Positions 1-64,000 of a stretch of 64,000 nt of DNA are shown piece after piece. The position numbers and the translations under genes are program-made. The notes beneath the pieces were generated by a model. The model had not been told where the DNA came from. It saw nothing but the letters and a program-made list of their open reading frames with translations, and made no database searches. This DNA comes from Novosphingobium sp. AAP83 (GTDB taxonomy: Bacteria > Pseudomonadota > Alphaproteobacteria > Sphingomonadales > Sphingomonadaceae): contig NZ_LJHY01000004.1 in assembly GCF_001295795.1 (NCBI RefSeq), positions 1 to 64,000 of the forward strand, read 5' to 3'. How positions within the stretch are numbered: the stretch's first letter is position 1; each line of letters starts with the position of its first letter.

Positions 1-27
1 CTCTGCCCGGAATCACGAAGAAACGGG

Positions 28-351
28 TCAAACCGCCCGAATTACCGACCGAAACATACCAACGGCGCGGTCGTTATAGCCGAAAAGCAGAGGGAGCAGC
101 CCTCCTCGGACCAATCCGACTCGAACTACCCGGTTTTTGCGGGTGTCCAGCTTCTCGCGCGCGATCGCCGGTTCGATTTCGTCGTGCCGCTCGGCATAGA
201 CCAGCCTTGTCTTGCCAAAGTCCGTCACGTGGATTGAGCCGTCGCCCTCACGATGTTGCCACACGCGGCGGGTCAGATCGGATGTGACGCCAACGTACAT
301 CCCGCCACGATAGCGGTTTGCCATGATGTATACCCAGCCACCCTTTTCCAT
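28..351 (-). CDS. GIY-YIG nuclease superfamily protein, C-terminus abnormal
   Basis: The N-terminal half is a clear GIY-YIG domain of the small stand-alone type. It has GWVYIM near residue 5, then YVGVTSDLTRR and a WQHREG segment, and AIAREK about 60 residues in. In this family the next stretch is normally a Trp-rich K-W-R-W-K region ending near NPDW. Here it is replaced by an unrelated basic, Leu/Gly-rich tail, so the gene is probably frameshifted or recombined after AIAREK. I start at the ATG at 351 because the family begins with this M-x-K-G-G-x-V-Y-I-M pattern; a longer frame reaches 381. Any nuclease activity is inferred from the family, and many such short members have no known role. 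Confidence 0.6.
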   Translation of the reverse strand: MEKGGWVYIMANRYRGGMYVGVTSDLTRRVWQHREGDGSIHVTDFGKTRLVYAERHDEIEPAIAREKLDTRKNRVVRVGLVRGGLLPLLFGYNDRAVGMFRSVIRAV

Positions 352-391
352 CAGGCCGTCATGCCAAAGGTGAGGTGGCAAGGGAAGCCAG

Positions 392-412
392 GCCCCGTGT
401 CAAGCACGGGGC
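392..412. repeat. Short palindromic hairpin (REP-like)
   Basis: Perfect 8-bp arms GCCCCGTG and CACGGGGC are separated by TCAAG. It is a noncoding hairpin between the GIY-YIG gene and the element remnant. Hairpins of this GC-rich kind are common interspersed repeats in sphingomonads, but only this copy is seen here. Confidence 0.5.
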
Positions 413-439
413 GACGGGCGGGTGTTGGATCGGAATTCC

Positions 440-579
440 GGGGACAGTATACCTAATTCCGTGATTGCTTTGCCATGCTGACCTCCATTGCAACCAGCAG
501 GTTGAATCAGATCATTGCCCTAATGGGAATCCCTAATCGATTCCATCAATCTGAAATCGACTCTAAGTATACTGCCCCC
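440..579. mobile_element. Small element remnant with terminal inverted repeats
   Basis: The left end GGGGACAGTATACCTA (440-455) and right end TAAGTATACTGCCCCC (564-579) are near-perfect inverted repeats around about 108 bp with no convincing gene. Positions 442-477 also recur as a direct repeat at 3021-3056 with 4 differences in 36 bases. GGGGACAGTATAC-type ends are, from memory, found around IS200-like/REP-associated transposase genes, so this is probably a deletion derivative or MITE. No transposase is present. Confidence 0.5.
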
Positions 580-606
580 GGGATTGCCATGAATTTGCGC
601 CCTAAC

Positions 607-2379
607 TCATTGCACATATATATGCCCTGGTGGCAATTCATTCAGATGAAAATGATGCATTTTTCGATACAAAATTTCAATATTCTTCGCATAAATCTTA
701 GGATCAAATAATGATGTTACATGATTATTATCTAAAAGCTGGCCCCTGATTTTTTTAATTCTGTTCGAATCCAAAGCAAGTTCAATCGCTATTTTTTCAT
801 ACGATTGTAAATCTTTTGCTATCAACTCGGGTATTCCGGCATTCGTTAACAAGCTTGCCGCAACCCTACTTGCAAATGACTGCCCTTCCATTGTGACCAC
901 TGGAAGCCCCATCCTCAATGCGTCACTACAGGTTGTATGTGCACCGCACGGGAACGTATCAAGAAATATGTCTGCCAAACGGATTCTATTCAAATGATCC
1001 TGTATTGGAACGTTTTCCGCAAATATTAGCCTATTGACATCAATGTTGGCTTCAAAAGCATATTTTTTAAGATTATTTTGAGCTATAGAATTGGTTGCTA
1101 ATAACCAAAGAACGCTACCGTCAACTTCTTTCAAAATTCTCATCCAGGATGCAAAAATGGGCGGAGTTATCTTGTAATTATTATTAAATGAACTAAATAC
1201 AACTCCATGTTTCGGTAAACTAAAATTTGATCTGCAGACAGACTCTGCAAATACATCTCTTCTATAACAGTTGGGTTGATAGCAATCGGGCAAATAAGCT
1301 ATTTTTTCTACGTAAAATTCTTGCTGCTCCTCTTTGATTAGTAATTTATCAGCAACAATGTAATCTATAAAATCGGTACCCATCGTGCCAGGATATCCCA
1401 GAAAATTTACCTGAATTGGTGCCGCACGATCAGCAAAGATCCCGGTTCTTGAATCAGTTGTAAATCCCTTTAGATCAATTGCGATTTCAATTCCAAGATC
1501 GCGCGATAATTTTGCAATTTCTTTGTCAGAATTATTGTTGCATTCAATAAATTGATCGAATGCCTTTCTTGCCCGAGACTGCCAAGCGTCATTGGTAATA
1601 GGTCCAAATGAAAATGCAAAAATTTCAAAATGATCTTTGTCGTGCTTTTCAAGCACGTCTGCCAACAAATGCATCGTGGCATGGTTATGAAAATCTGCAG
1701 AGAAGTAGCCAATTTTAATTCTATGCGATTTATTGATCTTAAATTTTTGATTTTCAACTGCTCTAACATCAAATTTCGCTTTAACATAAATTTGCGATGC
1801 CATTTTTTGAGTGGCAGGGCAGTCAATTAAACTAAGCAAATCGAAAGGATAAATCGCCTTATTATTTTCATCAATTTTTTTCTTAATCGATTCCAATTGA
1901 TTTTCAAAATCAAGCCAATTGGATAGATGCATCTGTAAATGTAATTTTATTCCTAATAAAAATTCTATTTTCGGATCAATATCAAATGCGTACTTATAGC
2001 TCTCATAGGCTTCATCGAGTCTTTTCAATTTTTGGAGAGTAATTCCGCGATTGTAATATGCAGTTGCGTATTTCGCTTCCAATGAAATTGCCTTGTCGTA
2101 ATGGTTTATTGCCTCATCGAGGCGATTTAATTTTTTCAATACATTGCCAAGATTATTCTGTGACTCTGGGTTTTCAGGATTTAATAAAACTGATCTTTTA
2201 AGAAATTGATACGCCTTTAATGCTTCACCAATTTCATAATAAGCGCTGCCGATTAGGCATAAAAAATCAGAATTAAGTTTCATTTTTGGTAAAATTTTTA
2301 AATAAATACCAATGGAATCCTGAACTTTTCCAGATTTATGTAATTGAATTGCTTTTTTTATTAATTTCGAATTACTCAT
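607..2379 (-). CDS. TPR protein with GT41 (O-GlcNAc transferase-like) domain
   Basis: A 590-residue protein. Residues about 30-140 hold three to four TPR repeats (for example NLGNVLKKLNRLDEA and YNRGITLQKLKRLDEA). Residues about 215-575 form a glycosyltransferase family 41 domain, recognised by IGYFSADFHNHAT, IAIDLKGFT, PIQVNFLGYPGTMGTDFIDY and FNNNYKITP. Family members attach sugar from a UDP-sugar to Ser/Thr of proteins; the bacterial substrate here is unknown. A good Shine-Dalgarno (AAAGG) precedes the ATG at 2379. The gene is very AT-rich with A/T-ending codons, unlike every neighbour, and lies between two copies of a 36-bp repeat, so recent acquisition is likely. Confidence 0.85.
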   Translation of the reverse strand: MSNSKLIKKAIQLHKSGKVQDSIGIYLKILPKMKLNSDFLCLIGSAYYEIGEALKAYQFLKRSVLLNPENPESQNNLGNVLKKLNRLDEAINHYDKAISLEAKYATAYYNRGITLQKLKRLDEAYESYKYAFDIDPKIEFLLGIKLHLQMHLSNWLDFENQLESIKKKIDENNKAIYPFDLLSLIDCPATQKMASQIYVKAKFDVRAVENQKFKINKSHRIKIGYFSADFHNHATMHLLADVLEKHDKDHFEIFAFSFGPITNDAWQSRARKAFDQFIECNNNSDKEIAKLSRDLGIEIAIDLKGFTTDSRTGIFADRAAPIQVNFLGYPGTMGTDFIDYIVADKLLIKEEQQEFYVEKIAYLPDCYQPNCYRRDVFAESVCRSNFSLPKHGVVFSSFNNNYKITPPIFASWMRILKEVDGSVLWLLATNSIAQNNLKKYAFEANIDVNRLIFAENVPIQDHLNRIRLADIFLDTFPCGAHTTCSDALRMGLPVVTMEGQSFASRVAASLLTNAGIPELIAKDLQSYEKIAIELALDSNRIKKIRGQLLDNNHVTSLFDPKIYAKNIEILYRKMHHFHLNELPPGHIYVQ

Positions 2380-3020
2380 AATTTCTGCCTTTCGTTAACT
2401 TTGTCTCGATAAAAAGTTATTTGAATAAATTCATGATATCATTGGCTTTCGGTAATTGTATTTGCGCGATTAATTGCGATGAGGGTGTCGTAAAAATATC
2501 AGATTTCACAAAGATGAGGCTTTGTATTTTTCTAAAATTACAGAAACTAAGCAAACATTACCTTACATCCTTCAAGGAACATTCATTCTGACATTTATAA
2601 AGTAAGACTTTATTCAAATCTAACTACGGAAAATACTATCATCGACGTCGTCTTCAATCTTATAATCAAATTTCAAATCACTTTAAATCAAAGATACATT
2701 ATTTTTTTATCGTGTGTCAACGAAGGTATAAAAAGGAGCCTGCTACAGGTTTGAAAGTGGGCCAGTCATTTCAGCCAAAGGCCTCTGATTGTGGCTGGGG
2801 TTGATCGGCGTCGGGTCAGCGGCAGTAGCATAGCGAAAGTCGATTTGCCGTTTCTGATCAGAGCATCTTGCCGCCCTCCTAGTCATTTTGGCGCTTACAT
2901 CTGCTTGCAAGACGTAAGCTGTCACCATTCATCTCGAGGAGGTGGGCATGGTGGGCGTGGCCGTAGGACGTTCGGAGCCGGGGATTCAGAGGACAGCCGG
3001 GATTTCGAGGGGGATTCCGA

Positions 3021-3056
3021 GGACAGTATACTTAATTTCGTGATTGCTATGCGATG
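3021..3056. repeat. Second copy of 36-bp repeat flanking the AT-rich gene
   Basis: Aligns with 442-477 in the same orientation with 4 mismatches. Both copies begin GGACAGTATAC and continue through TGATTGCT. A shorter echo (GATTCAGAGGACAG) lies just upstream near 2984. The two copies bracket about 2.5 kb containing only the TPR/GT41 gene. Confidence 0.6.
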
Positions 3057-3325
3057 CCGCGAAGAGGTTGGTTCGTGCAGAGATCGCAGAGGACGCAAAG
3101 GTTTTTCGCGCAACGACGCCAAGAACTTGCGTAACGTCTAAGCTCTGAAGACAGCACAAACCGCTATCCTACACGCCGCCAAATCCCTACCGTCCATCCC
3201 GCTCCTTGAACCGTTCAAAACTCCGGCAAAGCCCGCCCAAACGCAGCGCATTTCCGCTGCGGGCGCGGGGCAAAACGCCCCCGAAAAGCACACCCCACCG
3301 GCCCCCTGATTTCTTCTCCAGAACA

Positions 3326-3374
3326 GTGTAAACTGTGTAAACTTGTTCAGGTTACGCCGCACCATCCTGAACAA
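3326..3374. promoter_or_regulatory. Doubled GTGTAAAC motif and inverted repeat upstream of purA
   Basis: GTGTAAAC occurs at 3326-3333 and again at 3335-3342. It is followed at once by perfect 9-bp arms TTGTTCAGG (3343-3351) and CCTGAACAA (3366-3374). The arrangement resembles a regulator binding site or an RNA hairpin. No regulator can be assigned, and its link to purA 250 bp downstream is a guess. Confidence 0.25.
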
Positions 3375-3622
3375 ATCCGCCATCCAGACCTTGCGCATAA
3401 CCGATTCCCCAGCCATCCCAGCCTTGCCGAAAGTTGCGCCCCATACGGTATACGTCCGATGAATTGCTTTGCGCGCTGTCACACCCTTGACTTGGAGAGG
3501 CATTCCCCCCTAACGCGCGCTCCGAAATCAGGGTGCCTGCCGCCCGTCCAATCCATCCGTTTCGCCGAGTCCTGTCGAAGGGCGCTACCGGATCCACCTT
3601 GGCAGGGTGGAGGAGTATAAGC

Positions 3623-4912
3623 ATGGCCAATGTAACCGTAATCGGTGCCCAATGGGGCGATGAAGGCAAAGGCAAGATCGTCGACTGGCTTGCCAGCCGC
3701 GCTGATGCCGTCGTCCGTTTTCAGGGCGGCCACAATGCCGGCCACACGCTGGTGGTGGGCGAACAGGTCTATAAGCTATCGCTCCTGCCATCGGGCATCG
3801 TCACCGGCACGCTGTCGATTATCGGCAACGGCGTGGTGCTCGATCCTTGGGCCTTGAAGGCCGAGATCGAGAAGCTGACCGCGCAGGGCGTCGAAATCAA
3901 CGCTGACAACTTCGCGATTGCCGACAATTGCCCGCTGATCCTGCCGCTGCACCGCGATCTGGATGGGTTGCGCGAAACGGCTGCCGGTTCGGGCAAGATC
4001 GGCACCACCGGTCGCGGCATTGGCCCTGCTTATGAAGACAAAGTCGGCCGCCGCGCCATCCGCGTTTGCGATCTGGCGCATCTTGATAAGATGGGCTCGC
4101 AGCTTGATCGCCTCTGCGCGCACCACGATGCGCTGCGCGCAGGCTTCGGCCAGCCCTCGGTGGATCGTGAGGCCCTGATCGCCGAACTGCGCGAAATCGC
4201 ACCTTACGTGCTGCAATTCGCCCAACCAGTATGGAAGCGCCTCAATCAGGTGCGCAAGGCTGGCGCGCGCATCCTGTTCGAAGGCGCACAGGGCGTGCTG
4301 CTCGATGTCGATCACGGCACATATCCCTTCGTCACCTCGTCGAACACCGTGTCGGGCACTGCCGCTTCGGGCTCCGGCCTTGGTCCCAACGCCACCGGTT
4401 TTGTGCTGGGCATCGTCAAGGCCTACACCACCCGTGTCGGCTCCGGCCCTTTCCCCACCGAATTGGAAGATGCCGTCGGCCAGCGCCTAGGCGAACGTGG
4501 CCACGAATTCGGCACCGTCACGGGGCGCAAGCGCCGCTGCGGTTGGTTCGATGCCGTGCTCGTCCGCCAGTCCTGCGCCATCTCGGGCGTCACCGGCATC
4601 GCGCTAACCAAAGTTGATGTGCTTGATGGCATGGAAAAAGTGAAGATCTGCACCGGCTATCGCCTGCGCGGCAAAGTGCTCGACTATTTCCCCAGCCACG
4701 CCGCCGATCAGGCCGAAGTTGAGCCGATCTACGAAGAAATGGACGGTTGGGAAGGCACCACTGCGGGCGCCCGCTCTTGGGCTGACCTGCCCGCGCAGGC
4801 GATCAAATACATCCAGCGCGTGCAGGAATTGATCGAAACACCCGTCGCGCTTGTCTCCACCAGCCCCGAACGCGAAGACACGATCCTCGTCCGCGATCCC
4901 TTCGTAGACTGA
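3623..4912 (+). CDS. purA: Adenylosuccinate synthase
   Basis: Catalyses IMP + aspartate + GTP to adenylosuccinate, the first committed step of AMP synthesis, in the cytoplasm. The 429-residue product has the usual length. It starts [22 protein letters not shown], with the GDEGKGK GTP/IMP loop and conserved [25 protein letters not shown] and [14 protein letters not shown] segments. A longer open frame runs upstream, but the ATG at 3623 has AGGAG at 3611-3615 and gives the family N-terminus. It stands alone; a strong hairpin follows the stop. Confidence 0.97.
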
Positions 4913-4926
4913 CGCAGGCCCACGAC

Positions 4927-4954
4927 ACCGCCTTTGCCGAGTCGCAAAGGCGGT
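4927..4954 (+). terminator. Hairpin after purA
   Basis: Perfect 11-bp stem, ACCGCCTTTGC paired with GCAAAGGCGGT around a CGAGTC loop, 15 bases after the purA stop. No T-run follows, so it may act as an mRNA-stabilising or weak termination structure. Confidence 0.5.
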
Positions 4955-5189
4955 TGCGCGGCGGCGAAATCTTCGGCCAAGGCACTGCCCATCGCGCGTA
5001 GTACCTTCATTTTGGCCGTTGGATGCACGACACTAACGGATCGGTAAATCCAGCAATGGCGGCCATTTACAGGCGATAGTCTGCCGATGGCGCGCGCTAA
5101 TTGATCCAAAATAGCGGTAAATGGTCTTGACCTGATCCTATTTTGTTCCCCACATGTTCATATACGTAGCGACACTAAGGAACGTAGGT

Positions 5190-6170
5190 ATGGGACAAAC
5201 AGCTACACAGTTTGATTATCCGGCCGATGATGTGGCGCTGTTGCGGCCGCTATCGCCGCTCTCCGTCGCAATTTTTTCTGACCGGGCCTATTTGCGGACC
5301 GAAATGGCCGAAGATGCTGCCGCTGCCGGTTTGCGTGTAACCCGTACATCAGAACTTAACGCGCTGCTGGGTGAGGTCGAACAACCACTCGGTGATCTCG
5401 TGCTGGTCGATTGCCCCGTGATCGAAGGCGCAGAACTGGCGGCGCTAGCGCGGCTGGATATGCGCGCGGCCCGCTCCGGAACGCAGCTTGTCGTCTCCAC
5501 AAGCATGGGTTCGCTCGATGATGTGTTCGGCTGCCTAAATCAGTCTGCCGCGCAAATCCTTGTCAGCCCCAGCCGGGCTGACCGTGTGGTGGCACTGGGC
5601 CGTCTGCTCACCGCCGAAGGGGCGCGGGTGCGCGAATTGTCCGATCATGATCGCATGTCGTTGCTGCGGTTAACCGAACAAGTCTCGCAGATCGCGCAAC
5701 AACTGGAATCGTTGTCAGGACCCGTAGATGACAGTATGGTTGTCAAAGCTTCTGCGTTTAGTTTCGATAGCAATGGTTCACGCGATCCTGCCGCACAACG
5801 GATGACACGCAAAACACGCCCCGCGCTTCCTGATCCACGGTTGGTGCGAAAGGTTATCCGCCAACGCCAACTGCGCGGACGCTTCTTCCAAAGCGATCTG
5901 TTCGCCGATCCCGCGTGGGACATGCTGCTTGATCTCACTGCGGCACGGGTCGAACACAAACGGGTTTCGGTCACCTCGCTATGCCTTGCCTCTGGTGTTC
6001 CGCCCACTACCGCACTGCGCTGGATCAACCAGATGACTGATATGGGCCTGTTCTGCCGTGCTGAGGATGATTCTGACCGCCGCCGCGCTTTCGTGACCCT
6101 GTCTGACAAAGCCTGCGATGGCATGGCGCATTACTTTGCCGAAGTCGAAGGCGCAGCTTTGATGGTCTGA
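5190..6170 (+). CDS. Winged-helix (MarR-like) regulator with degenerate receiver-like N-terminus
   Basis: About 326 residues. The first ~140 residues (SVAIFSDRAYLRTEMAE, DLVLVDCPVIEG) have the alternating beta/alpha pattern of a response-regulator-like fold, but I see no secure phospho-acceptor site. The C-terminal ~100 residues are a winged helix: SLCLASGVPPTTALRWINQM as the recognition-helix region and EDDSDRRRAFVTLS as the wing, typical of MarR-like sphingomonad proteins. I start at the ATG at 5190 (AAGGA at 5177-5181); an alternative start is at 5154. Targets are unknown. The stop codon lies inside the first unit of an 8-bp tandem repeat. Confidence 0.7.
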   Translation: MGQTATQFDYPADDVALLRPLSPLSVAIFSDRAYLRTEMAEDAAAAGLRVTRTSELNALLGEVEQPLGDLVLVDCPVIEGAELAALARLDMRAARSGTQLVVSTSMGSLDDVFGCLNQSAAQILVSPSRADRVVALGRLLTAEGARVRELSDHDRMSLLRLTEQVSQIAQQLESLSGPVDDSMVVKASAFSFDSNGSRDPAAQRMTRKTRPALPDPRLVRKVIRQRQLRGRFFQSDLFADPAWDMLLDLTAARVEHKRVSVTSLCLASGVPPTTALRWINQMTDMGLFCRAEDDSDRRRAFVTLSDKACDGMAHYFAEVEGAALMV

Positions 6171-6193
6171 TGGTCTGATGGTCTGATGGTCTG
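6162..6193. repeat. Four tandem copies of octamer ATGGTCTG
   Basis: Four perfect ATGGTCTG units, followed by a decayed ATCTTCTG, overlap the end of the regulator gene. Its TGA stop spans the end of unit one. Because the first unit always supplies the stop, changes in copy number would alter only the 3' untranslated region. Confidence 0.85.
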
Positions 6194-6240
6194 ATCTTCT
6201 GATTTGTCCCGGTCCGGTCCCCCCCTGCACCGGCCCCTGG

Positions 6241-6277
6241 CGCGCCCGGCCAGCCTTCATGCCGGGCGCGTTTTTTT
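6241..6277 (+). terminator. Rho-independent terminator of the winged-helix gene
   Basis: Perfect 10-bp stem CGCGCCCGGC / GCCGGGCGCG with a 10-nt loop, followed by seven T residues at 6271-6277. Confidence 0.9.
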
Positions 6278-6331
6278 GCGCATGGCAGCCAGAAAAGCAT
6301 CGCCGCGATCAGCTATAAACAGAAGGTCCGA

Positions 6332-7891
6332 TTATTGCGACTGCACCAGCGTATAATTCCACGATACTGAGCCGTTCGCGGGGATCGTCACCGCCCAGAT
6401 CGTGCGGCCATCCTTGCGCGTTACCTTGCCCCCGGCGGGCGCGGTCTTCAGGCCAACGATCTGCTCTCCCGCACCACTGGCAATACGCGCCTCGAACTGC
6501 ACAGGAACTCCACGGGCATTGCGCGCGGTCAGCCGCACTGTTTTCGCACGTTCGGTATCGCTGATAGTCTGCGCCTCCAGCGTCACTTGTGTCGCATTGG
6601 CGAGCATGATCTCCACATCCTCGCCCACCGCACGGTCAGCAAGGCCACCTTCGCCTGATAGCAGTACTGCATCGCCCTGCGGTTCAAACACGGTCACTGG
6701 CCCGCCCGGCAGCGGCAGGCCAAGGCCTTCTTCCTTGCGGTTGCGGGTGCGCAGCATCTGTCGCACGCCATCGGCGCTGTCTTCCCACACCTCGGCGCGA
6801 TAAAGCGCCTCCATCTTCACAGCCTTCTTTAAAGCGAGCGCCACTTGCTTTTGTGAATTCGCCGCGACTGTAACTGGCACGGGCACACGGTAAAGCTTGA
6901 GATCGCCAAGCGCCTCTTGCTTGACTTCAACACGAGCCCTGACCAAGCCGAAGGCGCGTACTTGCGGAGCTGGTGAAAGTTCGTTCATCAAACTGTCGTC
7001 ACCAGTCAATTCAAATACAAGCTGCGCATCAGTTTTCTCTGGTAAGGATGCAGGTGACGCTCGCGTTGCCAATGGCGATGATAGCGAGCACTTCAACACC
7101 AGCGCCCCTCCACTTGGCGCAGTCCCCCGGCCCTTATCTGTCCGATTTACCTTGCCCGCAATCACCGCCGCTTCCGCATTGGCAAAGCTGGTGGAATCGC
7201 TGCTCGCCAACGTCACCCAAGCCGATAAACTAGCAGTCCGGCCATCGGGGTTCATCGTGACCACATAATTGGTCTGCCAATCAAATCCCCACGCCAGATA
7301 CGATAGCGAAACCGTGGCCTTGTGCGCCTGCGCAGCCTCCGTCTCGATCGACAGCGTCGGCCGTGCGGACAAATCCTTCGGAGCCTCCGGATAGATCAAT
7401 TCGTCCTGAAGCCCACCGCAAGTGGCCACTTCAAAGCCCGCCGCCGTCTGAACAATTGCCGCGCCATCCACGCCGGACCGGATCACCGCGCGCTCCTCGC
7501 GCACTCCGCCCGATCCGGGCAAAGTGCGGCGCAAAGTCACAGGCCGCCCGAACATCCGCGCGTAAAGGCTGCGCGGCGATAGCAGATCGGCATCAAGGTT
7601 TTTTTCGCGCACGCCCGATGGCAGGCCGGTAACGATGGCGCTTTCGGGAAACAGCCCCGCCGCCACGCCTTCAAACCGGATCGTCGCCTTGCCCGCCGGA
7701 ATATCCACCGTGCGCTTTTCGGTGATCAGCGCATAACCTTCCAACCAGCTCAGGTTCATCGCGGTATCGCTACCCCGGTTCGGCGCGCGATAGACGCTGA
7801 CAGACACGTTATCGGGTGCAACCGATGTCACCACACCTTGCGCAAAGGCAGGCGCGCTCAACACCAGCGAAAGAGACAGCAAGCGGCGCAC
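6332..7891 (-). CDS. DUF4139 domain protein, secreted (second of pair)
   Basis: About 519 residues with a signal peptide (RRLLSLSLVLSAPAFAQG). It then shows the N-terminal beta-rich region and the DUF4139 body, marked by LSYLAWGFDWQTNYVV and ending in a WNYTLVQ strand. Function is unknown; family members are exported beta-rich proteins. I prefer the GTG at 7891, which puts the signal peptide at the N-terminus and follows a GAGG at good spacing; the frame opens at a TTG at 7918 inside the upstream gene. It is the second gene of a two-gene operon with a paralogue, 10 nt downstream of that gene's stop. Confidence 0.75.
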   Translation of the reverse strand: MRRLLSLSLVLSAPAFAQGVVTSVAPDNVSVSVYRAPNRGSDTAMNLSWLEGYALITEKRTVDIPAGKATIRFEGVAAGLFPESAIVTGLPSGVREKNLDADLLSPRSLYARMFGRPVTLRRTLPGSGGVREERAVIRSGVDGAAIVQTAAGFEVATCGGLQDELIYPEAPKDLSARPTLSIETEAAQAHKATVSLSYLAWGFDWQTNYVVTMNPDGRTASLSAWVTLASSDSTSFANAEAAVIAGKVNRTDKGRGTAPSGGALVLKCSLSSPLATRASPASLPEKTDAQLVFELTGDDSLMNELSPAPQVRAFGLVRARVEVKQEALGDLKLYRVPVPVTVAANSQKQVALALKKAVKMEALYRAEVWEDSADGVRQMLRTRNRKEEGLGLPLPGGPVTVFEPQGDAVLLSGEGGLADRAVGEDVEIMLANATQVTLEAQTISDTERAKTVRLTARNARGVPVQFEARIASGAGEQIVGLKTAPAGGKVTRKDGRTIWAVTIPANGSVSWNYTLVQSQ

Positions 7892-7901
7892 GCCCCGCGC
7901 C

Positions 7902-9362
7902 TCAGTATCGCGAATCAAACTGGACGGTCAGCGTCGTCTCGCCATTGGCGGGCACCGGCACCGCCCACGCGCGTTCATCGGCAGAACGCTGTTCGCCCTT
8001 GATGTTTTCGGATGGCACGCGCGTATCGTGCCACCAATTGTCCAGCCCACCCTGCACCACTTCCACCGTTACCGGCACGGCCTTGGCGTTGGTAACCTTG
8101 TACGTCATCGTCGTGCGCCAGAACGTTTTCTGGGTATCCACCGTCACTTCGGTCGGGGCCTTACCCGGTGTGGTCACGCGGTAACGGACGGTGCGCTCCC
8201 ATTCGCCGCTTTCGATAACATCGCGCTTTTCCAGCACCGGCTGCACTTTCACGTCAAACGCCTCTCCGGTTTTCAGCGCAAGACTCGACCCCATCGGCGT
8301 GTGGCCGATGGAGTTTTCGCCAATGAACTGCGGCTGCCCGCGCGCATCGCGCATATAGACGCGCACCGTGCCTGCGGGCAGCGCATCGCCAAGTCCCGCA
8401 TCCTTTGCGGTAGAGAAGCGCAGCACCGTATCGGCGCTTTGCGGCTCGGTCTGCGTCGAAAGCCAGCCATTGCGGAAATGATAGGCCTTCGATGCAGGCG
8501 CCCCCGCCACATCAAGGAAGCTCACCTGCTTTTGCTGGGCGTTGGCCACAGTAGTGCGGCCCGCAATCGGATACAGGTAAAAATCGCCAAGGCTTTCGCG
8601 ATTGGCGCTCTGCGTGCCCATGCGGTTGCCGGGCATGACTTGCCGCCTGCCGCGATAGGTTTGCGCACCATCGCCCACCGATCCTGCCACCAGCAGCACC
8701 TTGGCCTTGTCAAACGTCGTGCCGCTATTGTTGGTCAACGTGATCCAGCCCTGCACATCGATCTTGCCCGCAGCTTCATCAAACAGCGCCACATAATCGG
8801 CCTTCCAGCCAAACCCGCGCGACAGGTAATTGAGCGAAACCGGACGCGCACCGGGGCTGGTCGTATCGAGCGTTACCGAAAGCGTGGGCCGCGCGCGCAG
8901 GCCTGCTGGCAAGCTGGGGAATACCACCCGCGCCGCATATGTGTTCAGCACCTCGATCCGGTCACCAATGCGCACCACGGTGCCGCCATTGTTGGCAAGG
9001 ATCGTCGCGCTCTCGCGCGTCTCTGCGCCAGTGGCCGGATTGGTGCGCACCAGCGTCACCACCTGTCCCACCGCCTTGTCCATCAGCTTTTCCGGCGTCA
9101 GCAGATCATAATCAAAGTTCTGTTCGACAATCCCCGTGCCGCCAGCATTCAGCGTCACCGTCTCTGGCCGGATCGCGGCGGACACATCGGGAAATTCCTG
9201 CCGCGTGCGCCCCAGCGGAAGCGACATCTGCCGCACATCCTGCACCAGCGCCAAGTCGTTGTTATAGATCGTCAGCGATACATCGCCCTGCGCCGAAGGC
9301 GCGCTTTGCGCAAATGCCGCAACCGGCATAGCCACTGCCACAAGATACCCGACGCCGCGCAT
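7902..9362 (-). CDS. DUF4139 domain protein, secreted (first of pair)
   Basis: A 486-residue protein with signal peptide (GYLVAVAMPVAAFAQ). DUF4139 features include VSLNYLSRGFGWKADYVALFDE in the middle and NNSGTTFDKAKVLLVAGSV, ending in a strand ETTLTVQFDSRY. It is clearly paralogous to the next gene (the GFxWxxxYV motif is shared), and the two are transcribed together. Reaction and partner are unknown; the fold suggests an envelope-associated structural or binding role, which is inference. It diverges from the antiporter gene at 9465. Confidence 0.78.
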   Translation of the reverse strand: MRGVGYLVAVAMPVAAFAQSAPSAQGDVSLTIYNNDLALVQDVRQMSLPLGRTRQEFPDVSAAIRPETVTLNAGGTGIVEQNFDYDLLTPEKLMDKAVGQVVTLVRTNPATGAETRESATILANNGGTVVRIGDRIEVLNTYAARVVFPSLPAGLRARPTLSVTLDTTSPGARPVSLNYLSRGFGWKADYVALFDEAAGKIDVQGWITLTNNSGTTFDKAKVLLVAGSVGDGAQTYRGRRQVMPGNRMGTQSANRESLGDFYLYPIAGRTTVANAQQKQVSFLDVAGAPASKAYHFRNGWLSTQTEPQSADTVLRFSTAKDAGLGDALPAGTVRVYMRDARGQPQFIGENSIGHTPMGSSLALKTGEAFDVKVQPVLEKRDVIESGEWERTVRYRVTTPGKAPTEVTVDTQKTFWRTTMTYKVTNAKAVPVTVEVVQGGLDNWWHDTRVPSENIKGEQRSADERAWAVPVPANGETTLTVQFDSRY

Positions 9363-9464
9363 AAGCCTCTTCCCGATTTCCCACAGGCTATAGTTTCACC
9401 CGCCACAGATCAACGCAAGCTGAACAAGTATTGCGGCGCGTGTAGATAAAGCTAGACAACAAGC

Positions 9465-11216
9465 ATGGCCGAACATGCATCCTTGCTTCACGATGGATTT
9501 CTCCTGCTCGGCTTCGCGCTTGTATTCGTGCTACTATTTCGGCGGCTCGGCCTTGGCGCGACTTTGGGTTATCTGGTGGCAGGTGCCGTTATCGGGCCGC
9601 AAGTGCTGGGGCTGGTCGGCGGGGCAGAACAGAAGCTTGGCATCGCCGAACTCGGAATAACCCTGCTGTTGTTCCTCGTCGGGCTGGAACTGAACCCGTC
9701 GCGGCTGTGGCGGATGAAGCGCGATATTCTGGGGCTGGGCCTGTTGCAAGTGACGGCATGCGGCCTCGCCGTGGCGGTGATGATCGGGCTGACGACGGAG
9801 TTTAGCTGGGCCGCAGCCTTGGCTTTGGGCCTGCCCTTGGCGCTGTCGTCCACCGCACAGGTCCTGCCGATGCTGCAATCTGCGGGCCGGCTGCGCACCC
9901 CGTTTGGTGAACGCGCCTTTGCCATCCTGCTGTTTCAAGACCTCTCGATTATCCCGCTTATCACGATCATCGCCGCGATGAGCCGCAACCCGGCAGACGC
10001 GGGCGGGCCTCCGGGCTGGCTGCTGGCGTTTTATACTATCGGCGCGCTTGTCGGCCTCATCGCCGCCGGGCGCTTTATCATCCGCCCGCTGTTCCGCCTG
10101 ATCGGCAATCTGGGTGAGCGCGAGATGTTCGTCGTCGCCGCGCTGTTCACGGTGATGGCTTCGGCGGCGGTAATGGAGGCCTTGGGTCTATCCACCGCAT
10201 TAGGCGCATTTGTCGCAGGCGTGATGCTGGCCGACAGCCCTTATCGCCACGAGCTCGAAGCCGACGTTGAGCCGTTCCGCTCGATCCTGCTCGGCCTGTT
10301 CTTCCTGGCCGTTGGCATGATGCTGAATTTGCAAGCCATTGCCGATCGCCCGCTATTCGTGATCTCGATGGCAATTGGCCTGATCACGATCAAAGCCGGG
10401 ATCGTGTTCCTGATCGCGCTTGCCTTCCGCATGCCGTGGCGTGGGGCATTGGCGCTCGGCCTGCTGCTCAGCCAAGGCGGTGAATTCGGCTTTGTGCTGT
10501 TTGCCCAAGCCCAGCAAGCGATGCTGATTGCGCCTGATGCCGCCAGCCTGTTTGGCGCGGTCGTCACGCTTTCCATGGCCACCACCCCGTTCTTGATGAT
10601 GGCCACCCGCCGCTTCCGGCAAGAGGCCGAAGTTACCAAAGGCACCCGCGCAGGCCCGCAACCTGATGGTGCCAGCGCGATCATTGTGGGCTTCGGGCGA
10701 TTCGGCCAAGGCGTCAGCCAGATGCTACTCGCCAGCAATATCCCGGTCACGATGGTCGATACCGATATCGAAATGATCGACGTTGCCGCAAGCTTTGGTG
10801 CCAAAGTCTATTTCGGCGATGGCACGCGCCTCGATCTGCTTAGGCAAGCGGGCGCTGGCGATGCCGAAATGATCTTCTTCTGCATCGATGGCGATCAGAT
10901 CACGCCCGAATTTGTCGAGGCGGTTCACAACGCCTTTCCCGCCGCGGCAATTTATATCCGCGCATATGATCGTCGCGCGCTGATCCAGTTGAAGGGCACT
11001 CCTGCCAACGCAGTGGTGCGCGAAGTGCTCGAATCTGCGGTGCGGATGGCCCGGATTGCACTGGGCGATGCGGGCATTTCCGAAGAAGCCATAAACCGCG
11101 CCGAAGACATGTTCCGTGCTCACGATCGTGAGCGCCTAAAACTACAGGTCGAGGCAGGTGACGTGCGCGCCGCGCGCGATCGGATTATCACAGAGCCACA
11201 AGCCGCGCCGGGCTAA
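9465..11216 (+). CDS. CPA2 family cation:proton antiporter (KefB/YbaL type)
   Basis: A 583-residue inner-membrane protein. Residues about 8-390 hold roughly a dozen hydrophobic helices of the Na/H exchanger fold (GATLGYLVAGAVIGP, LLLFLVGLELNP, ALSSTAQVLPML, LLLSQGGEFGFVLF). Residues about 403-520 are a TrkA-N nucleotide-binding domain with GFGRFGQG and a VVD/TD acidic end (VTMVDTDIE). The family exchanges K+ or Na+ for H+ and is gated by nucleotide or thiol signals. Ion specificity cannot be read here. It is followed after 220 bp by the rhodopsin operon in the same direction, with no shared promoter evidence. Confidence 0.88.
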   Translation: MAEHASLLHDGFLLLGFALVFVLLFRRLGLGATLGYLVAGAVIGPQVLGLVGGAEQKLGIAELGITLLLFLVGLELNPSRLWRMKRDILGLGLLQVTACGLAVAVMIGLTTEFSWAAALALGLPLALSSTAQVLPMLQSAGRLRTPFGERAFAILLFQDLSIIPLITIIAAMSRNPADAGGPPGWLLAFYTIGALVGLIAAGRFIIRPLFRLIGNLGEREMFVVAALFTVMASAAVMEALGLSTALGAFVAGVMLADSPYRHELEADVEPFRSILLGLFFLAVGMMLNLQAIADRPLFVISMAIGLITIKAGIVFLIALAFRMPWRGALALGLLLSQGGEFGFVLFAQAQQAMLIAPDAASLFGAVVTLSMATTPFLMMATRRFRQEAEVTKGTRAGPQPDGASAIIVGFGRFGQGVSQMLLASNIPVTMVDTDIEMIDVAASFGAKVYFGDGTRLDLLRQAGAGDAEMIFFCIDGDQITPEFVEAVHNAFPAAAIYIRAYDRRALIQLKGTPANAVVREVLESAVRMARIALGDAGISEEAINRAEDMFRAHDRERLKLQVEAGDVRAARDRIITEPQAAPG

Positions 11217-11436
11217 ACTGCCCCCCAAGCTCGCGCGTACCACAGAATATTTCGATAATACACAGTGTTATGCCCGTTAGGGTATAGCCATATTGTTGTA
11301 TGGCCGGGAACTAAAATGCGTGTCATGCCTTCCCTACAAGGAATAATTACAAATCCGAAAGCAATCGCTTTTGGGAGACTTCACTATGATCAAAGCGGAA
11401 TAATAGTTTTTGATCTTAGTGAAACTGGAGGGCATA
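11217..11436 (+). promoter_or_regulatory. Promoter/5' leader of the rhodopsin operon
   Basis: No gene. It contains an inverted repeat GATCAAA (11388-11394) / TTTGATC (11409-11415) just upstream of the rhodopsin ribosome binding site GGAGGG (11427-11432). A 7-bp stem with a 14-nt loop could affect translation or bind a dimeric regulator. I could not assign a convincing -35/-10 pair. Confidence 0.35.
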
Positions 11437-12189
11437 ATGGACGTTATTTCGATTTTCCAATACTCGCTCGTGTACAACGCATTTTCCTTCTCGTTCGCAA
11501 CTATGGCGGCCGCAGCCCTGTTTCTCTGGCTCGGCCGCTCGCAGGTGTCAGCGAACTACAAAACCGCAGTAACGATCTCCGGTCTGGTCTGCGCCATTGC
11601 CGCCTACCACTACCTGCGTATCTTCGAGAGTTGGGAAACCGCCTATGTTGTCAAAAACGGCGTGGTCATCACCTCCGGGTTCGCATTCAACGACGCCTAT
11701 CGTTATGTTGACTGGCTCCTGACCGTGCCGCTTTTGCTCATTGAACTTGTATTGGTGATGCGCCTTACCCGCGAGGAAACTATTAGTAAATCGGTGCGCC
11801 TGGGCTTTGCTGCAGCGCTGATGATTGCGCTTGGCTATCCTGGCGAAATCGCATCTGACATTCCAACGCGCGCGCTCTGGGGTACGCTTTCTGCAATCCC
11901 GTTCTTGTACATCGTGTGGGAATTGTTCAGCGGCCTTGGCGCTTCGATTGATCGCCAGCCAGAAAGCGTTCGCAATCTGGTAAAGAAGGCACGCCTGCTG
12001 ACATTTGCGTCATGGGGCTTTTATCCCATCGTTTACATGGCACCTTATGCCAACATCTCAGGCGCAGATGCAGAAACGGCTATCCAGATTGGCTATACCA
12101 TTGCCGATCTCGTCGCCAAGGCTGCCGTCGGCGTGTTGGTCTGGGTCATCGCAGTGCGCAAGTCTGAAGCTGAAGCACTTACGGCCTGA
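11437..12189 (+). CDS. Xanthorhodopsin-like light-driven proton pump
   Basis: A 250-residue, seven-helix microbial rhodopsin. Helix C reads RYVDWLLTVPLLLIE, giving the proton-pump triad D92, T96, E103 (DTE). L100 is at the green-tuning position. K228 (ADLVAKAA) binds retinal as a Schiff base. H58 precedes D92 by 34 residues, the spacing I recall for xanthorhodopsin rather than marine proteorhodopsin, and fits a His-Asp counter-ion pair. G149 in LWGTLSAIPF is at the helix-E position that in xanthorhodopsin is a glycine opening a window for a carotenoid antenna. I start at the ATG at 11437 after GGAGGG. It is followed after 6 nt by the retinal-forming enzyme. Confidence 0.96.
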   Translation: MDVISIFQYSLVYNAFSFSFATMAAAALFLWLGRSQVSANYKTAVTISGLVCAIAAYHYLRIFESWETAYVVKNGVVITSGFAFNDAYRYVDWLLTVPLLLIELVLVMRLTREETISKSVRLGFAAALMIALGYPGEIASDIPTRALWGTLSAIPFLYIVWELFSGLGASIDRQPESVRNLVKKARLLTFASWGFYPIVYMAPYANISGADAETAIQIGYTIADLVAKAAVGVLVWVIAVRKSEAEALTA

Positions 12190-12195
12190 TTTGAC

Positions 12196-13164
12196 ATGGA
12201 GGCCGCTCGGTCACTGATGATCCCCGTCCCCGCAGGGCCATTGACCGACAGCACCGGCACGCGCATTTCGCGCGTGCCGGTGTCTCCGCTTTTCTGGCTG
12301 GCGTTGTCGCTGATTGCAGGCGGGATGGCGCTAGGCTCTGGATTGGGCCAATCCCTACCGATTGCCGTAGCAGCGGTTCTGATGTTGCTGGGGGGTCTGC
12401 CGCACGGCGCCTATGATATAGCCATCGCACGCCATACGCTTGGCATGGGCTGGGCACGCGCAACCGTCGCCTTGCTGGCCTATATCGCGGTGGCTCTCGC
12501 CATGATCGCGCTCTGGGCTATCGCCCCACTATATGCGCTGGCGGTTTTTTTGATGCTTGCCGCCATTCACTTTGGCGAAGATTGGTTGATGATCGAAACC
12601 GGATTGCTGCGTGTGATGGCCGGTGCATCGATAATTTGCGTTCCAGCGTTCTTTCGCGGACCAGAAGTTACCGCATTATTCACCACCATGGCAGGACCAG
12701 GTGCGGAGACTTTGCAGAATATTGCGGTCGCCTGCACTCCGGTCGCACTGCTCGTAAACGCTGTCGGCACCTTGCAGACCTGGCGCGCGGGCCACCGCGA
12801 ATGGGCCACGGCGCAAACCATCGCATTGATCACCCTTGCAACAACCCCGCCGCAGATCGGCTTCATGCTCTATTTCGTGTTCCTGCATGCGCCGTTGCAT
12901 ATGCGCGGCTTGGGCACCGCACTGCCGGATTGGTCCCCGACAAGAATATGGGCCTATGGCGCTATCATTTGCGTGATCACTCTGGCGGCAGGAGCCTTGA
13001 TCGCCCCCGGCTTCTTGTCGGGCGATATCAAGGCACTATCGGCAGAAAGCTTCCGCCTCCTATCGGTTGTAGCAGCGCCTCACCTGCTGCTGACCACGAT
13101 TTTGAAGCAGGCAACCCGAGGACATCCTCACCCAACCTCAAGATTCTCCAAACTCGGCGGTTGA
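12196..13164 (+). CDS. blh: Brp/Blh family beta-carotene 15,15'-dioxygenase
   Basis: Cleaves beta-carotene to two retinal molecules, supplying the chromophore of the rhodopsin just upstream. The 322-residue membrane protein has the family motifs LLGGLPHGAYDIAIA, AAIHFGEDW, and FLHAPLHM, whose His residues bind iron, within about eight hydrophobic helices. The annotated ATG at 12196 has no clear ribosome binding site and would rely on coupling to the rhodopsin stop 6 nt away. In-frame GTG codons at 12274 and 12280 lie after a strong hairpin and are alternative starts. The first ~28 residues are not membrane-like and may not be translated. Confidence 0.9.
   Translation: MEAARSLMIPVPAGPLTDSTGTRISRVPVSPLFWLALSLIAGGMALGSGLGQSLPIAVAAVLMLLGGLPHGAYDIAIARHTLGMGWARATVALLAYIAVALAMIALWAIAPLYALAVFLMLAAIHFGEDWLMIETGLLRVMAGASIICVPAFFRGPEVTALFTTMAGPGAETLQNIAVACTPVALLVNAVGTLQTWRAGHREWATAQTIALITLATTPPQIGFMLYFVFLHAPLHMRGLGTALPDWSPTRIWAYGAIICVITLAAGALIAPGFLSGDIKALSAESFRLLSVVAAPHLLLTTILKQATRGHPHPTSRFSKLGG
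12252..12282 (+). promoter_or_regulatory. Perfect 13-bp hairpin at the rhodopsin-blh junction
   Basis: Arms CACCGGCACGCGC (12252-12264) and GCGCGTGCCGGTG (12270-12282) pair perfectly around ATTTC. It lies within the putative 5' end of blh, just before the first membrane helix. It could lower blh expression relative to rhodopsin, or mark an mRNA processing site. No T-run follows. Confidence 0.5.
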
Positions 13165-13206
13165 CGAACCAGCAAAAACCCGTAAATGCCCATCTTCCGC
13201 GAGAGC

Positions 13207-13282
13207 GGGCGCTTAGCTCAGTTGGTAGAGCATCTCGTTTACACCGAGAGGGTCAGCGGTTCGAGCCCGTTAGCGCCCACCA
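13207..13282 (+). tRNA. tRNA-Val (anticodon TAC)
   Basis: 76 nt including an encoded CCA. The acceptor stem GGGCGCT pairs with AGCGCCC. The D arm is TAGCTCAGTTGGTAGAGCA. The anticodon stem TCTCG/CGAGA encloses TTTACAC, giving anticodon TAC (reads GUA). The T arm contains GGTTCGAGCCC. All stems pair. Confidence 0.97.
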
Positions 13283-13332
13283 CCGGACTACCGGATTTTA
13301 TACCGGTCTATCCCCGATCACAGCCTCAACGC

Positions 13333-14094
13333 TTATGCCGTTGCGCGGGCATAGCGATCACGCTTTACTTGCGTGGCCTTGCGCGCTTCGGCCAGCGCGC
13401 GCTCTTCTGTCGCGAACAAAAGGCCTTCCAGCACGGCGGAAAGGTGCGCGCGCATAGCGGCTCGGGCGGCATTGGGATCGCGCGCGCGCAAAGCGTCCAG
13501 TACGGCGGTATGCTCTTCCACCACCGGCTTGATCTGGGCGTGGCGCGCTTTTTCATGCAGCAGCGCCGCCTCTGGCGATGTCGAACGCAAATCCCACAAG
13601 TGGGCGATAGCGTTATAAACCGCAACATTGCGCGTCGCACGGGCAATCGCCAGATGGAATTCCCGATCCGCGCTCTCGGTGCCGTTGGGCTCCTGATTTT
13701 CCTCGGCAATCCGCTGCACCAGCACTTCGATTTCGGCGATGTCAGCATCGTTTACTTGCGTCGCCGCCAAGGCCGCGGCCTCACCCTCGAACAACAGCCG
13801 TGCTTCGGTCAATTCAAACGCGGTCACGTCAAAGCCGGGCCGATCTTCATCGCCCGGCAAACGCATCACATATGCGCCAGAGCCAAGGCGTACCTCGACC
13901 AGCCCTTGCACTTCCAGTGCGATAACCGCTTCACGCACGGTGGGGCGGCTGACATCATAACGCGATGCCAGATCCCGCTCAGCCGGAAGCCGCGTACCCA
14001 CCGGATAGTGTCCTTGCGCCAATTCCTCCATCAACGAGCGGGCAAGGTCTTGATACAAGCGGTCATTGGATTTGACGTTCGGCACGAGAGCCAT
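13333..14094 (-). CDS. GntR family (FadR/FCD) regulator of the glucuronate module
   Basis: A 253-residue repressor. The N-terminal winged helix contains GTRLPAERDLASRYDVSRPTVREA and the EVQGLVEVRLGSGAYV wing. The C-terminal ~150 residues form an all-helical FCD sensor (DREFHLAIARAT, EEHTAVLDALRARDPNAARAAMRAHL). FCD regulators of this kind commonly sense hexuronates or related acids. It diverges from the mannonate dehydratase operon, and palindromes of the type TGGTNNNACCA known for FadR-like proteins lie between them and also 8 kb away. I start at the ATG at 14094; the open frame extends to 14262 but overlaps these sites. Confidence 0.9.
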   Translation of the reverse strand: MALVPNVKSNDRLYQDLARSLMEELAQGHYPVGTRLPAERDLASRYDVSRPTVREAVIALEVQGLVEVRLGSGAYVMRLPGDEDRPGFDVTAFELTEARLLFEGEAAALAATQVNDADIAEIEVLVQRIAEENQEPNGTESADREFHLAIARATRNVAVYNAIAHLWDLRSTSPEAALLHEKARHAQIKPVVEEHTAVLDALRARDPNAARAAMRAHLSAVLEGLLFATEERALAEARKATQVKRDRYARATA

Positions 14095-14107
14095 GGCGGA
14101 CAACCTT

Positions 14108-14120
14108 TTGGTAAAACCAA
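14108..14120. promoter_or_regulatory. Operator candidate 1 (TTGGTAAAACCAA)
   Basis: Perfect 5-bp arms TTGGT/ACCAA around AAA, 14 bp upstream of the GntR start codon. It fits autoregulation. One of four similar sites in the window. Confidence 0.7.
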
Positions 14121-14130
14121 TTTTCAAAAC

Positions 14131-14156
14131 TTGACAGACCGAAATTGGTCCGTCAA
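14131..14156. promoter_or_regulatory. 26-bp inverted repeat with divergent -35-like ends
   Basis: Arms TTGACAGACC (14131-14140) and GGTCCGTCAA (14147-14156) match as inverted repeats with one mismatch around GAAATT. The outer hexamers read TTGACA on the plus strand and TTGACG on the minus strand, so both divergent promoters may share this element. Confidence 0.6.
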
Positions 14157-14169
14157 TCGGTAATACCAC
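14157..14169. promoter_or_regulatory. Operator candidate 2 (TCGGTAATACCAC)
   Basis: Same TYGGTNANACC pattern as site 1, centred 49 bp away, 31 bp before the mannonate dehydratase ATG. It includes TAATAC, a possible -10. Confidence 0.65.
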
Positions 14170-14200
14170 ATTAGGCCAACACAATGCGAGTGCCCGAGTC

Positions 14201-15409
14201 ATGAAAATTACCGCCGCCCGTGTGATCGTCACTTGCCCCGGTCGCAACTTCGTCACGCTCAAGATCGAAACCGATCAGGGTGTCTATGGCATCGGCGATG
14301 CCACACTGAACGGGCGCGAGCTTTCCGTGGTCGCCTATTTGCAGGAACACGTCGCCCCTTGCCTGATCGGCATGGACCCGCGCCGGATCGAGGATATCTG
14401 GCAGTACCTCTACAAGGGTGCCTACTGGCGGCGCGGACCAGTGACGATGCGCGCGATTGCTGCGGTCGATATGGCGCTCTGGGATATCAAGGCCAAGATG
14501 GCGGGCATGCCGCTTTACCAGTTACTCGGCGGGCGCAGCCGCGATTGCATCATGGTCTATGGCCACGCTAACGGATCGGACATTGCCGAAACGGTCGAGG
14601 CGGTCGGCCACTACATCGACATGGGCTACAAGGCGATCCGCGCGCAAACCGGCGTGCCGGGGGTGAAGGATGCTTACGGTGTCGGGCGCGGAAAGTTGTA
14701 CTACGAACCCGCCGATGCCTCGTTGCCCTCGGTCACCGGATGGGACACGCGCAAAGCGCTCAACTATGTGCCCAAATTGTTTGAAGAATTGCGCAAAGTG
14801 TACGGCTTTGACCACCATTTGCTGCACGATGGCCACCATCGCTACACCCCGCAGGAAGCGGCCAATCTGGGCAAGATGCTCGAACCTTACCAGTTGTTCT
14901 GGCTGGAAGATTGCACCCCTGCCGAAAATCAGGAAGCGTTCAAACTCGTCCGCCAGCACACTGTCACCCCGCTCGCGGTGGGCGAGATTTTCAACACGAT
15001 CTGGGACGCCAAGGACCTGATTCAAAACCAGCTTATTGATTATATCCGCGCCACCGTTGTCGGCGCAGGCGGCCTCACGCATCTGCGCCGCATCGCCGAT
15101 CTGGCCAGCATGTACCAGGTCCGCACCGGCTGCCACGGTGCCACCGATTTGTCACCCGTTACAATGGGTTGCGCGCTGCACTTCGATACCTGGGTCCCCA
15201 ACTTCGGCATTCAGGAATACATGCGCCATACCGCAGAAACCGATGCCGTGTTCCCGCATGATTACTGGTTTGAAAAGGGTGAGTTGTTCGTCGGCGAAAC
15301 CCCCGGCCACGGCGTCGATATCGACGAGGCGCTGGCCGCAAAATATCCTTACAAACCCGCCTATCTGCCCGTCGCCCGGCTTGAAGACGGCACGATGTGG
15401 AGCTGGTAA
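14201..15409 (+). CDS. manD: D-mannonate dehydratase (enolase superfamily)
   Basis: Converts D-mannonate to 2-keto-3-deoxy-D-gluconate. The 402-residue protein, from [17 protein letters not shown] to a C-terminal MWSW, corresponds closely to my memory of the structurally characterised Novosphingobium aromaticivorans ManD. Metal ligands D210, E236 and E262 and catalytic R147, Y159 and H212 are at the published positions. It opens an operon: 1 nt separates it from the GH79 gene, which abuts the KDG kinase. Two operator-like palindromes precede it. Some relatives are low-efficiency or RspA-like proteins, but the operon supports a real mannonate pathway role. Confidence 0.95.
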
Positions 15410-15410
15410 G

Positions 15411-16931
15411 ATGATGCGCAAAACTCTTTTGTCGGCCACGGCTCTCGTCGCTCTCACAGGTGCGGGGCAGGCTCCCACCCCCGCACTGCAATTGGCCAAG
15501 CTCCAGAAACTGGGCACAACCAGCGAACGCTATCAGTCTTACAACATTGAAATGGTTGAAGTTACCGGCGGGCGTTTCTGGGCACCCTATGGCGGCCCGG
15601 CAGACGAACGCTATCGCCAACGCCCGCCGATCGACCTGACCGATCCGAAGCTGATCGCCTTGGCCAAGGCACTTGGCCCCAGCCTGCTGCGCGTCAGCGG
15701 AACATGGGCCAACAACACGTATCTGGAGGCCGAAGGCGAAAACCTTTCCGCCCCGCCCGCAGGCTTCGTACAAGTGCTCAAGCGCGACCAATGGAAAAAA
15801 GTCGTCGCCTTTTCAAAAGCCGTCGATGCCCCCATCGTCACCAGCTTTGCGGTCAGCAATGGCACGCGCAACACAGATGGTGTTTGGACACCCGTACAGG
15901 CGCAGCGCCTTGTCGATCTCACACGTGAGGCAGGCGGCAGCCTCTATGCCGCCGAATTCTTCAACGAATCCAATATGCCCGGTGCGGCACCTGAAATGCC
16001 CAAGGCCTATACCGCTGCCAATTATGCCGCAGAGTTCCGCCTGTTCCACGATTGGGCGCGCAAGGCCGTCCCCGAAATGCGCATGCTCGGCGTTGGCGGC
16101 GTCGGTGAAGTCGGCTTGCTGAAAGATGTGCCCGTACCTGCCGAAATGGGCACCCACGTCAGCACCGAAGACATGATGAAGGCCAATCCCGATAGCGTTG
16201 ATGCGGTCTCCTATCACTTCTACGGATCGGTTTCCCAACGCTGCCTCGGGCTTGGCATCGGCACGGCGGTCAAGGAAAACGCACTAAGCGCCGCATGGCT
16301 TGACCTGACGGTGCGCGATTATGCCTATTACGCCGCTTTGCGTGACAAGTTCGAACCCGGCAAGCCGATGTGGAACACCGAAACCGCGCAAGCAGCATGT
16401 GGCGGAAGCCCGTGGGCATCGACCTTCCTCGATACGTTCCGCTACCTCAACCAGAACGCGGCGCTTGCACAAAAAGGCTTGCAAGTGGTGATGCACAATA
16501 CGCTGGCCGCCATCGATTACGCGCTGATTGACCGTGACACCTTGAAGCCGCGCCCCAATTACTGGGCCGCCGTGCTGTGGCGGCGCACGATGGGGCAAAC
16601 CGTGCTTGCCTCTCCGAAGTCCCCCTCCCCCGCCATGCGGCTTTATACCCACTGCCTTGCCGGAAAGGCAGGCGGCGTGGCAGTTATGGCACTGAACACG
16701 GGCGAGGCGGCGCAGCGCATCAATCTTGGTGGCAAGGGACTTGGCTGGACAATGACCGGCACACCACTTGATACGCGCAACGTGCTGGTAAATGGCCACC
16801 AGCCTGTACTTGATGCTGATCTCAAGTTCACAGGGCTTGAAGGCGCGGCGATTAGCGGGACGACCACAATCCCCGGCCAATCGGTTTCATTCTTTGCGAT
16901 ACCGGGTGCCGCCAATCCGGTTTGCCGTTAA
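15411..16931 (+). CDS. GH79-like beta-glucuronidase (heparanase superfamily)
   Basis: A 506-residue secreted protein with an N-terminal hydrophobic signal (MMRKTLLSATALVALTGAG). The TIM-barrel part carries AEFFNESNMPG with E186 as likely acid/base and MWNTETAQAACGG with E324 as likely nucleophile. These lie before LQVVMHNTLAAIDYALID and a NYWAAVLWRRTMG segment that match the heparanase/GH79 pattern; a small beta domain follows. The family releases glucuronic acid from glycans or glycosides. Its place between mannonate dehydratase and KDG kinase supports a uronic acid product. The open frame extends upstream into manD, but the ATG at 15411 gives the signal peptide. Exact glycoside unknown. Confidence 0.85.
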   Translation: MMRKTLLSATALVALTGAGQAPTPALQLAKLQKLGTTSERYQSYNIEMVEVTGGRFWAPYGGPADERYRQRPPIDLTDPKLIALAKALGPSLLRVSGTWANNTYLEAEGENLSAPPAGFVQVLKRDQWKKVVAFSKAVDAPIVTSFAVSNGTRNTDGVWTPVQAQRLVDLTREAGGSLYAAEFFNESNMPGAAPEMPKAYTAANYAAEFRLFHDWARKAVPEMRMLGVGGVGEVGLLKDVPVPAEMGTHVSTEDMMKANPDSVDAVSYHFYGSVSQRCLGLGIGTAVKENALSAAWLDLTVRDYAYYAALRDKFEPGKPMWNTETAQAACGGSPWASTFLDTFRYLNQNAALAQKGLQVVMHNTLAAIDYALIDRDTLKPRPNYWAAVLWRRTMGQTVLASPKSPSPAMRLYTHCLAGKAGGVAVMALNTGEAAQRINLGGKGLGWTMTGTPLDTRNVLVNGHQPVLDADLKFTGLEGAAISGTTTIPGQSVSFFAIPGAANPVCR

Positions 16932-17813
16932 ATGCGGGTCGTTCTCGTCGGGGAAGCCATGGTCGAACTGTCGCAAGACGGCGCGGGCTGGCAGCTTGCC
17001 TATGGTGGGGACACCCTGAACACGGCGATCCACCTCGCCCGCGCCGGGGTGGACACCGCCTACCTCACAGCGCTTGGCACCGATCCGTTCAGCGCAAACC
17101 TGAAGGCGCAATGGTCGGCCGAGGGACTGGACACTAGCCTTGTCCTTGCCGATCCGTTGCGCAATCCCGGACTCTATGCGATCACTTGCGATGATACGGG
17201 CGAGCGCAGCTTTACCTATTGGCGCGGCGATAGCGCGGCACGGCGGCTGTTTGATTGTGACGGCATTGCGCCTGCCCTTGCCAATGCCGCGCAGGCAGAC
17301 CTGCTCGCCTTCTCGCTGGTATCTTTGGCGGTCCTACCCGATGCAGGGCAACAGGCCTTGCTGGCGCTGGCCCGCACTGTGCGCGAACGCAGCGGACAAG
17401 TGGTGTTCGACGGAAACTACCGCCCCCGCCTCTGGCCCGATGCCGCAACCGCACGGGCTGCACGCGATGCCGCGATTGCGCTGGCCACCATCGGCCTGCC
17501 CACGCTTGAGGACGAAGTGCTGCTGGGCAGTACCAACAATCCCGCCGCCGTGGCCGCCCATTGGCAAAGCCTTGGCTGCGCCGAAACCGTGGTAAAGCTT
17601 GGCGCAGACGGATGCCGCTTGCCCGATGGCCGGATCATCGCGCCCGAAAGCGTGCTCGCCCCTGTTGATACCAGCGGCGCGGGCGATGCATTCAACGCCG
17701 GCTATCTTGCCGCGCGCCTTCGCGGCGATACGCAAGAGCAGTCTGCACGCGGCGGACATGCCCTTGCCGGTTGGACAGTCATGCGCCGGGGGGCCATTCC
17801 CTCGCGGGATTAG
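16932..17813 (+). CDS. kdgK: 2-keto-3-deoxygluconate kinase (PfkB family)
   Basis: Phosphorylates KDG with ATP to KDG-6-phosphate, the step after mannonate dehydratase. The 293-residue sugar kinase shows the N-terminal GEAMVELSQDG and YGGDTLNTAIHLARAG substrate segment, FDGNYRPRLWPD in the middle, and the PfkB signature DTSGAGDAFNAGYLAA with the catalytic Asp. The ATG follows the GH79 stop directly, so translation is coupled. It is the last gene of the manD operon and converges on the GH3 gene with 15 nt between stops. Another PfkB substrate is possible, but context favours KDG. Confidence 0.9.
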   Translation: MRVVLVGEAMVELSQDGAGWQLAYGGDTLNTAIHLARAGVDTAYLTALGTDPFSANLKAQWSAEGLDTSLVLADPLRNPGLYAITCDDTGERSFTYWRGDSAARRLFDCDGIAPALANAAQADLLAFSLVSLAVLPDAGQQALLALARTVRERSGQVVFDGNYRPRLWPDAATARAARDAAIALATIGLPTLEDEVLLGSTNNPAAVAAHWQSLGCAETVVKLGADGCRLPDGRIIAPESVLAPVDTSGAGDAFNAGYLAARLRGDTQEQSARGGHALAGWTVMRRGAIPSRD

Positions 17814-17828
17814 CCCCCCAATGCCCGC

Positions 17829-20390
17829 CTACCGGTCGATATAGCCCACCCGCACCAGATCTGCCGGTGCGGACGAGCGCCCCGCCCAAACCGTAAAACG
17901 GCCTGCCGGGATCACCCACGCATGCGCCTTTTCATCCCACACGCCCAGCGGGTGGTTGGTCGCAGCAGGATCGATCCCGATCTCGACCGCACCCGATGCA
18001 CCCGGCTTCAATTCTATGCGCTGGAAGCCCACCAGACGCTTGGGCGGTTGCACCGCGCCCACCGCGTTTGCGCTTTGCGGCAACGACACATAGACTTGCA
18101 CCACTTCGGCTCCGGTCCGCTTACCGCTATTCTTGACCCGCACTTGCGCGCGCCATGATCCGCGCGCGCTGTCAAAGACAAGCTTCGGCGCGCACTGGAC
18201 AAATGTGGTGTAGGACAGGCCGTGCCCGAACGGGAAGGCGACACAAGGGTTCCGCCCCGCCCGCACCGCGCAGCCACCGCTCACATTGGCATCGTACCAG
18301 CGATAACCAATGGCCAGCTTCTCGCTGTAGGTGACCGTCTGGGTCTTGCCGTCTGCGGCCAGAACGCCGGGGAACTGGGCCGGGGTCGCATGATCGAGGA
18401 AGCCCTTGCCCGCCTGCGGGAAAGTCACCGGCAGCTTGCCCGATGGATTGACCCGGCCGAACAGCACATCGGCCACGATATTGCCGTCTTCCTGCCCGGG
18501 GAACCATGTTTCAAGAATGGCTGGCCCCTTGGCTCCGATGACAGAACCCGGCAGCGCAACGCCTGCATTGTCTTTCAGCACCAGCACCGATTTGGCCGCC
18601 ATCGACCGTCCCGTAACCGAACGCGCCGCCAGCAAAGCCTCGATCATCGCTGTCGTCCCGCTGTTGCGCGCTGTGTTCTTCTCGCCGCTGGTGGCAATCG
18701 CGTTGGACCGCGCCGCATACCAATCCAGCCCGCTGCCAAGCGCCGCACCCGACGCAAGCTGATGGCCGCTGGTATCGGTGAAAGTCGCACGGTCTGCCCC
18801 TTCCTCCGATATCGTGCCCGCCATGATAACAACCGCATCGGCCTTCGCCGCTTCGGCAACCGCATCAGCAAAGGAGACTTGCGTGCCGTCAACGGTGCCC
18901 GAGGCATTGGCATCATCCACCAGCACCAGCTTGACCGAAGCTGTCGCGCCCAAAGCGCTGCGCAATCCTTCAATCGGGGAAACGGTGTACGCTGGCACCA
19001 CATCGGAACTGCCGCCGCCCGATCCCATCGGCTCGCCCGTAATCGCCCCGCCTGCTACCGCTTGCTGCGCATAGACCTGGCTGGCCTTGCCGATCAGGAC
19101 GAGCGACTTGATCCCGCTGCGCAAGGGCAAGGCCCCGTTGTTCTGCAACAGCACCGCTCCGCGCCCGCCAATGGCCCGCGCCAGCTTGCCACCTGCCGCA
19201 TAATCGATTGGCGATTGCTCCAGCTTGCGGTCAAAAATCCCCGCCTTGAAGGCTTGGGTATAGCGCCGCTCCAGCGCTGCATCGATCTGCGCCACGGTCA
19301 GCGCACCACTGGCAAGCGCGGCCTTGATCTTATCGGGTGCCCATTGGATCGGCATCGGCATTTCGTGATCCATGCCATTGGCAAAGCTTGCCACCGTGCT
19401 TTTCATCGCGAAAAAGTCTGACTGGACATAACCGGTGAAGCCCCAATCCTTGCGCAAGATATCGGTCAGCAGCTCGCGGCTCTCGCACGACGATTGCCCG
19501 TTCACATAGTTATAGGCGCACATCACCGATGCGGCCTTGCCATCCCTCACCGCCATTTCGAACGGCAGCAGATACAACTCGCGCAAAACCTGCCGGTCCA
19601 CCGTGGTCTGGATGGCCATGCGGTTGGTTTCCTGCTCATTAGCGGCATAATGCTTGGGCATGGCGATCAAACCACGCGCCTGTATTGCCTTGGTTTCGGC
19701 AACCGCCATCACGCCGCTCAAATAGGGGTCTTCCCCAAAATACTCGAAATTCCGCCCCAGAACCGGCAAGCGCGCCAGATTGACGCCGGGGGCCTCGAAC
19801 ACGTGCAGGCCCAGATTGTGCATCTCTGTGGCGATCACCTCACCATACAGGCCCGCCACTGCCGGATCGAACGATGCCGCCGCCGCCATAGCAGATGGCA
19901 ATGCCGTCGCCTTGGCCGAGCTTGGATGGGTATAAGCGCCAACGCTGATGCCACCAAAACCGTTCGCTGACGGCGGGATCTTGGCCACCTCGGGCGAGAC
20001 GCAATCGTTCTGCCCCAGCCCGACCGGCCCGTTGGTGATGCGATAGGTCGGCACGCCAAGCGCCGCTATTGCGGTCACATGCCGCGCGCCGTAGCACGCT
20101 GGCAGGTCGGGCAGGATTTCGGGTCGCGCGCCGGTCAATTGCTGCAACTTCTGATCCAGCGTCATGGCGGCAAGCAGCATCTTTGCCCGGCGATTGGCGA
20201 TACCTTCGCGCGCAGCCTCGCCTTGCGCCGCTGTCATTTCGGCGATCACATCGGGCGAAAGCCACGGCAGCGCCGTCTGCGAATAAACCGGATTACCAAG
20301 CGCCATGGCCAAAGCCATCGCACCTGTGGTGCTTGCCATTTTCAGCTTCGAACCCAAAGTCATGCGCTTCATCCTCACCAAGGTTTCCAT
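17829..20390 (-). CDS. GH3 beta-glycosidase, exported
   Basis: An 853-residue enzyme with signal peptide near residues 18-38 (ALGNPVYSQ). The N-terminal barrel carries RLPVLGRNFEYFGEDPYLSG, PKHYAANEQETNR and GFTGYVQSDFFAM, where D325 is the predicted nucleophile. The alpha/beta sandwich and a C-terminal Fn3-like domain follow (FGHGLSYTTF, VQVYVSLPQSA, KRLVGFQRIELKPG). GH3 enzymes of this architecture remove terminal beta-glucosyl or beta-xylosyl units. It is the second gene of an operon with the ExuT-like carrier (6 nt apart), so it probably trims the oligosaccharide that carries glucuronate. Sugar specificity unknown. Confidence 0.92.
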   Translation of the reverse strand: METLVRMKRMTLGSKLKMASTTGAMALAMALGNPVYSQTALPWLSPDVIAEMTAAQGEAAREGIANRRAKMLLAAMTLDQKLQQLTGARPEILPDLPACYGARHVTAIAALGVPTYRITNGPVGLGQNDCVSPEVAKIPPSANGFGGISVGAYTHPSSAKATALPSAMAAAASFDPAVAGLYGEVIATEMHNLGLHVFEAPGVNLARLPVLGRNFEYFGEDPYLSGVMAVAETKAIQARGLIAMPKHYAANEQETNRMAIQTTVDRQVLRELYLLPFEMAVRDGKAASVMCAYNYVNGQSSCESRELLTDILRKDWGFTGYVQSDFFAMKSTVASFANGMDHEMPMPIQWAPDKIKAALASGALTVAQIDAALERRYTQAFKAGIFDRKLEQSPIDYAAGGKLARAIGGRGAVLLQNNGALPLRSGIKSLVLIGKASQVYAQQAVAGGAITGEPMGSGGGSSDVVPAYTVSPIEGLRSALGATASVKLVLVDDANASGTVDGTQVSFADAVAEAAKADAVVIMAGTISEEGADRATFTDTSGHQLASGAALGSGLDWYAARSNAIATSGEKNTARNSGTTAMIEALLAARSVTGRSMAAKSVLVLKDNAGVALPGSVIGAKGPAILETWFPGQEDGNIVADVLFGRVNPSGKLPVTFPQAGKGFLDHATPAQFPGVLAADGKTQTVTYSEKLAIGYRWYDANVSGGCAVRAGRNPCVAFPFGHGLSYTTFVQCAPKLVFDSARGSWRAQVRVKNSGKRTGAEVVQVYVSLPQSANAVGAVQPPKRLVGFQRIELKPGASGAVEIGIDPAATNHPLGVWDEKAHAWVIPAGRFTVWAGRSSAPADLVRVGYIDR

Positions 20391-20396
20391 ACTATT

Positions 20397-21647
20397 TCAG
20401 ACAGTTGCTTTGCCACCGTCAGACTTCAACAGTCCCCACAGCACCACCGCTGCCAGCAAATCCAATCCCGCCAGCGCCACGAACAGCGGGTTATACCCGA
20501 ACAGGTCCGCGCTCTGCCCGATCAACAGCGTGAACAACATCCCGCCGATCCACGCCGATGTGCCCGCCATGCCGCTGGCCGTACCTACCGTGCGGCTGTC
20601 AAACACGTCGGCGCACAAAGTGATCAGCGCGCCGTTGAGCAATTGATGCGCAAAGCCGCCGACGCAGAACAGCGCGATTGCCATTGCGGGCGACGTGGCA
20701 AGGCCAATGCAAGCAGGCCCCACCATGCACAGCGCGCCCAGCGTCATGGTGACCTTGCGCGATGATAACAGCGATTTTCCGCGCGCCATCAACCAAGGCG
20801 GCAGCAATCCTGCTGCAAGGCTGCCAAAATCGGCAGCCAGAAACGGCAGCCAAGCCCACAGCGCGATAGATTTCAGATCAAGCTGCCACACCGCCACCAG
20901 ATAAAGCGGGATAAAGAAGTTGAAGGTCTGCCACGCTGGTTCCGCCAGAAAACGCGGCACCGCAATGGCCCAGAAAGACCGGCTGCGCAGCACGTCCGCT
21001 TTGGTTGCAGGCTTGGTGGCATCGGGCTGGTTCATCTTGATCAATGCATCGCGTTCAGCCTGCGATAGCCGGGGATGATCTGCCGGGTCGCGATAGCCGA
21101 CCCACCACAAGCCCGCCCAAACAAGGCTTAAAGCCCCTGTCACGATAAACGCCGCCTGCCAGTTCCACGCAAGAATGCAAAACGCCACAAGCGGCGGCGC
21201 AATCATGTTGCCAACGCTCGTGCCCATCTGGAACAGGCTCGTGGCAAGCGGGCGTTCCTTGGGCGGAAACCACTGCGCCACGGTCTTGGTGCCCGCCGGA
21301 ATCGCCGCCGCCTCGGTCGCGCCCAATGCTGCGCGGAACATAGCAAGGCTCATCCAGCCTGTGGCAAAGGCGTGCGCCATATTGCTCACCGCCCACCCCA
21401 CCGCGAACACGAAAAAGCCGATCCGCGTGCCCAGTGCATCCAGCACAGCGCCTGCCACCGTCTGCATCACTGTATAGGTCGCCTGAAAGGCAAGGATCAC
21501 CCAGCTATATTGCTCGGTGGTCATCGCAAATTCGGTCTTGAGCGTGGGCGCGGCCACCGAAAGCGTCGAACGCGCCAGATAGTTGAGGATCGTGCCCAGC
21601 GTGATAAGCGCGATGATCCACCAGCGCAGCGGGAGCGTCTTGATCAT
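20397..21647 (-). CDS. exuT: MFS hexuronate transporter (ExuT-like)
   Basis: A 416-residue inner-membrane carrier with about 12 hydrophobic helices, of the anion:cation symporter group. Typical segments are TEQYSWVILAFQATY after helix 1, AIPAGTKTVAQWFPPKERPLA around helix 4-5, and WQTFNFFIPLYLV in the second half. The group imports glucuronate/galacturonate with H+; substrate is inferred from kdgK and manD nearby. The ATG at 21647 is preceded by GGAGG at 7-nt spacing; the open frame extends 51 nt further. It leads the exuT-GH3 operon, divergent from the TonB-dependent receptor. Confidence 0.85.
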   Translation of the reverse strand: MIKTLPLRWWIIALITLGTILNYLARSTLSVAAPTLKTEFAMTTEQYSWVILAFQATYTVMQTVAGAVLDALGTRIGFFVFAVGWAVSNMAHAFATGWMSLAMFRAALGATEAAAIPAGTKTVAQWFPPKERPLATSLFQMGTSVGNMIAPPLVAFCILAWNWQAAFIVTGALSLVWAGLWWVGYRDPADHPRLSQAERDALIKMNQPDATKPATKADVLRSRSFWAIAVPRFLAEPAWQTFNFFIPLYLVAVWQLDLKSIALWAWLPFLAADFGSLAAGLLPPWLMARGKSLLSSRKVTMTLGALCMVGPACIGLATSPAMAIALFCVGGFAHQLLNGALITLCADVFDSRTVGTASGMAGTSAWIGGMLFTLLIGQSADLFGYNPLFVALAGLDLLAAVVLWGLLKSDGGKATV

Positions 21648-21856
21648 GCCGGGCCTCCAATGGTCCTGAATCCAATGGTCCTGGACAAGTCTGCGCAAGC
21701 AACCTGCGCTCTTGGTCCGTCACACCAGCTGTCCCGATTCGAACAGGCAAAAGACTCAAGCGCCCCGGCAGGTGCAGGAGGTGACGCAAGCCAAGATGTC
21801 TGGCCGATAAAGCCGTTTTGCAACACGTCACTCTCCCCGTCGAAGCTGGCACCATA

Positions 21857-21869
21857 TTGGTCAGACCGA
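21857..21869. promoter_or_regulatory. Operator candidate 3 (TTGGTCAGACCGA)
   Basis: Same TYGGTNANACC palindrome as the sites next to the GntR gene. On the minus strand TATTAT (21874-21869), a good -10, abuts it, so binding would block the exuT-GH3 promoter. Confidence 0.7.
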
Positions 21870-21973
21870 TAATAAAGCCATATTTGCCCGCTTTGGCAAG
21901 GATTTCCTGATGTTCCAAGCCAAAATCGGTAATTTGCGATCGCGAATTGCAACAAATTAGTCAAAACTTTGGC

Positions 21974-22012
21974 TTGACAGTCACGACTTTTCCCGCAATT
22001 CGGTCAGACCAA
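21974..22012 (+). promoter_or_regulatory. Receptor promoter with operator candidate 4 (TCGGTCAGACCAA)
   Basis: TTGACA at 21974-21979 is a consensus -35. The palindrome at 22000-22012 covers where the -10/start region should be, 31 bp before the receptor ATG. The -10 itself is weak. Together with site 3 it brackets the 396-bp divergent region 21648-22043, which holds no gene. Confidence 0.7.
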
Positions 22013-22043
22013 CAAGCTTGCCAAATTCCGTTGGGAGAGAAAA

Positions 22044-24347
22044 ATGTCGTTAAAGAGGCTTCTTTTGTCCGCGACCGCAGTCGCTTTGGTGCCCGGATTC
22101 GCATCGGCGCAAGACACTGGACAGACCGGTTCGGTCGAATCCGCTCCCGAACAGGAGAATGCCGGTCTCGAAGAAATCATCGTCACCGCGCAAAAGCGTG
22201 AACAGAACATGCAGGACGTGGCCGTTGCGGTCACCGCGCTTAGCGGAGATACGCTGACCAATCGCAACGTCGCCACGGTGGCCGACCTTCCGCGCCTCGC
22301 CCCCAGCCTTACCCTGACGCAAGGCAACGTGCCCACCAACAACTCGCTCAACTTGCGCGGAATCGGCACGGTATCGTTCAGCACCGCCATCGAACCATCG
22401 GTCGCGGTGATCGTCGATGATGTGCCGCTGCTGCAACAGGCCCAGGCGTTCTCGGGCCTCAGCGATATCGCCCGCATCGAAGTGCTGCGCGGCCCGCAAG
22501 GCACGCTGTTCGGCAAGAACGCCTCGGCAGGTGCGGTCAATATCGTATCGCGCGGCGCATCCGATGTCTTGACCGGCGCGATCACCGGCACAGCCACCAC
22601 GGACGACGAACTGCGCGTCGAAGGATCGATCGCCGGACCTCTTGGCACCGGCGTCGGCTTCCGCGTCAATGCTTTCTACGCCGACCGCAAGGGCTATATC
22701 CGCAATCTCGAAGACGGTTCACGCCTCAACAACGACAAGAGCTACGGCGTGCGTGGGCGGCTTGAATTTGAACCGACCGACACGTTGAAGTTCGATGTCA
22801 TCGCCAGCCATACCGTCAATGAAAGCAATGGCTTTGCCCGCACCTATCGCACGGCCCCTGCCGGAGCGACTGTGTTTGGTTCTTCGCTTGCCCCCAGCAT
22901 CGCCGGGATCACCGCAGGCGAAGACAATTACAGCGTCCGCCTGAACCGTCCGCTGTTCAACAAAAGCGAACAGACCACAGTTTCAGGCCGCGCCACACTC
23001 GATCTCGGCTTTGCCGATCTGGTATCGGTCACCAGCTATCAGGACTGGGCCTTCCAGTTCGAGGAAGATTTTGACTACACGATCTCCAACGTGATTGGCA
23101 TCCCCGGCGGGATCACCGCAAACAGCACTTATGCTGCCAGCATGTTCACGCAGGAATTGCGCCTCGTTTCGTCAGCCAAGTCAGACTTCACCTATGTGGT
23201 CGGGCTATTCTATGCCGATGGCAAAACCGACCGCAGCTTTGCCCGTGGCCCATCCGGACCGGTCGTGGCGAACTGGACATCGCGCAGCGCAACCCAAAGC
23301 TATGCCGGTTTTGCGCAGGCGACCTACACCCTTTCGGACACGACCCACATTGATGCCGGAGTCCGCCTGAACCACGAAGAAGTGTCCGCGCGCTTCATCA
23401 ACAACGTGCCAAACGCCAACCCGCCCGCCAACAACGCCACATGCCTCAGCCTGTGCAACGGCGCAGCATCCGATACCGTGGTGACATGGAAAACATCGCT
23501 GCGTCAGGACCTTTCCGATGCCGTCATGGTCTACGCCTCGTTTGCGCGCGGCTACAAGGGACAAGGCTTCGATATCAGCACCGGCTTCAGCCCGCGCCGT
23601 GCGACCAACCCGGTACGTCCGGAAACCTCGGACGCTTATGAAGCAGGCATCAAGTCGCGCTTCCTTGACAACAAGGTGCAGCTCAACATTTCGGCATTCT
23701 GGAGCAACTTCCGTGACTTCCAGGCACAGTCGGCCATTGTTCTGCCCGATGATACGCTCGAACTGACGCTCAACAACGTCGGCCGTGTCCGCACACGCGG
23801 CTTCGAAGTCGAATTGTCCGCGCGGCCCATCCCCACCCTCACGCTCGACAGCGCGCTGAGTTTTACCGATACGCGGATCATGTCGTTCCCCGGCGCACAA
23901 TGCTATGCCGCGCAAACCGTGGGCTGCTTTGATCTTGATGGCGCTGGTCCATCCAATGTCAGAGGCCAGAACCTTGCCGGCAAGCGCCTGCCCAACGCAC
24001 CGCGCCTGAAATTCAACGTCGGCGGAACCTACGATATCCTGCTGCCATCCTTACCGTTTGACGGCTTTATCCAGACAGATGTGTCCTATCAAAGCGCGGT
24101 CAATTTCGACCTTCTCGCCAACCCGCTGCTTGAGCAAAAGGGCTATGCTGTCGTCAATGGCAGCATCGGTATCGACCAGAACGACCGTGGCGGGCTGCGC
24201 GTAGCGCTCTATGTCAACAACCTGTTCGACAAGCGCTATGCTTCCAACCTGACGGTTGCTCCGGGTGGCTCGGTCGGCCTGCTCCAGCAAGCCCTTGATC
24301 GCAATTCACGCCGCTACTTCGGCATCCGGGCACGCTACAAGTTCTGA
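22044..24347 (+). CDS. TonB-dependent receptor (glucuronide module)
   Basis: A 767-residue outer-membrane receptor: signal peptide (LLLSATAVALVPGFASAQ), TonB-box-like LEEIIVTAQKREQ near residue 50, plug domain with VEVLRGPQG-type IEVLRGPQGTLFGKNASAGAVN, and a C-terminal beta-barrel ending RRYFGIRARYKF with the terminal Phe. It lacks an extra N-terminal signalling (STN) or carboxypeptidase-like domain. It is divergent from exuT-GH3 under shared operator-like sites, so it probably imports the oligosaccharide or glycoside. Ligand cannot be read from sequence. Confidence 0.93.
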   Translation: MSLKRLLLSATAVALVPGFASAQDTGQTGSVESAPEQENAGLEEIIVTAQKREQNMQDVAVAVTALSGDTLTNRNVATVADLPRLAPSLTLTQGNVPTNNSLNLRGIGTVSFSTAIEPSVAVIVDDVPLLQQAQAFSGLSDIARIEVLRGPQGTLFGKNASAGAVNIVSRGASDVLTGAITGTATTDDELRVEGSIAGPLGTGVGFRVNAFYADRKGYIRNLEDGSRLNNDKSYGVRGRLEFEPTDTLKFDVIASHTVNESNGFARTYRTAPAGATVFGSSLAPSIAGITAGEDNYSVRLNRPLFNKSEQTTVSGRATLDLGFADLVSVTSYQDWAFQFEEDFDYTISNVIGIPGGITANSTYAASMFTQELRLVSSAKSDFTYVVGLFYADGKTDRSFARGPSGPVVANWTSRSATQSYAGFAQATYTLSDTTHIDAGVRLNHEEVSARFINNVPNANPPANNATCLSLCNGAASDTVVTWKTSLRQDLSDAVMVYASFARGYKGQGFDISTGFSPRRATNPVRPETSDAYEAGIKSRFLDNKVQLNISAFWSNFRDFQAQSAIVLPDDTLELTLNNVGRVRTRGFEVELSARPIPTLTLDSALSFTDTRIMSFPGAQCYAAQTVGCFDLDGAGPSNVRGQNLAGKRLPNAPRLKFNVGGTYDILLPSLPFDGFIQTDVSYQSAVNFDLLANPLLEQKGYAVVNGSIGIDQNDRGGLRVALYVNNLFDKRYASNLTVAPGGSVGLLQQALDRNSRRYFGIRARYKF

Positions 24348-24376
24348 CCTGCTAACATAAAACCAGATCCACCCTA

Positions 24377-24416
24377 AGGCTCCGGGCGCGTCCAAAGCGC
24401 CTGGAGCCTCTTTTTG
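24377..24416 (+). terminator. Rho-independent terminator of the receptor
   Basis: A 13-bp stem (AGGCTCCGGGCGC with GCGCCTGGAGCCT, one G-T pair) with a 7-nt loop, then CTTTTTG. It ends at the stop codon of the convergent gene. Confidence 0.9.
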
Positions 24417-24824
24417 TTATGCAGACGCCTTCAATGCTGCTGCTGCCTGAAATACGGCGTGATCAAAATAGAACGGCTTGATTTCGCAGCACTTGCCATC
24501 GCGAAAGCGGAACACTTCGCACAATTCAGCAGGGGCCAACGACGGGTCTGCAAAGCGGAACGACAGGATCGTTACCGCATGGTCCTTGCCCGCTGTCGTT
24601 TCAACGCGGTCAAGCCCGACGACATCCACCATCGTCATGACTTTCGCATACAATTCGCGCAGCGCGGTTTTGCCGCGATAGACACCAGCCATCGGCAGGC
24701 CTTCTGCTTCGGTGATGAAGAAATCGTCCGTCAACATCGTTTCTGCCGTGTCGAAATCGCCCACGCCGGTCGCGGCATAGAGGTCGTCGACGAACTGGAT
24801 CATTTCTGCTGCGGTCATGTTCAT
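24417..24824 (-). CDS. SnoaL-like/NTF2-fold protein
   Basis: A 135-residue protein of the NTF2-like superfamily: N-terminal helix TAAEMIQFVDDLYAATGVGDFDTAETMLTDD broken by short loops, then the FFITEAEGLPMAGVYRGKTALRELY segment and a curved sheet ending CEVFRFRDGKCCEIKPFYFD. Members include isomerases, cyclases and proteins of unknown role in catabolic clusters. GAGGA precedes the ATG at 24824. It is monocistronic and divergent from the MDR reductase at 24935. Of six such genes in the window it is the most distinct. Confidence 0.75.
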   Translation of the reverse strand: MNMTAAEMIQFVDDLYAATGVGDFDTAETMLTDDFFITEAEGLPMAGVYRGKTALRELYAKVMTMVDVVGLDRVETTAGKDHAVTILSFRFADPSLAPAELCEVFRFRDGKCCEIKPFYFDHAVFQAAAALKASA

Positions 24825-24840
24825 TTTTGATATTCCTCTT

Positions 24841-24899
24841 CCCGGTTTTGTGCAGGATCACCTAACCGGGCCTCGTGCGAAACCTAGCGATATAGCTAG
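24841..24899. promoter_or_regulatory. Inverted repeats in the divergent promoter region
   Basis: CCCGGTT (24841-24847) pairs with AACCGGG (24864-24870), and CTAGC (24884-24888) pairs with GCTAG (24895-24899) around GATATA. The second is similar to the CTAGCC/GGCTAG pair at 30989. Possible regulator sites; no factor assigned. Confidence 0.35.
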
Positions 24900-24934
24900 C
24901 GCGGAACAGCGCACACTGTCGCTAAGGTGCTCCC

Positions 24935-25942
24935 ATGCAAACAACCCGCCAGATCACCCTCGTCCGCCGCCCTTCAGGCGTGCCTCTGCCTACAGACTTC
25001 GCCCTGACCGTGGCCCCCCGGCCTGTACCCGGCCCCGGTGAAATCCTCGTGAAGATGCGCGTCTGCTCGTGCGATCCTGCCATTCGCGGGTTCCTGGATG
25101 ACCGGCCGAGCTATTTGCCGCCGGTTGCGCTGGGTGCGCCGATCAACGGCATGTCGCTGGGCGAAGTGGTCGAATCGCACAATCCCGATTGGCCGGTTGG
25201 CACCCTGTTGCGCACATTTGCGGTCTGGTCGGAATACTACGTCGTGGGCGCAGACGCCTTGGGCATCGAAAAGGTCGAACCTGTGTCCGGCGTGCCCTTG
25301 CAGCACTATATGGGCGCGCTTGGCCCGGTTGGCCTGACCGCGTGGGTCGGCCTGTTTGAAATCGGCAAGGCGAAGGCGGGTGAAACCGTGCTGGTCAGCG
25401 CCGCAGCCGGCGCCACCGGCAGCACCGTCGTGCAACTCGCCAAAGCCGCCGGATGCCGCGTGATCGGCCTTGCTGGCGGCCCTGCCAAGGCGCAAATCGT
25501 GCGCGATATGGGCGCAGACGTGGCGATTGATTACAAGGCCGCACCCGATCTTGCCGCCGCCATCGCACAAGCCGCCCCCGAAGGCATCGACGTCTATTTC
25601 GACAATGTCGGCGCTGAAACGCTCGAAGCCGTCCTGCCGCTGATGCGCCTCCATGGCCGCATCGCGGTGTGCGGCATGATCGCGCAATACAATGATGCCG
25701 ATAACCCCCACGGCAACCGCAACTTGTGGCAACTGGTGGTCAACCGCCTGACCATGCGCGGCTTCATCACCTATGATCACCCCGAAGTGCTGGGCGAGGC
25801 GCAAGCCATGCTGGATCGCTTGTTCAGCGAAGGAAAGCTCAAGCCGCTCGAAAACGTGCGCGAAGGCCTCGAAAAGCTGCCAGAAGCCTTCATCGATCTG
25901 ATGAGCGGGCGCACCACCGGCAAAACGCTCGTCCTGATTTAA
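24935..25942 (+). CDS. Zinc-less MDR NADPH-dependent oxidoreductase
   Basis: A 335-residue medium-chain reductase of the alkenal/one reductase and quinone oxidoreductase type (CurA/PTGR-like). Features are DPAIRGFLDDRPSY near residue 47, HYMGALGPVGLTAWVGL before the Rossmann motif SAAAGATGSTVVQLAK, then VYFDNVGAETLEAVLPLM. No structural or catalytic zinc ligands are apparent. Such enzymes reduce an alpha,beta-unsaturated carbonyl with NADPH. It leads an operon-like run with SDR, VOC, Rieske ferredoxin and SnoaL genes and has paralogues at 31061 and 36213. Confidence 0.88.
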   Translation: MQTTRQITLVRRPSGVPLPTDFALTVAPRPVPGPGEILVKMRVCSCDPAIRGFLDDRPSYLPPVALGAPINGMSLGEVVESHNPDWPVGTLLRTFAVWSEYYVVGADALGIEKVEPVSGVPLQHYMGALGPVGLTAWVGLFEIGKAKAGETVLVSAAAGATGSTVVQLAKAAGCRVIGLAGGPAKAQIVRDMGADVAIDYKAAPDLAAAIAQAAPEGIDVYFDNVGAETLEAVLPLMRLHGRIAVCGMIAQYNDADNPHGNRNLWQLVVNRLTMRGFITYDHPEVLGEAQAMLDRLFSEGKLKPLENVREGLEKLPEAFIDLMSGRTTGKTLVLI

Positions 25943-25988
25943 GGCATTAAGAAAGGCGTCTAGTCCGTTTGCAAACAAGCCCTTTGGC

Positions 25989-26088
25989 TTCGTCATTTGC
26001 GAGCCCTGCGCAGCGGGGAGAAGCAATCCAGAGCGGATTACACACCCTCTGGATTGCGTCGTCGGCTTCGCCTCCTCGCAATGACGAA
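25989..26088. repeat. Interspersed palindromic repeat, copy 1
   Basis: Starts TTCGTCATTTGCGAGC and ends CTCGCAATGACGAA, with the inner pair GCAATCCAGAG / CTCTGGATTGC. The whole 100 bp can fold into one long hairpin. Related copies are at 28358-28450 and 63400-63490. It sits between two genes of one operon. Confidence 0.85.
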
Positions 26089-26127
26089 GTTAGGTTTGGC
26101 AATAGGCTCAAAAAGAAGGACAGAGTG

Positions 26128-26865
26128 ATGGGAATTCTGGAGGGCAAGACCGCCTTTGTCACCGGCGGCGCATCGGGCCTTGGTGAAGCCATCGCCCGGG
26201 CCTATGTGGCCGAGGGCGCAGCGGTGATCATTGCCGATATCGATGCAACCTCAGGCAAAGCGCTGGCCGAAGAACTGGGCGCGCGGTTCGTCGCGCTTGA
26301 TGTGACACAGGAAGCATCCTGGGCCAGTGCTATCGCCGCCTGTAACCGGATCGATGTGCTGGTCAACAATGCCGGGATCACCACGCTCGGCTCGATTGAG
26401 GAGGTAACCCTCGACCAGTTCCGCCACGAACTGGATATCGATGTGCTGGGCGTGTTCATGGGCATTCAGGCCGCCTTGCCCAAAATGAAGCCGCACGGCG
26501 GATCAATCATCAACATGTCGTCGCTATCAGGCGTCAAAGCCTCGTCCAACCTTGTCGCCTACAATGCGGCCAAGGCGGCGGTAACGCTGATGACCAAATC
26601 CTGCGCGCTGCACTTTGCCGAAAAGGGCTACAACATCCGCTGCAACTCGATCCATCCGGGCGCAATCCACACCCCGATCATCGATAAAGTGCTGGCGCAA
26701 TCGGACACCCCCGATGCGCTTTACCAAAGCTTCGTCGATGTCCACCCCGTCAAGCGTCTGGGACGGCCCGAAGAGATCGCAGCCATTGCGGTCTATCTGG
26801 CCAGCGATGCCAGCGCCTTTGCCACCGGGGCCGAATTCCGCATCGATGGCGGTGCCTCGATATGA
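26128..26865 (+). CDS. Short-chain dehydrogenase/reductase (SDR)
   Basis: 245 residues, classical SDR: NAD(P) motif TGGASGLG at about 12-19, acidic ADID after strand 2 favouring NAD, NNAG, Ser in MSSLSG and catalytic YNAAK, and a C-terminal RIDGGASI. It would oxidise a hydroxyl or reduce a keto group of the pathway intermediate. I start at the ATG at 26128 behind AGAAGGA. Its stop overlaps the VOC start by 4 nt, so the two are translationally coupled. Confidence 0.9.
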   Translation: MGILEGKTAFVTGGASGLGEAIARAYVAEGAAVIIADIDATSGKALAEELGARFVALDVTQEASWASAIAACNRIDVLVNNAGITTLGSIEEVTLDQFRHELDIDVLGVFMGIQAALPKMKPHGGSIINMSSLSGVKASSNLVAYNAAKAAVTLMTKSCALHFAEKGYNIRCNSIHPGAIHTPIIDKVLAQSDTPDALYQSFVDVHPVKRLGRPEEIAAIAVYLASDASAFATGAEFRIDGGASI

Positions 26866-27395
26866 CCGGCGCGCTCCCCATCCGCCAGGTCGCGTTCTTC
26901 GTTGAAGATGTGCGCAGCGCCGCGCGCGCACATCACGCCACGTTCGGATCGGGGCCATTCTTCGTGGCCGACAATATCCCGCTCAAAAGCGCGGTCCATC
27001 GCGGCACCGAACGCCTGCTCGATCATACATCGGCCTACGGGCAATGGGGCGATGTGATGGTGGAATTTGTCAGCCAGAACAATCTCGGCCCCTCGCCCTT
27101 CCGCGATCTTTACCCCGAAGGATCGGGTCGCTGGGGTATGCATCATGCCGCCATCTTTGTGGACGATGTCGATGCCGAAATCGCGCGCTTTGCCGCCAAA
27201 GGTGCCGCCTGTGCCTTACGAGCAGAAATGAACGACGGCTTCGTGTTTGCCTTTGCCGATACAACCGCAACGCTGGGCCTGATGACCGAACTTTACGCCC
27301 CCACCCAAGCGCTTATTGATTTCTATGCAATGGTGGCGCAGGCCGCCAAGGACTATCGCGGCACAGACCCGATCCACACCATACGCATGACTTGA
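26862..27395 (+). CDS. VOC/glyoxalase superfamily protein
   Basis: A 177-residue, two-module VOC protein: RQVAFFVEDVRSAARAHH starts the first beta-alpha-beta-beta-beta unit, and WGMHHAAIFVDDVDAEI the second. Metal-ligand-like His and Glu residues are present (HHA, MVEF, LMTELY). The family includes epimerases, glyoxalases and extradiol dioxygenases, and this subgroup is methylmalonyl-CoA-epimerase-like. It is a paralogue of the gene at 47080 (shared GSGPFF/GIGPFY and DPI ends). Activity unknown; context is catabolic. Confidence 0.8.
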   Translation: MTGALPIRQVAFFVEDVRSAARAHHATFGSGPFFVADNIPLKSAVHRGTERLLDHTSAYGQWGDVMVEFVSQNNLGPSPFRDLYPEGSGRWGMHHAAIFVDDVDAEIARFAAKGAACALRAEMNDGFVFAFADTTATLGLMTELYAPTQALIDFYAMVAQAAKDYRGTDPIHTIRMT

Positions 27396-27404
27396 GGACA
27401 TTTC

Positions 27405-27755
27405 GTGAGCGATACCTGGCACTCCCTGATCCCCGAAGCCGAATTCCCCGCAGAAGGCAAAGTCGCCACCAAAGTCGGCGGCTGGCACGTCTTGCTCGCC
27501 AAAACGGACGAAGGCCTGTTTGCGGTCAATGATCGCTGCACCCATCAGGCAGCCTTGCTCTCCACCGGACGCATCCGCCGTGGTGCGGTAATGTGCCCTC
27601 TGCACGGCGCGCGCTTTGAAATAGCAAGCGGTCGTTGCGTGGGCGGGGCGTACAAGGACTTGCGCCAGTTCCCGGTGCGCCTCGAAAACGGCCAGATCGA
27701 AGTCTGCGTGCCCGATGCCCAACCCGGCATGGATGAATTGCCCATCCAGATCTAA
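27405..27755 (+). CDS. Rieske [2Fe-2S] ferredoxin
   Basis: A 116-residue soluble Rieske protein with cluster motif CTH then CPLHGARF (C-x-H ... C-x2-H) at about residues 45-67 and a short C-terminal strand. It should pass electrons from a reductase to a Rieske oxygenase. It is the only stand-alone Rieske ferredoxin in the window, while four oxygenase alpha subunits are present, so it may serve several. Starts with GTG at 27405. No ferredoxin reductase gene is visible. Confidence 0.9.
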   Translation: MSDTWHSLIPEAEFPAEGKVATKVGGWHVLLAKTDEGLFAVNDRCTHQAALLSTGRIRRGAVMCPLHGARFEIASGRCVGGAYKDLRQFPVRLENGQIEVCVPDAQPGMDELPIQI

Positions 27756-27835
27756 CCTCGCCTATCCCACAGGTTCGCAAGGGGCGGCACCGCGTTACTC
27801 TTGTGCCCAAGCAACAAGAAACCGGAGAGAAACCC

Positions 27836-28264
27836 ATGCCGTTCACTGGCCCTTTCGAAGACCGCCTCGCCATCCGCGAACTGCTTGAGGCTTATGCCGA
27901 TGCCGTTACGCGGATTGATGCCGATGATTGGGCAGCGACATGGGCGCAAGACGCCGAATGGTCGCTGCCCGATTACCCCGAACTTGGCACCACGCGTGGC
28001 CGCGCCGCGATCAAGGCGATGTGGATCGAGGCGATGAAGAGCTATCCCGGCATCATGTTTGAAGCATGGCCCGGCTCGATCGAAGTGACCGGCGATACCG
28101 CCGTAATGCGAAGCTACACCTCGGAAGTCTATGACCAGAACGGTGTGACCATGCGTGATCGCGGCCAGTATGAAGATACCTGCGTGAAGATTGACGGCAA
28201 ATGGCTGTTCAAAACCCGCAGCTTCCGCAACATCCACCGCCAGCACGCACCCAAGGGCTGTTAA
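27836..28264 (+). CDS. SnoaL-like/NTF2-fold protein
   Basis: 142 residues starting MPFTGPFEDRLAIRELLEAY. Sheet segments are WAQDAEWSLPDYPELG and GSIEVTGDTAVMRSYTSEVY, ending KWLFKTRSFRNIH. It is a close paralogue of the gene at 58168 (shared MPFTGP.EDR.AIREL and LPDYP.LG). Probable small isomerase, dehydratase or binding protein of the pathway; no catalytic residue can be named safely. GGAGAG precedes the ATG at 27836. It is the last gene of the 24935 operon, followed by a terminator. Confidence 0.8.
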   Translation: MPFTGPFEDRLAIRELLEAYADAVTRIDADDWAATWAQDAEWSLPDYPELGTTRGRAAIKAMWIEAMKSYPGIMFEAWPGSIEVTGDTAVMRSYTSEVYDQNGVTMRDRGQYEDTCVKIDGKWLFKTRSFRNIHRQHAPKGC

Positions 28265-28286
28265 GCGGCTCCTCCTTCAACAACAC

Positions 28287-28319
28287 AAAAAAGGCGGAGC
28301 CAGAAGCTCCGCCTTTTTT
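28287..28319. terminator. Bidirectional Rho-independent terminator
   Basis: GGCGGAGC (28293-28300) pairs with GCTCCGCC (28306-28313), flanked by six A and six T. It can end transcription from the SnoaL gene and, through the A-run, from the opposite strand. Confidence 0.92.
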
Positions 28320-28357
28320 GTTGCGCTGTCGTGCAGCTGACAGACAAGACCCTTCAA

Positions 28358-28450
28358 TTCGTCACTGCGAGCCCCGCGCAGCGGGGAGAAGCAATCCAGA
28401 GCGATGAAACGCGGCTCTGGATTGCTTCATCGAAGGGCCTTCTCGCAATC
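28358..28450. repeat. Interspersed palindromic repeat, copy 2
   Basis: TTCGTCACTGCGAGC ... GAAGCAATCCAGAGCG ... CTCTGGATTGCTTC ... CTCGCAATC. Same layout as copies at 25989 and 63400. Its right edge overlaps the stop codon of the receptor at 28449, so insertion near that stop may have set the gene's end. Confidence 0.8.
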
Positions 28451-30902
28451 AGAAGCGCTTCGTCACCGTCACCTGAACAGTGCGCGGCAGGTTGCCAAAA
28501 CCGAGCTGGTCAGCGCGAATACCGCCAGCCGTGCCGGTGCCGCCACCGGTCGACGGGCCATCCACCACGCCGCTCACGAAGAAGCGGTTGGTCAGGTTCT
28601 TGCCGATCACCGCGATCTGCCAGTTATCGTCTTCCGCGCCAAAGCGGATGCCCGCATCAAGCACGGCATACTTGCTCTGTTCAGAGAACGGATTGCCAAA
28701 GCCCGATGCCAGATAAGCACCGGAATAGCGTGTATCGACATTGAGACCCAGCTTCATGCCGTTACCGATTGCCGCATCATAACCGATGCCGAATGCGCCG
28801 GTCCATTCAGGCGCAACCGACAGCGGCTTGCCGCCAAGGTTCTGGCGTGGCGCGCCTGCCACCAGCGAACAACCCTGCGCAGGCGTTTGGCCTGCATAGC
28901 ATGGTGCCGATGGGAAGTTGGTATAACGCGCATGGGTGTAGTTGATCGAACCATGCACGTTCAACCCATCAAGGCTGCGCGGTGCATATTCGAATTCCAC
29001 TTCCACACCCTTGGTGCGCGCATCGGCGGTCAGCGTCTGGAACGCGAAGATCGGCGAGTTGAAGAAATCGACCTGCAAATCATCATAGGCATAGCTGAAT
29101 AGGCCAAGATTCAGCCGAAGCTGGTTGTCCAGCACGGTTGACTTGATGCCGAATTCGAACCCGCGCGCCTTTTCAGGATTGAAGGTGAGATCAGCCAGCG
29201 GATCAGCCGAAAACTTCGAATTGATCCCGCCGTTCGAGAAACCGCCCGACTTATAGGCCGTCTTGTACGCGCCATAAACCAGCACATCATCAACCGGCTT
29301 CCACGTCAGCGTCACTTCAGGCGACCAGTCGTTGAAGGTTTGCTGTGCGCTGATTTCGCCCTGACCATCGGGATCGGCCTCGTCGCGGAAAATCCCCTGC
29401 ACGCCGATGTTGTTGTAAGGCTGCGTGAAATAGCTGTCCTTGGTTTCGTGGGTGTAACGCACCCCGCCTGCCAGTTCGAGCCGGTCCACGATTGCCCATG
29501 TTACCTGGCCGAACAGCGCGGTGGTTTCACCATCGGTGAAGCTGGTCTTGGCCGAAGCGACAAAACGGTTGGCAGCAGCAGCCCGATCATCGCGCAAACC
29601 CGCAAAGGCCACATACTGTTCAAATTCGCGCTTGGTCTTCTGGTACAGGCCGCCGATCATCAGATTGATCGGGCCATCAAACGCGGTTTGCGCACGCAAT
29701 TCCTGCGAAAATGCACGCCATGTGGAATTTTCCGTCGCCCACGTTGCGTTGTTGCTCGTCTGGAAGTCGCAGGCGCAGGCCCAACGGTTGTTGTTGGTGT
29801 TGTAATTGGTGACAGAGCTGATCGTCAGATCATCGTTGACGGCATAAGTGATATTGCCGTTCAGCGCCCACGAACGATAGCGATTGTAGAGCGAACCGTC
29901 GCTTTTCGCGAAGGGGAAGTTGGCGGCAATATCAACCGGCATGTTGTTCTGGTGCGTGACGAAATCGGTGCCGCAAGCATAGCCGGTCAACTGGCTGATG
30001 CCGTTGGCGTTGCCGCAATTGTACGCCACATAGTTCCACGACGAATTGTTCACTTCGTTGTGATCGAACGAGCCCTTGACCGTCATGGTCAGCTTGTCGT
30101 CCGGCGTATACTTCAGCGTGATACGGCCCAGCAATTCATCCTCGCCCGGTGCATCGGCAGCAGCAGGCAAAGCAAGATGGCCGATCGGGTTTCCAGCACC
30201 GCCGGTCAGCAGGTTCTGGATATCAACCGTGGTATAAGTGCGGTTGACCGAGACATTGCGATAATAGCCCTTGTCCATCATCGAACCGCGCACGGCCAAA
30301 CGCACACCAAAGGTATCGGACAACGGAACCGAAGCGATGAACTCGCCAAGGTATTGCTGCGAGCGGAATTCATACCCGGCACGCGCGATGAATTCGCGGT
30401 CCTGGCCCGGATCATTGGTGGTCAGCGAGATCACGCCAGCCGTCGCGTTCTTACCAAAGAACAGCGCCTGCGGGCCTTTGAGCACTTCAACCCGCTTAAG
30501 ATCGAAGAAGCCTTCCTGAATGACGCGGCCTTGCCCGTAATAGGCGCCATCCACCACCACGGCGACCGACTGTTCGATACCGATCGAGGTTGATGACGAA
30601 CCGATGCCGCGCATCGTCAACTGCGCGCCCGAACCGTTCGAAGCACGGCCGACCGAAAGGTTCGGCGTCGCGCCTGCGATCTTTTCGATGCTGGTGATAT
30701 CGCGCTGCTGGATCACGCGCTCGGAAATGGCGGTAACCGCAACCGGCACGGTCTGCACCGATTCTTCACGCTTGCGTGCGGTCACGATGATTTCTTCAAG
30801 CCCGCCGCTGCTGGCCCCCTCTTGTGCCGCATCTTGGGCAAAGACCGGTGTGGCCGCAGTCAATGCGCAAGTCGCTAACAGAAGCGTTCTAAATGACCGC
30901 AT
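28449..30902 (-). CDS. TonB-dependent receptor
   Basis: An 817-residue outer-membrane receptor. Signal peptide (LLLATCALTAATPVFAQ), TonB-box-like LEEIIVTARKREES near residue 35, plug with RVEVLKGPQALFFGKNATAGVI, and a beta-barrel with the C-terminal RTVQVTVTKRF ending in Phe. It is divergent from the MDR-ThuA pair, an arrangement repeated with the receptor at 33723. It presumably takes up the hydrophobic or glycosylated substrate of this cluster. Confidence 0.93.
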   Translation of the reverse strand: MRSFRTLLLATCALTAATPVFAQDAAQEGASSGGLEEIIVTARKREESVQTVPVAVTAISERVIQQRDITSIEKIAGATPNLSVGRASNGSGAQLTMRGIGSSSTSIGIEQSVAVVVDGAYYGQGRVIQEGFFDLKRVEVLKGPQALFFGKNATAGVISLTTNDPGQDREFIARAGYEFRSQQYLGEFIASVPLSDTFGVRLAVRGSMMDKGYYRNVSVNRTYTTVDIQNLLTGGAGNPIGHLALPAAADAPGEDELLGRITLKYTPDDKLTMTVKGSFDHNEVNNSSWNYVAYNCGNANGISQLTGYACGTDFVTHQNNMPVDIAANFPFAKSDGSLYNRYRSWALNGNITYAVNDDLTISSVTNYNTNNNRWACACDFQTSNNATWATENSTWRAFSQELRAQTAFDGPINLMIGGLYQKTKREFEQYVAFAGLRDDRAAAANRFVASAKTSFTDGETTALFGQVTWAIVDRLELAGGVRYTHETKDSYFTQPYNNIGVQGIFRDEADPDGQGEISAQQTFNDWSPEVTLTWKPVDDVLVYGAYKTAYKSGGFSNGGINSKFSADPLADLTFNPEKARGFEFGIKSTVLDNQLRLNLGLFSYAYDDLQVDFFNSPIFAFQTLTADARTKGVEVEFEYAPRSLDGLNVHGSINYTHARYTNFPSAPCYAGQTPAQGCSLVAGAPRQNLGGKPLSVAPEWTGAFGIGYDAAIGNGMKLGLNVDTRYSGAYLASGFGNPFSEQSKYAVLDAGIRFGAEDDNWQIAVIGKNLTNRFFVSGVVDGPSTGGGTGTAGGIRADQLGFGNLPRTVQVTVTKRF

Positions 30903-30988
30903 GGTAATGTCTCCCTGGAATATTTTCGTTACAGTTTCTCGCGCCCGTCTTTAGTTTTTCATGCCGAAAATCACGCCTCCTCAATCGA

Positions 30989-31009
30989 CTAGCCTGATCT
31001 ATTGGCTAG
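30989..31009. promoter_or_regulatory. Inverted repeat in receptor/MDR divergent region
   Basis: CTAGCC (30989-30994) and GGCTAG (31004-31009) around a 9-nt spacer, 52 bp before the MDR start. Similar to CTAGC/GCTAG at 24884, which also lies ahead of an MDR gene. Confidence 0.35.
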
Positions 31010-31060
31010 GTGTGGCAAGCTTGTCGTCACGGCACCTCCTGTTACCGAGAGGAATTCCCG

Positions 31061-32071
31061 ATGACCGCAAACCGCTTTTGGCAGCTTGACCGCCATCCCC
31101 AAGGATCAGACTTTGCCAGCGCGTTGAGCCTGCAAACCGAACAACTGCCCGTGCTGGAACAGGGCGAGGTTCGCGTGAAAGTGGGCTGGCTTTCGATGGA
31201 TGCCGGCACCCGCATGTGGATGAGCCCGCGCACCGATGGCTATCAGCCGCCCCTGCCGCTGGGTTCAAAGATGGCGGGCCTCGTGCTTGGCCGGATCAGC
31301 GAAAGCCGCGATGCAGCATGGCCGGTTGGCACGTTGGTGCGCGGCTTCGGGCAATGGGCTGATAACGCAACGGTCGTGCCCGCCCTCTCCGGCCTCGAAG
31401 CGCTGGACGAAACTGTGGCCGACATCCGCCAGCACTTCGGCGCGCTGGGTATGAATGCCTGGACGGCCTATGTCGGCGTAAAAGAGGTTGCAGCGATCAA
31501 GCCCGGCGAATGGCTGGTCGTATCGGCTGCTGCCGGAGCAACCGGATCGCTGGCTTGTCAGGTAGGGCGCAACCTTGGCGCGAAAGTCGTCGGCATTGCC
31601 GGTGGGCCTGACAAGTGCCGCTACCTTACCGAGCAGTTGGGCGTAGACATGGCGATTGATTACAAGTCCGAAGATGTTGCCGCGCGCCTTGCCAGCATTG
31701 AGGGCGGCGTCCATGCCTATTTCGACAATGTCGGCGGCCCCATCCTCGATGCAGTCCTGCCCAATATGGCGCATTATGGCCGCGTGGCCGTCTGCGGCAT
31801 GGTCGCCGCTTATGATAACGACGCCCCCCTGCCCGGCCCCGCGCAGTTTGATCAGGTGCTGATGCGGCGCTTGCGCATCGAAGGCTTCTTCATCCCCGAT
31901 TTCCTGCATCGCGGTGCCGAATTCCTGCCCGCCTTGCGGCAATGGGAGGCGGAAGGACGCCTGACCGTCAACCTTGATGAAACATCAGGCCTTGAAAACA
32001 CCCTCACCGCCTATGCCCGCATGCTGACCGGCAAGGCCATCGGCAAAGTCATCGTGAAAGTCGGCGCATAA
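31061..32071 (+). CDS. Zinc-less MDR NADPH-dependent oxidoreductase
   Basis: 336 residues, paralogous to the genes at 24935 and 36213. It shows LSMDAGTRMWMSPRT, HFGALGMNAWTAYVG, Rossmann SAAAGATGSLACQVGR and YFDNVGGPILDAVLP. Expected to reduce an enone or similar double bond with NADPH. The ATG at 31061 follows GAGAGG; the open frame extends to 31010 without better support. Its stop overlaps the ThuA ATG by 1 nt, so the two are coupled. Confidence 0.88.
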   Translation: MTANRFWQLDRHPQGSDFASALSLQTEQLPVLEQGEVRVKVGWLSMDAGTRMWMSPRTDGYQPPLPLGSKMAGLVLGRISESRDAAWPVGTLVRGFGQWADNATVVPALSGLEALDETVADIRQHFGALGMNAWTAYVGVKEVAAIKPGEWLVVSAAAGATGSLACQVGRNLGAKVVGIAGGPDKCRYLTEQLGVDMAIDYKSEDVAARLASIEGGVHAYFDNVGGPILDAVLPNMAHYGRVAVCGMVAAYDNDAPLPGPAQFDQVLMRRLRIEGFFIPDFLHRGAEFLPALRQWEAEGRLTVNLDETSGLENTLTAYARMLTGKAIGKVIVKVGA

Positions 32072-32862
32072 TGCCAATCATTCACCACCGCGCCCCCCTC
32101 AAATGCCTTGTCGCGGTGCGCGGCCATCCCTTTGATCGCACCGCGTTCGATGCGATGTTCCAGGCGATGGACGGGATCACCGCGACCATGGTCGATCAGC
32201 CCGCCGCCGCGCGCCTGATGAACCCCGAAGGCATGCGCGGGTTCGATGCGCTGGTGCTCTACGATATGCCCGGCCTCGATTTCGAAGCACCGGAAAATGC
32301 GCCGCTGTACCTTGAACCCGACGAGGCACTGAAATCGGGCTTTCGCGCCTTGCTGGAACAAGGGACCGGCGTGGTCGCGCTGCATCATGCACTCGCTGGA
32401 TGGCCCACATGGGGGGAATATCACGAATGGCTGGGCGGACAATTCCATTACCATCCCGGCACATCACGCGGACAACGGGTAACCGACAGCGGCTATTGCC
32501 ACGATGTGACGCACAGCATTGATGTGGTTGCAGACCACCCGGTCACAGCAGGTCTGCCCGCAAGCTTCACCCTGACGGACGAGCTTTATCTTGGCCAGGT
32601 TTATGGGGACAGCGTTACGCCGTTACTGCGATCATCGGCCACATTCACCCGCGATCACTTCTGGTCTGCCGAAAATGCGGTGCGGGGCGAGATGTATTCG
32701 CGCGAAGGCTGGGATCACCCGCCCGGATCAAATCTTGTCGGCTGGACAAAGCAGGCCTTGGGCAGCCGTCTGGTCTATCTCCAGCCCGGCGATGGTCCGT
32801 CTGCCTATGACAGCCCGGACTATCGCCGTCTGGTAGAAAACGCGATCCGCTGGGTGGCTTAA
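32071..32862 (+). CDS. ThuA-like domain protein
   Basis: A 263-residue ThuA/GATase1-like protein: CLVAVRGHPFDRTAF at the start, FDALVLYDMPG, EQGTGVVALHHALAGWPTW (residues ~95-115), then ELYLGQVYGDSV and a C-terminal VENAIRWVA. ThuA was named from rhizobial trehalose/maltitol utilisation; related proteins occur in sugar-derivative and aromatic catabolism, and the reaction is unclear. It is coupled to the MDR gene. A second ThuA gene (62614) ends another operon of the cluster. No catalytic Cys of true GATases is evident. Confidence 0.82.
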   Translation: MPIIHHRAPLKCLVAVRGHPFDRTAFDAMFQAMDGITATMVDQPAAARLMNPEGMRGFDALVLYDMPGLDFEAPENAPLYLEPDEALKSGFRALLEQGTGVVALHHALAGWPTWGEYHEWLGGQFHYHPGTSRGQRVTDSGYCHDVTHSIDVVADHPVTAGLPASFTLTDELYLGQVYGDSVTPLLRSSATFTRDHFWSAENAVRGEMYSREGWDHPPGSNLVGWTKQALGSRLVYLQPGDGPSAYDSPDYRRLVENAIRWVA

Positions 32863-33623
32863 AGAGCTGTCATTCCGCCATCAACGACCAGTTCGGTGCC
32901 AGTGACATAGCGCGATTCATCCGACGCCAGGAACAGGTTCATGTTCGCGATATCCGCTGGATCGCCCATGTACCCCATTGGTATCAAAGCCACTGTGGCA
33001 TCATAATTCGCGGCATTGTCTTCCTGTGCCACACCCTGGATGTTGGTCATGATCATGCCGGGATGCACCGAATTCACGCGGATACCGTCCTTTGCGGTTT
33101 CCACCGCGATGGTTTTGGAAAACAGCCGAACGCCGCCCTTGGCCGCAGCATAAGCGCCGCAAGCGGGCACACCTATCAGGCCTGCAACGGATGAAATATT
33201 GATGATTGATCCTTTGATGCCACCCTTGCGCATCATCACCACCGCGCGCTTCGTGCCTTGAAACACGCTTTCCAGATTGACCGAATTCTGCAAGCGCCAG
33301 TCCGCCGTCGTCATGTCCTCGATGGGCCGCAAAACCGCAATCCCGGCATTGTTGACCATCACATCCAGCTTGCCGTCTTCGGCCTCGATTGCGGCAAATA
33401 CGGCGTCCCATTGCGCTTCATCGGTCACATCATGAAGCATCGCGGTGGCTTGTCCGCCATTGTCGCGAATGCCCTGCGCCACCTTTTCGGCACCGGCCAG
33501 ATCGCGGTCGGTCAACCACACCTTGCAGCCTTCTTCGGCAAAGCGTTGCGCGGTGGCACTGCCAAGGCCGGGCACTGAAGCACCGCCAGTAATCAGCGCG
33601 ATTTTTCCGGAAAGACGGGACAT
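32859..33623 (-). CDS. Short-chain dehydrogenase/reductase (SDR)
   Basis: 254 residues. The coenzyme loop reads TGGASVPGLG, two residues longer than the classical TGxxxGxG. NNAG, the Ser region ISSVAG and catalytic YAAAK are intact, with C-terminal VVDGGMTAL. I choose the ATG at 33623; the longer frame uses TTG at 33632. It faces the ThuA gene tail to tail (stops overlap by 4 nt). It lies downstream of the receptor at 33723 but is separated from it by a strong terminator. Confidence 0.88.
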   Translation of the reverse strand: MSRLSGKIALITGGASVPGLGSATAQRFAEEGCKVWLTDRDLAGAEKVAQGIRDNGGQATAMLHDVTDEAQWDAVFAAIEAEDGKLDVMVNNAGIAVLRPIEDMTTADWRLQNSVNLESVFQGTKRAVVMMRKGGIKGSIINISSVAGLIGVPACGAYAAAKGGVRLFSKTIAVETAKDGIRVNSVHPGMIMTNIQGVAQEDNAANYDATVALIPMGYMGDPADIANMNLFLASDESRYVTGTELVVDGGMTAL

Positions 33624-33637
33624 GGGCTGCAACTTTC

Positions 33638-33690
33638 AAAAAATCCGGGGAGAGGGACAAAGGAGCAAAACTCCAGGTCCCTCCCCCCGG
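33638..33690 (-). terminator. Rho-independent terminator of the receptor at 33723
   Basis: CCGGGGAGAGGGAC (33645-33658) pairs with GTCCCTCCCCCCGG (33677-33690) with one mismatch, with an inner GGAG/CTCC pair. On the minus strand it is followed by six T (33643-33638). Confidence 0.85.
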
Positions 33691-33722
33691 CGAGGTGGAT
33701 CAGATTATGCGTGCGTCAGGCC

Positions 33723-36059
33723 TCAATACTTGAAGCCGATCGTCGCGCCATACGTCCGTGGCTCAAGCGCCATCGCGAAGGACCACAGGCCCGCCACGGT
33801 AAACGCGTGAGTCGAAGTCCGCTCGTTCGCAAGGTTGCGTCCGAACACACGGAAATAAGCCTTGGTGTTGTTCAGATCGAAGTTGAAGGTCAGGCTGGCA
33901 TCGACCAGATCCTGCGTGGTCGTGCGCACGCGCGGATCGTTACCGTTAACCGTCACGCGCGTCACATTGCCGCCAACGGTTGTCGGCGTCAGCGATGCTG
34001 CCGAAAGCTGCTGGTCGTATGGCGAGATATGACGCCAGCCCAGATTGGCCGAAATATCGCCAAAGCTGGTGGGCTGGGTATATTCCGCACCCAGCGATGC
34101 CGTGAAGTCAGGCGCATAGATCAGGCGGTTGGCCGAATAATCGAACGGCACAATTGCTGTTCCGAATACGCCATTGGCGACAAAGTTGCGGAACTTCGAA
34201 TCCAGCACTGCCAGCGATCCGGTCAGGCGCAGATTGTCGGTAATGCGCAACGAACCATCAAGTTCGATACCCTTGATCAAAGCGCCGCCAGCCACGTTGC
34301 CGGTCACTGTCTGGTTGCCAGTAGGGCCGCCGGGCAGGGTCAGGTTCTGCTGCATGTCCTTGTAATCAGACACGAAGCCCGCAATGTTCACTTCCAGACG
34401 GTTGTCGAGGCCTGAGAACTTTGCGCCCACTTCATACGAATCAACCGTTTCTGGCTGGAACGGGGTGCTTGCCGTCTGTGCGGTTGCAGCGCGTGGGCTG
34501 AACCCGCCCGAACGATAGCCGCGCGACCAAGAAGCATAAACCATCACGTCGTTGTTCGGACGCCAATCGATGCCGACCTTCGGCGTGAACTTGCTGAAAT
34601 CGGCATTACCCGTACCAACCGGCACGAACTGGCTGCGCTGAACATTGTTAGGATCAATCAGCTTGCCACCGGCAAAGCCATTGAACAATTGCTTGCTGTC
34701 ATGGCTCCAACGGCCACCGAACGACAGACGCACGGTTTCATTCAGCGCCCAGTTGAAGTCACCAAAGAACGCATAGCTTTCGGTTTCGCCAACCACATGC
34801 TGCGCATTGCGGTCAAACAAGGTTGGCGGCGTGGTCGGGCTGAAACCGAACACGCGGCTCCACTGCGTCAGGTCATACTTCGATTTGAAGTAGAATCCGC
34901 CAACCACATAATCGAAGCCATCAAACGCTTCACCCGCAGCGCGGATTTCCTGGCTCCACTGTTCATAGTGCTGGCGGCGGTCGACGTAATAAAGATCAGC
35001 CGACGAACCATCGAAGTCCTGCGTCTGGGCTTCGGTGCTCTTGCGCCAGCCTGTGATCGAGGTCAGCTTGACCGCACCTGCATCGTAGTTCAATTCGAGC
35101 GTAGCTTCAGGGGCCTTGTAGTTGCTCGAAGCGGCATCACCGAACGTGGTGTAAAGGTCGGTGGTGCTGTTGCGATTGCATTCGCGCGTCGGAATAAATC
35201 CGCAGAACACTTCGCTGCTGTTGGTGATGTTGCTGACCACGGGATCAAATTCTTGTTCCACTTGGGCAACGGTCAATTGTGCTTCAAAGCCCGAACCTGT
35301 CGGCTTGAAAAGCAAGCTGGCGCCATAGTTTTCAGCGTTGCTCCAGCCTGCGCTGACATTGCGGGTGACGTTGCGGTAAAAACCGTCCGACTCGTTGTGG
35401 AAGTACCACGCCTTCACGCCCCAGCTTTCACCGTTGCCGTAATTGGCAATCGCTTTGGCTGCGAAAGTACCGAAGCGGGCATATGTTGCTTCGGCCTTGA
35501 TGCCCGGCTCCATCGTGGGCTTCGAGCGCTGGATGCTGATCACACCGCCGATGGTGTTTGCGCCAAACAGCGTGCCTTGTGGGCCGCGCAGCACTTCCAG
35601 CTGGGCAATGTCGAACGCATCCTGCAACTGGCCGGTGTTGGTGCCGATCACCACGCCGTCCACCAGCACGCCCACGGTTGGCGTCTGCGATTTTTCGATG
35701 TCGGCATAGGTCAGGCCGCGAATCGAGATGTTGGCGGCTTGTGCGCCTGAATTCTGCTGCGTGATCAACAAGCCCGGTGCCGCGCCTTGCAGATCGCCGA
35801 TGTTCACGGCGGCCTTGGCTTCCAGCATCGCGGTGTTCACAGCGGTGATGGCCACTGGCGTTGATTGCAGCGTTTCCGAACGGCGACGCGCGGTCACGAT
35901 GATCGCACCGGTTTCCTCGGGGGCGTCGGCTGAAACATCGCTCTGCGGCGCTTGCGCTGCGTTCTGGGGTTCGTCTGCGGCAAAGGCGGGCATCGCCAGA
36001 CCGAGCGCAGTGGTGGACAAGGCAACGGTCAACGTTCGCCGAGTAGTAAAGGCTTTCAT
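33723..36059 (-). CDS. TonB-dependent receptor
   Basis: A 778-residue outer-membrane receptor: signal peptide (VALSTTALGLAMPAFAA), TonB-box-like GAIIVTARRRSE near residue 52, plug segment LEVLRGPQGTLFGANTIGGVI, and a barrel ending EPRTYGATIGFKY (terminal aromatic Tyr rather than Phe). GGGAGGATA precedes the ATG. It is divergent from the MDR-SDR pair at 36213, as the receptor at 28449 is from another MDR gene. Ligand unknown. Confidence 0.93.
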   Translation of the reverse strand: MKAFTTRRTLTVALSTTALGLAMPAFAADEPQNAAQAPQSDVSADAPEETGAIIVTARRRSETLQSTPVAITAVNTAMLEAKAAVNIGDLQGAAPGLLITQQNSGAQAANISIRGLTYADIEKSQTPTVGVLVDGVVIGTNTGQLQDAFDIAQLEVLRGPQGTLFGANTIGGVISIQRSKPTMEPGIKAEATYARFGTFAAKAIANYGNGESWGVKAWYFHNESDGFYRNVTRNVSAGWSNAENYGASLLFKPTGSGFEAQLTVAQVEQEFDPVVSNITNSSEVFCGFIPTRECNRNSTTDLYTTFGDAASSNYKAPEATLELNYDAGAVKLTSITGWRKSTEAQTQDFDGSSADLYYVDRRQHYEQWSQEIRAAGEAFDGFDYVVGGFYFKSKYDLTQWSRVFGFSPTTPPTLFDRNAQHVVGETESYAFFGDFNWALNETVRLSFGGRWSHDSKQLFNGFAGGKLIDPNNVQRSQFVPVGTGNADFSKFTPKVGIDWRPNNDVMVYASWSRGYRSGGFSPRAATAQTASTPFQPETVDSYEVGAKFSGLDNRLEVNIAGFVSDYKDMQQNLTLPGGPTGNQTVTGNVAGGALIKGIELDGSLRITDNLRLTGSLAVLDSKFRNFVANGVFGTAIVPFDYSANRLIYAPDFTASLGAEYTQPTSFGDISANLGWRHISPYDQQLSAASLTPTTVGGNVTRVTVNGNDPRVRTTTQDLVDASLTFNFDLNNTKAYFRVFGRNLANERTSTHAFTVAGLWSFAMALEPRTYGATIGFKY

Positions 36060-36095
36060 TCAGTATCCTCCCTCATGGGCTGCCTCGCCTCATGT

Positions 36096-36111
36096 GGGCG
36101 ATAGCTCGCCC
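36096..36111. promoter_or_regulatory. 16-bp palindrome in receptor/MDR divergent region
   Basis: GGGCGA-TAGC-TCGCCC, 36 bp upstream of the receptor start codon at 36059. Possible operator for the divergent pair; no factor assigned. Confidence 0.35.
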
Positions 36112-36212
36112 CCTTAATCTACGTTGCCGTTTCCCGAACCAACTGCGACTTGTTACAGGTGCTATCCTCCAGCCATGCTGCATCTTCATAAAAACAACGC
36201 GGAGAGAACCCG

Positions 36213-37235
36213 ATGACTGTAAACCGCCGCTTCCTGTTGGCCAGACGCCCCCATGGCGCACCGGTTCCCGAAGACTTTTCGTTTGTGGAACAAAAAGTTC
36301 CAGATGCGCCCGAGGGCGGATTTGTAGTGCGCAATTGCTATGCCTCGCTCGATCCTGCGCAGCGCGGATGGATGGACGATGCACCCAGCTACATGCCGCC
36401 CATCCCCTTGGGCGATCCTGTACGGGCCACCACAGTCGGCGTGATCACCGCCTCAAAATCATCCGATTTTGCCGTGGGTGACTGGGTTCTGGGCATGAAT
36501 GGCCTTGAAGATTACTCTGTAAACGAAGCTGGCGGCTTCACCATGAAGGTTGATCCGTCAATTGCCGATTCGCCATCGCGGTTCCTTTCGGCAATGGGCG
36601 CGGTCGGCCTCACCGCCTATTTCGGGCTTATTGACGTGGCCAAACCGCAGCCGGGTGAAACCCTGCTCGTATCAGGTGCCGCAGGCGCAGTCGGCTCCGC
36701 TGTCGGCCAGATCGGCAAGATCATGGGCGCGCGCGTGATCGGCATTGCCGGTGGCGCAGAAAAGTGCCGTCGCCTCACGCAAGACTACGGTTTTGACGTG
36801 GCGATTGATTACAAAGGCAAATCGGTTGACCAGCTTGCCGCAGAAATCCGTGCAGCAGCCCCCGGTGGCGTCAACGTGATTTTTGAAAATGTGGGCGGCG
36901 ATGTGTTTGATGCCGAACTGCTGAATCTGGCCAAACATGCGCGAATCGTGTTGTGCGGATTGATCAGCGAATACAACTCTCCGACCAAAATCGGCGTCCG
37001 CAATATGTGGCAGGTGCTGGCGCAACAGGCCACGATCTATGGCTATCTGATCATGGATTATGCCCCGCGCTTTGCCGAGGGCGGTGCGGTTATGGCCGAA
37101 TGGATGGCGCAAGGAAAACTGCGCATCGATGAAGATGTGCAGACAGGCCTCGAAAACGCCTACCCCGCGTTCATGCGCCTGTTCAGCGGCGCAAACACCG
37201 GCAAGCTCGTGCTCAAAATCGCCGATGGCCTCTGA
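36213..37235 (+). CDS. Zinc-less MDR NADPH-dependent oxidoreductase
   Basis: 340 residues, third paralogue of this MDR group: DPAQRGWMDDAPSYMPP, FLSAMGAVGLTAYFGL, Rossmann SGAAGAVGSAVGQIGK, IFENVGGDVFDAELL. The DPA.RG.MDD pattern places it nearest to the gene at 24935. Reduction of an enone-type intermediate is the family expectation. ATG after GGAGAG. The next SDR gene starts inside its 3' end. Confidence 0.88.
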   Translation: MTVNRRFLLARRPHGAPVPEDFSFVEQKVPDAPEGGFVVRNCYASLDPAQRGWMDDAPSYMPPIPLGDPVRATTVGVITASKSSDFAVGDWVLGMNGLEDYSVNEAGGFTMKVDPSIADSPSRFLSAMGAVGLTAYFGLIDVAKPQPGETLLVSGAAGAVGSAVGQIGKIMGARVIGIAGGAEKCRRLTQDYGFDVAIDYKGKSVDQLAAEIRAAAPGGVNVIFENVGGDVFDAELLNLAKHARIVLCGLISEYNSPTKIGVRNMWQVLAQQATIYGYLIMDYAPRFAEGGAVMAEWMAQGKLRIDEDVQTGLENAYPAFMRLFSGANTGKLVLKIADGL

Positions 37236-37953
37236 TCCCATGGCGGGCCGGTTAAGCGGACGACGGGCGATTGTCACCGGCGCGGCATCGGGCATCGGTG
37301 CTGCCACCGCCGCCCGGTTGCGGGCTGATGGCGCGCACGTGTTCACCGCCGATGCCACAGATGGGGCCGATTTCGTCGCAGACCTTACCGGCGAAGGGGC
37401 AAATGCACGCCTTGTCGAATCAGCCGTCGCCGCGATGGGCGGTCTTGATACGCTGGTGCCATGCGCTGGAATCAGCGCGTTCCACCCGCTCGAAGGCCAC
37501 GACGATGCCTATTTCGCGCGTGTGCTTGAGGTCAACGTGATGACCGTGTTCCGGCTTGTCCGCGATGCGGTGCCCCATCTGAAAGCGGCGGGCAAAGGCC
37601 GCATCGTCACCATCGGCTCAACCACCTCCAGCCATGGCGACGAAGGGCTATGTGCCTATTCCGCATCCAAACACGCAGTGCTCGGCTTCACCAAATCGGC
37701 CGCCGCGGAACTGGGGCCGTTCGGCATCACCGTCAACTGCGTCCAGCCCGGCGCCATCGCCACCGCGATGACCGCGCCAGCCTTTGAACAAATGCCCGAA
37801 TTCAAAACCTTCTGGGAAAACAAAGCCCCCTTGCGCCGCTTGGGCCAGCCCGAAGACATCGCCGATGTCATCGCGTTCCTGTGCAGCGACGACGCCCGCT
37901 TCATGTCAGGCCACGGCGTCTGGGTCGATGGCGGCGCGATGGTCAGGCATTAG
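37225..37953 (+). CDS. Short-chain dehydrogenase/reductase (SDR)
   Basis: About 242 residues: TGAASGIG coenzyme motif, an unusually short region after strand 2 (ADATDGADFVADL), catalytic Ser near STTSS and YSASK, C-terminal VWVDGGAMVRH. The ATG at 37225 overlaps the MDR stop and fits translational coupling; an ATG at 37240 is an alternative start. Neither has a clear ribosome binding site. The two genes face the VOC/SDR pair at 37961 tail to tail. Confidence 0.86.
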   Translation: MASDPMAGRLSGRRAIVTGAASGIGAATAARLRADGAHVFTADATDGADFVADLTGEGANARLVESAVAAMGGLDTLVPCAGISAFHPLEGHDDAYFARVLEVNVMTVFRLVRDAVPHLKAAGKGRIVTIGSTTSSHGDEGLCAYSASKHAVLGFTKSAAAELGPFGITVNCVQPGAIATAMTAPAFEQMPEFKTFWENKAPLRRLGQPEDIADVIAFLCSDDARFMSGHGVWVDGGAMVRH

Positions 37954-37960
37954 CCAAACC

Positions 37961-38503
37961 TCACTCCGGCGTAATCACGCCTTCGCCCGCACGCCACACC
38001 GCGCGGATCTGTTCGTGGTCATAGATTTCCATGATCTCGAATACGTTGCCGAAGAAATCGCGACAATATGTGGCGGCATAGCCGTGCTTGGTGCCGTCTG
38101 CGTCAACGGTTATACCTTCCAGCGTTGGCGGCGCATGCACCCGGATGCCCGCAGCCAGCAAGCGCTCGTAACAGGCCTGCACATCTTCAACCTGCACCGC
38201 AAAATGCGTGTAACCATAACGGTTTACACCCTCATCCGGGTCTTGCGGCGCAGATCGCGGGGATGAGTATTCGAACACTTCGATAAAGGCATTGCCCAAC
38301 CGGCACATGAATTGCCGCGCCGCGCTGTCTTTCAATCCGACAATCGCATCAACGAAAGGATTGGCTTGCCATTCCAGCGGTGTTCCCACCTCGACCGCGC
38401 CCAGCAAGCCAAGATAGAATTCACGCGCCTTTTCGAGATCGGGGACGGACACGCCGATGTGCTGGATTGCCACTGCACCCACTTTTCCGTCCCCGATGCT
38501 CAT
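37961..38503 (-). CDS. VOC/glyoxalase superfamily protein
   Basis: 180 residues with two VOC modules: IQHIGVSVPDLEKAREFYLGLLG and YGYTHFAVQVEDVQACYERLL. Metal-ligand-type residues H (IQHIG), E (IEVFEY), H (THFAVQ) and E (VFEIMEIYD) are in place. Glyoxalase-I-like or dioxygenase-like activity is possible. The ATG at 38503 follows AAGGA; it lies 13 nt after the SDR stop in the same operon. It differs from the VOC pair at 26862/47080. Confidence 0.82.
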   Translation of the reverse strand: MSIGDGKVGAVAIQHIGVSVPDLEKAREFYLGLLGAVEVGTPLEWQANPFVDAIVGLKDSAARQFMCRLGNAFIEVFEYSSPRSAPQDPDEGVNRYGYTHFAVQVEDVQACYERLLAAGIRVHAPPTLEGITVDADGTKHGYAATYCRDFFGNVFEIMEIYDHEQIRAVWRAGEGVITPE

Positions 38504-38516
38504 GTTGTAATGATCC

Positions 38517-39275
38517 TTAGAACTGGACGCGCTTGGTATAGCCGCCATCGATCACCACGTTGGTGCCGGTGGTGTAGGACGATGCCGGGCTCGCCAAAAA
38601 CACGATGGTCTTGGCCACTTCATCCGGACCGCCCCAGCGGCCCAGCGCAAACTGCGCTTCGGTCGCGTCATACAGCGCAGGCGCTGCGCCCTTGATCGCT
38701 TCCCAGTTGCCGCCCGGAAACGCGATAGGCCCCGGCGATACGGCGTTCACACGAATGCCCTTGGGTCCGATGGCCTGGCCCAATTGCTTGGCATATGTCA
38801 GCAAGGCTGCCTTCATCGCATTGAACGCCTGCGGCACGATAAACGTCTCGGTGCCCGCCGTGCTCGACATGATCACGATAGAACCCGCATCGCTTTTTTC
38901 CAGCCAAGGCTGCAATGCCTCACAGCCAAGGACCGTGCCCTTGATGTCGGCGTTAAAGCACGCGTCCCAATCGCCCGTCGCGCCCGATCCCGATGCGCTG
39001 GCACCCGGCACAAAGATATCGCAACCGCCCAGCTCTTCTGCCGTTGATGACAGCCAAGCGCGATAGGCATCGTGATCGCTCATATCCAGCGCCGTGCCGA
39101 TCACTTTGCCGCCATGGCGCGAAAGCGATTCAACCGTTGCGGCCACTTGTTCGGCATTGCGTGAAAAGAAAGCCACATCGCAGCCCTCTTCGGCAAAGAT
39201 TTCCAAGGCTGCCCGTCCGATGCCACGGCTGCCACCGGTCAGAATAACCTTCTTGCCTTTTAGTCCCAGATCCAT
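38517..39275 (-). CDS. SDR-fold protein lacking the catalytic tyrosine
   Basis: 252 residues with classical TGGSRGIG coenzyme motif, SRNAEQ after strand 2, and SSTAGTETF for the Ser region. The catalytic YxxxK reads FNAMK (VPQAFNAMKAAL): the Tyr codon is TTC. The rest of the fold, including NVVIDGGYTK, is normal. Either the activity is lost or altered (for example a scaffold, or a retro-aldol or dehydratase role), or another residue substitutes. ATG at 39275 after GAGGAG. It leads a two-gene operon with VOC 37961. Confidence 0.87.
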   Translation of the reverse strand: MDLGLKGKKVILTGGSRGIGRAALEIFAEEGCDVAFFSRNAEQVAATVESLSRHGGKVIGTALDMSDHDAYRAWLSSTAEELGGCDIFVPGASASGSGATGDWDACFNADIKGTVLGCEALQPWLEKSDAGSIVIMSSTAGTETFIVPQAFNAMKAALLTYAKQLGQAIGPKGIRVNAVSPGPIAFPGGNWEAIKGAAPALYDATEAQFALGRWGGPDEVAKTIVFLASPASSYTTGTNVVIDGGYTKRVQF

Positions 39276-39415
39276 GCGCCTGCTCCTCTTTGCCATTTAT
39301 TGCGATAATGCCACCCTTGAAGCGGCCTGACATGCGCCACTACTCCCCTTTTGAACAGGAAAGGCATCGCTGCTGTGGTGATAACGCAGGCGCAAACACG
39401 CAACGGGAGCAGACC

Positions 39416-40222
39416 ATGCCACGTCTTACCGGCAAAACCGCCATCGTTCTGGGCGCCAGCAGCGCAGGCAATATGGGACAGGTCATCGCACAGCGCCTGA
39501 TCGAAGAGGGCGCAACCGTCCTTGTGGCAGGCCGCAAACAGGATGTGCTGGCTGATTTTGCAACGGCCTCCGGATGCCTGTGGGCACCGTGCGACATTAC
39601 GGACGAAGCCAGCGTCAACGCGCTTGCCGAAACCGGTGTTGCCGCGATGGGCGGCATCGATATCGCGATCAACGCCACCGGCTGGGGCCTGCTCAAACCG
39701 TTCCTCGATGTCACGCGCGAAGAACTGGACGCGATGACCGCGCTGCAACTGGTCGGCCCGCACCAGTTCTTTCAGGCCATGGTCCGCAAGATGGCCACGT
39801 CGCTCGGCGGACGCGGCGGATCGCTGATCACGATCAGCTCGGCCACCGCCACGATCATGCTCAACGATCACGCCATCTATATGGGCACCAAGGCCGGCAC
39901 CGATCACATCGTGCGCTGCATCGCGCATGAATTTGGGCAAGAAGGCATCCGCGCCAACTCGATCTCGCCCGGCCTCACCGATACGCCGATGAACGCCGAG
40001 GCCAAGCAGGTCCCCGGTCTGTTCGAAAGCTTCCGCAACAGCTACCCGCTGGGCCGCTGGGGCACATCGGAAGACGTCGCCGCCGCCGTCGCATTCCTCG
40101 CCAGCGACGAATGCTTCATGACCGGCGAAAACCTCCAGATAAACGGCGGCCTGACCCTGCGCCGCAACCCCACCCGCGACGAGATCAACGCCAGTGTAGC
40201 AAAGGCGATGAGCGAGGGGTAA
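39416..40222 (+). CDS. SDR family oxidoreductase
   Basis: 268 residues. The coenzyme motif is atypical (LGASSAGNMG instead of TGxxxGxG), but AGRKQD after strand 2 (NADP-type Arg), the Ser region ISSATA and catalytic YMGTK, and C-terminal LQINGGLTLRR are present. ATG at 39416 behind GGGAG. It is divergent from the SDR at 38517 and convergent with the CoA ligase (6 nt between stops). Confidence 0.86.
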   Translation: MPRLTGKTAIVLGASSAGNMGQVIAQRLIEEGATVLVAGRKQDVLADFATASGCLWAPCDITDEASVNALAETGVAAMGGIDIAINATGWGLLKPFLDVTREELDAMTALQLVGPHQFFQAMVRKMATSLGGRGGSLITISSATATIMLNDHAIYMGTKAGTDHIVRCIAHEFGQEGIRANSISPGLTDTPMNAEAKQVPGLFESFRNSYPLGRWGTSEDVAAAVAFLASDECFMTGENLQINGGLTLRRNPTRDEINASVAKAMSEG

Positions 40223-40228
40223 CCCTCG

Positions 40229-41851
40229 CTACAGGCCCAGCTTCGCCCGCACATCCGCCCGCAACTGGTCCTTGCGCACCTTGCCGCTGGCGGTGCGCGG
40301 GAAATCATCGACCAGTTCGAACCGCTCCGGAATCTTCTGCTTGGCCAGCCCCGATGCGCCTACATGCGCGGCCAGCGCCACCCCATCCACCTCCCCGCAC
40401 GCGATGACATAAGCGCACACACCCTCGCCCAGCCGGTCATGCGGCATCGCCACAACGGCGGCCTCACGCACAGCGGGGTGGGTGTGCAGCACGTCCTCGA
40501 TCTCCTTGGCCGAGATATTCTCGCCGCCCCGGATGATCAGGTCTTTCTTGCGCCCGGTCACGGTGATCGCACCATCGGCTGACAGCACGCCAAGATCGCC
40601 TGTCCGGAAATAGCCATCGGGCGTGATCGCCTCTGCGGTCTGCGCCTGATCGGCATAGCCCATCATCATGCCGGCCCCCCGCGCCAGAATCTCGCCTTCT
40701 GCGCCGCGCGGCAGATCATGGTCGTCATGGTCCACGATCCGCACGTCATAATCCACCACTTCGCCATCGGTTGTCGCGGCAAGGCCTTCGTCGTGCGGCC
40801 AGCCAAACGATACCAGCGGCACTTCCGATGCGCCAAACACGCGAAATGCGCGGGCGTTTTCAAACGCCGCATTGGCCGCCGGGATCAGGTCTGCCGGAAC
40901 CGCCGCGCCACCACAGGCAAAGAACCGGAACGAGGGCAAACCCTTGCCCGCCGCGCGCGCAGCCGCTGCCAGCTCAACCAGAAACGGCGTTGCCGCCACC
41001 GTACCAATGCATTGATATTGCTCGATCAGCGCAAGCGCTTCATCAGCGTTCCACACTTCCATCAGCACCGACCGGACCCCGCAGATGAACGGCGCTTCCA
41101 GCCCGTTGGCATAGCCCGAAACATGCGTGACGGGCGATGGCATCAGCGTCGTCTCGCCTGCCTCCATCCCCCAGTGCCGCCCGCTTTGCGCCACGATATG
41201 CGCCAGCGTGCAATGGCTGTGCAGCACACCCTTGGGCCGCCCGGTCGTGCCCGAGGTATAAAGCACCATCTTCACGCCCATCGGATCAACGTCCGGCGCA
41301 ACGAATGCTGCACTTTCTCCTGCTGCAACCAGCGCCGCAAAATCATCCGGCCCTTCGCCGCGCACCGTGAACACATGCTCCAGATCGGGCAGGGCATCTC
41401 GGCACCGTGCGGCCATTGCGGCATAATCCACCCGCCGCCATTCTTGCGGCACAAAGATCGCCCGCGCACGGCAATCGCCCAGCATCATCAGCATTTCGGC
41501 ATCGCGATAGATCGGCACAATCGGGTTCACAATCATGCCCCCGATCACCGCTGCCAGATTGATCACCGCCGCCTCGCGCCAATTGGGCACCTGAAACGCG
41601 ATCACATCGCCTGCGCCCAGCCCGCGCGCATGCAGCGCTGCGGCCAAGGCCTGCGCCTGCGCCAGAACCTGCGCAAAAGTATAGCTGCCCTCGCCATCGA
41701 TAAAGCACACGAAATCAGGCGTTTCCCGCGCCCTTTCTTGCGCCAGACCGGCCAGCGTCTTCATCCCCCATAGCCCCGCCTGCACGAATTCCGTCTGATG
41801 CGGTGCGGGAATCGGGAGCCAGTCCCACGGTTTTGCGCTGTCAATCATCAT
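40229..41851 (-). CDS. AMP-forming acyl-CoA synthetase
   Basis: About 540 residues of the ANL superfamily. Adenylation signature YTSGTTGRPKG, then FRVFGASEVPLVSFGWPHD, YFRTGDLGVLSADG, GRKKDLIIRGGENISAKEIED and the C-terminal RTASGKVRKDQLR with the catalytic Lys. It activates a carboxylic acid to its CoA thioester. Here it probably acts on a ring-cleavage or side-chain acid before beta-oxidation (acyl-CoA dehydrogenase at 63566). I start at the MM pair at 41851, after AGAGGA; the open frame extends to 42013. Confidence 0.92.
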   Translation of the reverse strand: MMIDSAKPWDWLPIPAPHQTEFVQAGLWGMKTLAGLAQERARETPDFVCFIDGEGSYTFAQVLAQAQALAAALHARGLGAGDVIAFQVPNWREAAVINLAAVIGGMIVNPIVPIYRDAEMLMMLGDCRARAIFVPQEWRRVDYAAMAARCRDALPDLEHVFTVRGEGPDDFAALVAAGESAAFVAPDVDPMGVKMVLYTSGTTGRPKGVLHSHCTLAHIVAQSGRHWGMEAGETTLMPSPVTHVSGYANGLEAPFICGVRSVLMEVWNADEALALIEQYQCIGTVAATPFLVELAAAARAAGKGLPSFRFFACGGAAVPADLIPAANAAFENARAFRVFGASEVPLVSFGWPHDEGLAATTDGEVVDYDVRIVDHDDHDLPRGAEGEILARGAGMMMGYADQAQTAEAITPDGYFRTGDLGVLSADGAITVTGRKKDLIIRGGENISAKEIEDVLHTHPAVREAAVVAMPHDRLGEGVCAYVIACGEVDGVALAAHVGASGLAKQKIPERFELVDDFPRTASGKVRKDQLRADVRAKLGL

Positions 41852-42028
41852 GGCCCCATGTCCTCTGCCCCAGCAATGCCCCGCAATTGGCGAAAAGGCG
41901 AGTTCGGCCATGCCGCCAATCCGGCAACAAACCCGAAACCTAACCCCTGTCACAGCTTCCCCCGCGCCCTTGCGCAAGGCATGGTCCCACCCATGGACCC
42001 GTATGACGGGCACGGAGAGGCCAAATCA

Positions 42029-43207
42029 ATGAACCGGATTGAGCGTATCGGGAATGTCGCCGCGATCATGCGCGATTATGTCGAGAACAAGCAGACCTTC
42101 CTCACCGACACCACCAAAAGCGTGCCCGCCCGCAGCTATACTGATCCCGATCAGTGGAAGGCGGAAATGGAGCTGATCTTCAAACGCGTGCCGCTGATGC
42201 TGGCCTTCACCGCCGAATTGCCCAATGCAGGCGATTACAAGGCGATGGACGCGGTGGGCATGCCCGTGCTGATCAACCGCGATAAAGCGGGCAAAGTCCG
42301 CGCCTTCCTTAACGTCTGCTCGCACCGCGCCGCGCCGGTCGCATCCGAGGGCCACGGCAATAGCGCCCGCTTCACCTGCAAATACCACGGCTGGACATAT
42401 GGCGCAGACGGCAAGCTGATCGGCATTTCCGAAGCCAGCAAATTCGGCGAAGTCCACAAGTCCGAACTGGGCCTGCGCGAACTGCCGTGTGAAGAGCGCG
42501 CGGGCATGATCTTCGTCGTGCTCACCCCCAACGCGCCGATTGATGTCGATGCCTATTTCCGGGGCTTCCTCGATGATTTCGATGCGCTCGATTTCGGCAA
42601 CTGGACTTATATGGGCAGCCGCACCATCCACGGCGCAAACTGGAAGGTCGCCTATGACGGCTACCTCGAAGGCTATCACTTCGCCTCGTTGCACCCCGAA
42701 ACGATCTTCCCGCGCACCCCGTCCAATTGCATGCACTACGAAGGCTTCGGCCCGCACCAGCGCATCGGCTTCCCGCATCACCGCATTGCCGAAGCCTTGC
42801 AGGATGTCCCGCGCGAGGAATGGGGCACACAGGAAAACAACGGCTTCGATTTTGTGCGGATCATGTTCCCCAATGTCTCAGCCTTCATCGCGCCTGAAAT
42901 TACCCAAGTCGCGCAGTTGTTCCCCGGGCCGACGCCGGGCGAGAACCGCACCGTCCTCAATTACCTCCGCCGCGAACCGATCCGCGATGAGGAAGACCGT
43001 GCCAATGTCGAAGCGGCTATGAACTTCTTCCGCGATGTGACTTATACCGAAGACTACCTGATCGGCCTTGAAATCCAGAAGGGCCTTGAATCGGGCGCGC
43101 ACGATGAACTGATGTTCGGCCGCAACGAACGTGGCAACCAGTTCTTCCACGAATGGCTCGACTGGTACTTGCAGGATGACAAGGACCTGCCCGAACCGGT
43201 AATGTGA
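42029..43207 (+). CDS. Rieske non-heme iron oxygenase, alpha subunit
   Basis: 392 residues. Rieske domain motif CSHRAAP ... CKYHGWTY at about residues 95-120. The catalytic domain has LEGYHFASLH, giving the two His ligands, preceded by Glu where naphthalene-dioxygenase-type enzymes have Asp; EDYLIGLEIQKGLES supplies the likely carboxylate ligand. It hydroxylates or demethylates a substrate with O2. ATG at 42029 follows GGAGAGG. The stop overlaps the next gene by 4 nt. No beta subunit is encoded nearby; Glu-type enzymes are often alpha-only trimers. Confidence 0.92.
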   Translation: MNRIERIGNVAAIMRDYVENKQTFLTDTTKSVPARSYTDPDQWKAEMELIFKRVPLMLAFTAELPNAGDYKAMDAVGMPVLINRDKAGKVRAFLNVCSHRAAPVASEGHGNSARFTCKYHGWTYGADGKLIGISEASKFGEVHKSELGLRELPCEERAGMIFVVLTPNAPIDVDAYFRGFLDDFDALDFGNWTYMGSRTIHGANWKVAYDGYLEGYHFASLHPETIFPRTPSNCMHYEGFGPHQRIGFPHHRIAEALQDVPREEWGTQENNGFDFVRIMFPNVSAFIAPEITQVAQLFPGPTPGENRTVLNYLRREPIRDEEDRANVEAAMNFFRDVTYTEDYLIGLEIQKGLESGAHDELMFGRNERGNQFFHEWLDWYLQDDKDLPEPVM

Positions 43208-44019
43208 TCCGGGCGATGAACCCGATCTCTCTCGCCTCGGGCGTCGTCCCCGAATTCGGCCCGGTTGATACCATCGAAGCCGCCCGCGCGGGCGGCTTCG
43301 ATATGGTCGGCCTGTGGGTCGATCCGCTGGAATGGACCGCCGCTCACACCCGCGATGCCCGCACCGCCTTGACCGCAACCGGCCTGCCGCTGCTCGATGT
43401 CGAAGTGATCTGGATAAAGCCCGACAGTGCTCCAGGCAGCGCGATTGACGATCACCGCGAGGTAATCGATGTCGGCGCAGAACTGGGCGCGGCCAACGTG
43501 CTTTGCGTCTCGTCCGATCCCGATCATGCCCGCACCGCCGCGCATCTGGCCGCCTTGTGCTGCCACGCCGAAGCATCGGGCATACGCGTCGCGCTGGAAT
43601 TCGGCATCTTTACCGAAGTCAAAAACCTTGCCGCCGCAATGGCCATCCTCGATCAGGTCGCCCACCCTTTGCGCGCGCTGCTGGTCGATCCGATCCATGT
43701 TGACCGTTCAGGCACCACCATCGCGCAAATCGCCAACGTAGACCCCGCGCTGCTGCCCTACGCGCAATTCTGCGATGCCCCTGCCCAGCGCCCCGACCCC
43801 GCAGATTTTGATGCGGTGATCCACGATGCCATCAACTTGCGCGAACAGTGCGGCGAAGGTGCACTGCCGCTGGCCGCGCTCTATCACGCGCTTCCGGCCA
43901 ACATCCCGCTGGCCATCGAATTGCGGTCAGAGGCCTTGCGCGATGCCTTCCCGCACCCCGCCCTGCGCGCCCGCGCCGTGGCCGATGCCACCCGCCGCTG
44001 GCTTGAGGCTTTTACATGA
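43204..44019 (+). CDS. Sugar phosphate isomerase/epimerase-like TIM barrel
   Basis: 271 residues of the xylose-isomerase-like (AP endonuclease 2) barrel: GFDMVGLWVDP, LDVEVIWIKPD, ALEFGIFTEV with a likely metal-binding Glu, LLVDPIHVDRSG and YAQFCDAP, and AIELRSEALRD near the end. Members isomerise sugars or act on keto-sugars and cyclitols; the substrate here is unknown. Start is GTG 43204 overlapping the Rieske stop, or ATG 43216. It sits in the middle of a three-gene coupled operon with EthD. Confidence 0.8.
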   Translation: MIRAMNPISLASGVVPEFGPVDTIEAARAGGFDMVGLWVDPLEWTAAHTRDARTALTATGLPLLDVEVIWIKPDSAPGSAIDDHREVIDVGAELGAANVLCVSSDPDHARTAAHLAALCCHAEASGIRVALEFGIFTEVKNLAAAMAILDQVAHPLRALLVDPIHVDRSGTTIAQIANVDPALLPYAQFCDAPAQRPDPADFDAVIHDAINLREQCGEGALPLAALYHALPANIPLAIELRSEALRDAFPHPALRARAVADATRRWLEAFT

Positions 44020-44372
44020 CGGTCACCGTCCTCACTCTGCTCAAACGCCGCGAAGGCATGACCAAGGCAGATTTCATCGCGTATTATGAAACGCGCCACC
44101 GGCTGATCGGTGAAAAGGTCCTGTCAGGCTGGGCCACCCGCTATGTCCGCAAACACTTGCACCCGCTGGACGGCAACGATGCAGTCCACGATTTTGACGT
44201 GGTACTGGAAATCGATTTCCCCGATCAGACCACCTGCGACGCCTGCTTTGCTGCCATGGCTGATCCCTCCACGATGGCCGAAATCATCGATGATGAACAA
44301 CGCCTGTTTGACCGCTCACGCATGCGCACTTACGCGGTGGAAGTCCACGCATCGGCCTTACCCACCGGCTGA
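44016..44372 (+). CDS. EthD domain protein
   Basis: 118 residues, dimeric alpha/beta-barrel type: LLKRREGMTKADFIAYYETRH at the start and a second strand region HDFDVVLEIDFPD. EthD-like proteins are small partners in catabolic operons (named from ETBE degradation next to a P450), with reactions mostly unknown. Overlaps the preceding barrel gene by 4 nt, so they are translated together with the Rieske oxygenase at 42029. Confidence 0.82.
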   Translation: MTVTVLTLLKRREGMTKADFIAYYETRHRLIGEKVLSGWATRYVRKHLHPLDGNDAVHDFDVVLEIDFPDQTTCDACFAAMADPSTMAEIIDDEQRLFDRSRMRTYAVEVHASALPTG

Positions 44373-44375
44373 CCG

Positions 44376-44780
44376 TTACGGTTTTGCTCCGTCCGCAATC
44401 CACTGGCGGACTTTGGCAATGTTTCCGGCATCAAGCGGGGGCGCGCCGAACGGCATTTGCCCACCCGATCCGGCATGGGCCAGATGCGTGCCCTCCAGCT
44501 TCATTACCAGATAACTGGCATCAGGATCGCCCGCTACCACCCGCATGATGGCCGGTGCTTCCTGCGATGGCTGGCCCACAAGGAAGTCACGCGCTACATC
44601 GCCCACCAGCGACATCCCGCCCGCTTCCTCACCCGTCAGATGGCAGGTGGCGCACTGGCTTTCGATCAGCGGCACGATGTCTGCCTGATAGGACACCGCA
44701 GCAATCGGGACACCAACTTCTGCCTGCGCACTGCAAGCAACAGCCAACAACGCCGCACTGCACAGCGCTAAATGCTTCAT
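44376..44780 (-). CDS. c-type cytochrome lipoprotein
   Basis: 134 residues. The N-terminus MKHLALCSAALLAVACSAQ has a lipobox (AVAC), so it should be membrane-anchored in the periplasm. One heme-binding motif CATCH lies in LIESQCATCHLTGEE, with a distal Met candidate in GGQMPFGAPPL, and DAGNIAKVRQWIADGA closes the domain. It probably accepts electrons from the Tat-exported flavoprotein whose stop codon it overlaps by 4 nt. A longer frame reaches 44882, but the signal fixes the ATG at 44780. Confidence 0.87.
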   Translation of the reverse strand: MKHLALCSAALLAVACSAQAEVGVPIAAVSYQADIVPLIESQCATCHLTGEEAGGMSLVGDVARDFLVGQPSQEAPAIMRVVAGDPDASYLVMKLEGTHLAHAGSGGQMPFGAPPLDAGNIAKVRQWIADGAKP

Positions 44781-46522
44781 GCACTCACCGCATGCTTTGC
44801 CGCGATATAGCCAAAGGTCACCGCCGGACCAATCGTGCCACCTGCGCCCAGATAGGCTTGGCCGGTGGGTGCCGAAATGCAATTGCCTGCCGCATAAAGG
44901 CCAGGAATCGGCTGTCCGTTGGCCGCCAGCACTTGCGAATGGGCATTGATCTGCGGTCCGCCTGCGGTGTCAAGCGTGCCAGGTGCAAGGATGATCGCGT
45001 AATACGGCCCCTTGGGCGCAAACGGGTGCATCGTATTGTTGGGATACGGGTTTTCGGGCTGGGTCGTGCCCGCGCGGCGTGCCGAAAACAGCAAGTGCCA
45101 TTCGCGGTCGTACAGATATTTGCCGCGCCCGAATTCGGGATCCACGCCCTTTTTGGCATAGCTGTTGAAATTGCTGATCGTCTGTTTGGCATTGCCCGCA
45201 AATTCGGGCGCAAGCCGCGCGCCGCCGGTACGGCCGGTCCATTCGGCCAGTTGCGCGTCGATCTTGGTGAACACCTCCTCCCAGCTCATCCCTTCGATCA
45301 GGTGCGGCTGTTCGGCCTTGTTTGCAGGGAACGGGAACGCGCCGCCAAAGGCATCGATGCTGCGTTCGTCAAACAGCATGAACATCAGGTGGTTGGGATA
45401 TTCCTCGTGCGCCGGATCATAGCTGAAGTGCGCTTGCGTGCGGTCATTGTAGTCACGCTTTTCGTTGACCACGCGCTTTCCATACTTGTTCACAAGGATC
45501 ATCGAATCCCCCGGCAGCACAAATGCGCCAAGCCCGATACCGCGCGTTTTCAGCGCCTCGCCCAGCACCACTTGCGTGCGCCAGCCCAGCCCCAGATTGC
45601 CCATCATCGCGCCTGCTTCCTGCGCAATCGCGATAAAGTCGCCGGTCGATCCCGGCGTGGAGCATGAGCCATAGACCGCAGGCTGGTGCACGTCGCACAA
45701 TTGCATGTTGTGGCTGTAACCGCCAGTGCCGAAGACCACGCCCTTGTTCGCCTTGATGCGCAGCGTCTTTTCGCCCTGCACGGCTTCTGCGCCAATCACG
45801 CGGCCTGTTGCGTCCTTGATCACGCGCGTCACGCGGGTGCGCGTCATAATCGGCACGGCCTTGGCCTTGAGATAGGCGTGCATCTGGCTGGCCAGGCTGC
45901 CCCCGCCCTGCGACGAACCAGACCCGACCGCAGGCTCCAGCGCGCGGCCCGTAGGCACCTTGTTTTCAGGCAAGTGATCGGCATAATCGGGCGCGGGCTT
46001 GTCCACCTGAAACAGGCGGAACTGCTTGAACTGCACCGCATCCAGCGCACGCAAGTGATCCACCGCCGCCGATCCATGATCGTAAAACGCCTCGACCACG
46101 CGGAAGCGGTTTTCATCAAGGCCCAGCGTCGGGCTGTCAGGATTGTACTGGCGCGGATAGCCAAAGCGCACGGTATAGCGCAGCGCATCGGCCTTGGGAT
46201 CGGCAATGCCCTGTTCGCGGAAAATGAAGTGGTTGAACACCCATGTCACGCCGCCCGATTTGGCGGTCGTGCCGCCAAGGATCGGCATCTTTTCGACCAT
46301 CATCACTTTGGCCCCGGCAGCCAGCGCGGTGACGGCGGCGGTGCCTGCAGCTGCACCACTGCCAATGCACAGCACGTCGCATTCATGATCCCAGTCCGCC
46401 GACGCTGGTGCTTCTGCTGCGCGCGCCGCGCTGGTTATGCCGCCCGATGCGGCAGCGGCTGCGGCGATCCCTGCGCCTGCCAGAATCTGGCGGCGACCGA
46501 CCTTGCTGGTCTTTTCAGTCAT
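44777..46522 (-). CDS. Tat-exported FAD-dependent dehydrogenase
   Basis: 581 residues. Twin-arginine signal KVGRRQILAGAGIAAAAAASG, then the FAD Rossmann motif CIGSGAAAGTAAV and the FAD_binding_2 C-terminus YAAGNCISAPTGQAYLGAGGT. The family includes 3-ketosteroid dehydrogenases and fumarate-reductase-like flavocytochromes, which remove or add hydrogens next to a carbonyl. The coupled cytochrome c lipoprotein makes a periplasmic dehydrogenase that feeds the respiratory chain the likely role. Substrate unknown; a ketosteroid-like compound is possible but unproven. Confidence 0.9.
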   Translation of the reverse strand: MTEKTSKVGRRQILAGAGIAAAAAASGGITSAARAAEAPASADWDHECDVLCIGSGAAAGTAAVTALAAGAKVMMVEKMPILGGTTAKSGGVTWVFNHFIFREQGIADPKADALRYTVRFGYPRQYNPDSPTLGLDENRFRVVEAFYDHGSAAVDHLRALDAVQFKQFRLFQVDKPAPDYADHLPENKVPTGRALEPAVGSGSSQGGGSLASQMHAYLKAKAVPIMTRTRVTRVIKDATGRVIGAEAVQGEKTLRIKANKGVVFGTGGYSHNMQLCDVHQPAVYGSCSTPGSTGDFIAIAQEAGAMMGNLGLGWRTQVVLGEALKTRGIGLGAFVLPGDSMILVNKYGKRVVNEKRDYNDRTQAHFSYDPAHEEYPNHLMFMLFDERSIDAFGGAFPFPANKAEQPHLIEGMSWEEVFTKIDAQLAEWTGRTGGARLAPEFAGNAKQTISNFNSYAKKGVDPEFGRGKYLYDREWHLLFSARRAGTTQPENPYPNNTMHPFAPKGPYYAIILAPGTLDTAGGPQINAHSQVLAANGQPIPGLYAAGNCISAPTGQAYLGAGGTIGPAVTFGYIAAKHAVSA

Positions 46523-46617
46523 GGAAAGCGTCTCCCGTTTGCTTTTTTGCTTGGCGCAAGTCCGCCCTCACCCCCGAACGGGAGTGTGTTGCTGGCGGTC
46601 ATCTTTGGCGAAATGGC

Positions 46618-47058
46618 TTACTTCGCGTTTTCCAGCGTGCCCGTCAGCGGCATCAGGAAGTCCATGGTGTAACGGGTAGCCTTCCAGCCAGCATCGGTGC
46701 GGACCACGTCAAAGTAATAACGCCCGTTCACCGTCACCGTGCTGCCATCCTTGCCCGTGCCCATGCCGACCACATAGGCGCGCATTGATGCCGTCTCGCC
46801 ATCATAGGCAGTCACCGCAAAGTTCGTCAGATAGTGGGCGTGGTGCGTCATGTTGGCAAAAACATTGGTGAAGAATGCACGGATGCCATCGTGGCCCAGT
46901 TGCGCAGCAAGGCCGATACCCGAAAGATCGAACACGGCATCGGGGGTAAACACGTCAAGCACGCCATCTATGTCGCTGACGGTATCAACCGCATGGGCAT
47001 AAGCGATCATGAGGTCCTGAATTTCAAGACGGTCTTCAATCGGGCATTTCATGGACAT
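46618..47058 (-). CDS. SnoaL-like/NTF2-fold protein
   Basis: About 146 residues: PIEDRLEIQDLMIAYAHAVD helix, FTPDAVFDLSG, VFANMTHHAHYLTNF and YYFDVVRTDAGWKATRYTMDF sheet. Typical SnoaL_4 layout. The ATG at 47058 has AAAGGA just upstream, with ATG 47052 or a longer frame to 47073 as alternatives. It lies between the VOC gene and the flavoprotein in the large minus-strand operon. Function not assignable beyond small pathway enzyme or binding protein. Confidence 0.78.
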   Translation of the reverse strand: MSMKCPIEDRLEIQDLMIAYAHAVDTVSDIDGVLDVFTPDAVFDLSGIGLAAQLGHDGIRAFFTNVFANMTHHAHYLTNFAVTAYDGETASMRAYVVGMGTGKDGSTVTVNGRYYFDVVRTDAGWKATRYTMDFLMPLTGTLENAK

Positions 47059-47079
47059 TGAGTCCTTTCTCATGAGTTA

Positions 47080-47637
47080 TTAAGTGAACAAAGGCCGGAT
47101 CGGGTCGGTCACACCGTCCCAATCAGCTGCGCCTTGGGCAATGCGCGTAAAGGCCTCGGTCTCGACATCGTCCTGCTCGACAATCTCGATCATGCAGCCC
47201 AGCGCAGACGATGTATCGACATAGCAGAAGCGCATGTTTCCGAACTTGCTGTCCACCGCGACAACAAAGCCCTGATCGACATAACGCTGGCGGCAGGCAT
47301 CGTAATCATCGGTATAAATGCAGAAGTGGTGAAAGCCCTGCGCACCCTTGGCAATCGTATCGCGATAGGCGCTGGGGCGGTCGCAGTGCTGCTGGATCAA
47401 TTCCACCTGCATCCCGCCCGATTGCGCCAGCGCCACCGAAAAGTCACAGCCCTCGCCCGGTTCCCCGCGATAGGTCAATTCCGCCAGTTCGATGTGCGGA
47501 ACCATATAGAACGGCCCGATACCGGTCGTGGCGATCCATGCCTTGGCCGCAGCCTCCACGTCATCGACCATAAAGGCCACCTGCATCAGGTGCGGACCGG
47601 TCTGGCCGGGCGTGACTGCAATTGCGCGCATGGCCAT
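47080..47637 (-). CDS. VOC/glyoxalase superfamily protein
   Basis: 185 residues, two VOC modules (LMQVAFMVDDVEAAAKAWI and GFHHFCIYTDDYDACRQRY), with QVELIQQH and MIEIVEQ as possible metal-ligand strands. Paralogue of the gene at 26862. The ATG at 47637 overlaps the stop of the Rieske oxygenase gene (TGATG), so the two are coupled, and it may act on the product of that enzyme. Confidence 0.82.
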   Translation of the reverse strand: MAMRAIAVTPGQTGPHLMQVAFMVDDVEAAAKAWIATTGIGPFYMVPHIELAELTYRGEPGEGCDFSVALAQSGGMQVELIQQHCDRPSAYRDTIAKGAQGFHHFCIYTDDYDACRQRYVDQGFVVAVDSKFGNMRFCYVDTSSALGCMIEIVEQDDVETEAFTRIAQGAADWDGVTDPIRPLFT

Positions 47638-48956
47638 CAATCCTTGTTCAATACAAAATCGTTCAGCCGCTCATGGAACCGCTGCACGCGCTTTTCCTGC
47701 CCCGGCAAGATGCAGCCCTTGAAGCCGCGCGAATTGAGGCCCTGTTGCTGGGTCGTGCCGATCGAAAGGTCCTGATCGGCCACATAGCCTACCGAAACCC
47801 CATCCCCGTAAACCGAATGCCGCGTGAGCGCGTCATGGCGCAGCGGAGCCGGCCCAACCGGGGTAACAACCTCGGCCAGCTTTTCGTTCTGCGGATACAG
47901 GCACCAGTGCTGGAACACGCACTTTTCAGGATCGGTCGGGTGCGGTTCGGTGCGCAGGATCTGGCACTGTTCAGGAGACATCGTCAGCGTCAGGTTGGGG
48001 AACAGCGTGCAGTGGAAATAATCCACCAGTTGCTGGTCGGTCATCGCGCTATAATCATAACCAGCATCCGCGCCGCGCTCGCGCTTGGCCTTGATCACAG
48101 CTTCGCGGATGTCCGATGTGCGGCCGCGATATTCCTTGGGATCAATGCCCCAGGCCTCCGCCGCTTCATACAGGCCGGGAGGCACGTCGCCGCTGACGTA
48201 ATCCTTGCGGCTCGTGGCCTGATGGCCGATCATCCACATCGCATTGTGCCCGCTTTCATACATCTCGAACACGGTCGTGGGCAGGCCATCGTTGATGAAG
48301 GTCGCCAGTTCCGGATGGATCGTGGGCAGGTGGTAGCTTTCGTTGAAGTTATCGCGGATGATCTTCCAGTTGAATTCGCAATCTGCCGAAACCGCAAACA
48401 CCCGCACCCAGTTGTCCAGCTTGTAGCCTGCAAGGCGGTCGGTCAGCGGGGCCAGCCATTCGCGCAGCGGCGCCACATCATCGTCCATGCACCAGAACAC
48501 AAACGGCCCCCACGTCTCGCAACGCAGCTCCGCCAGCTTCACTTTGCCGCAAGGGCTGCCACCGGCAAAATCATCAGGGTCCTGCACATGCACCAGCGTG
48601 CCATCGGGCGCATATTGCCAGCCGTGATAGCCGCAGGTGATGCGCGGGGCAGAAGCCACATCGCCCAACACCAGCCGGTTTCCGCGATGCGGGCACGTGT
48701 TGTAAAATGCCTTCACCGATCCGTCGGCCTGACGGACCATGATCACCGATTCCTTGCCAAAGTTGTGGCGGACCAGATCGCCCTCTTCTTCCAGATCGGC
48801 CAACACCCCGCCCAGGTGCCAGACCTTGGGCCACAAGTGCTTGTTTTCCAGATCCATCCATTCGCGCGTGATATAACGATCCGCCGTGATCGTATCGCCG
48901 CGCACGGCCACGTCGAACTCCGGGGAATAACGGGAAATTGTGTCTTGGACGGTCAT
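47637..48956 (-). CDS. Rieske non-heme iron oxygenase, alpha subunit
   Basis: 439 residues. Rieske motif CPHRGNR ... CGYHGWQY near residues 87-112. Catalytic motif DNFNESYHLPTIH with Glu in the bridging position. The C-terminal ADQDLSIGTTQQQGLNSRGF block, shared with the oxygenases at 49505 and 61190, likely supplies the third iron ligand. The ATG at 48956 follows GAGGA; the open frame extends to 49055. Part of a long minus-strand operon with SnoaL, a second Rieske oxygenase and P450 upstream, and VOC downstream. Confidence 0.92.
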   Translation of the reverse strand: MTVQDTISRYSPEFDVAVRGDTITADRYITREWMDLENKHLWPKVWHLGGVLADLEEEGDLVRHNFGKESVIMVRQADGSVKAFYNTCPHRGNRLVLGDVASAPRITCGYHGWQYAPDGTLVHVQDPDDFAGGSPCGKVKLAELRCETWGPFVFWCMDDDVAPLREWLAPLTDRLAGYKLDNWVRVFAVSADCEFNWKIIRDNFNESYHLPTIHPELATFINDGLPTTVFEMYESGHNAMWMIGHQATSRKDYVSGDVPPGLYEAAEAWGIDPKEYRGRTSDIREAVIKAKRERGADAGYDYSAMTDQQLVDYFHCTLFPNLTLTMSPEQCQILRTEPHPTDPEKCVFQHWCLYPQNEKLAEVVTPVGPAPLRHDALTRHSVYGDGVSVGYVADQDLSIGTTQQQGLNSRGFKGCILPGQEKRVQRFHERLNDFVLNKD

Positions 48957-48981
48957 CTTGGCATCCTCTTGAATCGCTTTG

Positions 48982-49500
48982 TCAAACCGGCCAATCGCGG
49001 GTCTGGCTGAAGTCTGTTCCGCGCCGCCCCGGCCTGACCAGCGGGTTGCCTTCAAGGAAACCGTCAGCCGCCGGGTCGGTACGCGCCCAGTCTACTATTT
49101 CGCGGCGGCGGCTGATGCGCCACTGCCCATTCTTGCAGGTGTATTCGTCAACATAACGCCCAGCGACGACCAGATCCTTGGCCTCACCACCTTCGGTCGT
49201 GCGATGCCAGCCATAGAAATAGACCTCGCCCGAGGCTTCAGCCCCACGCACATCGATCTGCGCCTGCCCGATAATGTGCTGGCTGCCGCCCAGATCAGCC
49301 AGAAAACCTTGTGCAAACGCCACGAATTCATCGGCGGTGCCCTGCATCAACCCGCAATCAACCCAGGCATCGTCATGAAACGCACTGCGGTGTAATTCGG
49401 GATCCAGCCGGTCCTGCCCGCGCATGTACCGGCATAACGCATCGTGGATATCCCGGCGGGCACAAAGGTCCCGGACTTCGGCTTCCATATCGAATGACAT
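48982..49500 (-). CDS. SnoaL-like/NTF2-fold protein between two Rieske genes
   Basis: 172 residues: RDLCARRDIHDALCRYMRG helix, FHDDAWVDCGLMQG, GQAQIDVRGAEASGEVYFYG and VAGRYVDEYTCKNGQWRIS, then a RRREIVDWARTDP tail shared in pattern with the broken gene at 53080. It starts 4 nt after the stop of the oxygenase at 49505 and precedes the oxygenase at 47637. Beta subunits of ring-hydroxylating dioxygenases have the same fold, but sequence similarity is to SnoaL_4, so an enzymatic role is as likely. Confidence 0.8.
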   Translation of the reverse strand: MSFDMEAEVRDLCARRDIHDALCRYMRGQDRLDPELHRSAFHDDAWVDCGLMQGTADEFVAFAQGFLADLGGSQHIIGQAQIDVRGAEASGEVYFYGWHRTTEGGEAKDLVVAGRYVDEYTCKNGQWRISRRREIVDWARTDPAADGFLEGNPLVRPGRRGTDFSQTRDWPV

Positions 49501-49504
49501 CGCT

Positions 49505-50926
49505 TCAGCCCTCTGCCGCCAGATATTTGTCGATCACCATCTGGAAATGGCGGATGCGCGATTCCTGATAATTGCCAAGGTTTTGCACGCCGAAGGCACT
49601 GGCGCGGAAGCCTTGCTGCTGGGCGCGCAAGTTGTCCGTATCCTGATCATAGACATGGCCCATCGCCGCATCAAATCCCGGCGCGGTCGCATAGCTGTCG
49701 CGCTCGGCCACATGGAACGGCTCGGGCGGTTCGGGTGCCACGCCATTTTCAGGATTGGGCCGCAGAAACAGGATTTCAAACAAGGTGCGGTTCGGATCGC
49801 TGCCAATCGGCCGGAAGCGATAGACCATCGGCAAGGACAAGCCTGGGAACAGCACCATGTTAGGGAAAATGTGATATTCGATGGTGTCGATCATCTCGCT
49901 GTCCGAAACGGCCGAAAGATCGCATTTGTAAAGCGCGCCCATCACCTTGCGCAAATGGCGGGCCATCACCGTGCGGGCGGTTTCGCCCTCTTGCACATCA
50001 AGGCTATCGTCGCGTGAATCCGTGTCGCCAAGGATCATCGTGGCCAGCAATTCCTTTTCGGAAAGCGGATTGGCAAGGTGCGGAGAATTGACACCGCTGG
50101 CGGCATAGAAGCGCGTCACCGTGTCGGAATGGCAATCGTATTGCACGTTGGCATCGCCCACGCCTTTCAGCAATTGCGGGTGCGTTTCCAGAACATGATA
50201 CGATTCAAGGAAGGCTTCCTGCGCGGTCTTCCAGTTACACGGCAGGTCCTTCGAAACATGCACCGCGACGTACCGGTTGGCGATGTCCCAATCCTTGAAA
50301 TGCTCCGGCAAGGGGCTGAGGTATTCCTCAAGGCTTAGGCCTTCCGCGCTCGGATTGATAAAGATGAAACCGCCCCATTGCCCCACCCGCAATTGCGGCA
50401 GCGCGGTTTTGGCAGGATCGATATGCGCAAAATCCCATGCGCACGGCACCGCCTTCAGCGAACCGTCATTGTCCCACGTCCAACCGTGATAGGGGCAGCG
50501 CAGGCTGTCGCCCGAACCGATTCCCTCTCCGCGCTTGAACTTGGTTGACCGGTGCAAACACGAATTCACGAAGGCGCGAACCGACATGTCCTGCTGCCGC
50601 ACCACCACATAGGATAAGTGCGCCACTTCATAAGTGTAGAAATCCCCCGGCTCGGGAATGTGATCCTCGCGGCACACCCACTGCCAGGTCTTTTTCCAGA
50701 TTTTCTCGATCTCGGACTCGAAAATATCCTGATCAAAATAGCGGTTCACCGAAACCGGCGCACTACCCAGATAAGCCGGCTCCTCCATCGCCAGCACCGC
50801 AGGCGGCGGCAAGGCATCGCGGCCCACGATTTCCTGCATGCTCGGCGCACCGGGGCAGCGGATAGAGGCCAGTTCGCCGGGTTCTGCGGGTTCGGGTAAA
50901 CCGTGGGGATTGATGGCTTCAAACAT
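49505..50926 (-). CDS. Rieske non-heme iron oxygenase, alpha subunit
   Basis: 473 residues. Starts MFEAINPHGLPEP behind GGAGAG. Rieske motif CLHRSTK ... CPYHGWTW. Catalytic AFLESYHVLETH has Glu at the bridging position and two His ligands. The C-terminal block is YDQDTDNLRAQQQGFRAS followed by NYQESRIRHFQMVIDKYL. It resembles the enzyme at 61190 most closely (same DQD..N and NLG(N/D)YQE.RIR.F pattern). The substrate is unknown. It follows the P450 in the same transcription direction. Confidence 0.92.
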   Translation of the reverse strand: MFEAINPHGLPEPAEPGELASIRCPGAPSMQEIVGRDALPPPAVLAMEEPAYLGSAPVSVNRYFDQDIFESEIEKIWKKTWQWVCREDHIPEPGDFYTYEVAHLSYVVVRQQDMSVRAFVNSCLHRSTKFKRGEGIGSGDSLRCPYHGWTWDNDGSLKAVPCAWDFAHIDPAKTALPQLRVGQWGGFIFINPSAEGLSLEEYLSPLPEHFKDWDIANRYVAVHVSKDLPCNWKTAQEAFLESYHVLETHPQLLKGVGDANVQYDCHSDTVTRFYAASGVNSPHLANPLSEKELLATMILGDTDSRDDSLDVQEGETARTVMARHLRKVMGALYKCDLSAVSDSEMIDTIEYHIFPNMVLFPGLSLPMVYRFRPIGSDPNRTLFEILFLRPNPENGVAPEPPEPFHVAERDSYATAPGFDAAMGHVYDQDTDNLRAQQQGFRASAFGVQNLGNYQESRIRHFQMVIDKYLAAEG

Positions 50927-51012
50927 GACACTCTCCGATGCCGCCAATTAAAACCGGCAGCTTGACCTTTTTTATGAACTCAACCCCGCCTCGCCTCAAC
51001 CTGTCCCTTGCG

Positions 51013-52212
51013 CTAGGTAGGCCAGACCAGCTCGATCCGGCGCAGCGCACCGACAATACCGGGCACGGGCGAAAGGTCGCTGCCTGTGCCCACGCTGAAT
51101 TCGGGAATGCGTTTCAGCCACTCCTCCAGCGTGATCGCCACCTCCTTGCGCGCCAGTTCCTGACCGGGGCACATGTGCGCCCCACTGCCGAACGTCGAAT
51201 GCCGCGCCCGCTTGCGCGCCGGATCTATCGCCAGCGGATCGGGATTGATCGCCGGATCAAGTCCATGGACTTGCGTCGGGATCGCAATCATGTCGCCCGC
51301 CTTCAACTGAAGCCCGTGAAATTCGGTATCTTGGCGCACCTCGCGCGCGATGGTTACCAGCCCGAAACGCCGGAACAGCTCGTTCACCACCGGCATCGTA
51401 TCTGCACCCCGCGCGCGCAGATCGGCCCGCAGCGCAGGGTCATCCGCCAGTTCGCGCAGGATAAAGCCCAGTACGTTGACCACCGTATCCAGCCCCGCCA
51501 CCAGCACTTGCGTCGATAATGAAAGCGCCTCATCACGGGTCAGGGTGCGGCCGCCGATATCGGCGGCCAGCATCCCGCTCAGCATATCGCCACCCGGATT
51601 GGCGCGGCGCGCATCCACCAGCGGCGCCAGATATTCAAAGAACGCCGCTTTGCCCTGCTCGAACGTCATGTCCATCCCGGGCCGCGTCATACATTCGGCC
51701 CAGTGGCGGATCTTTGGCGCTTCGGCCGCATCGATATCCACCAGCGCCATGAACACGCGGATGGGGAACTGTTCGGCAAATTCCGCTGTAAAGTTGCAGT
51801 GCCCCCGGCTTGCAAAACCGTCGATCAGTTCAATCGCGGTGGCACGGATGCTTTCGGACAGGCCACGGATCGTGGCGGGGTTCAGATGCGCGTTCAGCAA
51901 TTGGCGATAGGGGCGGTGCTGCGGCGGATCGATGGTCGTAGGGATCAGGCCATGCTGCTCGCCTATCGATTTGGGCAGCACGATCACGCGCGATGAAAAA
52001 CGCTCATGATCTGATTGCACCTCCTGCAATGCCTCGCCGCCCAGCGCAATCCAATGGCCTTCATTGCGCGGAGTCCACACCACCGCCGGATTGTGCGCGG
52101 TCAGGTCGCTCCACGCCTTGTGGAACCCGTGCTCCACAAGGCCGGGCGGCATATAGATGTCGATGTCAACGATACGGTCTTCAGGCACATGGTCCGGGCG
52201 CGCTGCGGTCAT
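51013..52212 (-). CDS. Cytochrome P450
   Basis: 399 residues, typical soluble bacterial class I P450. I-helix LVAGLDTVVNV with the AGxDT oxygen-activation motif, ExxR as ELFR in VVNELFRRFG, and the heme-binding loop FGSGAHMCPGQELA with the Cys ligand. It needs a ferredoxin and reductase, neither of which is adjacent. Hydroxylation of an unactivated carbon of a hydrophobic substrate is the usual role. ATG after GAGGA. It lies in the minus-strand operon with two Rieske oxygenases and an SDR. Confidence 0.95.
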   Translation of the reverse strand: MTAARPDHVPEDRIVDIDIYMPPGLVEHGFHKAWSDLTAHNPAVVWTPRNEGHWIALGGEALQEVQSDHERFSSRVIVLPKSIGEQHGLIPTTIDPPQHRPYRQLLNAHLNPATIRGLSESIRATAIELIDGFASRGHCNFTAEFAEQFPIRVFMALVDIDAAEAPKIRHWAECMTRPGMDMTFEQGKAAFFEYLAPLVDARRANPGGDMLSGMLAADIGGRTLTRDEALSLSTQVLVAGLDTVVNVLGFILRELADDPALRADLRARGADTMPVVNELFRRFGLVTIAREVRQDTEFHGLQLKAGDMIAIPTQVHGLDPAINPDPLAIDPARKRARHSTFGSGAHMCPGQELARKEVAITLEEWLKRIPEFSVGTGSDLSPVPGIVGALRRIELVWPT

Positions 52213-52321
52213 AACAAGTGATCCTCTCTCGATCTTTTGCCGGGGATCATGCGTGAGTCCGCAGCGGCTGGCGCTTGGCTTTTAGGATAGGGGCACAAAT
52301 GCCCGCCGCTCACCCCGCCGC

Positions 52322-53068
52322 TCACCCCATCGTTTCGCCATTATCGATCACGATATTGGTGCCGGTAATGTGGCGGCCATCATCGCAGGCAAGGTAAAGC
52401 ACCATGTTGGCAATATCGCTCGGCTGGCCCATGCCGTGGTTATGCACCTGATCCAGCCCCGCAGCATCGGCGGGCAACTCGGCCAGCGCCTGCGCGGTCA
52501 TCGGCGTCACAATGCCGCCCGGCGCAATCGAATTGCAGCGGATACGATAGTTCTGTTCGCGGCAATGCACCGCGATCGAACGGGTCATGCCGATGATGCC
52601 CGCCTTGGCCGCAGCATAAGCCGGAATAACGCTGATCCCCTTGATCCCGCCAACTGATGCCATGTTGATGATCGAACCCGACCCGTCCCGGCTCATGTGC
52701 GGTATCGCCGCCTTGCATCCCAGAAACGTGCCGCCCGCCATCACATCGGTCTGGAGCTTGTACTCCTCGTACGACAATTCCTCGACCGTGCCGAACCGCA
52801 CCAGCCCCGCATTGTTGACCAGCACATCCAGCCGCCCGAACCGTGCAATGGTTTCAGCCACCACTTCATGCCAGCGCGCCTCATCGCGCACATCATGGTG
52901 CAGGAACACGCAACCCGGAATACCGGCGGCTACTTCCGCGCCCAGTTCCGCCTGCATGTCGGTAATCACCACCTTTGCGCCCTCGCGCGCCAGCACGCGC
53001 GCGTCTTCCGCGCCCAACCCCGATGCGCCGCCGGTAATCAGCGCAACTTTACCTTCCATCTTGCCCAT
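52322..53068 (-). CDS. Short-chain dehydrogenase/reductase (SDR)
   Basis: 248 residues: TGGASGLG, TDMQAE after strand 2 (NAD-type Asp), NNAG, Ser in MASVGG, catalytic YAAAK, C-terminal VIDNGETMG. The ATG at 53068 has AAGGAAC, and that ribosome binding site includes the stop codon (TAA, 53082-53080) of the ancestral upstream SnoaL frame. This shows the two genes were once tightly coupled. Likely oxidises a hydroxyl introduced by the P450 or a Rieske enzyme. Confidence 0.9.
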   Translation of the reverse strand: MGKMEGKVALITGGASGLGAEDARVLAREGAKVVITDMQAELGAEVAAGIPGCVFLHHDVRDEARWHEVVAETIARFGRLDVLVNNAGLVRFGTVEELSYEEYKLQTDVMAGGTFLGCKAAIPHMSRDGSGSIINMASVGGIKGISVIPAYAAAKAGIIGMTRSIAVHCREQNYRIRCNSIAPGGIVTPMTAQALAELPADAAGLDQVHNHGMGQPSDIANMVLYLACDDGRHITGTNIVIDNGETMG

Positions 53069-53079
53069 GTCGGTGTTCC

Positions 53080-54126
53080 TTATGCTGCCCAGTGGGCGTA
53101 AACGGGGTCTGCACTGCCAAAGCAGCCACGGTTGGTCAGCGCTTCGTAAAAGCCGTCATGCTTCATCGTCGATGGATGGGAATGGGTCCAATCCGCCACA
53201 AACGTGCGCGACTAGATCAGCCATTTGCCCTCCCGCTTCACATAGCGGTCAATATACCGCCCGCCGGTCAGCACTTCGGTTCCGGCCTGCACCATTTGCG
53301 CAATCGCGTAATGTTCGCCCACGGCTTCATGCCCACGCACATCAACCCATTCGTTGGCAACCGAATGGAAGCACATTTCAAGGTTGGTCTTTACAAACGC
53401 GGCAATATCGCGCGCAAAGTCCTTGCCCGATCCGTTCACGACGCCGGAGATAACGGTTGAATCATCGGTAAAAATCGATGCCAACAGCGCTTCATCGGCG
53501 CGGTCCACCCCGCGCGCATAGGCCATGCACAAGTCGTGGATTTCGGCTTTGGCAAGAGCGGCTTCAAGCGCGGCTTCGCGGTCTGGTGTTGCGGTCATAG
53601 TCGTTCCTCTGGCGCTGGCTGCATGAAAGGCGAGCAGGGCACGGCCCGGATCAGCCGCCCCCTTTGCGCCTGCGGGGACATAATGGTCAGGCGCGACCGG
53701 CGGATCGCTGCGTGCTGCGGTCGACACCCGGTTGCTATTGCCGTCCAGCACATAGGTGCGATGGGTCAGCCGCCATTGCCCGTCGCGGCATTCGTGGCGG
53801 TCAAGGTAACGCCCGAACACCCAGCGTTGCAGCGCCTCTTCCTCAACATAAGCGATGACATAGGATTCAGATGTGGCACGATTGCCATCCACCCTGATCC
53901 AGCAATTCGATGTGCGGTGCAGCGTCGGCAACGCGCCCTTTTGCGCCTCTACCAATACCCCCACCAGCGTTGCCGCAGGGCCTGCAAAAAAGCCGTAATC
54001 GACGGTCGCATCGTCGTGATAGGCCGCGCCCAGCAAATTTGCATCGGCGCGGTCAACGCCCCGGCTATGCAGCGCCAGCGCATTGGCGATGCCTGCGCGG
54101 GCGATAAAGTCGTCAGTCCCGATCAA
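53080..54126 (-). pseudogene. Two-domain SnoaL-like gene with in-frame amber stop
   Basis: From a TTG start at 54126 (AAGGA upstream) the frame encodes two SnoaL/NTF2 domains: residues ~1-145 (LALHSRGVDRADANLLGAAY, WIRVDGNRATSESYV) and ~180-304 (IHDLCMAYARGVDRADEALL, WVDVRGHEAVGEHYA). It stops at TAG (53214-53212) after KREGKWLI. The same frame continues without shift for 43 codons (SRTFVADWTHSHPS ... VYAHWAA) to TAA at 53082-53080, matching the RRREIVDW tail of the paralogue at 48982. An ATG at 53598 with GAGGAA could start domain 2 alone, so a fusion of two former genes is possible. Product may be truncated or the stop read through. Confidence 0.8.
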
Positions 54127-54141
54127 GGCCCATGTCCTTCC

Positions 54142-54176
54142 AAAAAAGTGCCCCGGTTACAGTGAAGTAACCAGGG
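54142..54176 (-). terminator. Rho-independent terminator of the receptor at 54194
   Basis: On the minus strand CCCTGGTTAC pairs with GTAACCGGGG around TTCACT, then CAC and six T (54147-54142). It lies between the receptor stop and the SnoaL gene, so that operon needs its own promoter or readthrough. Confidence 0.82.
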
Positions 54177-54193
54177 CTAGGGAGGATTTCAGA

Positions 54194-56491
54194 TCAGAAG
54201 TTGAAGCCAGCCGATACGCCGAACTGGCGTGGCGGAGCATAGCCGACCAGACCCATGTAACCGGGGCTGTCGTACACCGTCGAAATGTAACGCTTGTCGA
54301 ACAGGTTCTTGCCCCACAGGCCAATCGAATACTTCTTGTCCGGCCCGTAATAGGTCAGCAACGCATCAACATAGTATGTCGGCTGGATGGTCGAACGCGG
54401 GGTGTTGACCACGGCGGTATAAAACTTCGACGCGGTATACATCCAGCTCACATCGGCCACCACGCTGCTGTCATCGGGCAGCTTCGTGGTGAAGTTTGCG
54501 CCCAGCGTCGATGCCCAGCGCGGCGCATTCTGCAAGGCAAAGCCTTCCAGATCGAGTGTGGAGCCAGCTACCGGATCAAAATACAGGAAATTCTTGTACT
54601 TCGTATCAAGGAAGGCAAGCGATCCGCGCAGCGTCAAACCATCCACCGGCACGGCCTGCATCTCCAGCTCGAAGCCTTTGATTTCAGACTGGGCGGCATT
54701 GAGAATGCGGTTGCCTTGCACGTTGGTGTCCGGATCGAAATAGATCTGCGCAACCTGCATATCACGGTAGTTGGTATAGAATACCGACAAGTTGGCGCGC
54801 ACCTTGCGGTCAAAGAAATCAGCCTTCAGACCGGCTTCAAACGTATCGACCTTTTCCGGGCCATAAGGCGTATCGCCATCTGCCGCCACGCCGATGCGCC
54901 CGGTAAAGCCGCCCGATTTGAACCCGCGCGCCCAGCTTGCATAAAGCAACTGGTTCTGCGCCAGCTCGTAATCAAGGCCGATCTTCCAACCGACATTGTT
55001 CCAGCTCTTCTTGCCGCCCACATCAAGGCTGCCGGGGAACACGACATCGAACTTGTCCCATTGCGCCGATGTCAGCGCTTCACTGCCAAGCCCGGTGTCG
55101 AGCGTTGAACGCGCATCGATCTTGTCATGGGTATAGCGGATGCCTGCTGAAAGCTTCAGCCGGTCTGTCAATTGGGTATAGCTCTGGACAAAGGCCGAAA
55201 ACGATTCCGTTGCCTGATCCTGAACATTATACTGGATCAGGCCCGGCAGCGCGAAGTCCAGATGGTACATCTGGTAGTGGTTATAATCCGTCTTCAGATA
55301 AAACAGACCGGCCACGGCATTGAACCTGTCGCCCACATCGAATGAACTGCGCAATTCCTGGCTGAACTGCCAGCCTTGCGTGCGTCGGCGGGTGGCATTG
55401 TTGGTTTTCGCCGTGCCATCCTGATCGGTATATTCGAACAGGGTGAAACGCTTGTAACCGGTGATCGCCGTAATATCGCCCAGCGCAGTGTTGTCGTACT
55501 GGATGGTGCCGACAAAGAACTTCGTCGTCATGTCCGACTGGTCCGGCACTTCATTGTTGCCCGAAAGATATTCGTCTGGCGCAACGCAAGGCTGGTTGGG
55601 CACAGCGCAGGGGCTGCGGTACATCGGCAGCTTGGCACCATTCCAGAAGGTGCCTTCGGGAACATGGTTCGCCTCACCCGGCAACCCACCGTTGACGACA
55701 ATCGGCGCACCATTGCGCGCGGCCACATATTCGCCCTGAAGCGTAACCGTCAGATCGGAATTGGGCGTGATACGCAACTGGCCGCGCACCGCGTCCACGT
55801 TCTTGCGGCCCATGTCCTCGCCGTTCCACACGTTCGTTACCCAGCCATCGCGCTGGGTGTGGATGCCCGAAACCTTCAGGCTCACCACATCTTTAACCAG
55901 CGGTGCCTCGATGGATGCATTCACATCAAACCGGTTCCAGTTGCCGTATGTGCCGCGCAGATAACCGCCAAATTCGCCGGTCGGCTGGTTCGTCACCACG
56001 TTGACAACGCCGCCTGTGGTGTTTGCACCAAACAGCGTGCCTTGCGGCCCGCGCAGGACCTCAACGCGGCCCGTGTCATATGTATCCAGCAGCGCCCCCA
56101 TCGAGAAGAACTGCGGCACGCCATCAACCACGATCGACACGGTATTGCCGGCGTAGGGATCGGGTTCGATCACGCCGATGCCGCGAATGGTGAACACCGC
56201 ATTGTTGGGCGTATTGGCAAAATTATCGATCTGCACGTTGGGAACAGAGCCTTGCAGCGCCTGCAACGTGGTCACGTTCATCGCCGAAAGTTGTTCGCCA
56301 CTGACAGCCGCAATCGAGATCGGCACCGACTGGATGCTCTCGGCCTTCTTTTGCGCTGTAACGATGATTTCGCTGATGCCGCCTGTGCTGGCTTCGGCTT
56401 GTGCCTCTTGGGCTCCGGCAAACGTGGGCGCGGTGACCAGTGCCAAGGCCGAAAGCCCGGACATCAGACGAATGGCGTTTATCGCTTTCAT
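54194..56491 (-). CDS. TonB-dependent receptor
   Basis: About 765 residues. Signal peptide SGLSALALVTAPTFAGAQ, TonB-box-like ISEIIVTAQKKAES, plug segment RVEVLRGPQGTLFGANTTGGVV, barrel ending RQFGVSAGFNF with terminal Phe. The ATG at 56491 after GGGAGG fits the signal peptide; the open frame extends to 56635. It is divergent from the TetR regulator, with a palindrome between them, so local control by that regulator is likely. Third receptor of the catabolic cluster. Confidence 0.93.
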   Translation of the reverse strand: MKAINAIRLMSGLSALALVTAPTFAGAQEAQAEASTGGISEIIVTAQKKAESIQSVPISIAAVSGEQLSAMNVTTLQALQGSVPNVQIDNFANTPNNAVFTIRGIGVIEPDPYAGNTVSIVVDGVPQFFSMGALLDTYDTGRVEVLRGPQGTLFGANTTGGVVNVVTNQPTGEFGGYLRGTYGNWNRFDVNASIEAPLVKDVVSLKVSGIHTQRDGWVTNVWNGEDMGRKNVDAVRGQLRITPNSDLTVTLQGEYVAARNGAPIVVNGGLPGEANHVPEGTFWNGAKLPMYRSPCAVPNQPCVAPDEYLSGNNEVPDQSDMTTKFFVGTIQYDNTALGDITAITGYKRFTLFEYTDQDGTAKTNNATRRRTQGWQFSQELRSSFDVGDRFNAVAGLFYLKTDYNHYQMYHLDFALPGLIQYNVQDQATESFSAFVQSYTQLTDRLKLSAGIRYTHDKIDARSTLDTGLGSEALTSAQWDKFDVVFPGSLDVGGKKSWNNVGWKIGLDYELAQNQLLYASWARGFKSGGFTGRIGVAADGDTPYGPEKVDTFEAGLKADFFDRKVRANLSVFYTNYRDMQVAQIYFDPDTNVQGNRILNAAQSEIKGFELEMQAVPVDGLTLRGSLAFLDTKYKNFLYFDPVAGSTLDLEGFALQNAPRWASTLGANFTTKLPDDSSVVADVSWMYTASKFYTAVVNTPRSTIQPTYYVDALLTYYGPDKKYSIGLWGKNLFDKRYISTVYDSPGYMGLVGYAPPRQFGVSAGFNF

Positions 56492-56557
56492 CAATTCCCT
56501 CCCATGGTCGGGCGCCGACATTTCACGCCGGTCGCCTCCTTTCACGAATCGCCAAAT

Positions 56558-56577
56558 AACAGGCGATGCTGCCTGTT
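56558..56577. promoter_or_regulatory. Inverted repeat between receptor and TetR genes
   Basis: AACAGGC-GATGCT-GCCTGTT, perfect 7-bp arms, 67 bp upstream of the receptor ATG and about 82 bp upstream of the TetR ATG. An overlapping ATCGCC/GGCGAT pair lies at 56549-56567. A good TetR-operator candidate by position and shape. Confidence 0.5.
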
Positions 56578-56658
56578 TTATGATCCTATCCTTGGTGATG
56601 TGCCTACTAGCGGTTTTGTCAGGAGGTCTTGGCAAGCGCGAAAAGGCATGACAGGACG

Positions 56659-57330
56659 ATGACGATGTCCGGTTCCACCATGCAAAAGCGCATGCTCGAT
56701 GCGATGCGCCCCTCCGCTCTGGGCGATGAACCCGTGCGCTGGCAGCAACGCAAATCCGCGCAAACGCGGCTTAAAATGCTCGAAGCTGCGGTCGATTGTC
56801 TGGTAAGCGGCGGCTATGCCGGTTTAACGACTGCACAAGTGGCAGAACGCGCAGCCGTGTCACGCGGGGCCATGCACCACCACTTTGCCACACGCATCGA
56901 TCTGGTCGCAGCCGTGGTCGATCACATTTTCTACCAGCGCATCCGCCTGTTTCTCGATGATTATCTGGGCACAGTGGCGCAGCGTAGCGACGTGGAACTA
57001 ATCGATCTGGCAACGGAGGCACACTGGCGCAGCGTGCAAACGCGCGAATATGCCGCCTATGTCGAACTGGCCGTGGCCGCGCGCACCGATCCGGAACTCA
57101 ACGCCGCGTTCGAACCCGCCGCCCGCCGCTATGACGAAGTGTGGACCGCCGAAATGATCGAATCGTTCCCGCAATGGCGCGATCAGTGGCACGCGATGAA
57201 GCTGGGCAGCGACTTTGCGATTGCGGTGCATTCGGGCCTGCTGTTGCACCGCCCCGTCTTCGGGCAAGAGCGCATCGACATGGTCCTTCAACTTTCGATG
57301 CAAGCCATCAGGGCGCTTTACAAGGCCTGA
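56659..57330 (+). CDS. TetR family transcriptional regulator
   Basis: About 223 residues. N-terminal helix-turn-helix: RLKMLEAAVDCLVSGGYAGLT, then VAERAAVSRGAMHHHFATR as the recognition region, followed by an all-helical ligand domain. The only regulator inside the catabolic supercluster, so it probably controls the divergent receptor and some neighbouring operons in response to substrate. The ATG at 56659 (AGGAC upstream) is preferred over TTG 56629, which sits only 2 nt from AGGAGG. Confidence 0.88.
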   Translation: MTMSGSTMQKRMLDAMRPSALGDEPVRWQQRKSAQTRLKMLEAAVDCLVSGGYAGLTTAQVAERAAVSRGAMHHHFATRIDLVAAVVDHIFYQRIRLFLDDYLGTVAQRSDVELIDLATEAHWRSVQTREYAAYVELAVAARTDPELNAAFEPAARRYDEVWTAEMIESFPQWRDQWHAMKLGSDFAIAVHSGLLLHRPVFGQERIDMVLQLSMQAIRALYKA

Positions 57331-57466
57331 GGCCCTGCCCTCCAAATTTGCGGCAGGCTAGCCGGATTTCTCGCTGAAACACCAGTAGTCCCACCGGCAC
57401 CACTGGTGCAAACAATCGCCAACACATCCCGGCACAGCGCGGGACCAAGATGGGAGAGCAGGCACT

Positions 57467-58153
57467 ATGGCTATCGTCGCAATTACCGGCGCAGGGCGCG
57501 GGATCGGGCTGGAACTGGCAAGGCAGCACGTCGCAGCAGGGGACCAGGTACTGGCGCTGGTGCGCGATCCGCAGGGCGCAACCAGCCTTGCCGATCTGGC
57601 CGCATCTTCAGGCGGCAGTCTGACCGTCCATCAGATGGACGTCGGCAACGACGCCTCGGTCAAGGCCGGTGCTGCCGATACCGGCAGCGCTGCCATCGAC
57701 ATCCTCTACAACGTCGCCGGGATCGCTGGCCCCGAAGCCCCCGAACTTGACGGTGCAGACTGGGCAGCGTGGGACGATACCAACCGCATTATGGTGCAAG
57801 GCCCGCTGCGCGTCTTGCACGCCTTCCTCCCCCGCTTGGGAGCAGGCGCTAAAGTCATCAACATCTCCAGCCAACTTGCCGCCTCGACATGGCCCTATGG
57901 CGGTTTCTACGCCTATGTTGCCGCCAAAGCCGGTCTCAACCGCATGATGCGCTCGGTCGCGGTTGACCTCAAGGATCGCGGCGTGATCATTGGCCTTGTT
58001 CATCCGGGCTGGGTGAAAACCGATATGGGCGGCGAAGGCGCGGACCTCACGCCCGAAGAGAGCGCCACCGGCATCCGTAATGTCGCGGCCAACTGGACGC
58101 TCGAAACATCGGGCGATTTCCTGAAATGGAACGGTGAAACCCACGCTTGGTAA
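57467..58153 (+). CDS. Short-chain dehydrogenase/reductase (SDR)
   Basis: A short, 228-residue SDR of the C-factor/carbonyl-reductase-like subgroup: TGAGRGIG, VRDPQG after strand 2 (NADP-type Arg), Ser in ISSQLA, catalytic YVAAK, and HPGWVKTDMGGEGADLTPEES near the end instead of the usual DGG tail. GGAGAG precedes the ATG. Transcribed with the SnoaL gene 14 nt downstream and possibly from the TetR promoter. Confidence 0.88.
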   Translation: MAIVAITGAGRGIGLELARQHVAAGDQVLALVRDPQGATSLADLAASSGGSLTVHQMDVGNDASVKAGAADTGSAAIDILYNVAGIAGPEAPELDGADWAAWDDTNRIMVQGPLRVLHAFLPRLGAGAKVINISSQLAASTWPYGGFYAYVAAKAGLNRMMRSVAVDLKDRGVIIGLVHPGWVKTDMGGEGADLTPEESATGIRNVAANWTLETSGDFLKWNGETHAW

Positions 58154-58167
58154 GGAGTTAAGCGCCA

Positions 58168-58602
58168 ATGCCATTTACCGGACCAATCGAGGATCGCACC
58201 GCCATCCGCGAATTGATGGACACCCACGCCCACGGCGTGATGACCAGGGACGCCGAACTGTGGGGTTCAATCTGGGCAGAAGATGCCTATTGGGAACTGC
58301 CCGATTATCCCGATCTTGGCGGCTTTACCGGCAAGGACGTGATCGTTTCAGGCTGGGTGGAATCGATGAAGCATTACGGTCTGGACAATTGCACCAAACC
58401 GATGATCTACTTCATGCAACCCGGATCCATCGAAGTGGATGGCGATAAGGCCAATGCCATCGCCTACACCATCGAGATTTACGACGATCCCGCCACAGGC
58501 AAACGCATCCACACCACCGGATGCTACACCGACGAACTGCGCAAGATTGACGGCGCATGGAAATTTACGCGCCGGGCCTACCGCACGATTTTTGCTGATT
58601 GA
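58168..58602 (+). CDS. SnoaL-like/NTF2-fold protein
   Basis: 144 residues, MPFTGPIEDRTAIRELMDTHA at the start, WAEDAYWELPDYPDLGG, GSIEVDGDKANAIAYTIEIYD and DGAWKFTRRAYRTIF. Paralogue of 27836. The pair differs in loop lengths, suggesting related but distinct substrates. AAGGAG precedes the ATG. Second gene of the SDR-SnoaL unit, ending at a shared terminator. Confidence 0.8.
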   Translation: MPFTGPIEDRTAIRELMDTHAHGVMTRDAELWGSIWAEDAYWELPDYPDLGGFTGKDVIVSGWVESMKHYGLDNCTKPMIYFMQPGSIEVDGDKANAIAYTIEIYDDPATGKRIHTTGCYTDELRKIDGAWKFTRRAYRTIFAD

Positions 58603-58635
58603 AAAAATGGGGCGGAGCAACAATGCCCCGCCCCA
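58602..58635. terminator. Terminator between convergent genes
   Basis: TGGGGCGG (58608-58615) pairs with CCGCCCCA (58628-58635). On the minus strand six T follow (58607-58602), so it best terminates the SDR operon at 58645-61024. Confidence 0.75.
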
Positions 58636-58644
58636 CTTTGACTA

Positions 58645-59424
58645 TCAAATCTGACTGAAACCGCCATCCATCAGGAATTCGCTGCACGTAACAAAGCTTG
58701 CGGCCTCCGAACACAGATAGACCACGCCGCCGCCCATTTCATCAGGACGGCCCATGCGGCCAATCGGGTGGTTGGCCACAATGCCTTGCAGTGCAACCTC
58801 GCGCGATGGCACCGCGCCCAGTTCCACATAGCGGTCCATGATCGATCCCAACATGCTGGTATCGATCCCGCCGGGATGCACCGAATTGACGCGGATGTTA
58901 TAGCCAAGCGCGGCAAACTCGGCGCCAAGGCACTTTGACAGCATCTTCACCGCAGCCTTGCTGGTGCAATAGGCCGCATTGAAGGCCGCGCCGCGCAATC
59001 CGCCCACGCTTGAGAAATTGACCACCGAAGCGCCACCTGCGCGCGCCTTGCCACCCCCGCGCAGCAATGGCAGTAACACCTGACAGCCGATAATGACCGC
59101 ATCCACATTCACCGCGTTCACCCGGTGAAAGTCGGCAAGCGGCGTCTCGTCAAACTTGCCGACGATAGAGATACCGGCATTGTTCACCAGCGCATCCAGC
59201 CGCCCGTACTTTTCCTGCACCAGCGCGGCCACCGCCTGCCAATCAGCCTCATTGGTCACGTCATGCTGCAAATAGTGATCCGCGCCCTCGATATCTGCCG
59301 AAGCGGCCATGTCGGTGGCGATCACCACCGCATGGGCGGCCTTCATCGCCTTCACCAGTTCGCGGCCGATCCCGCCCGCAGCCCCGGTGACCACGGCCAC
59401 CACGTTGTCCAAAGCGATTGTCAT
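58645..59424 (-). CDS. Short-chain dehydrogenase/reductase (SDR)
   Basis: 259 residues: TGAAGGIG, TDMAASAD after strand 2, NNAG, Ser in FSSVGG, catalytic YCTSK, C-terminal FLMDGGFSQI. Last of three consecutive SDR genes; its ATG overlaps the stop of the previous gene (ATGA). Three coupled SDRs suggest successive oxidation of hydroxyls or stereo-specific variants acting on one scaffold. Confidence 0.9.
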   Translation of the reverse strand: MTIALDNVVAVVTGAAGGIGRELVKAMKAAHAVVIATDMAASADIEGADHYLQHDVTNEADWQAVAALVQEKYGRLDALVNNAGISIVGKFDETPLADFHRVNAVNVDAVIIGCQVLLPLLRGGGKARAGGASVVNFSSVGGLRGAAFNAAYCTSKAAVKMLSKCLGAEFAALGYNIRVNSVHPGGIDTSMLGSIMDRYVELGAVPSREVALQGIVANHPIGRMGRPDEMGGGVVYLCSEAASFVTCSEFLMDGGFSQI

Positions 59425-60236
59425 TGCGCCGTATATCCCCCGTCGATGACAAGCTCGCCACCGGTCATGTAACTTGAATCTTCAGATGCGAGGAAGAACG
59501 CGGCAGAAGCCAGCTCTTCAGGTTGGGCAAGGCGACCAAGCGGCGTCATCCCCACCACACCTGCCACCAGATCATCGGGCTTTTCGGCAAAGCCCTGATC
59601 GACCCAGCGCTGGAAGCCCGCCTTCAACAATGGCGTTTCGACAAAGCCGGGGTGCAGCGAATTGGCGCGGATCGGCATTTTCTTCTGCGCAAATTCAATC
59701 GCGATGCCTTTGGTAAACAGCCGCACCGCGCCCTTGCTGGCGTTATAGGCCGAAACCTCGTTCATCCCCACCAGACCCATGATCGAACTGACATTGATGA
59801 TCGAAGAACCGCCCCGGAAATCGGTGCCGCTTTGCGCCATAAGCGGCACGAAATGCTTGGTGCCAAGGAACACGCCATCGACATTGATCGACATGATCCG
59901 CCGCCAGCCCTCAAGCGTCATATCCTCTACCGGGCCGGTCAGATCGATCCCGGCATTGTTCACAAGGATATGGCACTTGCCGTGGCGTTCCTTGACCAGT
60001 GCAATCGCGCGCCCCCAGTCTTCCTCTTTGGCCACGTTGGCGCTGATATAGCTGGCGGCCTGGCCAAGCTGTGCCATCACCTCGCGCGCGGTATCGCCAT
60101 CTTCGGCATCAAGATCTGAAAGCACCACTTCGGCACCCTCGGCCAGAAACCGCCGGGCGCAGGCAAGGCCGATGCCGCGAAGTCCGCCCGATACAAAGGC
60201 GACGCGGCCCTTCAGCCGTTGTGCAGATAATTCCAT
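59421..60236 (-). CDS. Short-chain dehydrogenase/reductase (SDR)
   Basis: 271 residues: SGGLRGIG coenzyme motif (Ser for Thr), SDLDAEDG after strand 2 favouring NAD, NNAG, Ser in VSSIMG, catalytic YNASK, C-terminal VIDGGYTAQ. ATG at 60236 with a nearby GAGG; TTG 60245 is an alternative. Middle gene of the three-SDR operon, starting 5 nt after the upstream stop. Confidence 0.9.
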   Translation of the reverse strand: MELSAQRLKGRVAFVSGGLRGIGLACARRFLAEGAEVVLSDLDAEDGDTAREVMAQLGQAASYISANVAKEEDWGRAIALVKERHGKCHILVNNAGIDLTGPVEDMTLEGWRRIMSINVDGVFLGTKHFVPLMAQSGTDFRGGSSIINVSSIMGLVGMNEVSAYNASKGAVRLFTKGIAIEFAQKKMPIRANSLHPGFVETPLLKAGFQRWVDQGFAEKPDDLVAGVVGMTPLGRLAQPEELASAAFFLASEDSSYMTGGELVIDGGYTAQ

Positions 60237-60241
60237 CAACC

Positions 60242-61024
60242 TCAAACCCCCATCATTCCGGCGGTCGTCGCACCGTCGATTGCGTATTCTGCGCCAGAGA
60301 TGAACCCGGCCTCATCGCTCGAAAGATAGGCGACCAATCCGGCCACTTCATTCAGTTGCGCCATGCGCTTCAGCGGAGCCATGCCTTCATACATCGCACG
60401 CGCCGCCGCAGGATCGGGCTGCGCATTCATGATCTGCTGGATCAGCGGGGTTTCCACCACGCCCGGCAAAATCGCGTTGACGCGGATGCGATAGCCCTGC
60501 TGCCCGCAATGCACCGCCGCCGATTTGGCCAGCGCGCACACCGCCGCCTTGGTCACCGAATAAGTCACATAATTGCCTAAGGGGCGCGTCGCATTCATCG
60601 AGGAGTTGATAATGATCGATCCCGCAGGCCCTTCGGGATTGCGCTTCATACCCAAAATCGCGTTCTGCACGGTCAGCATCACACCGGTTTGGTTGACCGC
60701 CACGACATTGTCCCAACCCTCGATGCCCACATCTTCAATGCTGGCATCGCCGCTTTCGGTGCCCGCATTGGCAAACACGATGTCGAGACGGCCTTCGGTC
60801 GCGATGATTTCATCGATCAACGGTGCCCATGCGGCAGCTTCCTGCACGCGGTGCTTACGAAAAGTCGCGCCGGTTTCAGCCACCAGCGCAGCGGCAGCCT
60901 CCTCTTTCGATCCGGTGAACCACACCTTTGCACCCTCGGCACTCAGCCGCGCCACTGTTGCTGCGCCAATCCCGGTCGTACCACCGGTGATAAGCGCGAC
61001 TTTACCTGCAAGCCTGTTTGACAC
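60242..61024 (-). CDS. Short-chain dehydrogenase/reductase (SDR)
   Basis: 260 residues: TGGTTGIG, FTGSKEEA after strand 2, Ser in NSSMNA, catalytic YSVTK, then GVVETPLIQQ and C-terminal AIDGATTAGMMGV. It starts with GTG at 61024 after GGGAGAG; the longer frame to 61093 has no support. First gene of the three-SDR operon, divergent from the Rieske oxygenase at 61190. Confidence 0.89.
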   Translation of the reverse strand: MSNRLAGKVALITGGTTGIGAATVARLSAEGAKVWFTGSKEEAAAALVAETGATFRKHRVQEAAAWAPLIDEIIATEGRLDIVFANAGTESGDASIEDVGIEGWDNVVAVNQTGVMLTVQNAILGMKRNPEGPAGSIIINSSMNATRPLGNYVTYSVTKAAVCALAKSAAVHCGQQGYRIRVNAILPGVVETPLIQQIMNAQPDPAAARAMYEGMAPLKRMAQLNEVAGLVAYLSSDEAGFISGAEYAIDGATTAGMMGV

Positions 61025-61189
61025 TGTTCTCTCCCGCGAGAATCCGTAAGAATTTATCGTGCAAGTGGTTACGCTTGCCACGCGCCTGTGCAACCTATGC
61101 TTTCAGCAAGGTGACTTGCGCGCGTGCGTGGATCAAAACCGGCGGCATTGCCCGAGACGCGGGCGTGAATCGTGGGTGAGGAAACAAAA

Positions 61190-62617
61190 ATGGCTGACAG
61201 CGATCCCAACATGGGCCGCGATACCCTTGAAGGCGGCAGGGCACGTAGCGAAGCAATCAGTTGGCAGGAACTGTTGGCGCAGGATTCGCGCCCCGCGCCC
61301 GCGATCCTCACCGAAGAAAGCTACGAATACCGTGGCTCCGAACCGCTGGACGCCAGTCGCTATACCAGCGAGGACTTCGCCCGTCTGGAACGCGAAAAGA
61401 TGTGGCCCCACGTCTGGCAATTCGCCGCCCGCGAAGAAGATATCCCCGAAGCTGGCGATTACACCGTGTTTGAAAACGCGGGCCGGTCTTGGCTGATCAG
61501 CCGTCAGGAAGATGGCAGCGTCAAGGCGATGCACAACGTCTGCCTGCACCGTGGCCGTAAATTGCGCACCGAAGATGGCACGGCGGACAAATTTACCTGC
61601 CCGTTCCACGGCTTTGCGTGGAACAAGGACGGCAGCTTTGACGGCATGCCCTGTTCATGGGACTTCAAGCACTTATCGGCTGAAAAAATGTCCCTTCCCG
61701 AAGCCGAAGTCGGCCGTTGGGCTGGCTATATCTTCTTGCGTGAGGAAAAGGGCGGCCCCAGCCTTGAGGAATACCTCGCCCCCCTGCCCGAATTCTTCAA
61801 ACGCTGGCGGCATGAAGAATGCACCACTGTCATCTGGGTGGCCAAGGAAGTCCCGGCCAACTGGAAGGTGACCGCCGAAGCCTTCATGGAGGCGTGGCAC
61901 ACGGTCGTCACGCACCCGCAATTGCTGCCCTTCACCGGCGATGCCAACAGCGCCTACTGGATCTATGGCGATAATGTGAACGTCAATCATGTGCCGTTCG
62001 GGATCATGTCCCCGCACGTCGATCCCGATGGCAAAACGCAGCAGTGGATCGTTGACGAATTCTGCAAGTACAATGGCCGCAGCGCCGACAATTATGACGC
62101 GGCGGGCGATCCCTTCGCCGTCAGCGTGCCCGAAGGCATGACGGCGCGCGCCGCCTTGGGCGCTGCCATGCGCGCAGGCTATTCCGCGCAAACCGGCTAT
62201 GATCACGATGACGCCACCGATGCCGAATTGCTCGACGGCCTGGTTTACAACGTGTTCCCCAACTTCGCGCCCTGGGGCGGGTTCATGCCGAACATCGTCT
62301 ACCGCTGGCGTCCCGGAAAAACGCCCGACACCTGCCTGATGGAAGTGCGCATCATTGCGCGCGTCAAGAAGGGTGATCCGATGCCGCACGGCGTGCCGAT
62401 GAAGCTTTTGACCAAAGACCAGAAATGGACCGACGCGCCTGAACTGGGCGTTTTGGGTCACGTGTTCGAACAGGACATGGACAACCTGCCCTATGTGCAG
62501 GATGGCCTCCATGCTTCGAAAACCGGAAAGATCAACCTTGGCGATTATCAGGAAATCCGCATCCGCCAGTTCCACCAGACGCTCGACAAATATCTGGGCG
62601 CAGGGGCCGCTGAATGA
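61190..62617 (+). CDS. Rieske non-heme iron oxygenase, alpha subunit
   Basis: 475 residues. Rieske motif CLHRGRK ... CPFHGFAW. Catalytic AFMEAWHTVVTH with Glu at the bridging position and Trp in place of the usual Tyr before the first His. C-terminal FEQDMDNLPYVQDGLHAS then GDYQEIRIRQFHQTLDKYL. Closest in-window relative is 49505. The ATG at 61190 follows GAGGAAA. The stop overlaps the ThuA start by 4 nt, so the two proteins are made together. Confidence 0.92.
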   Translation: MADSDPNMGRDTLEGGRARSEAISWQELLAQDSRPAPAILTEESYEYRGSEPLDASRYTSEDFARLEREKMWPHVWQFAAREEDIPEAGDYTVFENAGRSWLISRQEDGSVKAMHNVCLHRGRKLRTEDGTADKFTCPFHGFAWNKDGSFDGMPCSWDFKHLSAEKMSLPEAEVGRWAGYIFLREEKGGPSLEEYLAPLPEFFKRWRHEECTTVIWVAKEVPANWKVTAEAFMEAWHTVVTHPQLLPFTGDANSAYWIYGDNVNVNHVPFGIMSPHVDPDGKTQQWIVDEFCKYNGRSADNYDAAGDPFAVSVPEGMTARAALGAAMRAGYSAQTGYDHDDATDAELLDGLVYNVFPNFAPWGGFMPNIVYRWRPGKTPDTCLMEVRIIARVKKGDPMPHGVPMKLLTKDQKWTDAPELGVLGHVFEQDMDNLPYVQDGLHASKTGKINLGDYQEIRIRQFHQTLDKYLGAGAAE

Positions 62618-63390
62618 CCGATACGGCGCATCCTCCCCGCATTGATTGCGTACTCGTCTGTGGCGGCGTGTGGCACGATATGGACTTTGCACGGCTTGAA
62701 CTGCTCAAGCTCCTTGCCGAAGACCCATCCGTGCGCACCCGCGTGTTCGAGGATTACGAGAACATCGAGGCGATCAAGGCCGCCGATATCCTGATCACCT
62801 ACACCTGCGATGTCACCCCCTCGCTAAAAGCGCAGGAAGCCTTGCGCGGCTGGCTTGAAGCTGGCGGGCGCTGGTATGCGCTCCACGGCACCAATTCGGT
62901 GCTGCGCCTGCTGGCAGACGGGCCGAACAAGGGCCTGTGGGATGCGCCGCGCTGGGCACCGCTGATGATGGACATGCTCGGCAGCCAGTTCATCAGCCAC
63001 CCGCCCATCGCGCCCTACACCGTCACCGTGGCAGACCCCGATCACCCGCTGACCCGGGGGATCGAACCGTTCGAAACCACGGACGAGCTCTATCACATGG
63101 AATGCCACGGGCACTTGCACGTCCTGCTCGAAACCGAATGCACCGTCCCCGGCACCGGCTTTGTCGAAGCGGCAGACGCTATCGGCACGCACCCGGTCAT
63201 GTACCTGAAAGACCACGGCGCAGGCGCAGTGCTCTATAACACGCTAGGCCATTGTCGCGGACACTATGACCTTCAACCCATGCTCGATTGGTGGCCCACA
63301 GTGGATCGCTGCGCATGGGACTTGCCGGTATTCTACGACCTGCTCCGGCGCGGCATCGGCTGGCTGAAAGACCGCCCCGCCAAAGCATAA
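62614..63390 (+). CDS. ThuA-like domain protein
   Basis: 258 residues: IDCVLVCGGVWHDMDFARLE, AADILITYTCDVTPS, GGRWYALHGTNSVLR, MECHGHLHVLLETEC and MYLKDHGAGAVLYNTLGH. ThuA/GATase1-like fold without the glutaminase Cys. It is coupled to a Rieske oxygenase, whereas the other ThuA (32071) is coupled to an MDR reductase, so it probably acts after oxidation steps. Reaction unknown. Confidence 0.82.
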   Translation: MTDTAHPPRIDCVLVCGGVWHDMDFARLELLKLLAEDPSVRTRVFEDYENIEAIKAADILITYTCDVTPSLKAQEALRGWLEAGGRWYALHGTNSVLRLLADGPNKGLWDAPRWAPLMMDMLGSQFISHPPIAPYTVTVADPDHPLTRGIEPFETTDELYHMECHGHLHVLLETECTVPGTGFVEAADAIGTHPVMYLKDHGAGAVLYNTLGHCRGHYDLQPMLDWWPTVDRCAWDLPVFYDLLRRGIGWLKDRPAKA

Positions 63391-63399
63391 CCCCCAACG

Positions 63400-63490
63400 T
63401 CGTCATTGCGAGCACAGTGAAGCAATCCAGAGCGCCATACACCGCGATCTGGATTGCGTCTCCCCGCTGGGCGGGGTTGGCAATGACGAA
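63400..63490. repeat. Interspersed palindromic repeat, copy 3
   Basis: Begins TCGTCATTGCGAGC and ends GGCAATGACGAA with inner GAAGCAATCCAGAGCG / GATCTGGATTGCGTC. Same design as the copies at 25989 and 28358, with a GCGGG variation in the right arm. Lies between convergent genes. Confidence 0.83.
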
Positions 63491-63565
63491 GTGATTTCCC
63501 CTTCTTCCCCCCTCCCGTTTACGGGATGGGTCGGGGGTGGGCTTACAGCCTATGCGCCAACCGCC

Positions 63566-64000
63566 TCAACCCACCGCAGCAAACCGGTCCAGCGCCACTT
63601 CAGGATCATCGGGCCAGCGCGAAATCGCCAGCAGCCGCTTGTGCCCGTGCCCGATAAACAGTTCATCGGTCACGCCCATGCCGCCGTGGAACTGGATCAT
63701 CTCATGCCCCAATTCCACCGCCGCTGGCGCGATAAACGCGCGCAGACCATAGACGGCAGAGGCAAAACGGTCTGATCCGGCAGACACGATGGCAAGGTTC
63801 AGCAACGCCCGCGCCTGTTCGATCACCGCATATTGCGCGGCCATGCGGTGCTGGATCGCCTGAAAGCTGCCCAGCGGCACGCCAAACTGCTCGCGCGTGC
63901 GCAAGTAATCCAGCGTCGCATCAAACAGATGCTGCATGATGCCCACAGCCTCGGCTGATCGGGCAATCGATGCCAGGAGGTCGTTCTCTTCAAGATCCGC
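63566..64000 (-). CDS. Acyl-CoA dehydrogenase, C-terminal part (cut by window end)
   Basis: The open frame runs to the window edge, so only the last ~144 residues are seen. They match the helical C-terminal domain of acyl-CoA dehydrogenases: REQFGVPLGSFQAIQHRMA, then ELGHEMIQFHGGMGVTDEL and GHGHKRLLAISRWPDD, which contribute to FAD and CoA binding. Codons upstream of 63946 (ADLEENDLLASIARSAEA) continue the same protein. With the CoA ligase at 40229 it points to a beta-oxidation-type step in the cluster's pathway. Confidence 0.9.
   Translation of the reverse strand, partial: ADLEENDLLASIARSAEAVGIMQHLFDATLDYLRTREQFGVPLGSFQAIQHRMAAQYAVIEQARALLNLAIVSAGSDRFASAVYGLRAFIAPAAVELGHEMIQFHGGMGVTDELFIGHGHKRLLAISRWPDDPEVALDRFAAVG

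Follow-up and report, generated by a model that had tools for sequence, protein, structure and literature searches.

Novosphingobium is a bacterium of the soil-and-water type. The stretch of DNA analysed here (the window, 64,000 nucleotides of Novosphingobium sp. AAP83) is crowded with catabolic genes from position 24417 onwards, and the question which they raise is whether they belong together and which compound they degrade. Gene calling placed 40 genes within 24417–63937, and domains were assigned by Pfam (E ≤ 1e-5). The family counts given in a preliminary description of the locus were reproduced: ten SDRs (g17, g24, g27, g29, g30, g43, g47, g49, g50, g51), four Rieske oxygenase alpha proteins (g32, g39, g41, g52), one P450 (g42), three enone-reductase-like MDRs (g16, g22, g26), three VOC proteins (g18, g28, g38), six SnoaL genes (g15, g20, g37, g40, g44, g48, with two SnoaL stretches within g44), two ThuA proteins (g23, g53), EthD (g34), a xylose-isomerase-like TIM barrel (g33), a CoA ligase (g31) and an acyl-CoA dehydrogenase (ACAD, g54). 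The CxH-CxxH Rieske motif and the ExxHx4H iron-site motif were present in 4/4 Rieske oxygenases. The claimed flavoprotein-cytochrome pair was borne out only for its first member, an FAD flavoprotein (g36); the 'cytochrome' g35 had no Pfam match at E ≤ 1e-5 and contains one CxxCH motif only. A stand-alone Rieske ferredoxin (g19) and a TetR regulator (g46) had been missing from the list, and the three TonB receptors (g21, g25, g45) had been named only in a proposed test. The open frame of g54, which is cut by the window edge, has 376 codons and extends up to C34:64696. Curated NCBIfam cut-offs were reached by none of ten proteins (eight in the window, two just beyond) among the matches listed, which for g31 were the best 25 of 78. 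The genes are as follows; core and upper module denote the two tiers described below, and pNL2 is a plasmid of N. aromaticivorans.

24417..27755, g15–g19: SnoaL protein g15 (minus strand); MDR enone reductase, SDR, VOC protein and Rieske ferredoxin (plus strand), by Pfam; pNL2 orthologues at 80–91% identity; not found in 60-kb stretches of P6W and G083
27836..28264, plus strand, g20: SnoaL/NTF2 protein without the Asp-His pair; core in P6W, not found in G083
28449..33575, g21–g24: TonB receptor (minus), MDR and ThuA (plus), SDR (minus), by Pfam and pNL2 orthologues; g23 not found in P6W, g21–g23 not found in G083
33723..37953, g25–g27: core block of TonB receptor (minus), MDR and SDR (plus), by Pfam and pNL2 orthologues
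37961..40222, g28–g30: core; VOC protein g28, SDR g29 (minus), SDR g30 (plus), by Pfam and pNL2 orthologues; g29 only 44% identical in P6W and not found in G083
40229..41851, minus strand, g31: core CoA ligase, by Pfam and NCBIfam
42029..44372, plus strand, g32–g34: core operon of Rieske oxygenase, TIM barrel and EthD
44376..46522, minus strand, g35 and g36: CxxCH protein and FAD dehydrogenase, upper module
46618..50926, minus strand, g37–g41: upper-module operon of NTF2, VOC, Rieske, NTF2 and Rieske proteins
51013..52212, minus strand, g42: CYP101-family P450, by sequence comparison
52322..54126, minus strand, g43 and g44: SDR and two-domain NTF2/SnoaL protein, the latter shortened here by an early in-frame stop relative to orthologues of 348–372 aa
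54194..58602, g45–g48: upper module; TonB receptor (minus), TetR regulator, SDR and SnoaL protein (plus)
58645..61024, minus strand, g49, g50 and g51: core operon of three SDRs
61190..63390, plus strand, g52 and g53: core; Rieske oxygenase and ThuA
63566..64000, minus strand, g54: C-terminal part of the acyl-CoA dehydrogenase, by Pfam

It was found that 40/40 genes have orthologues on pNL2 (69–93% identity, in two blocks) and that their order recurs in large part in other genomes; a chance grouping was therefore rejected. The closest known loci, SARO_RS18165-18335 and SARO_RS18510-18615 of N. aromaticivorans DSM 12444, are syntenic and belong to a published genome, but there the parts are split into two blocks with about 48 kb between them, whereas here they form one island; pNL2 also has extra Rieske, FAD and SDR genes (RS18290, RS18295, RS18315, RS18570, RS18585) and a sigma-54/cytochrome/ALDH insert. 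No pathway assignment for the pNL2 loci, and no published pathway for such a cluster, was found in the open-access literature, so that the absence of a textbook pathway still holds and synteny with a published pathway locus, named beforehand as the observation that would overturn it, was not encountered.

The region is, almost certainly, a two-tier island of a conserved core and an optional upper module. The core consists of g20–g34, g28 included, and g49–g54, and continues outside the window with genes for a LuxR-family regulator, a thiolase, an ACAD and 2-oxoacid dehydrogenase E1/E2; some core genes are missing from some genomes. The search for a conserved core across genomes, suggested in the preliminary description, gave the core markers g52 or g32 in 73 of 195 Novosphingobium genomes (g52 in 69, g32 in 70, both in 66). 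The upper module (g35–g48) sits inside the core in the window and in G028, G021 and G009. Among the same 195 genomes, its markers g41, g36 and the CYP101B1-like P450 (counted at 59% identity or more) occurred in 27, 18 and 24, and exclusively in core genomes (27/27, 18/18 and 24/24), these co-occurrence counts being raw and including shared ancestry. The island does not end at 64000 as had been stated; it passes the window edge and ends at about C34:72.7 kb.

The core LuxR-family gene, just outside the window, was present in 72/73 core genomes (missing from G064). Orthologues at 65% identity or more were found in 74 genomes: the 72 core genomes just counted and two (G020, G168) without core markers, and relatives at 48–57% identity occur in genomes without the core. 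It starts less than 6 kb from g52 in 49/57 genomes with both on one contig; the pNL2 orthologue is 92% identical and adjoins that of g54. The protein, the sole LuxR of its genome at E ≤ 1e-5, has a GerE-type DNA-binding domain (PF00196, E 1.8e-14).

Candidate sites for such a regulator were also observed. The published lux box is NNCT-N12-AGNN (PMC7432010). The pattern CT-N12-AG was kept at 0.75 in 8/18 separate upstream regions, the other 10/18 lying below this threshold, which placed it first among 7,424 dinucleotide-spacing-dinucleotide patterns (the runner-up reached 5); 10/26 upstream sets had it at N12, compared with at most one set at any of 28 other spacings. These tests used regions overlapping those of the site's first sighting. 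With these spacing and pattern controls, NNCT-N12-AGNN sites are conserved before putative target promoters, and they precede genes of both tiers. The nine lux-box-like sites in the window are:

24882..24901, g15–g16 interval: kept in 6/6 orthologous regions
27755..27774, before g20: 6/8; found by scan, outside the matrix training set
30992..31011, g21–g22 interval: 7/8 upstream of g22
36141..36160, g25–g26 interval: 11/11 upstream of g26
39341..39360, g29–g30 interval: 14/14 upstream of g30
41938..41957, g31–g32 interval: aligned column upstream of g31 in 11/17; 2/20 upstream of g32, where alignment is poor; a box of at least 7/10 somewhere in the region in 16/17
50999..51018, upstream of g41: 12/16; top score in 164 kb, itself in the matrix
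56605..56624, g45–g46 interval: 17/18 upstream of g46
61093..61112, g51–g52 interval: 10/16 upstream of g52; about 1/15 upstream of g51

In leave-one-out scans of 164 kb these nine sites ranked 2nd to 77th, and sites inside g31, inside g42 and before g01 (outside the island) scored as high as the true ones. We infer that the LuxR acts on the lux-box-like sites, and the island is probably one LuxR/lux-box regulon. The 'about ten short operons' described earlier have thus to be revised: a rule of strand and 60-bp gaps gave 25 transcription units, and ten separate operons give way to a single island, marked by LuxR and lux boxes, whose core is widespread and whose upper module is optional.

The genes might also be a catabolic 'flea market', unrelated short pathways brought side by side from duplicated TonB receptor, MDR, SDR, SnoaL and Rieske units. 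Such an origin would fit the relatives within the island (g16/g22/g26 at 37–42%, g20/g48 at 48–49%) and on pNL2 (g21 and RS18415, 55%; g52 and RS18295, 60%), the separate blocks in pNL2 and ES2-1, and upper genes that come and go among genomes. We regard it as improbable, because one type of conserved site stands before promoters of both tiers, one LuxR travels with the core, and the upper-module markers are confined to core genomes.

As for the switch, whatever the substrate, an ordinary AHL quorum-sensing LuxR would make the island answer to cell density and not to a substrate. A LuxI/LuxR system governs the lux-box PAH genes of Croceicoccus naphthovorans, as described in the available text of PMC7432010, and several results here are compatible with the same arrangement: luxI (PF00765) was matched in the other five of seven genomes tested, the N. 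humi LuxR orthologue showed a weak match to the autoinducer-binding domain PF03472 (20.3 bits, below the cut-off of 23; E 4e-4), and profile matches of the LuxR to LasR and TraR extend into the ligand domain. Nevertheless, luxI had no match in this genome (G000) or in N. aromaticivorans (G065), PF03472 had none in their two LuxR proteins (E ≤ 0.001), and most profile matches to solved LuxR proteins cover little beyond the DNA-binding part. Control by cell density is therefore considered rather unlikely. C. naphthovorans PQ-2, also of the Sphingomonadales, resembles the present case in having NNCT-N12-AGNN sites before catabolic promoters, but differs in that LuxI/LuxR stand over PAH genes, according to the same source, whereas here a divergent LuxR, with no luxI found in the genome, would have putative control over nine window sites and a gene set without PAH genes.

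The enzymes themselves give hints to the substrate. The best PDB relatives of g36 (8am8/8am3/8am6; E about 1e-107, residues 8–577) are the cyclohexanone dehydrogenase of Alicycliphilus denitrificans (PMC10966990; 8AM3, 8AM6, 8AM8), its best solved relative, with 364 bits to 8am8; the runner-up, a 3-oxosteroid 1-dehydrogenase, scores 135. The N-terminus of g36 is twin-arginine-like and its C-terminus has YLGAGG; the C-terminal Tyr-Gly motif comprises the only residues compared with the Alicycliphilus enzyme, from which g36 differs in its setting, beside a small protein with CxxCH and among several oxygenases of one island. For g31, the second-nearest NCBIfam model was cyclohexanecarboxylate-CoA ligase (373 bits, cut-off 792; among the best 25 of 78 matches). 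In dehydratase-type NTF2 proteins (LinA, scytalone dehydratase, BaiE) an Asp-His pair is catalytic. It was present in g40, g37, g44a and g44b and absent from g20 and g48, and g15 had no aligned residue at the His position; among relatives of g40, Asp was kept in 21/22 and His in 22/22. The g40 model (pLDDT 87) matched 3ef8, LinA, LdpA and BaiE-type dehydratases in the PDB and, lower down at rank 26, the beta subunit of a ring-hydroxylating enzyme (3eby); g40 has both the NTF2 fold and the Asp-His pair of these dehydratases. Taken together, the enzyme relatives suggest that an alicyclic rather than an aromatic ring is opened. As claimed previously, no extradiol dioxygenase was detected by Pfam in 40/40 genes scanned, the HsaC/TesB type of 9,10-seco steroid degradation included, and the only models matched by the VOC members are Glyoxalase ones; alicyclic ring chemistry would account for this absence.

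A variant of a steroid, sapogenin or bile-salt pathway would assign these proteins differently, with KshA-like hydroxylation by the Rieske proteins, ketosteroid dehydrogenation by g36, and hydroxysteroid dehydration by SnoaL and EthD proteins. Sphingomonad steroid dehydratases are described as Hsh2 (NTF2-like) and Hsh3 (with an EthD domain) in the available text of PMC12175502 and PMC8399759, and progesterone-type steroid genes are also reported on pNL2 (PMC12239570). The descriptions of the bile-salt/steroid clusters of Sphingobium sp. Chol11 and Caenibius tardaugens in these three sources show a likeness of style: Rieske oxygenases without an adjoining reductase gene, as here, and NTF2 and EthD proteins, SDRs, TonB receptors, CoA ligase and ACAD. 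The TonB receptors and CoA ligase of the island fit this assignment, as does the top NCBIfam match of g36, 3-ketosteroid-delta-1-dehydrogenase (245 bits, cut-off 789). However, the solved protein closest to g36 is cyclohexanone dehydrogenase, with ketosteroid dehydrogenases scoring lower (about 126–135 bits), the 40 genes hold no extradiol dioxygenase, and the P450 belongs to CYP101, the family known for camphor and ionones (PMC9655578). The locus similar to Sphingomonadaceae bile-salt clusters (LLM, steroid delta-isomerase, Rieske and amidase genes, read from annotation) lies elsewhere on pNL2, at about 217–241 kb. A steroid-type substrate is accordingly judged unlikely.

Slightly less likely still is degradation of plant aromatics (lignan, stilbene, flavonoid), with the MDRs as double-bond reductases and the Rieske proteins as O-demethylases or ring hydroxylases. 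The nearest NCBIfam model of g26, among the matches listed, is curcumin reductase CurA (339 bits, cut-off 440), and a Croceicoccus copy has TIM-barrel and DUF6379 genes amid core genes, which we take to resemble C-glycoside deglycosylation sets. Published abstracts also describe degradation of lignin aromatics by N. aromaticivorans. Against this stand the lack of a ring-cleavage dioxygenase in the 40 genes and the P450, g36 and E1/E2 complex, which would better suit alicyclic chemistry.

The P450, too, gives a hint to an alicyclic substrate. CYP families are defined by at least 40% identity to members, and g42 reaches this value for CYP101: it is 83% identical to SARO_RS18540 of pNL2, which is 47% and 45% identical to N. 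aromaticivorans homologues with scores fitting CYP101D2 and D1. That genome encodes five homologues: one is CYP101C1 (897 bits to 3oft), two fit D2 and D1 by near-equal bits (383.1/383.0 and 364.3/364.5), and the fifth is 35% identical with at best 212 bits, to P450cam. By elimination among the five, not by sequence match, SARO_RS18540 would be CYP101B1, which acts on beta-ionone (PMC9655578; PMC6237146) and for which no structure is given in the available text of PMC9655578. The region is consequently uncharacterised in that no published account of its pathway was found, but not in that its P450 is, by this elimination, an orthologue of a biochemically known ionone hydroxylase and that a structure has been solved for the pNL2 orthologue of g37 (PDB 3B8L, Saro_3538). 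Because the P450 would be a CYP101B1 orthologue, a C13 norisoprenoid or similar monocyclic terpenoid is the most likely entry substrate. Still, 6/24 P450 genomes had no g41 match and 9/27 g41 genomes no P450 (some are drafts), and the P450 was not found in the g41-module copies of Aquisediminimonas and two MAGs (L060, L059, L062). The P450 is thus optional, and CYP101B1 activity may not reveal the substrate of the core.

Chances are nearly balanced that the locus as a whole is a conserved catabolic island for an alicyclic isoprenoid, forming a single LuxR-switched regulon whose regulator has no LuxI partner in the genome. Taken separately, an alicyclic isoprenoid has an even chance of being the substrate, and a norisoprenoid in particular is a tentative assignment. 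In such a pathway, the substrate would be taken up by the TonB receptors and hydroxylated at unactivated ring carbons by P450 g42 and the Rieske proteins g41/g39; the alcohols would be oxidized to ketones by SDRs, and water would be removed by the NTF2-fold proteins with the Asp-His pair (g37, g40, both g44 halves). The g36 flavoprotein with g35 might desaturate a cyclohexanone-like ring, and the product would pass to the core. There, ring oxidation may be completed by the Rieske proteins g32/g52, SDRs, enone-reducing MDRs, the TIM barrel g33 and EthD g34. Non-extradiol cleavage of a hydrolytic or retro-aldol type would then yield acids and a 2-oxo acid, to be processed finally by the CoA ligase, ACADs, E1/E2 complex and thiolase, with the LuxR as a putative sensor of substrate or metabolite. 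A bolder form of this proposal, which we think rather improbable, is that the synthase-less LuxR senses an apocarotenoid/norisoprenoid (ionone-type) or related isoprenoid and that its regulon of ∼40 genes opens the alicyclic ring without an extradiol dioxygenase. If true, CYP101B1 would have its physiological place in the island, which would be a new route of mineralisation with its core in more than one third of the genomes of the genus.

On a plasmid of N. humi, the core was observed to adjoin genes annotated as methylmalonate-semialdehyde and 3-hydroxyisobutyrate dehydrogenases, ACAD, enoyl-CoA hydratases and thiolase. Such neighbours could serve to degrade a carbon skeleton with a gem-dimethyl or isopropyl group.

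Gene calling on contig C34 (window at 1–64000; genome size 4.23 Mb) placed 40 genes, g15–g54, between 24417 and 63937. The preliminary description had listed the enzyme classes of this catabolic island, from SDRs and Rieske oxygenases to a CoA ligase and an acyl-CoA dehydrogenase, and every class was recovered by Pfam except the cytochrome g35, for which a CxxCH motif alone was seen. Pfam further added a Rieske ferredoxin, three TonB receptors and a TetR regulator. The arrangement in about ten short operons did not hold, however, as grouping by strand with a 60-bp rule gave 25 transcription units. The g54 reading frame stayed open across the window edge and extended to C34:64696. An early in-frame stop was observed in g44 (SnoaL/NTF2 family, window 53212–54126) relative to its orthologues of 348–372 aa, and past this stop the reading frame continued with residues matching the orthologues. 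Either a sequencing error or a genuine loss of ∼44 residues may account for it.

It had been proposed to look for a conserved core across genomes, and such a core was found: comparison with stretches of other genomes resolved the island into two tiers. The core comprised g20–g34 with g28, plus g49–g54; the upper module, g35–g48, was flanked by g34 and g49 in the window and in three compared genomes (G028, G021 and G009). Island parts lay in separate blocks in pNL2, ES2-1 and G033. On pNL2, a plasmid of N. aromaticivorans DSM 12444, orthologues were found for 40 of 40 genes with identities of 69–93%, split over two blocks at ∼61–96 kb and ∼143–166 kb. The locus tags in N. aromaticivorans are SARO_RS18325 for g32, SARO_RS18545 for g41, SARO_RS18605 for g52 and SARO_RS18620 for the LuxR-family regulator. 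The core of strain P6W lay at C1:1177–1204 kb and was contiguous (∼25 kb), lacking g23 and with g29 at only 44%, and g20–g23 and g29 were not found in the G083 stretch compared.

At the thresholds used, the core Rieske genes g52 and g32 were found in 69 and 70 of 195 Novosphingobium genomes, respectively (both in 66, either in 73), and the upper-module markers g41 (a Rieske oxygenase) and g36 (an FAD flavoprotein) in 27 and 18; many of these genomes are drafts, in which an absence may be a gap. A CYP101B1-like P450 (identity of at least 59%) was present in 24 of the 195. All genomes with g41 (27/27), g36 (18/18) or the CYP101B1-like P450 (24/24) also contained a core marker. In the wider family, g32 was found in 20 of 298 genomes sampled, spread over 9 of 96 genera with the own genus counted.

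The island continued beyond the window with a regulatory gene:

C34:64805–65569, right of g54: LuxR-family gene with a GerE domain

It was followed, up to ∼72.7 kb, by genes for a thiolase, an acyl-CoA dehydrogenase, 2-oxoacid dehydrogenase E1 and E2 (the E2 name taken from the pNL2 annotation) and a VOC protein, and then by unrelated genes, e.g. UvrB. This thiolase-to-VOC set was near the core in all eight other genomes with a long enough stretch (G003, G021, G028, G033, G083, G085, P6W and pNL2), lying in G028 ∼26 kb from LuxR on the opposite side of the island. Outside these eight were N. humi (LuxR at the record start) and G009 and SA1 (stretches without LuxR). In N. humi, the plasmid-borne core adjoined genes of valine/isobutyryl-CoA type.

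The core and the upper module probably form one LuxR/lux-box regulon under putative LuxR control. No useful perfect inverted repeats were common to the promoters. A shared upstream element was revealed by phylogenetic footprinting with upstream alignments of 5 to 9 genomes. In a test with spacing as control, 10 of 26 upstream sets had the pattern CT-N12-AG in at least 0.8 of their orthologues, and at each of 28 other spacings this level was reached in 0 or 1 set (4 to 20 orthologues per set, several of the 26 sets being two sides of one region). When each region was used once, 8 of the 18 regions showed CT-N12-AG at the 0.75 conservation level. The pattern thereby ranked first of 7,424, followed by CT-N13-GG, which overlaps it, and CT-N5-TT with 5 regions each; both conservation tests include the regions of its first detection. 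The lux box is given as NNCT-N12-AGNN in PMC7432010. Ten lux-box-like sites were recognised, nine within the window and the tenth in front of LuxR. The site before g20 came from the matrix scan and had no part in building the matrix. Used alone, the scan was unspecific: left-out sites ranked 2nd to 77th in 164 kb, and two intragenic sites, as well as one preceding g01, scored equally high.

The LuxR gene was the single one of its kind in its own genome (E ≤ 1e-5). At an identity of at least 65%, it was found in 74 genomes, 72 of them with a core marker, and was absent from 1 of the 73 core genomes; it started <6 kb from g52 in 49 of the 57 genomes with both on one contig. Distant relatives (48–57%) occurred elsewhere in the genus, also in genomes without the core. 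In a search of seven genomes, luxI had no match in the own genome or in N. aromaticivorans, and one or two matches in each of the other five. The ligand domain of LuxR is divergent: no autoinducer-domain match was obtained for the own protein, and a sub-threshold one for that of N. humi. In matches to solved LuxR proteins, the aligned region was mainly the DNA-binding part, and it extended further with LasR and TraR. In 2013, a survey based on the autoinducer-domain signature covered six Novosphingobium genomes, N. aromaticivorans among them, and reported one LuxR solo, in strain PP1Y (PMC3704786).

The P450 g42 of the upper module was 83% identical to SARO_RS18540, one of five g42-type homologues in N. 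aromaticivorans (E ≤ 1e-30). Another was CYP101C1 (897 bits to 3oft), two had bit scores nearly those of CYP101D2 and D1, and one, of only 35% identity, had P450cam as its nearest match (212 bits). By elimination among these sequences, SARO_RS18540 is most likely CYP101B1. For CYP101B1, ionone is described as a substrate and no structure was available (PMC9655578). Among solved proteins, g36 was closest to the cyclohexanone dehydrogenase described in PMC10966990.

For the CoA ligase g31, cyclohexanecarboxylate-CoA ligase was the second-nearest NCBIfam model, below its cut-off, among the best 25 of 78 matches. Among the matches listed (for g31, these best 25), none of ten proteins scanned reached a curated NCBIfam cut-off, and the Rieske names GbcA, HcaE and benzoate-type were rejected, as their scores were far below cut-offs. 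The predicted model of the NTF2 protein g40 (pLDDT 87) resembled scytalone-dehydratase-like, LinA, LdpA and bile-acid 7-alpha-dehydratase structures, with a ring-hydroxylating beta subunit lower among the matches. The Asp-His pair, which is catalytic in dehydratases of this NTF2 type, was conserved in g40, in g37 and in each half of g44 and was absent from g20 and g48; the pNL2 orthologue of g37 is Saro_3538 (PDB 3B8L). The model of g33 was a TIM barrel (pLDDT 83), with a xylose-isomerase-like/HPPD fusion and sugar isomerases as its closest matches. Taken together, the relatives of the P450, g36, g31, the NTF2 proteins and g33, with no curated family reached, suggest an alicyclic logic. The inferred chemistry would combine ring hydroxylation with oxidation, desaturation and dehydration steps, reduction of enones and CoA-dependent breakdown, and would involve no dioxygenase acting on aromatic rings.

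The chief rival to this alicyclic reading is that the island is a variant of a steroid pathway. However, the pNL2 genes resembling the bile-salt locus sit elsewhere; the comparison with Chol11 was based on accessible parts of papers other than the two on Sphingomonadaceae bile-salt loci. Abscisic acid, on which P6W grows, was weighed as a substrate; public RNA-seq data of this strain compare abscisic acid with fructose (PMC6938937; PRJNA529223). P6W contained the core and LuxR, and no match to g41, g36 or the CYP101B1-like P450 was found at the thresholds used. Abscisic acid was thus rejected as the explanation of the upper module and could concern the core only. Because core markers occurred in 73 of 195 genomes, the P6W core is a weak hint to an abscisic-acid-type substrate.

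Three further ideas were discarded. For a saponin or glucuronide link via the neighbours g08–g14, the compared stretches showed no orthologues of these genes next to the cluster. For a phage origin, g41 matched nine phage records, none with a place covering 80% of g41. As for tomatine-degrading Sphingobium RC1 as a parallel, Rieske, P450 and SDR wording was absent from the accessible text of PMC10653915. No assignment of a pathway to the island locus was found in the open-access literature, which is not proof, subscription papers being mostly outside this scope.

CYP101B1 has been studied as a biocatalyst and is not known to have an assigned natural role; placing it in a conserved regulon allows this role to be tested in a laboratory strain. 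If the reading of the island as a LuxR-controlled alicyclic pathway is correct, a common genus (core markers in 73 of 195 genomes) would provide a dedicated bacterial sink for ionone-like volatiles or related terpenoids, and a LuxR protein would have exchanged quorum sensing for the sensing of a carbon source. Whether or not the substrate guess is right, the core/upper split and the lux-box-like sites indicate targets for deletion and promoter reporters.

Some genomes seem to have two parallel core-type clusters. A second g52-like Rieske gene, each adjoining a second LuxR, was observed in P6W (G108 C2:1922105–1924365, 74%; LuxR 65%) and in G106 (C4:688058–690333, 75%; LuxR 69%), and G088 had two LuxR genes. 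Between the g27 and g28 orthologues, pNL2 carried at 78–86 kb (L125/L126) a sigma-54 regulator, two cytochromes c, an FAD-binding oxidoreductase, an aldehyde dehydrogenase and a transporter, which may together form an alkylphenol hydroxylase set. On the Croceicoccus marinus plasmid pCME4A9I (524001–568000, L149), an FAD oxidoreductase, a TIM barrel, DUF6379, MFS and a TonB receptor stood between core-type genes, a set resembling those of glycoside-opening loci.

An intergenic repeat of ∼40–115 bp was observed at window 25985–26102, 28285–28429 and 63418–63494. It has inverted-repeat parts, resembles sequences on many further contigs of this genome and looks like a REP-type element. To the left of the island, a sugar-acid/glycoside locus (13333–24347) contained a GntR regulator, an MR_MLE-family (mannonate-dehydratase-like) enzyme, a PfkB kinase, GH3, an MFS transporter, a TonB receptor and a 506-aa protein without a Pfam match at 1e-6; this locus was not found beside the island in the compared stretches. 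At 11437–13164, Pfam indicated a bacteriorhodopsin-like gene and then a beta-carotene 15,15'-dioxygenase-like gene; the pair may encode a light-driven pump and the enzyme that makes its retinal. The contig start (1–4000) was low in G+C (0.42 and 0.48 vs ∼0.60) and held a 590-aa reading frame at 607–2379 (−), possibly a mobile or foreign gene.
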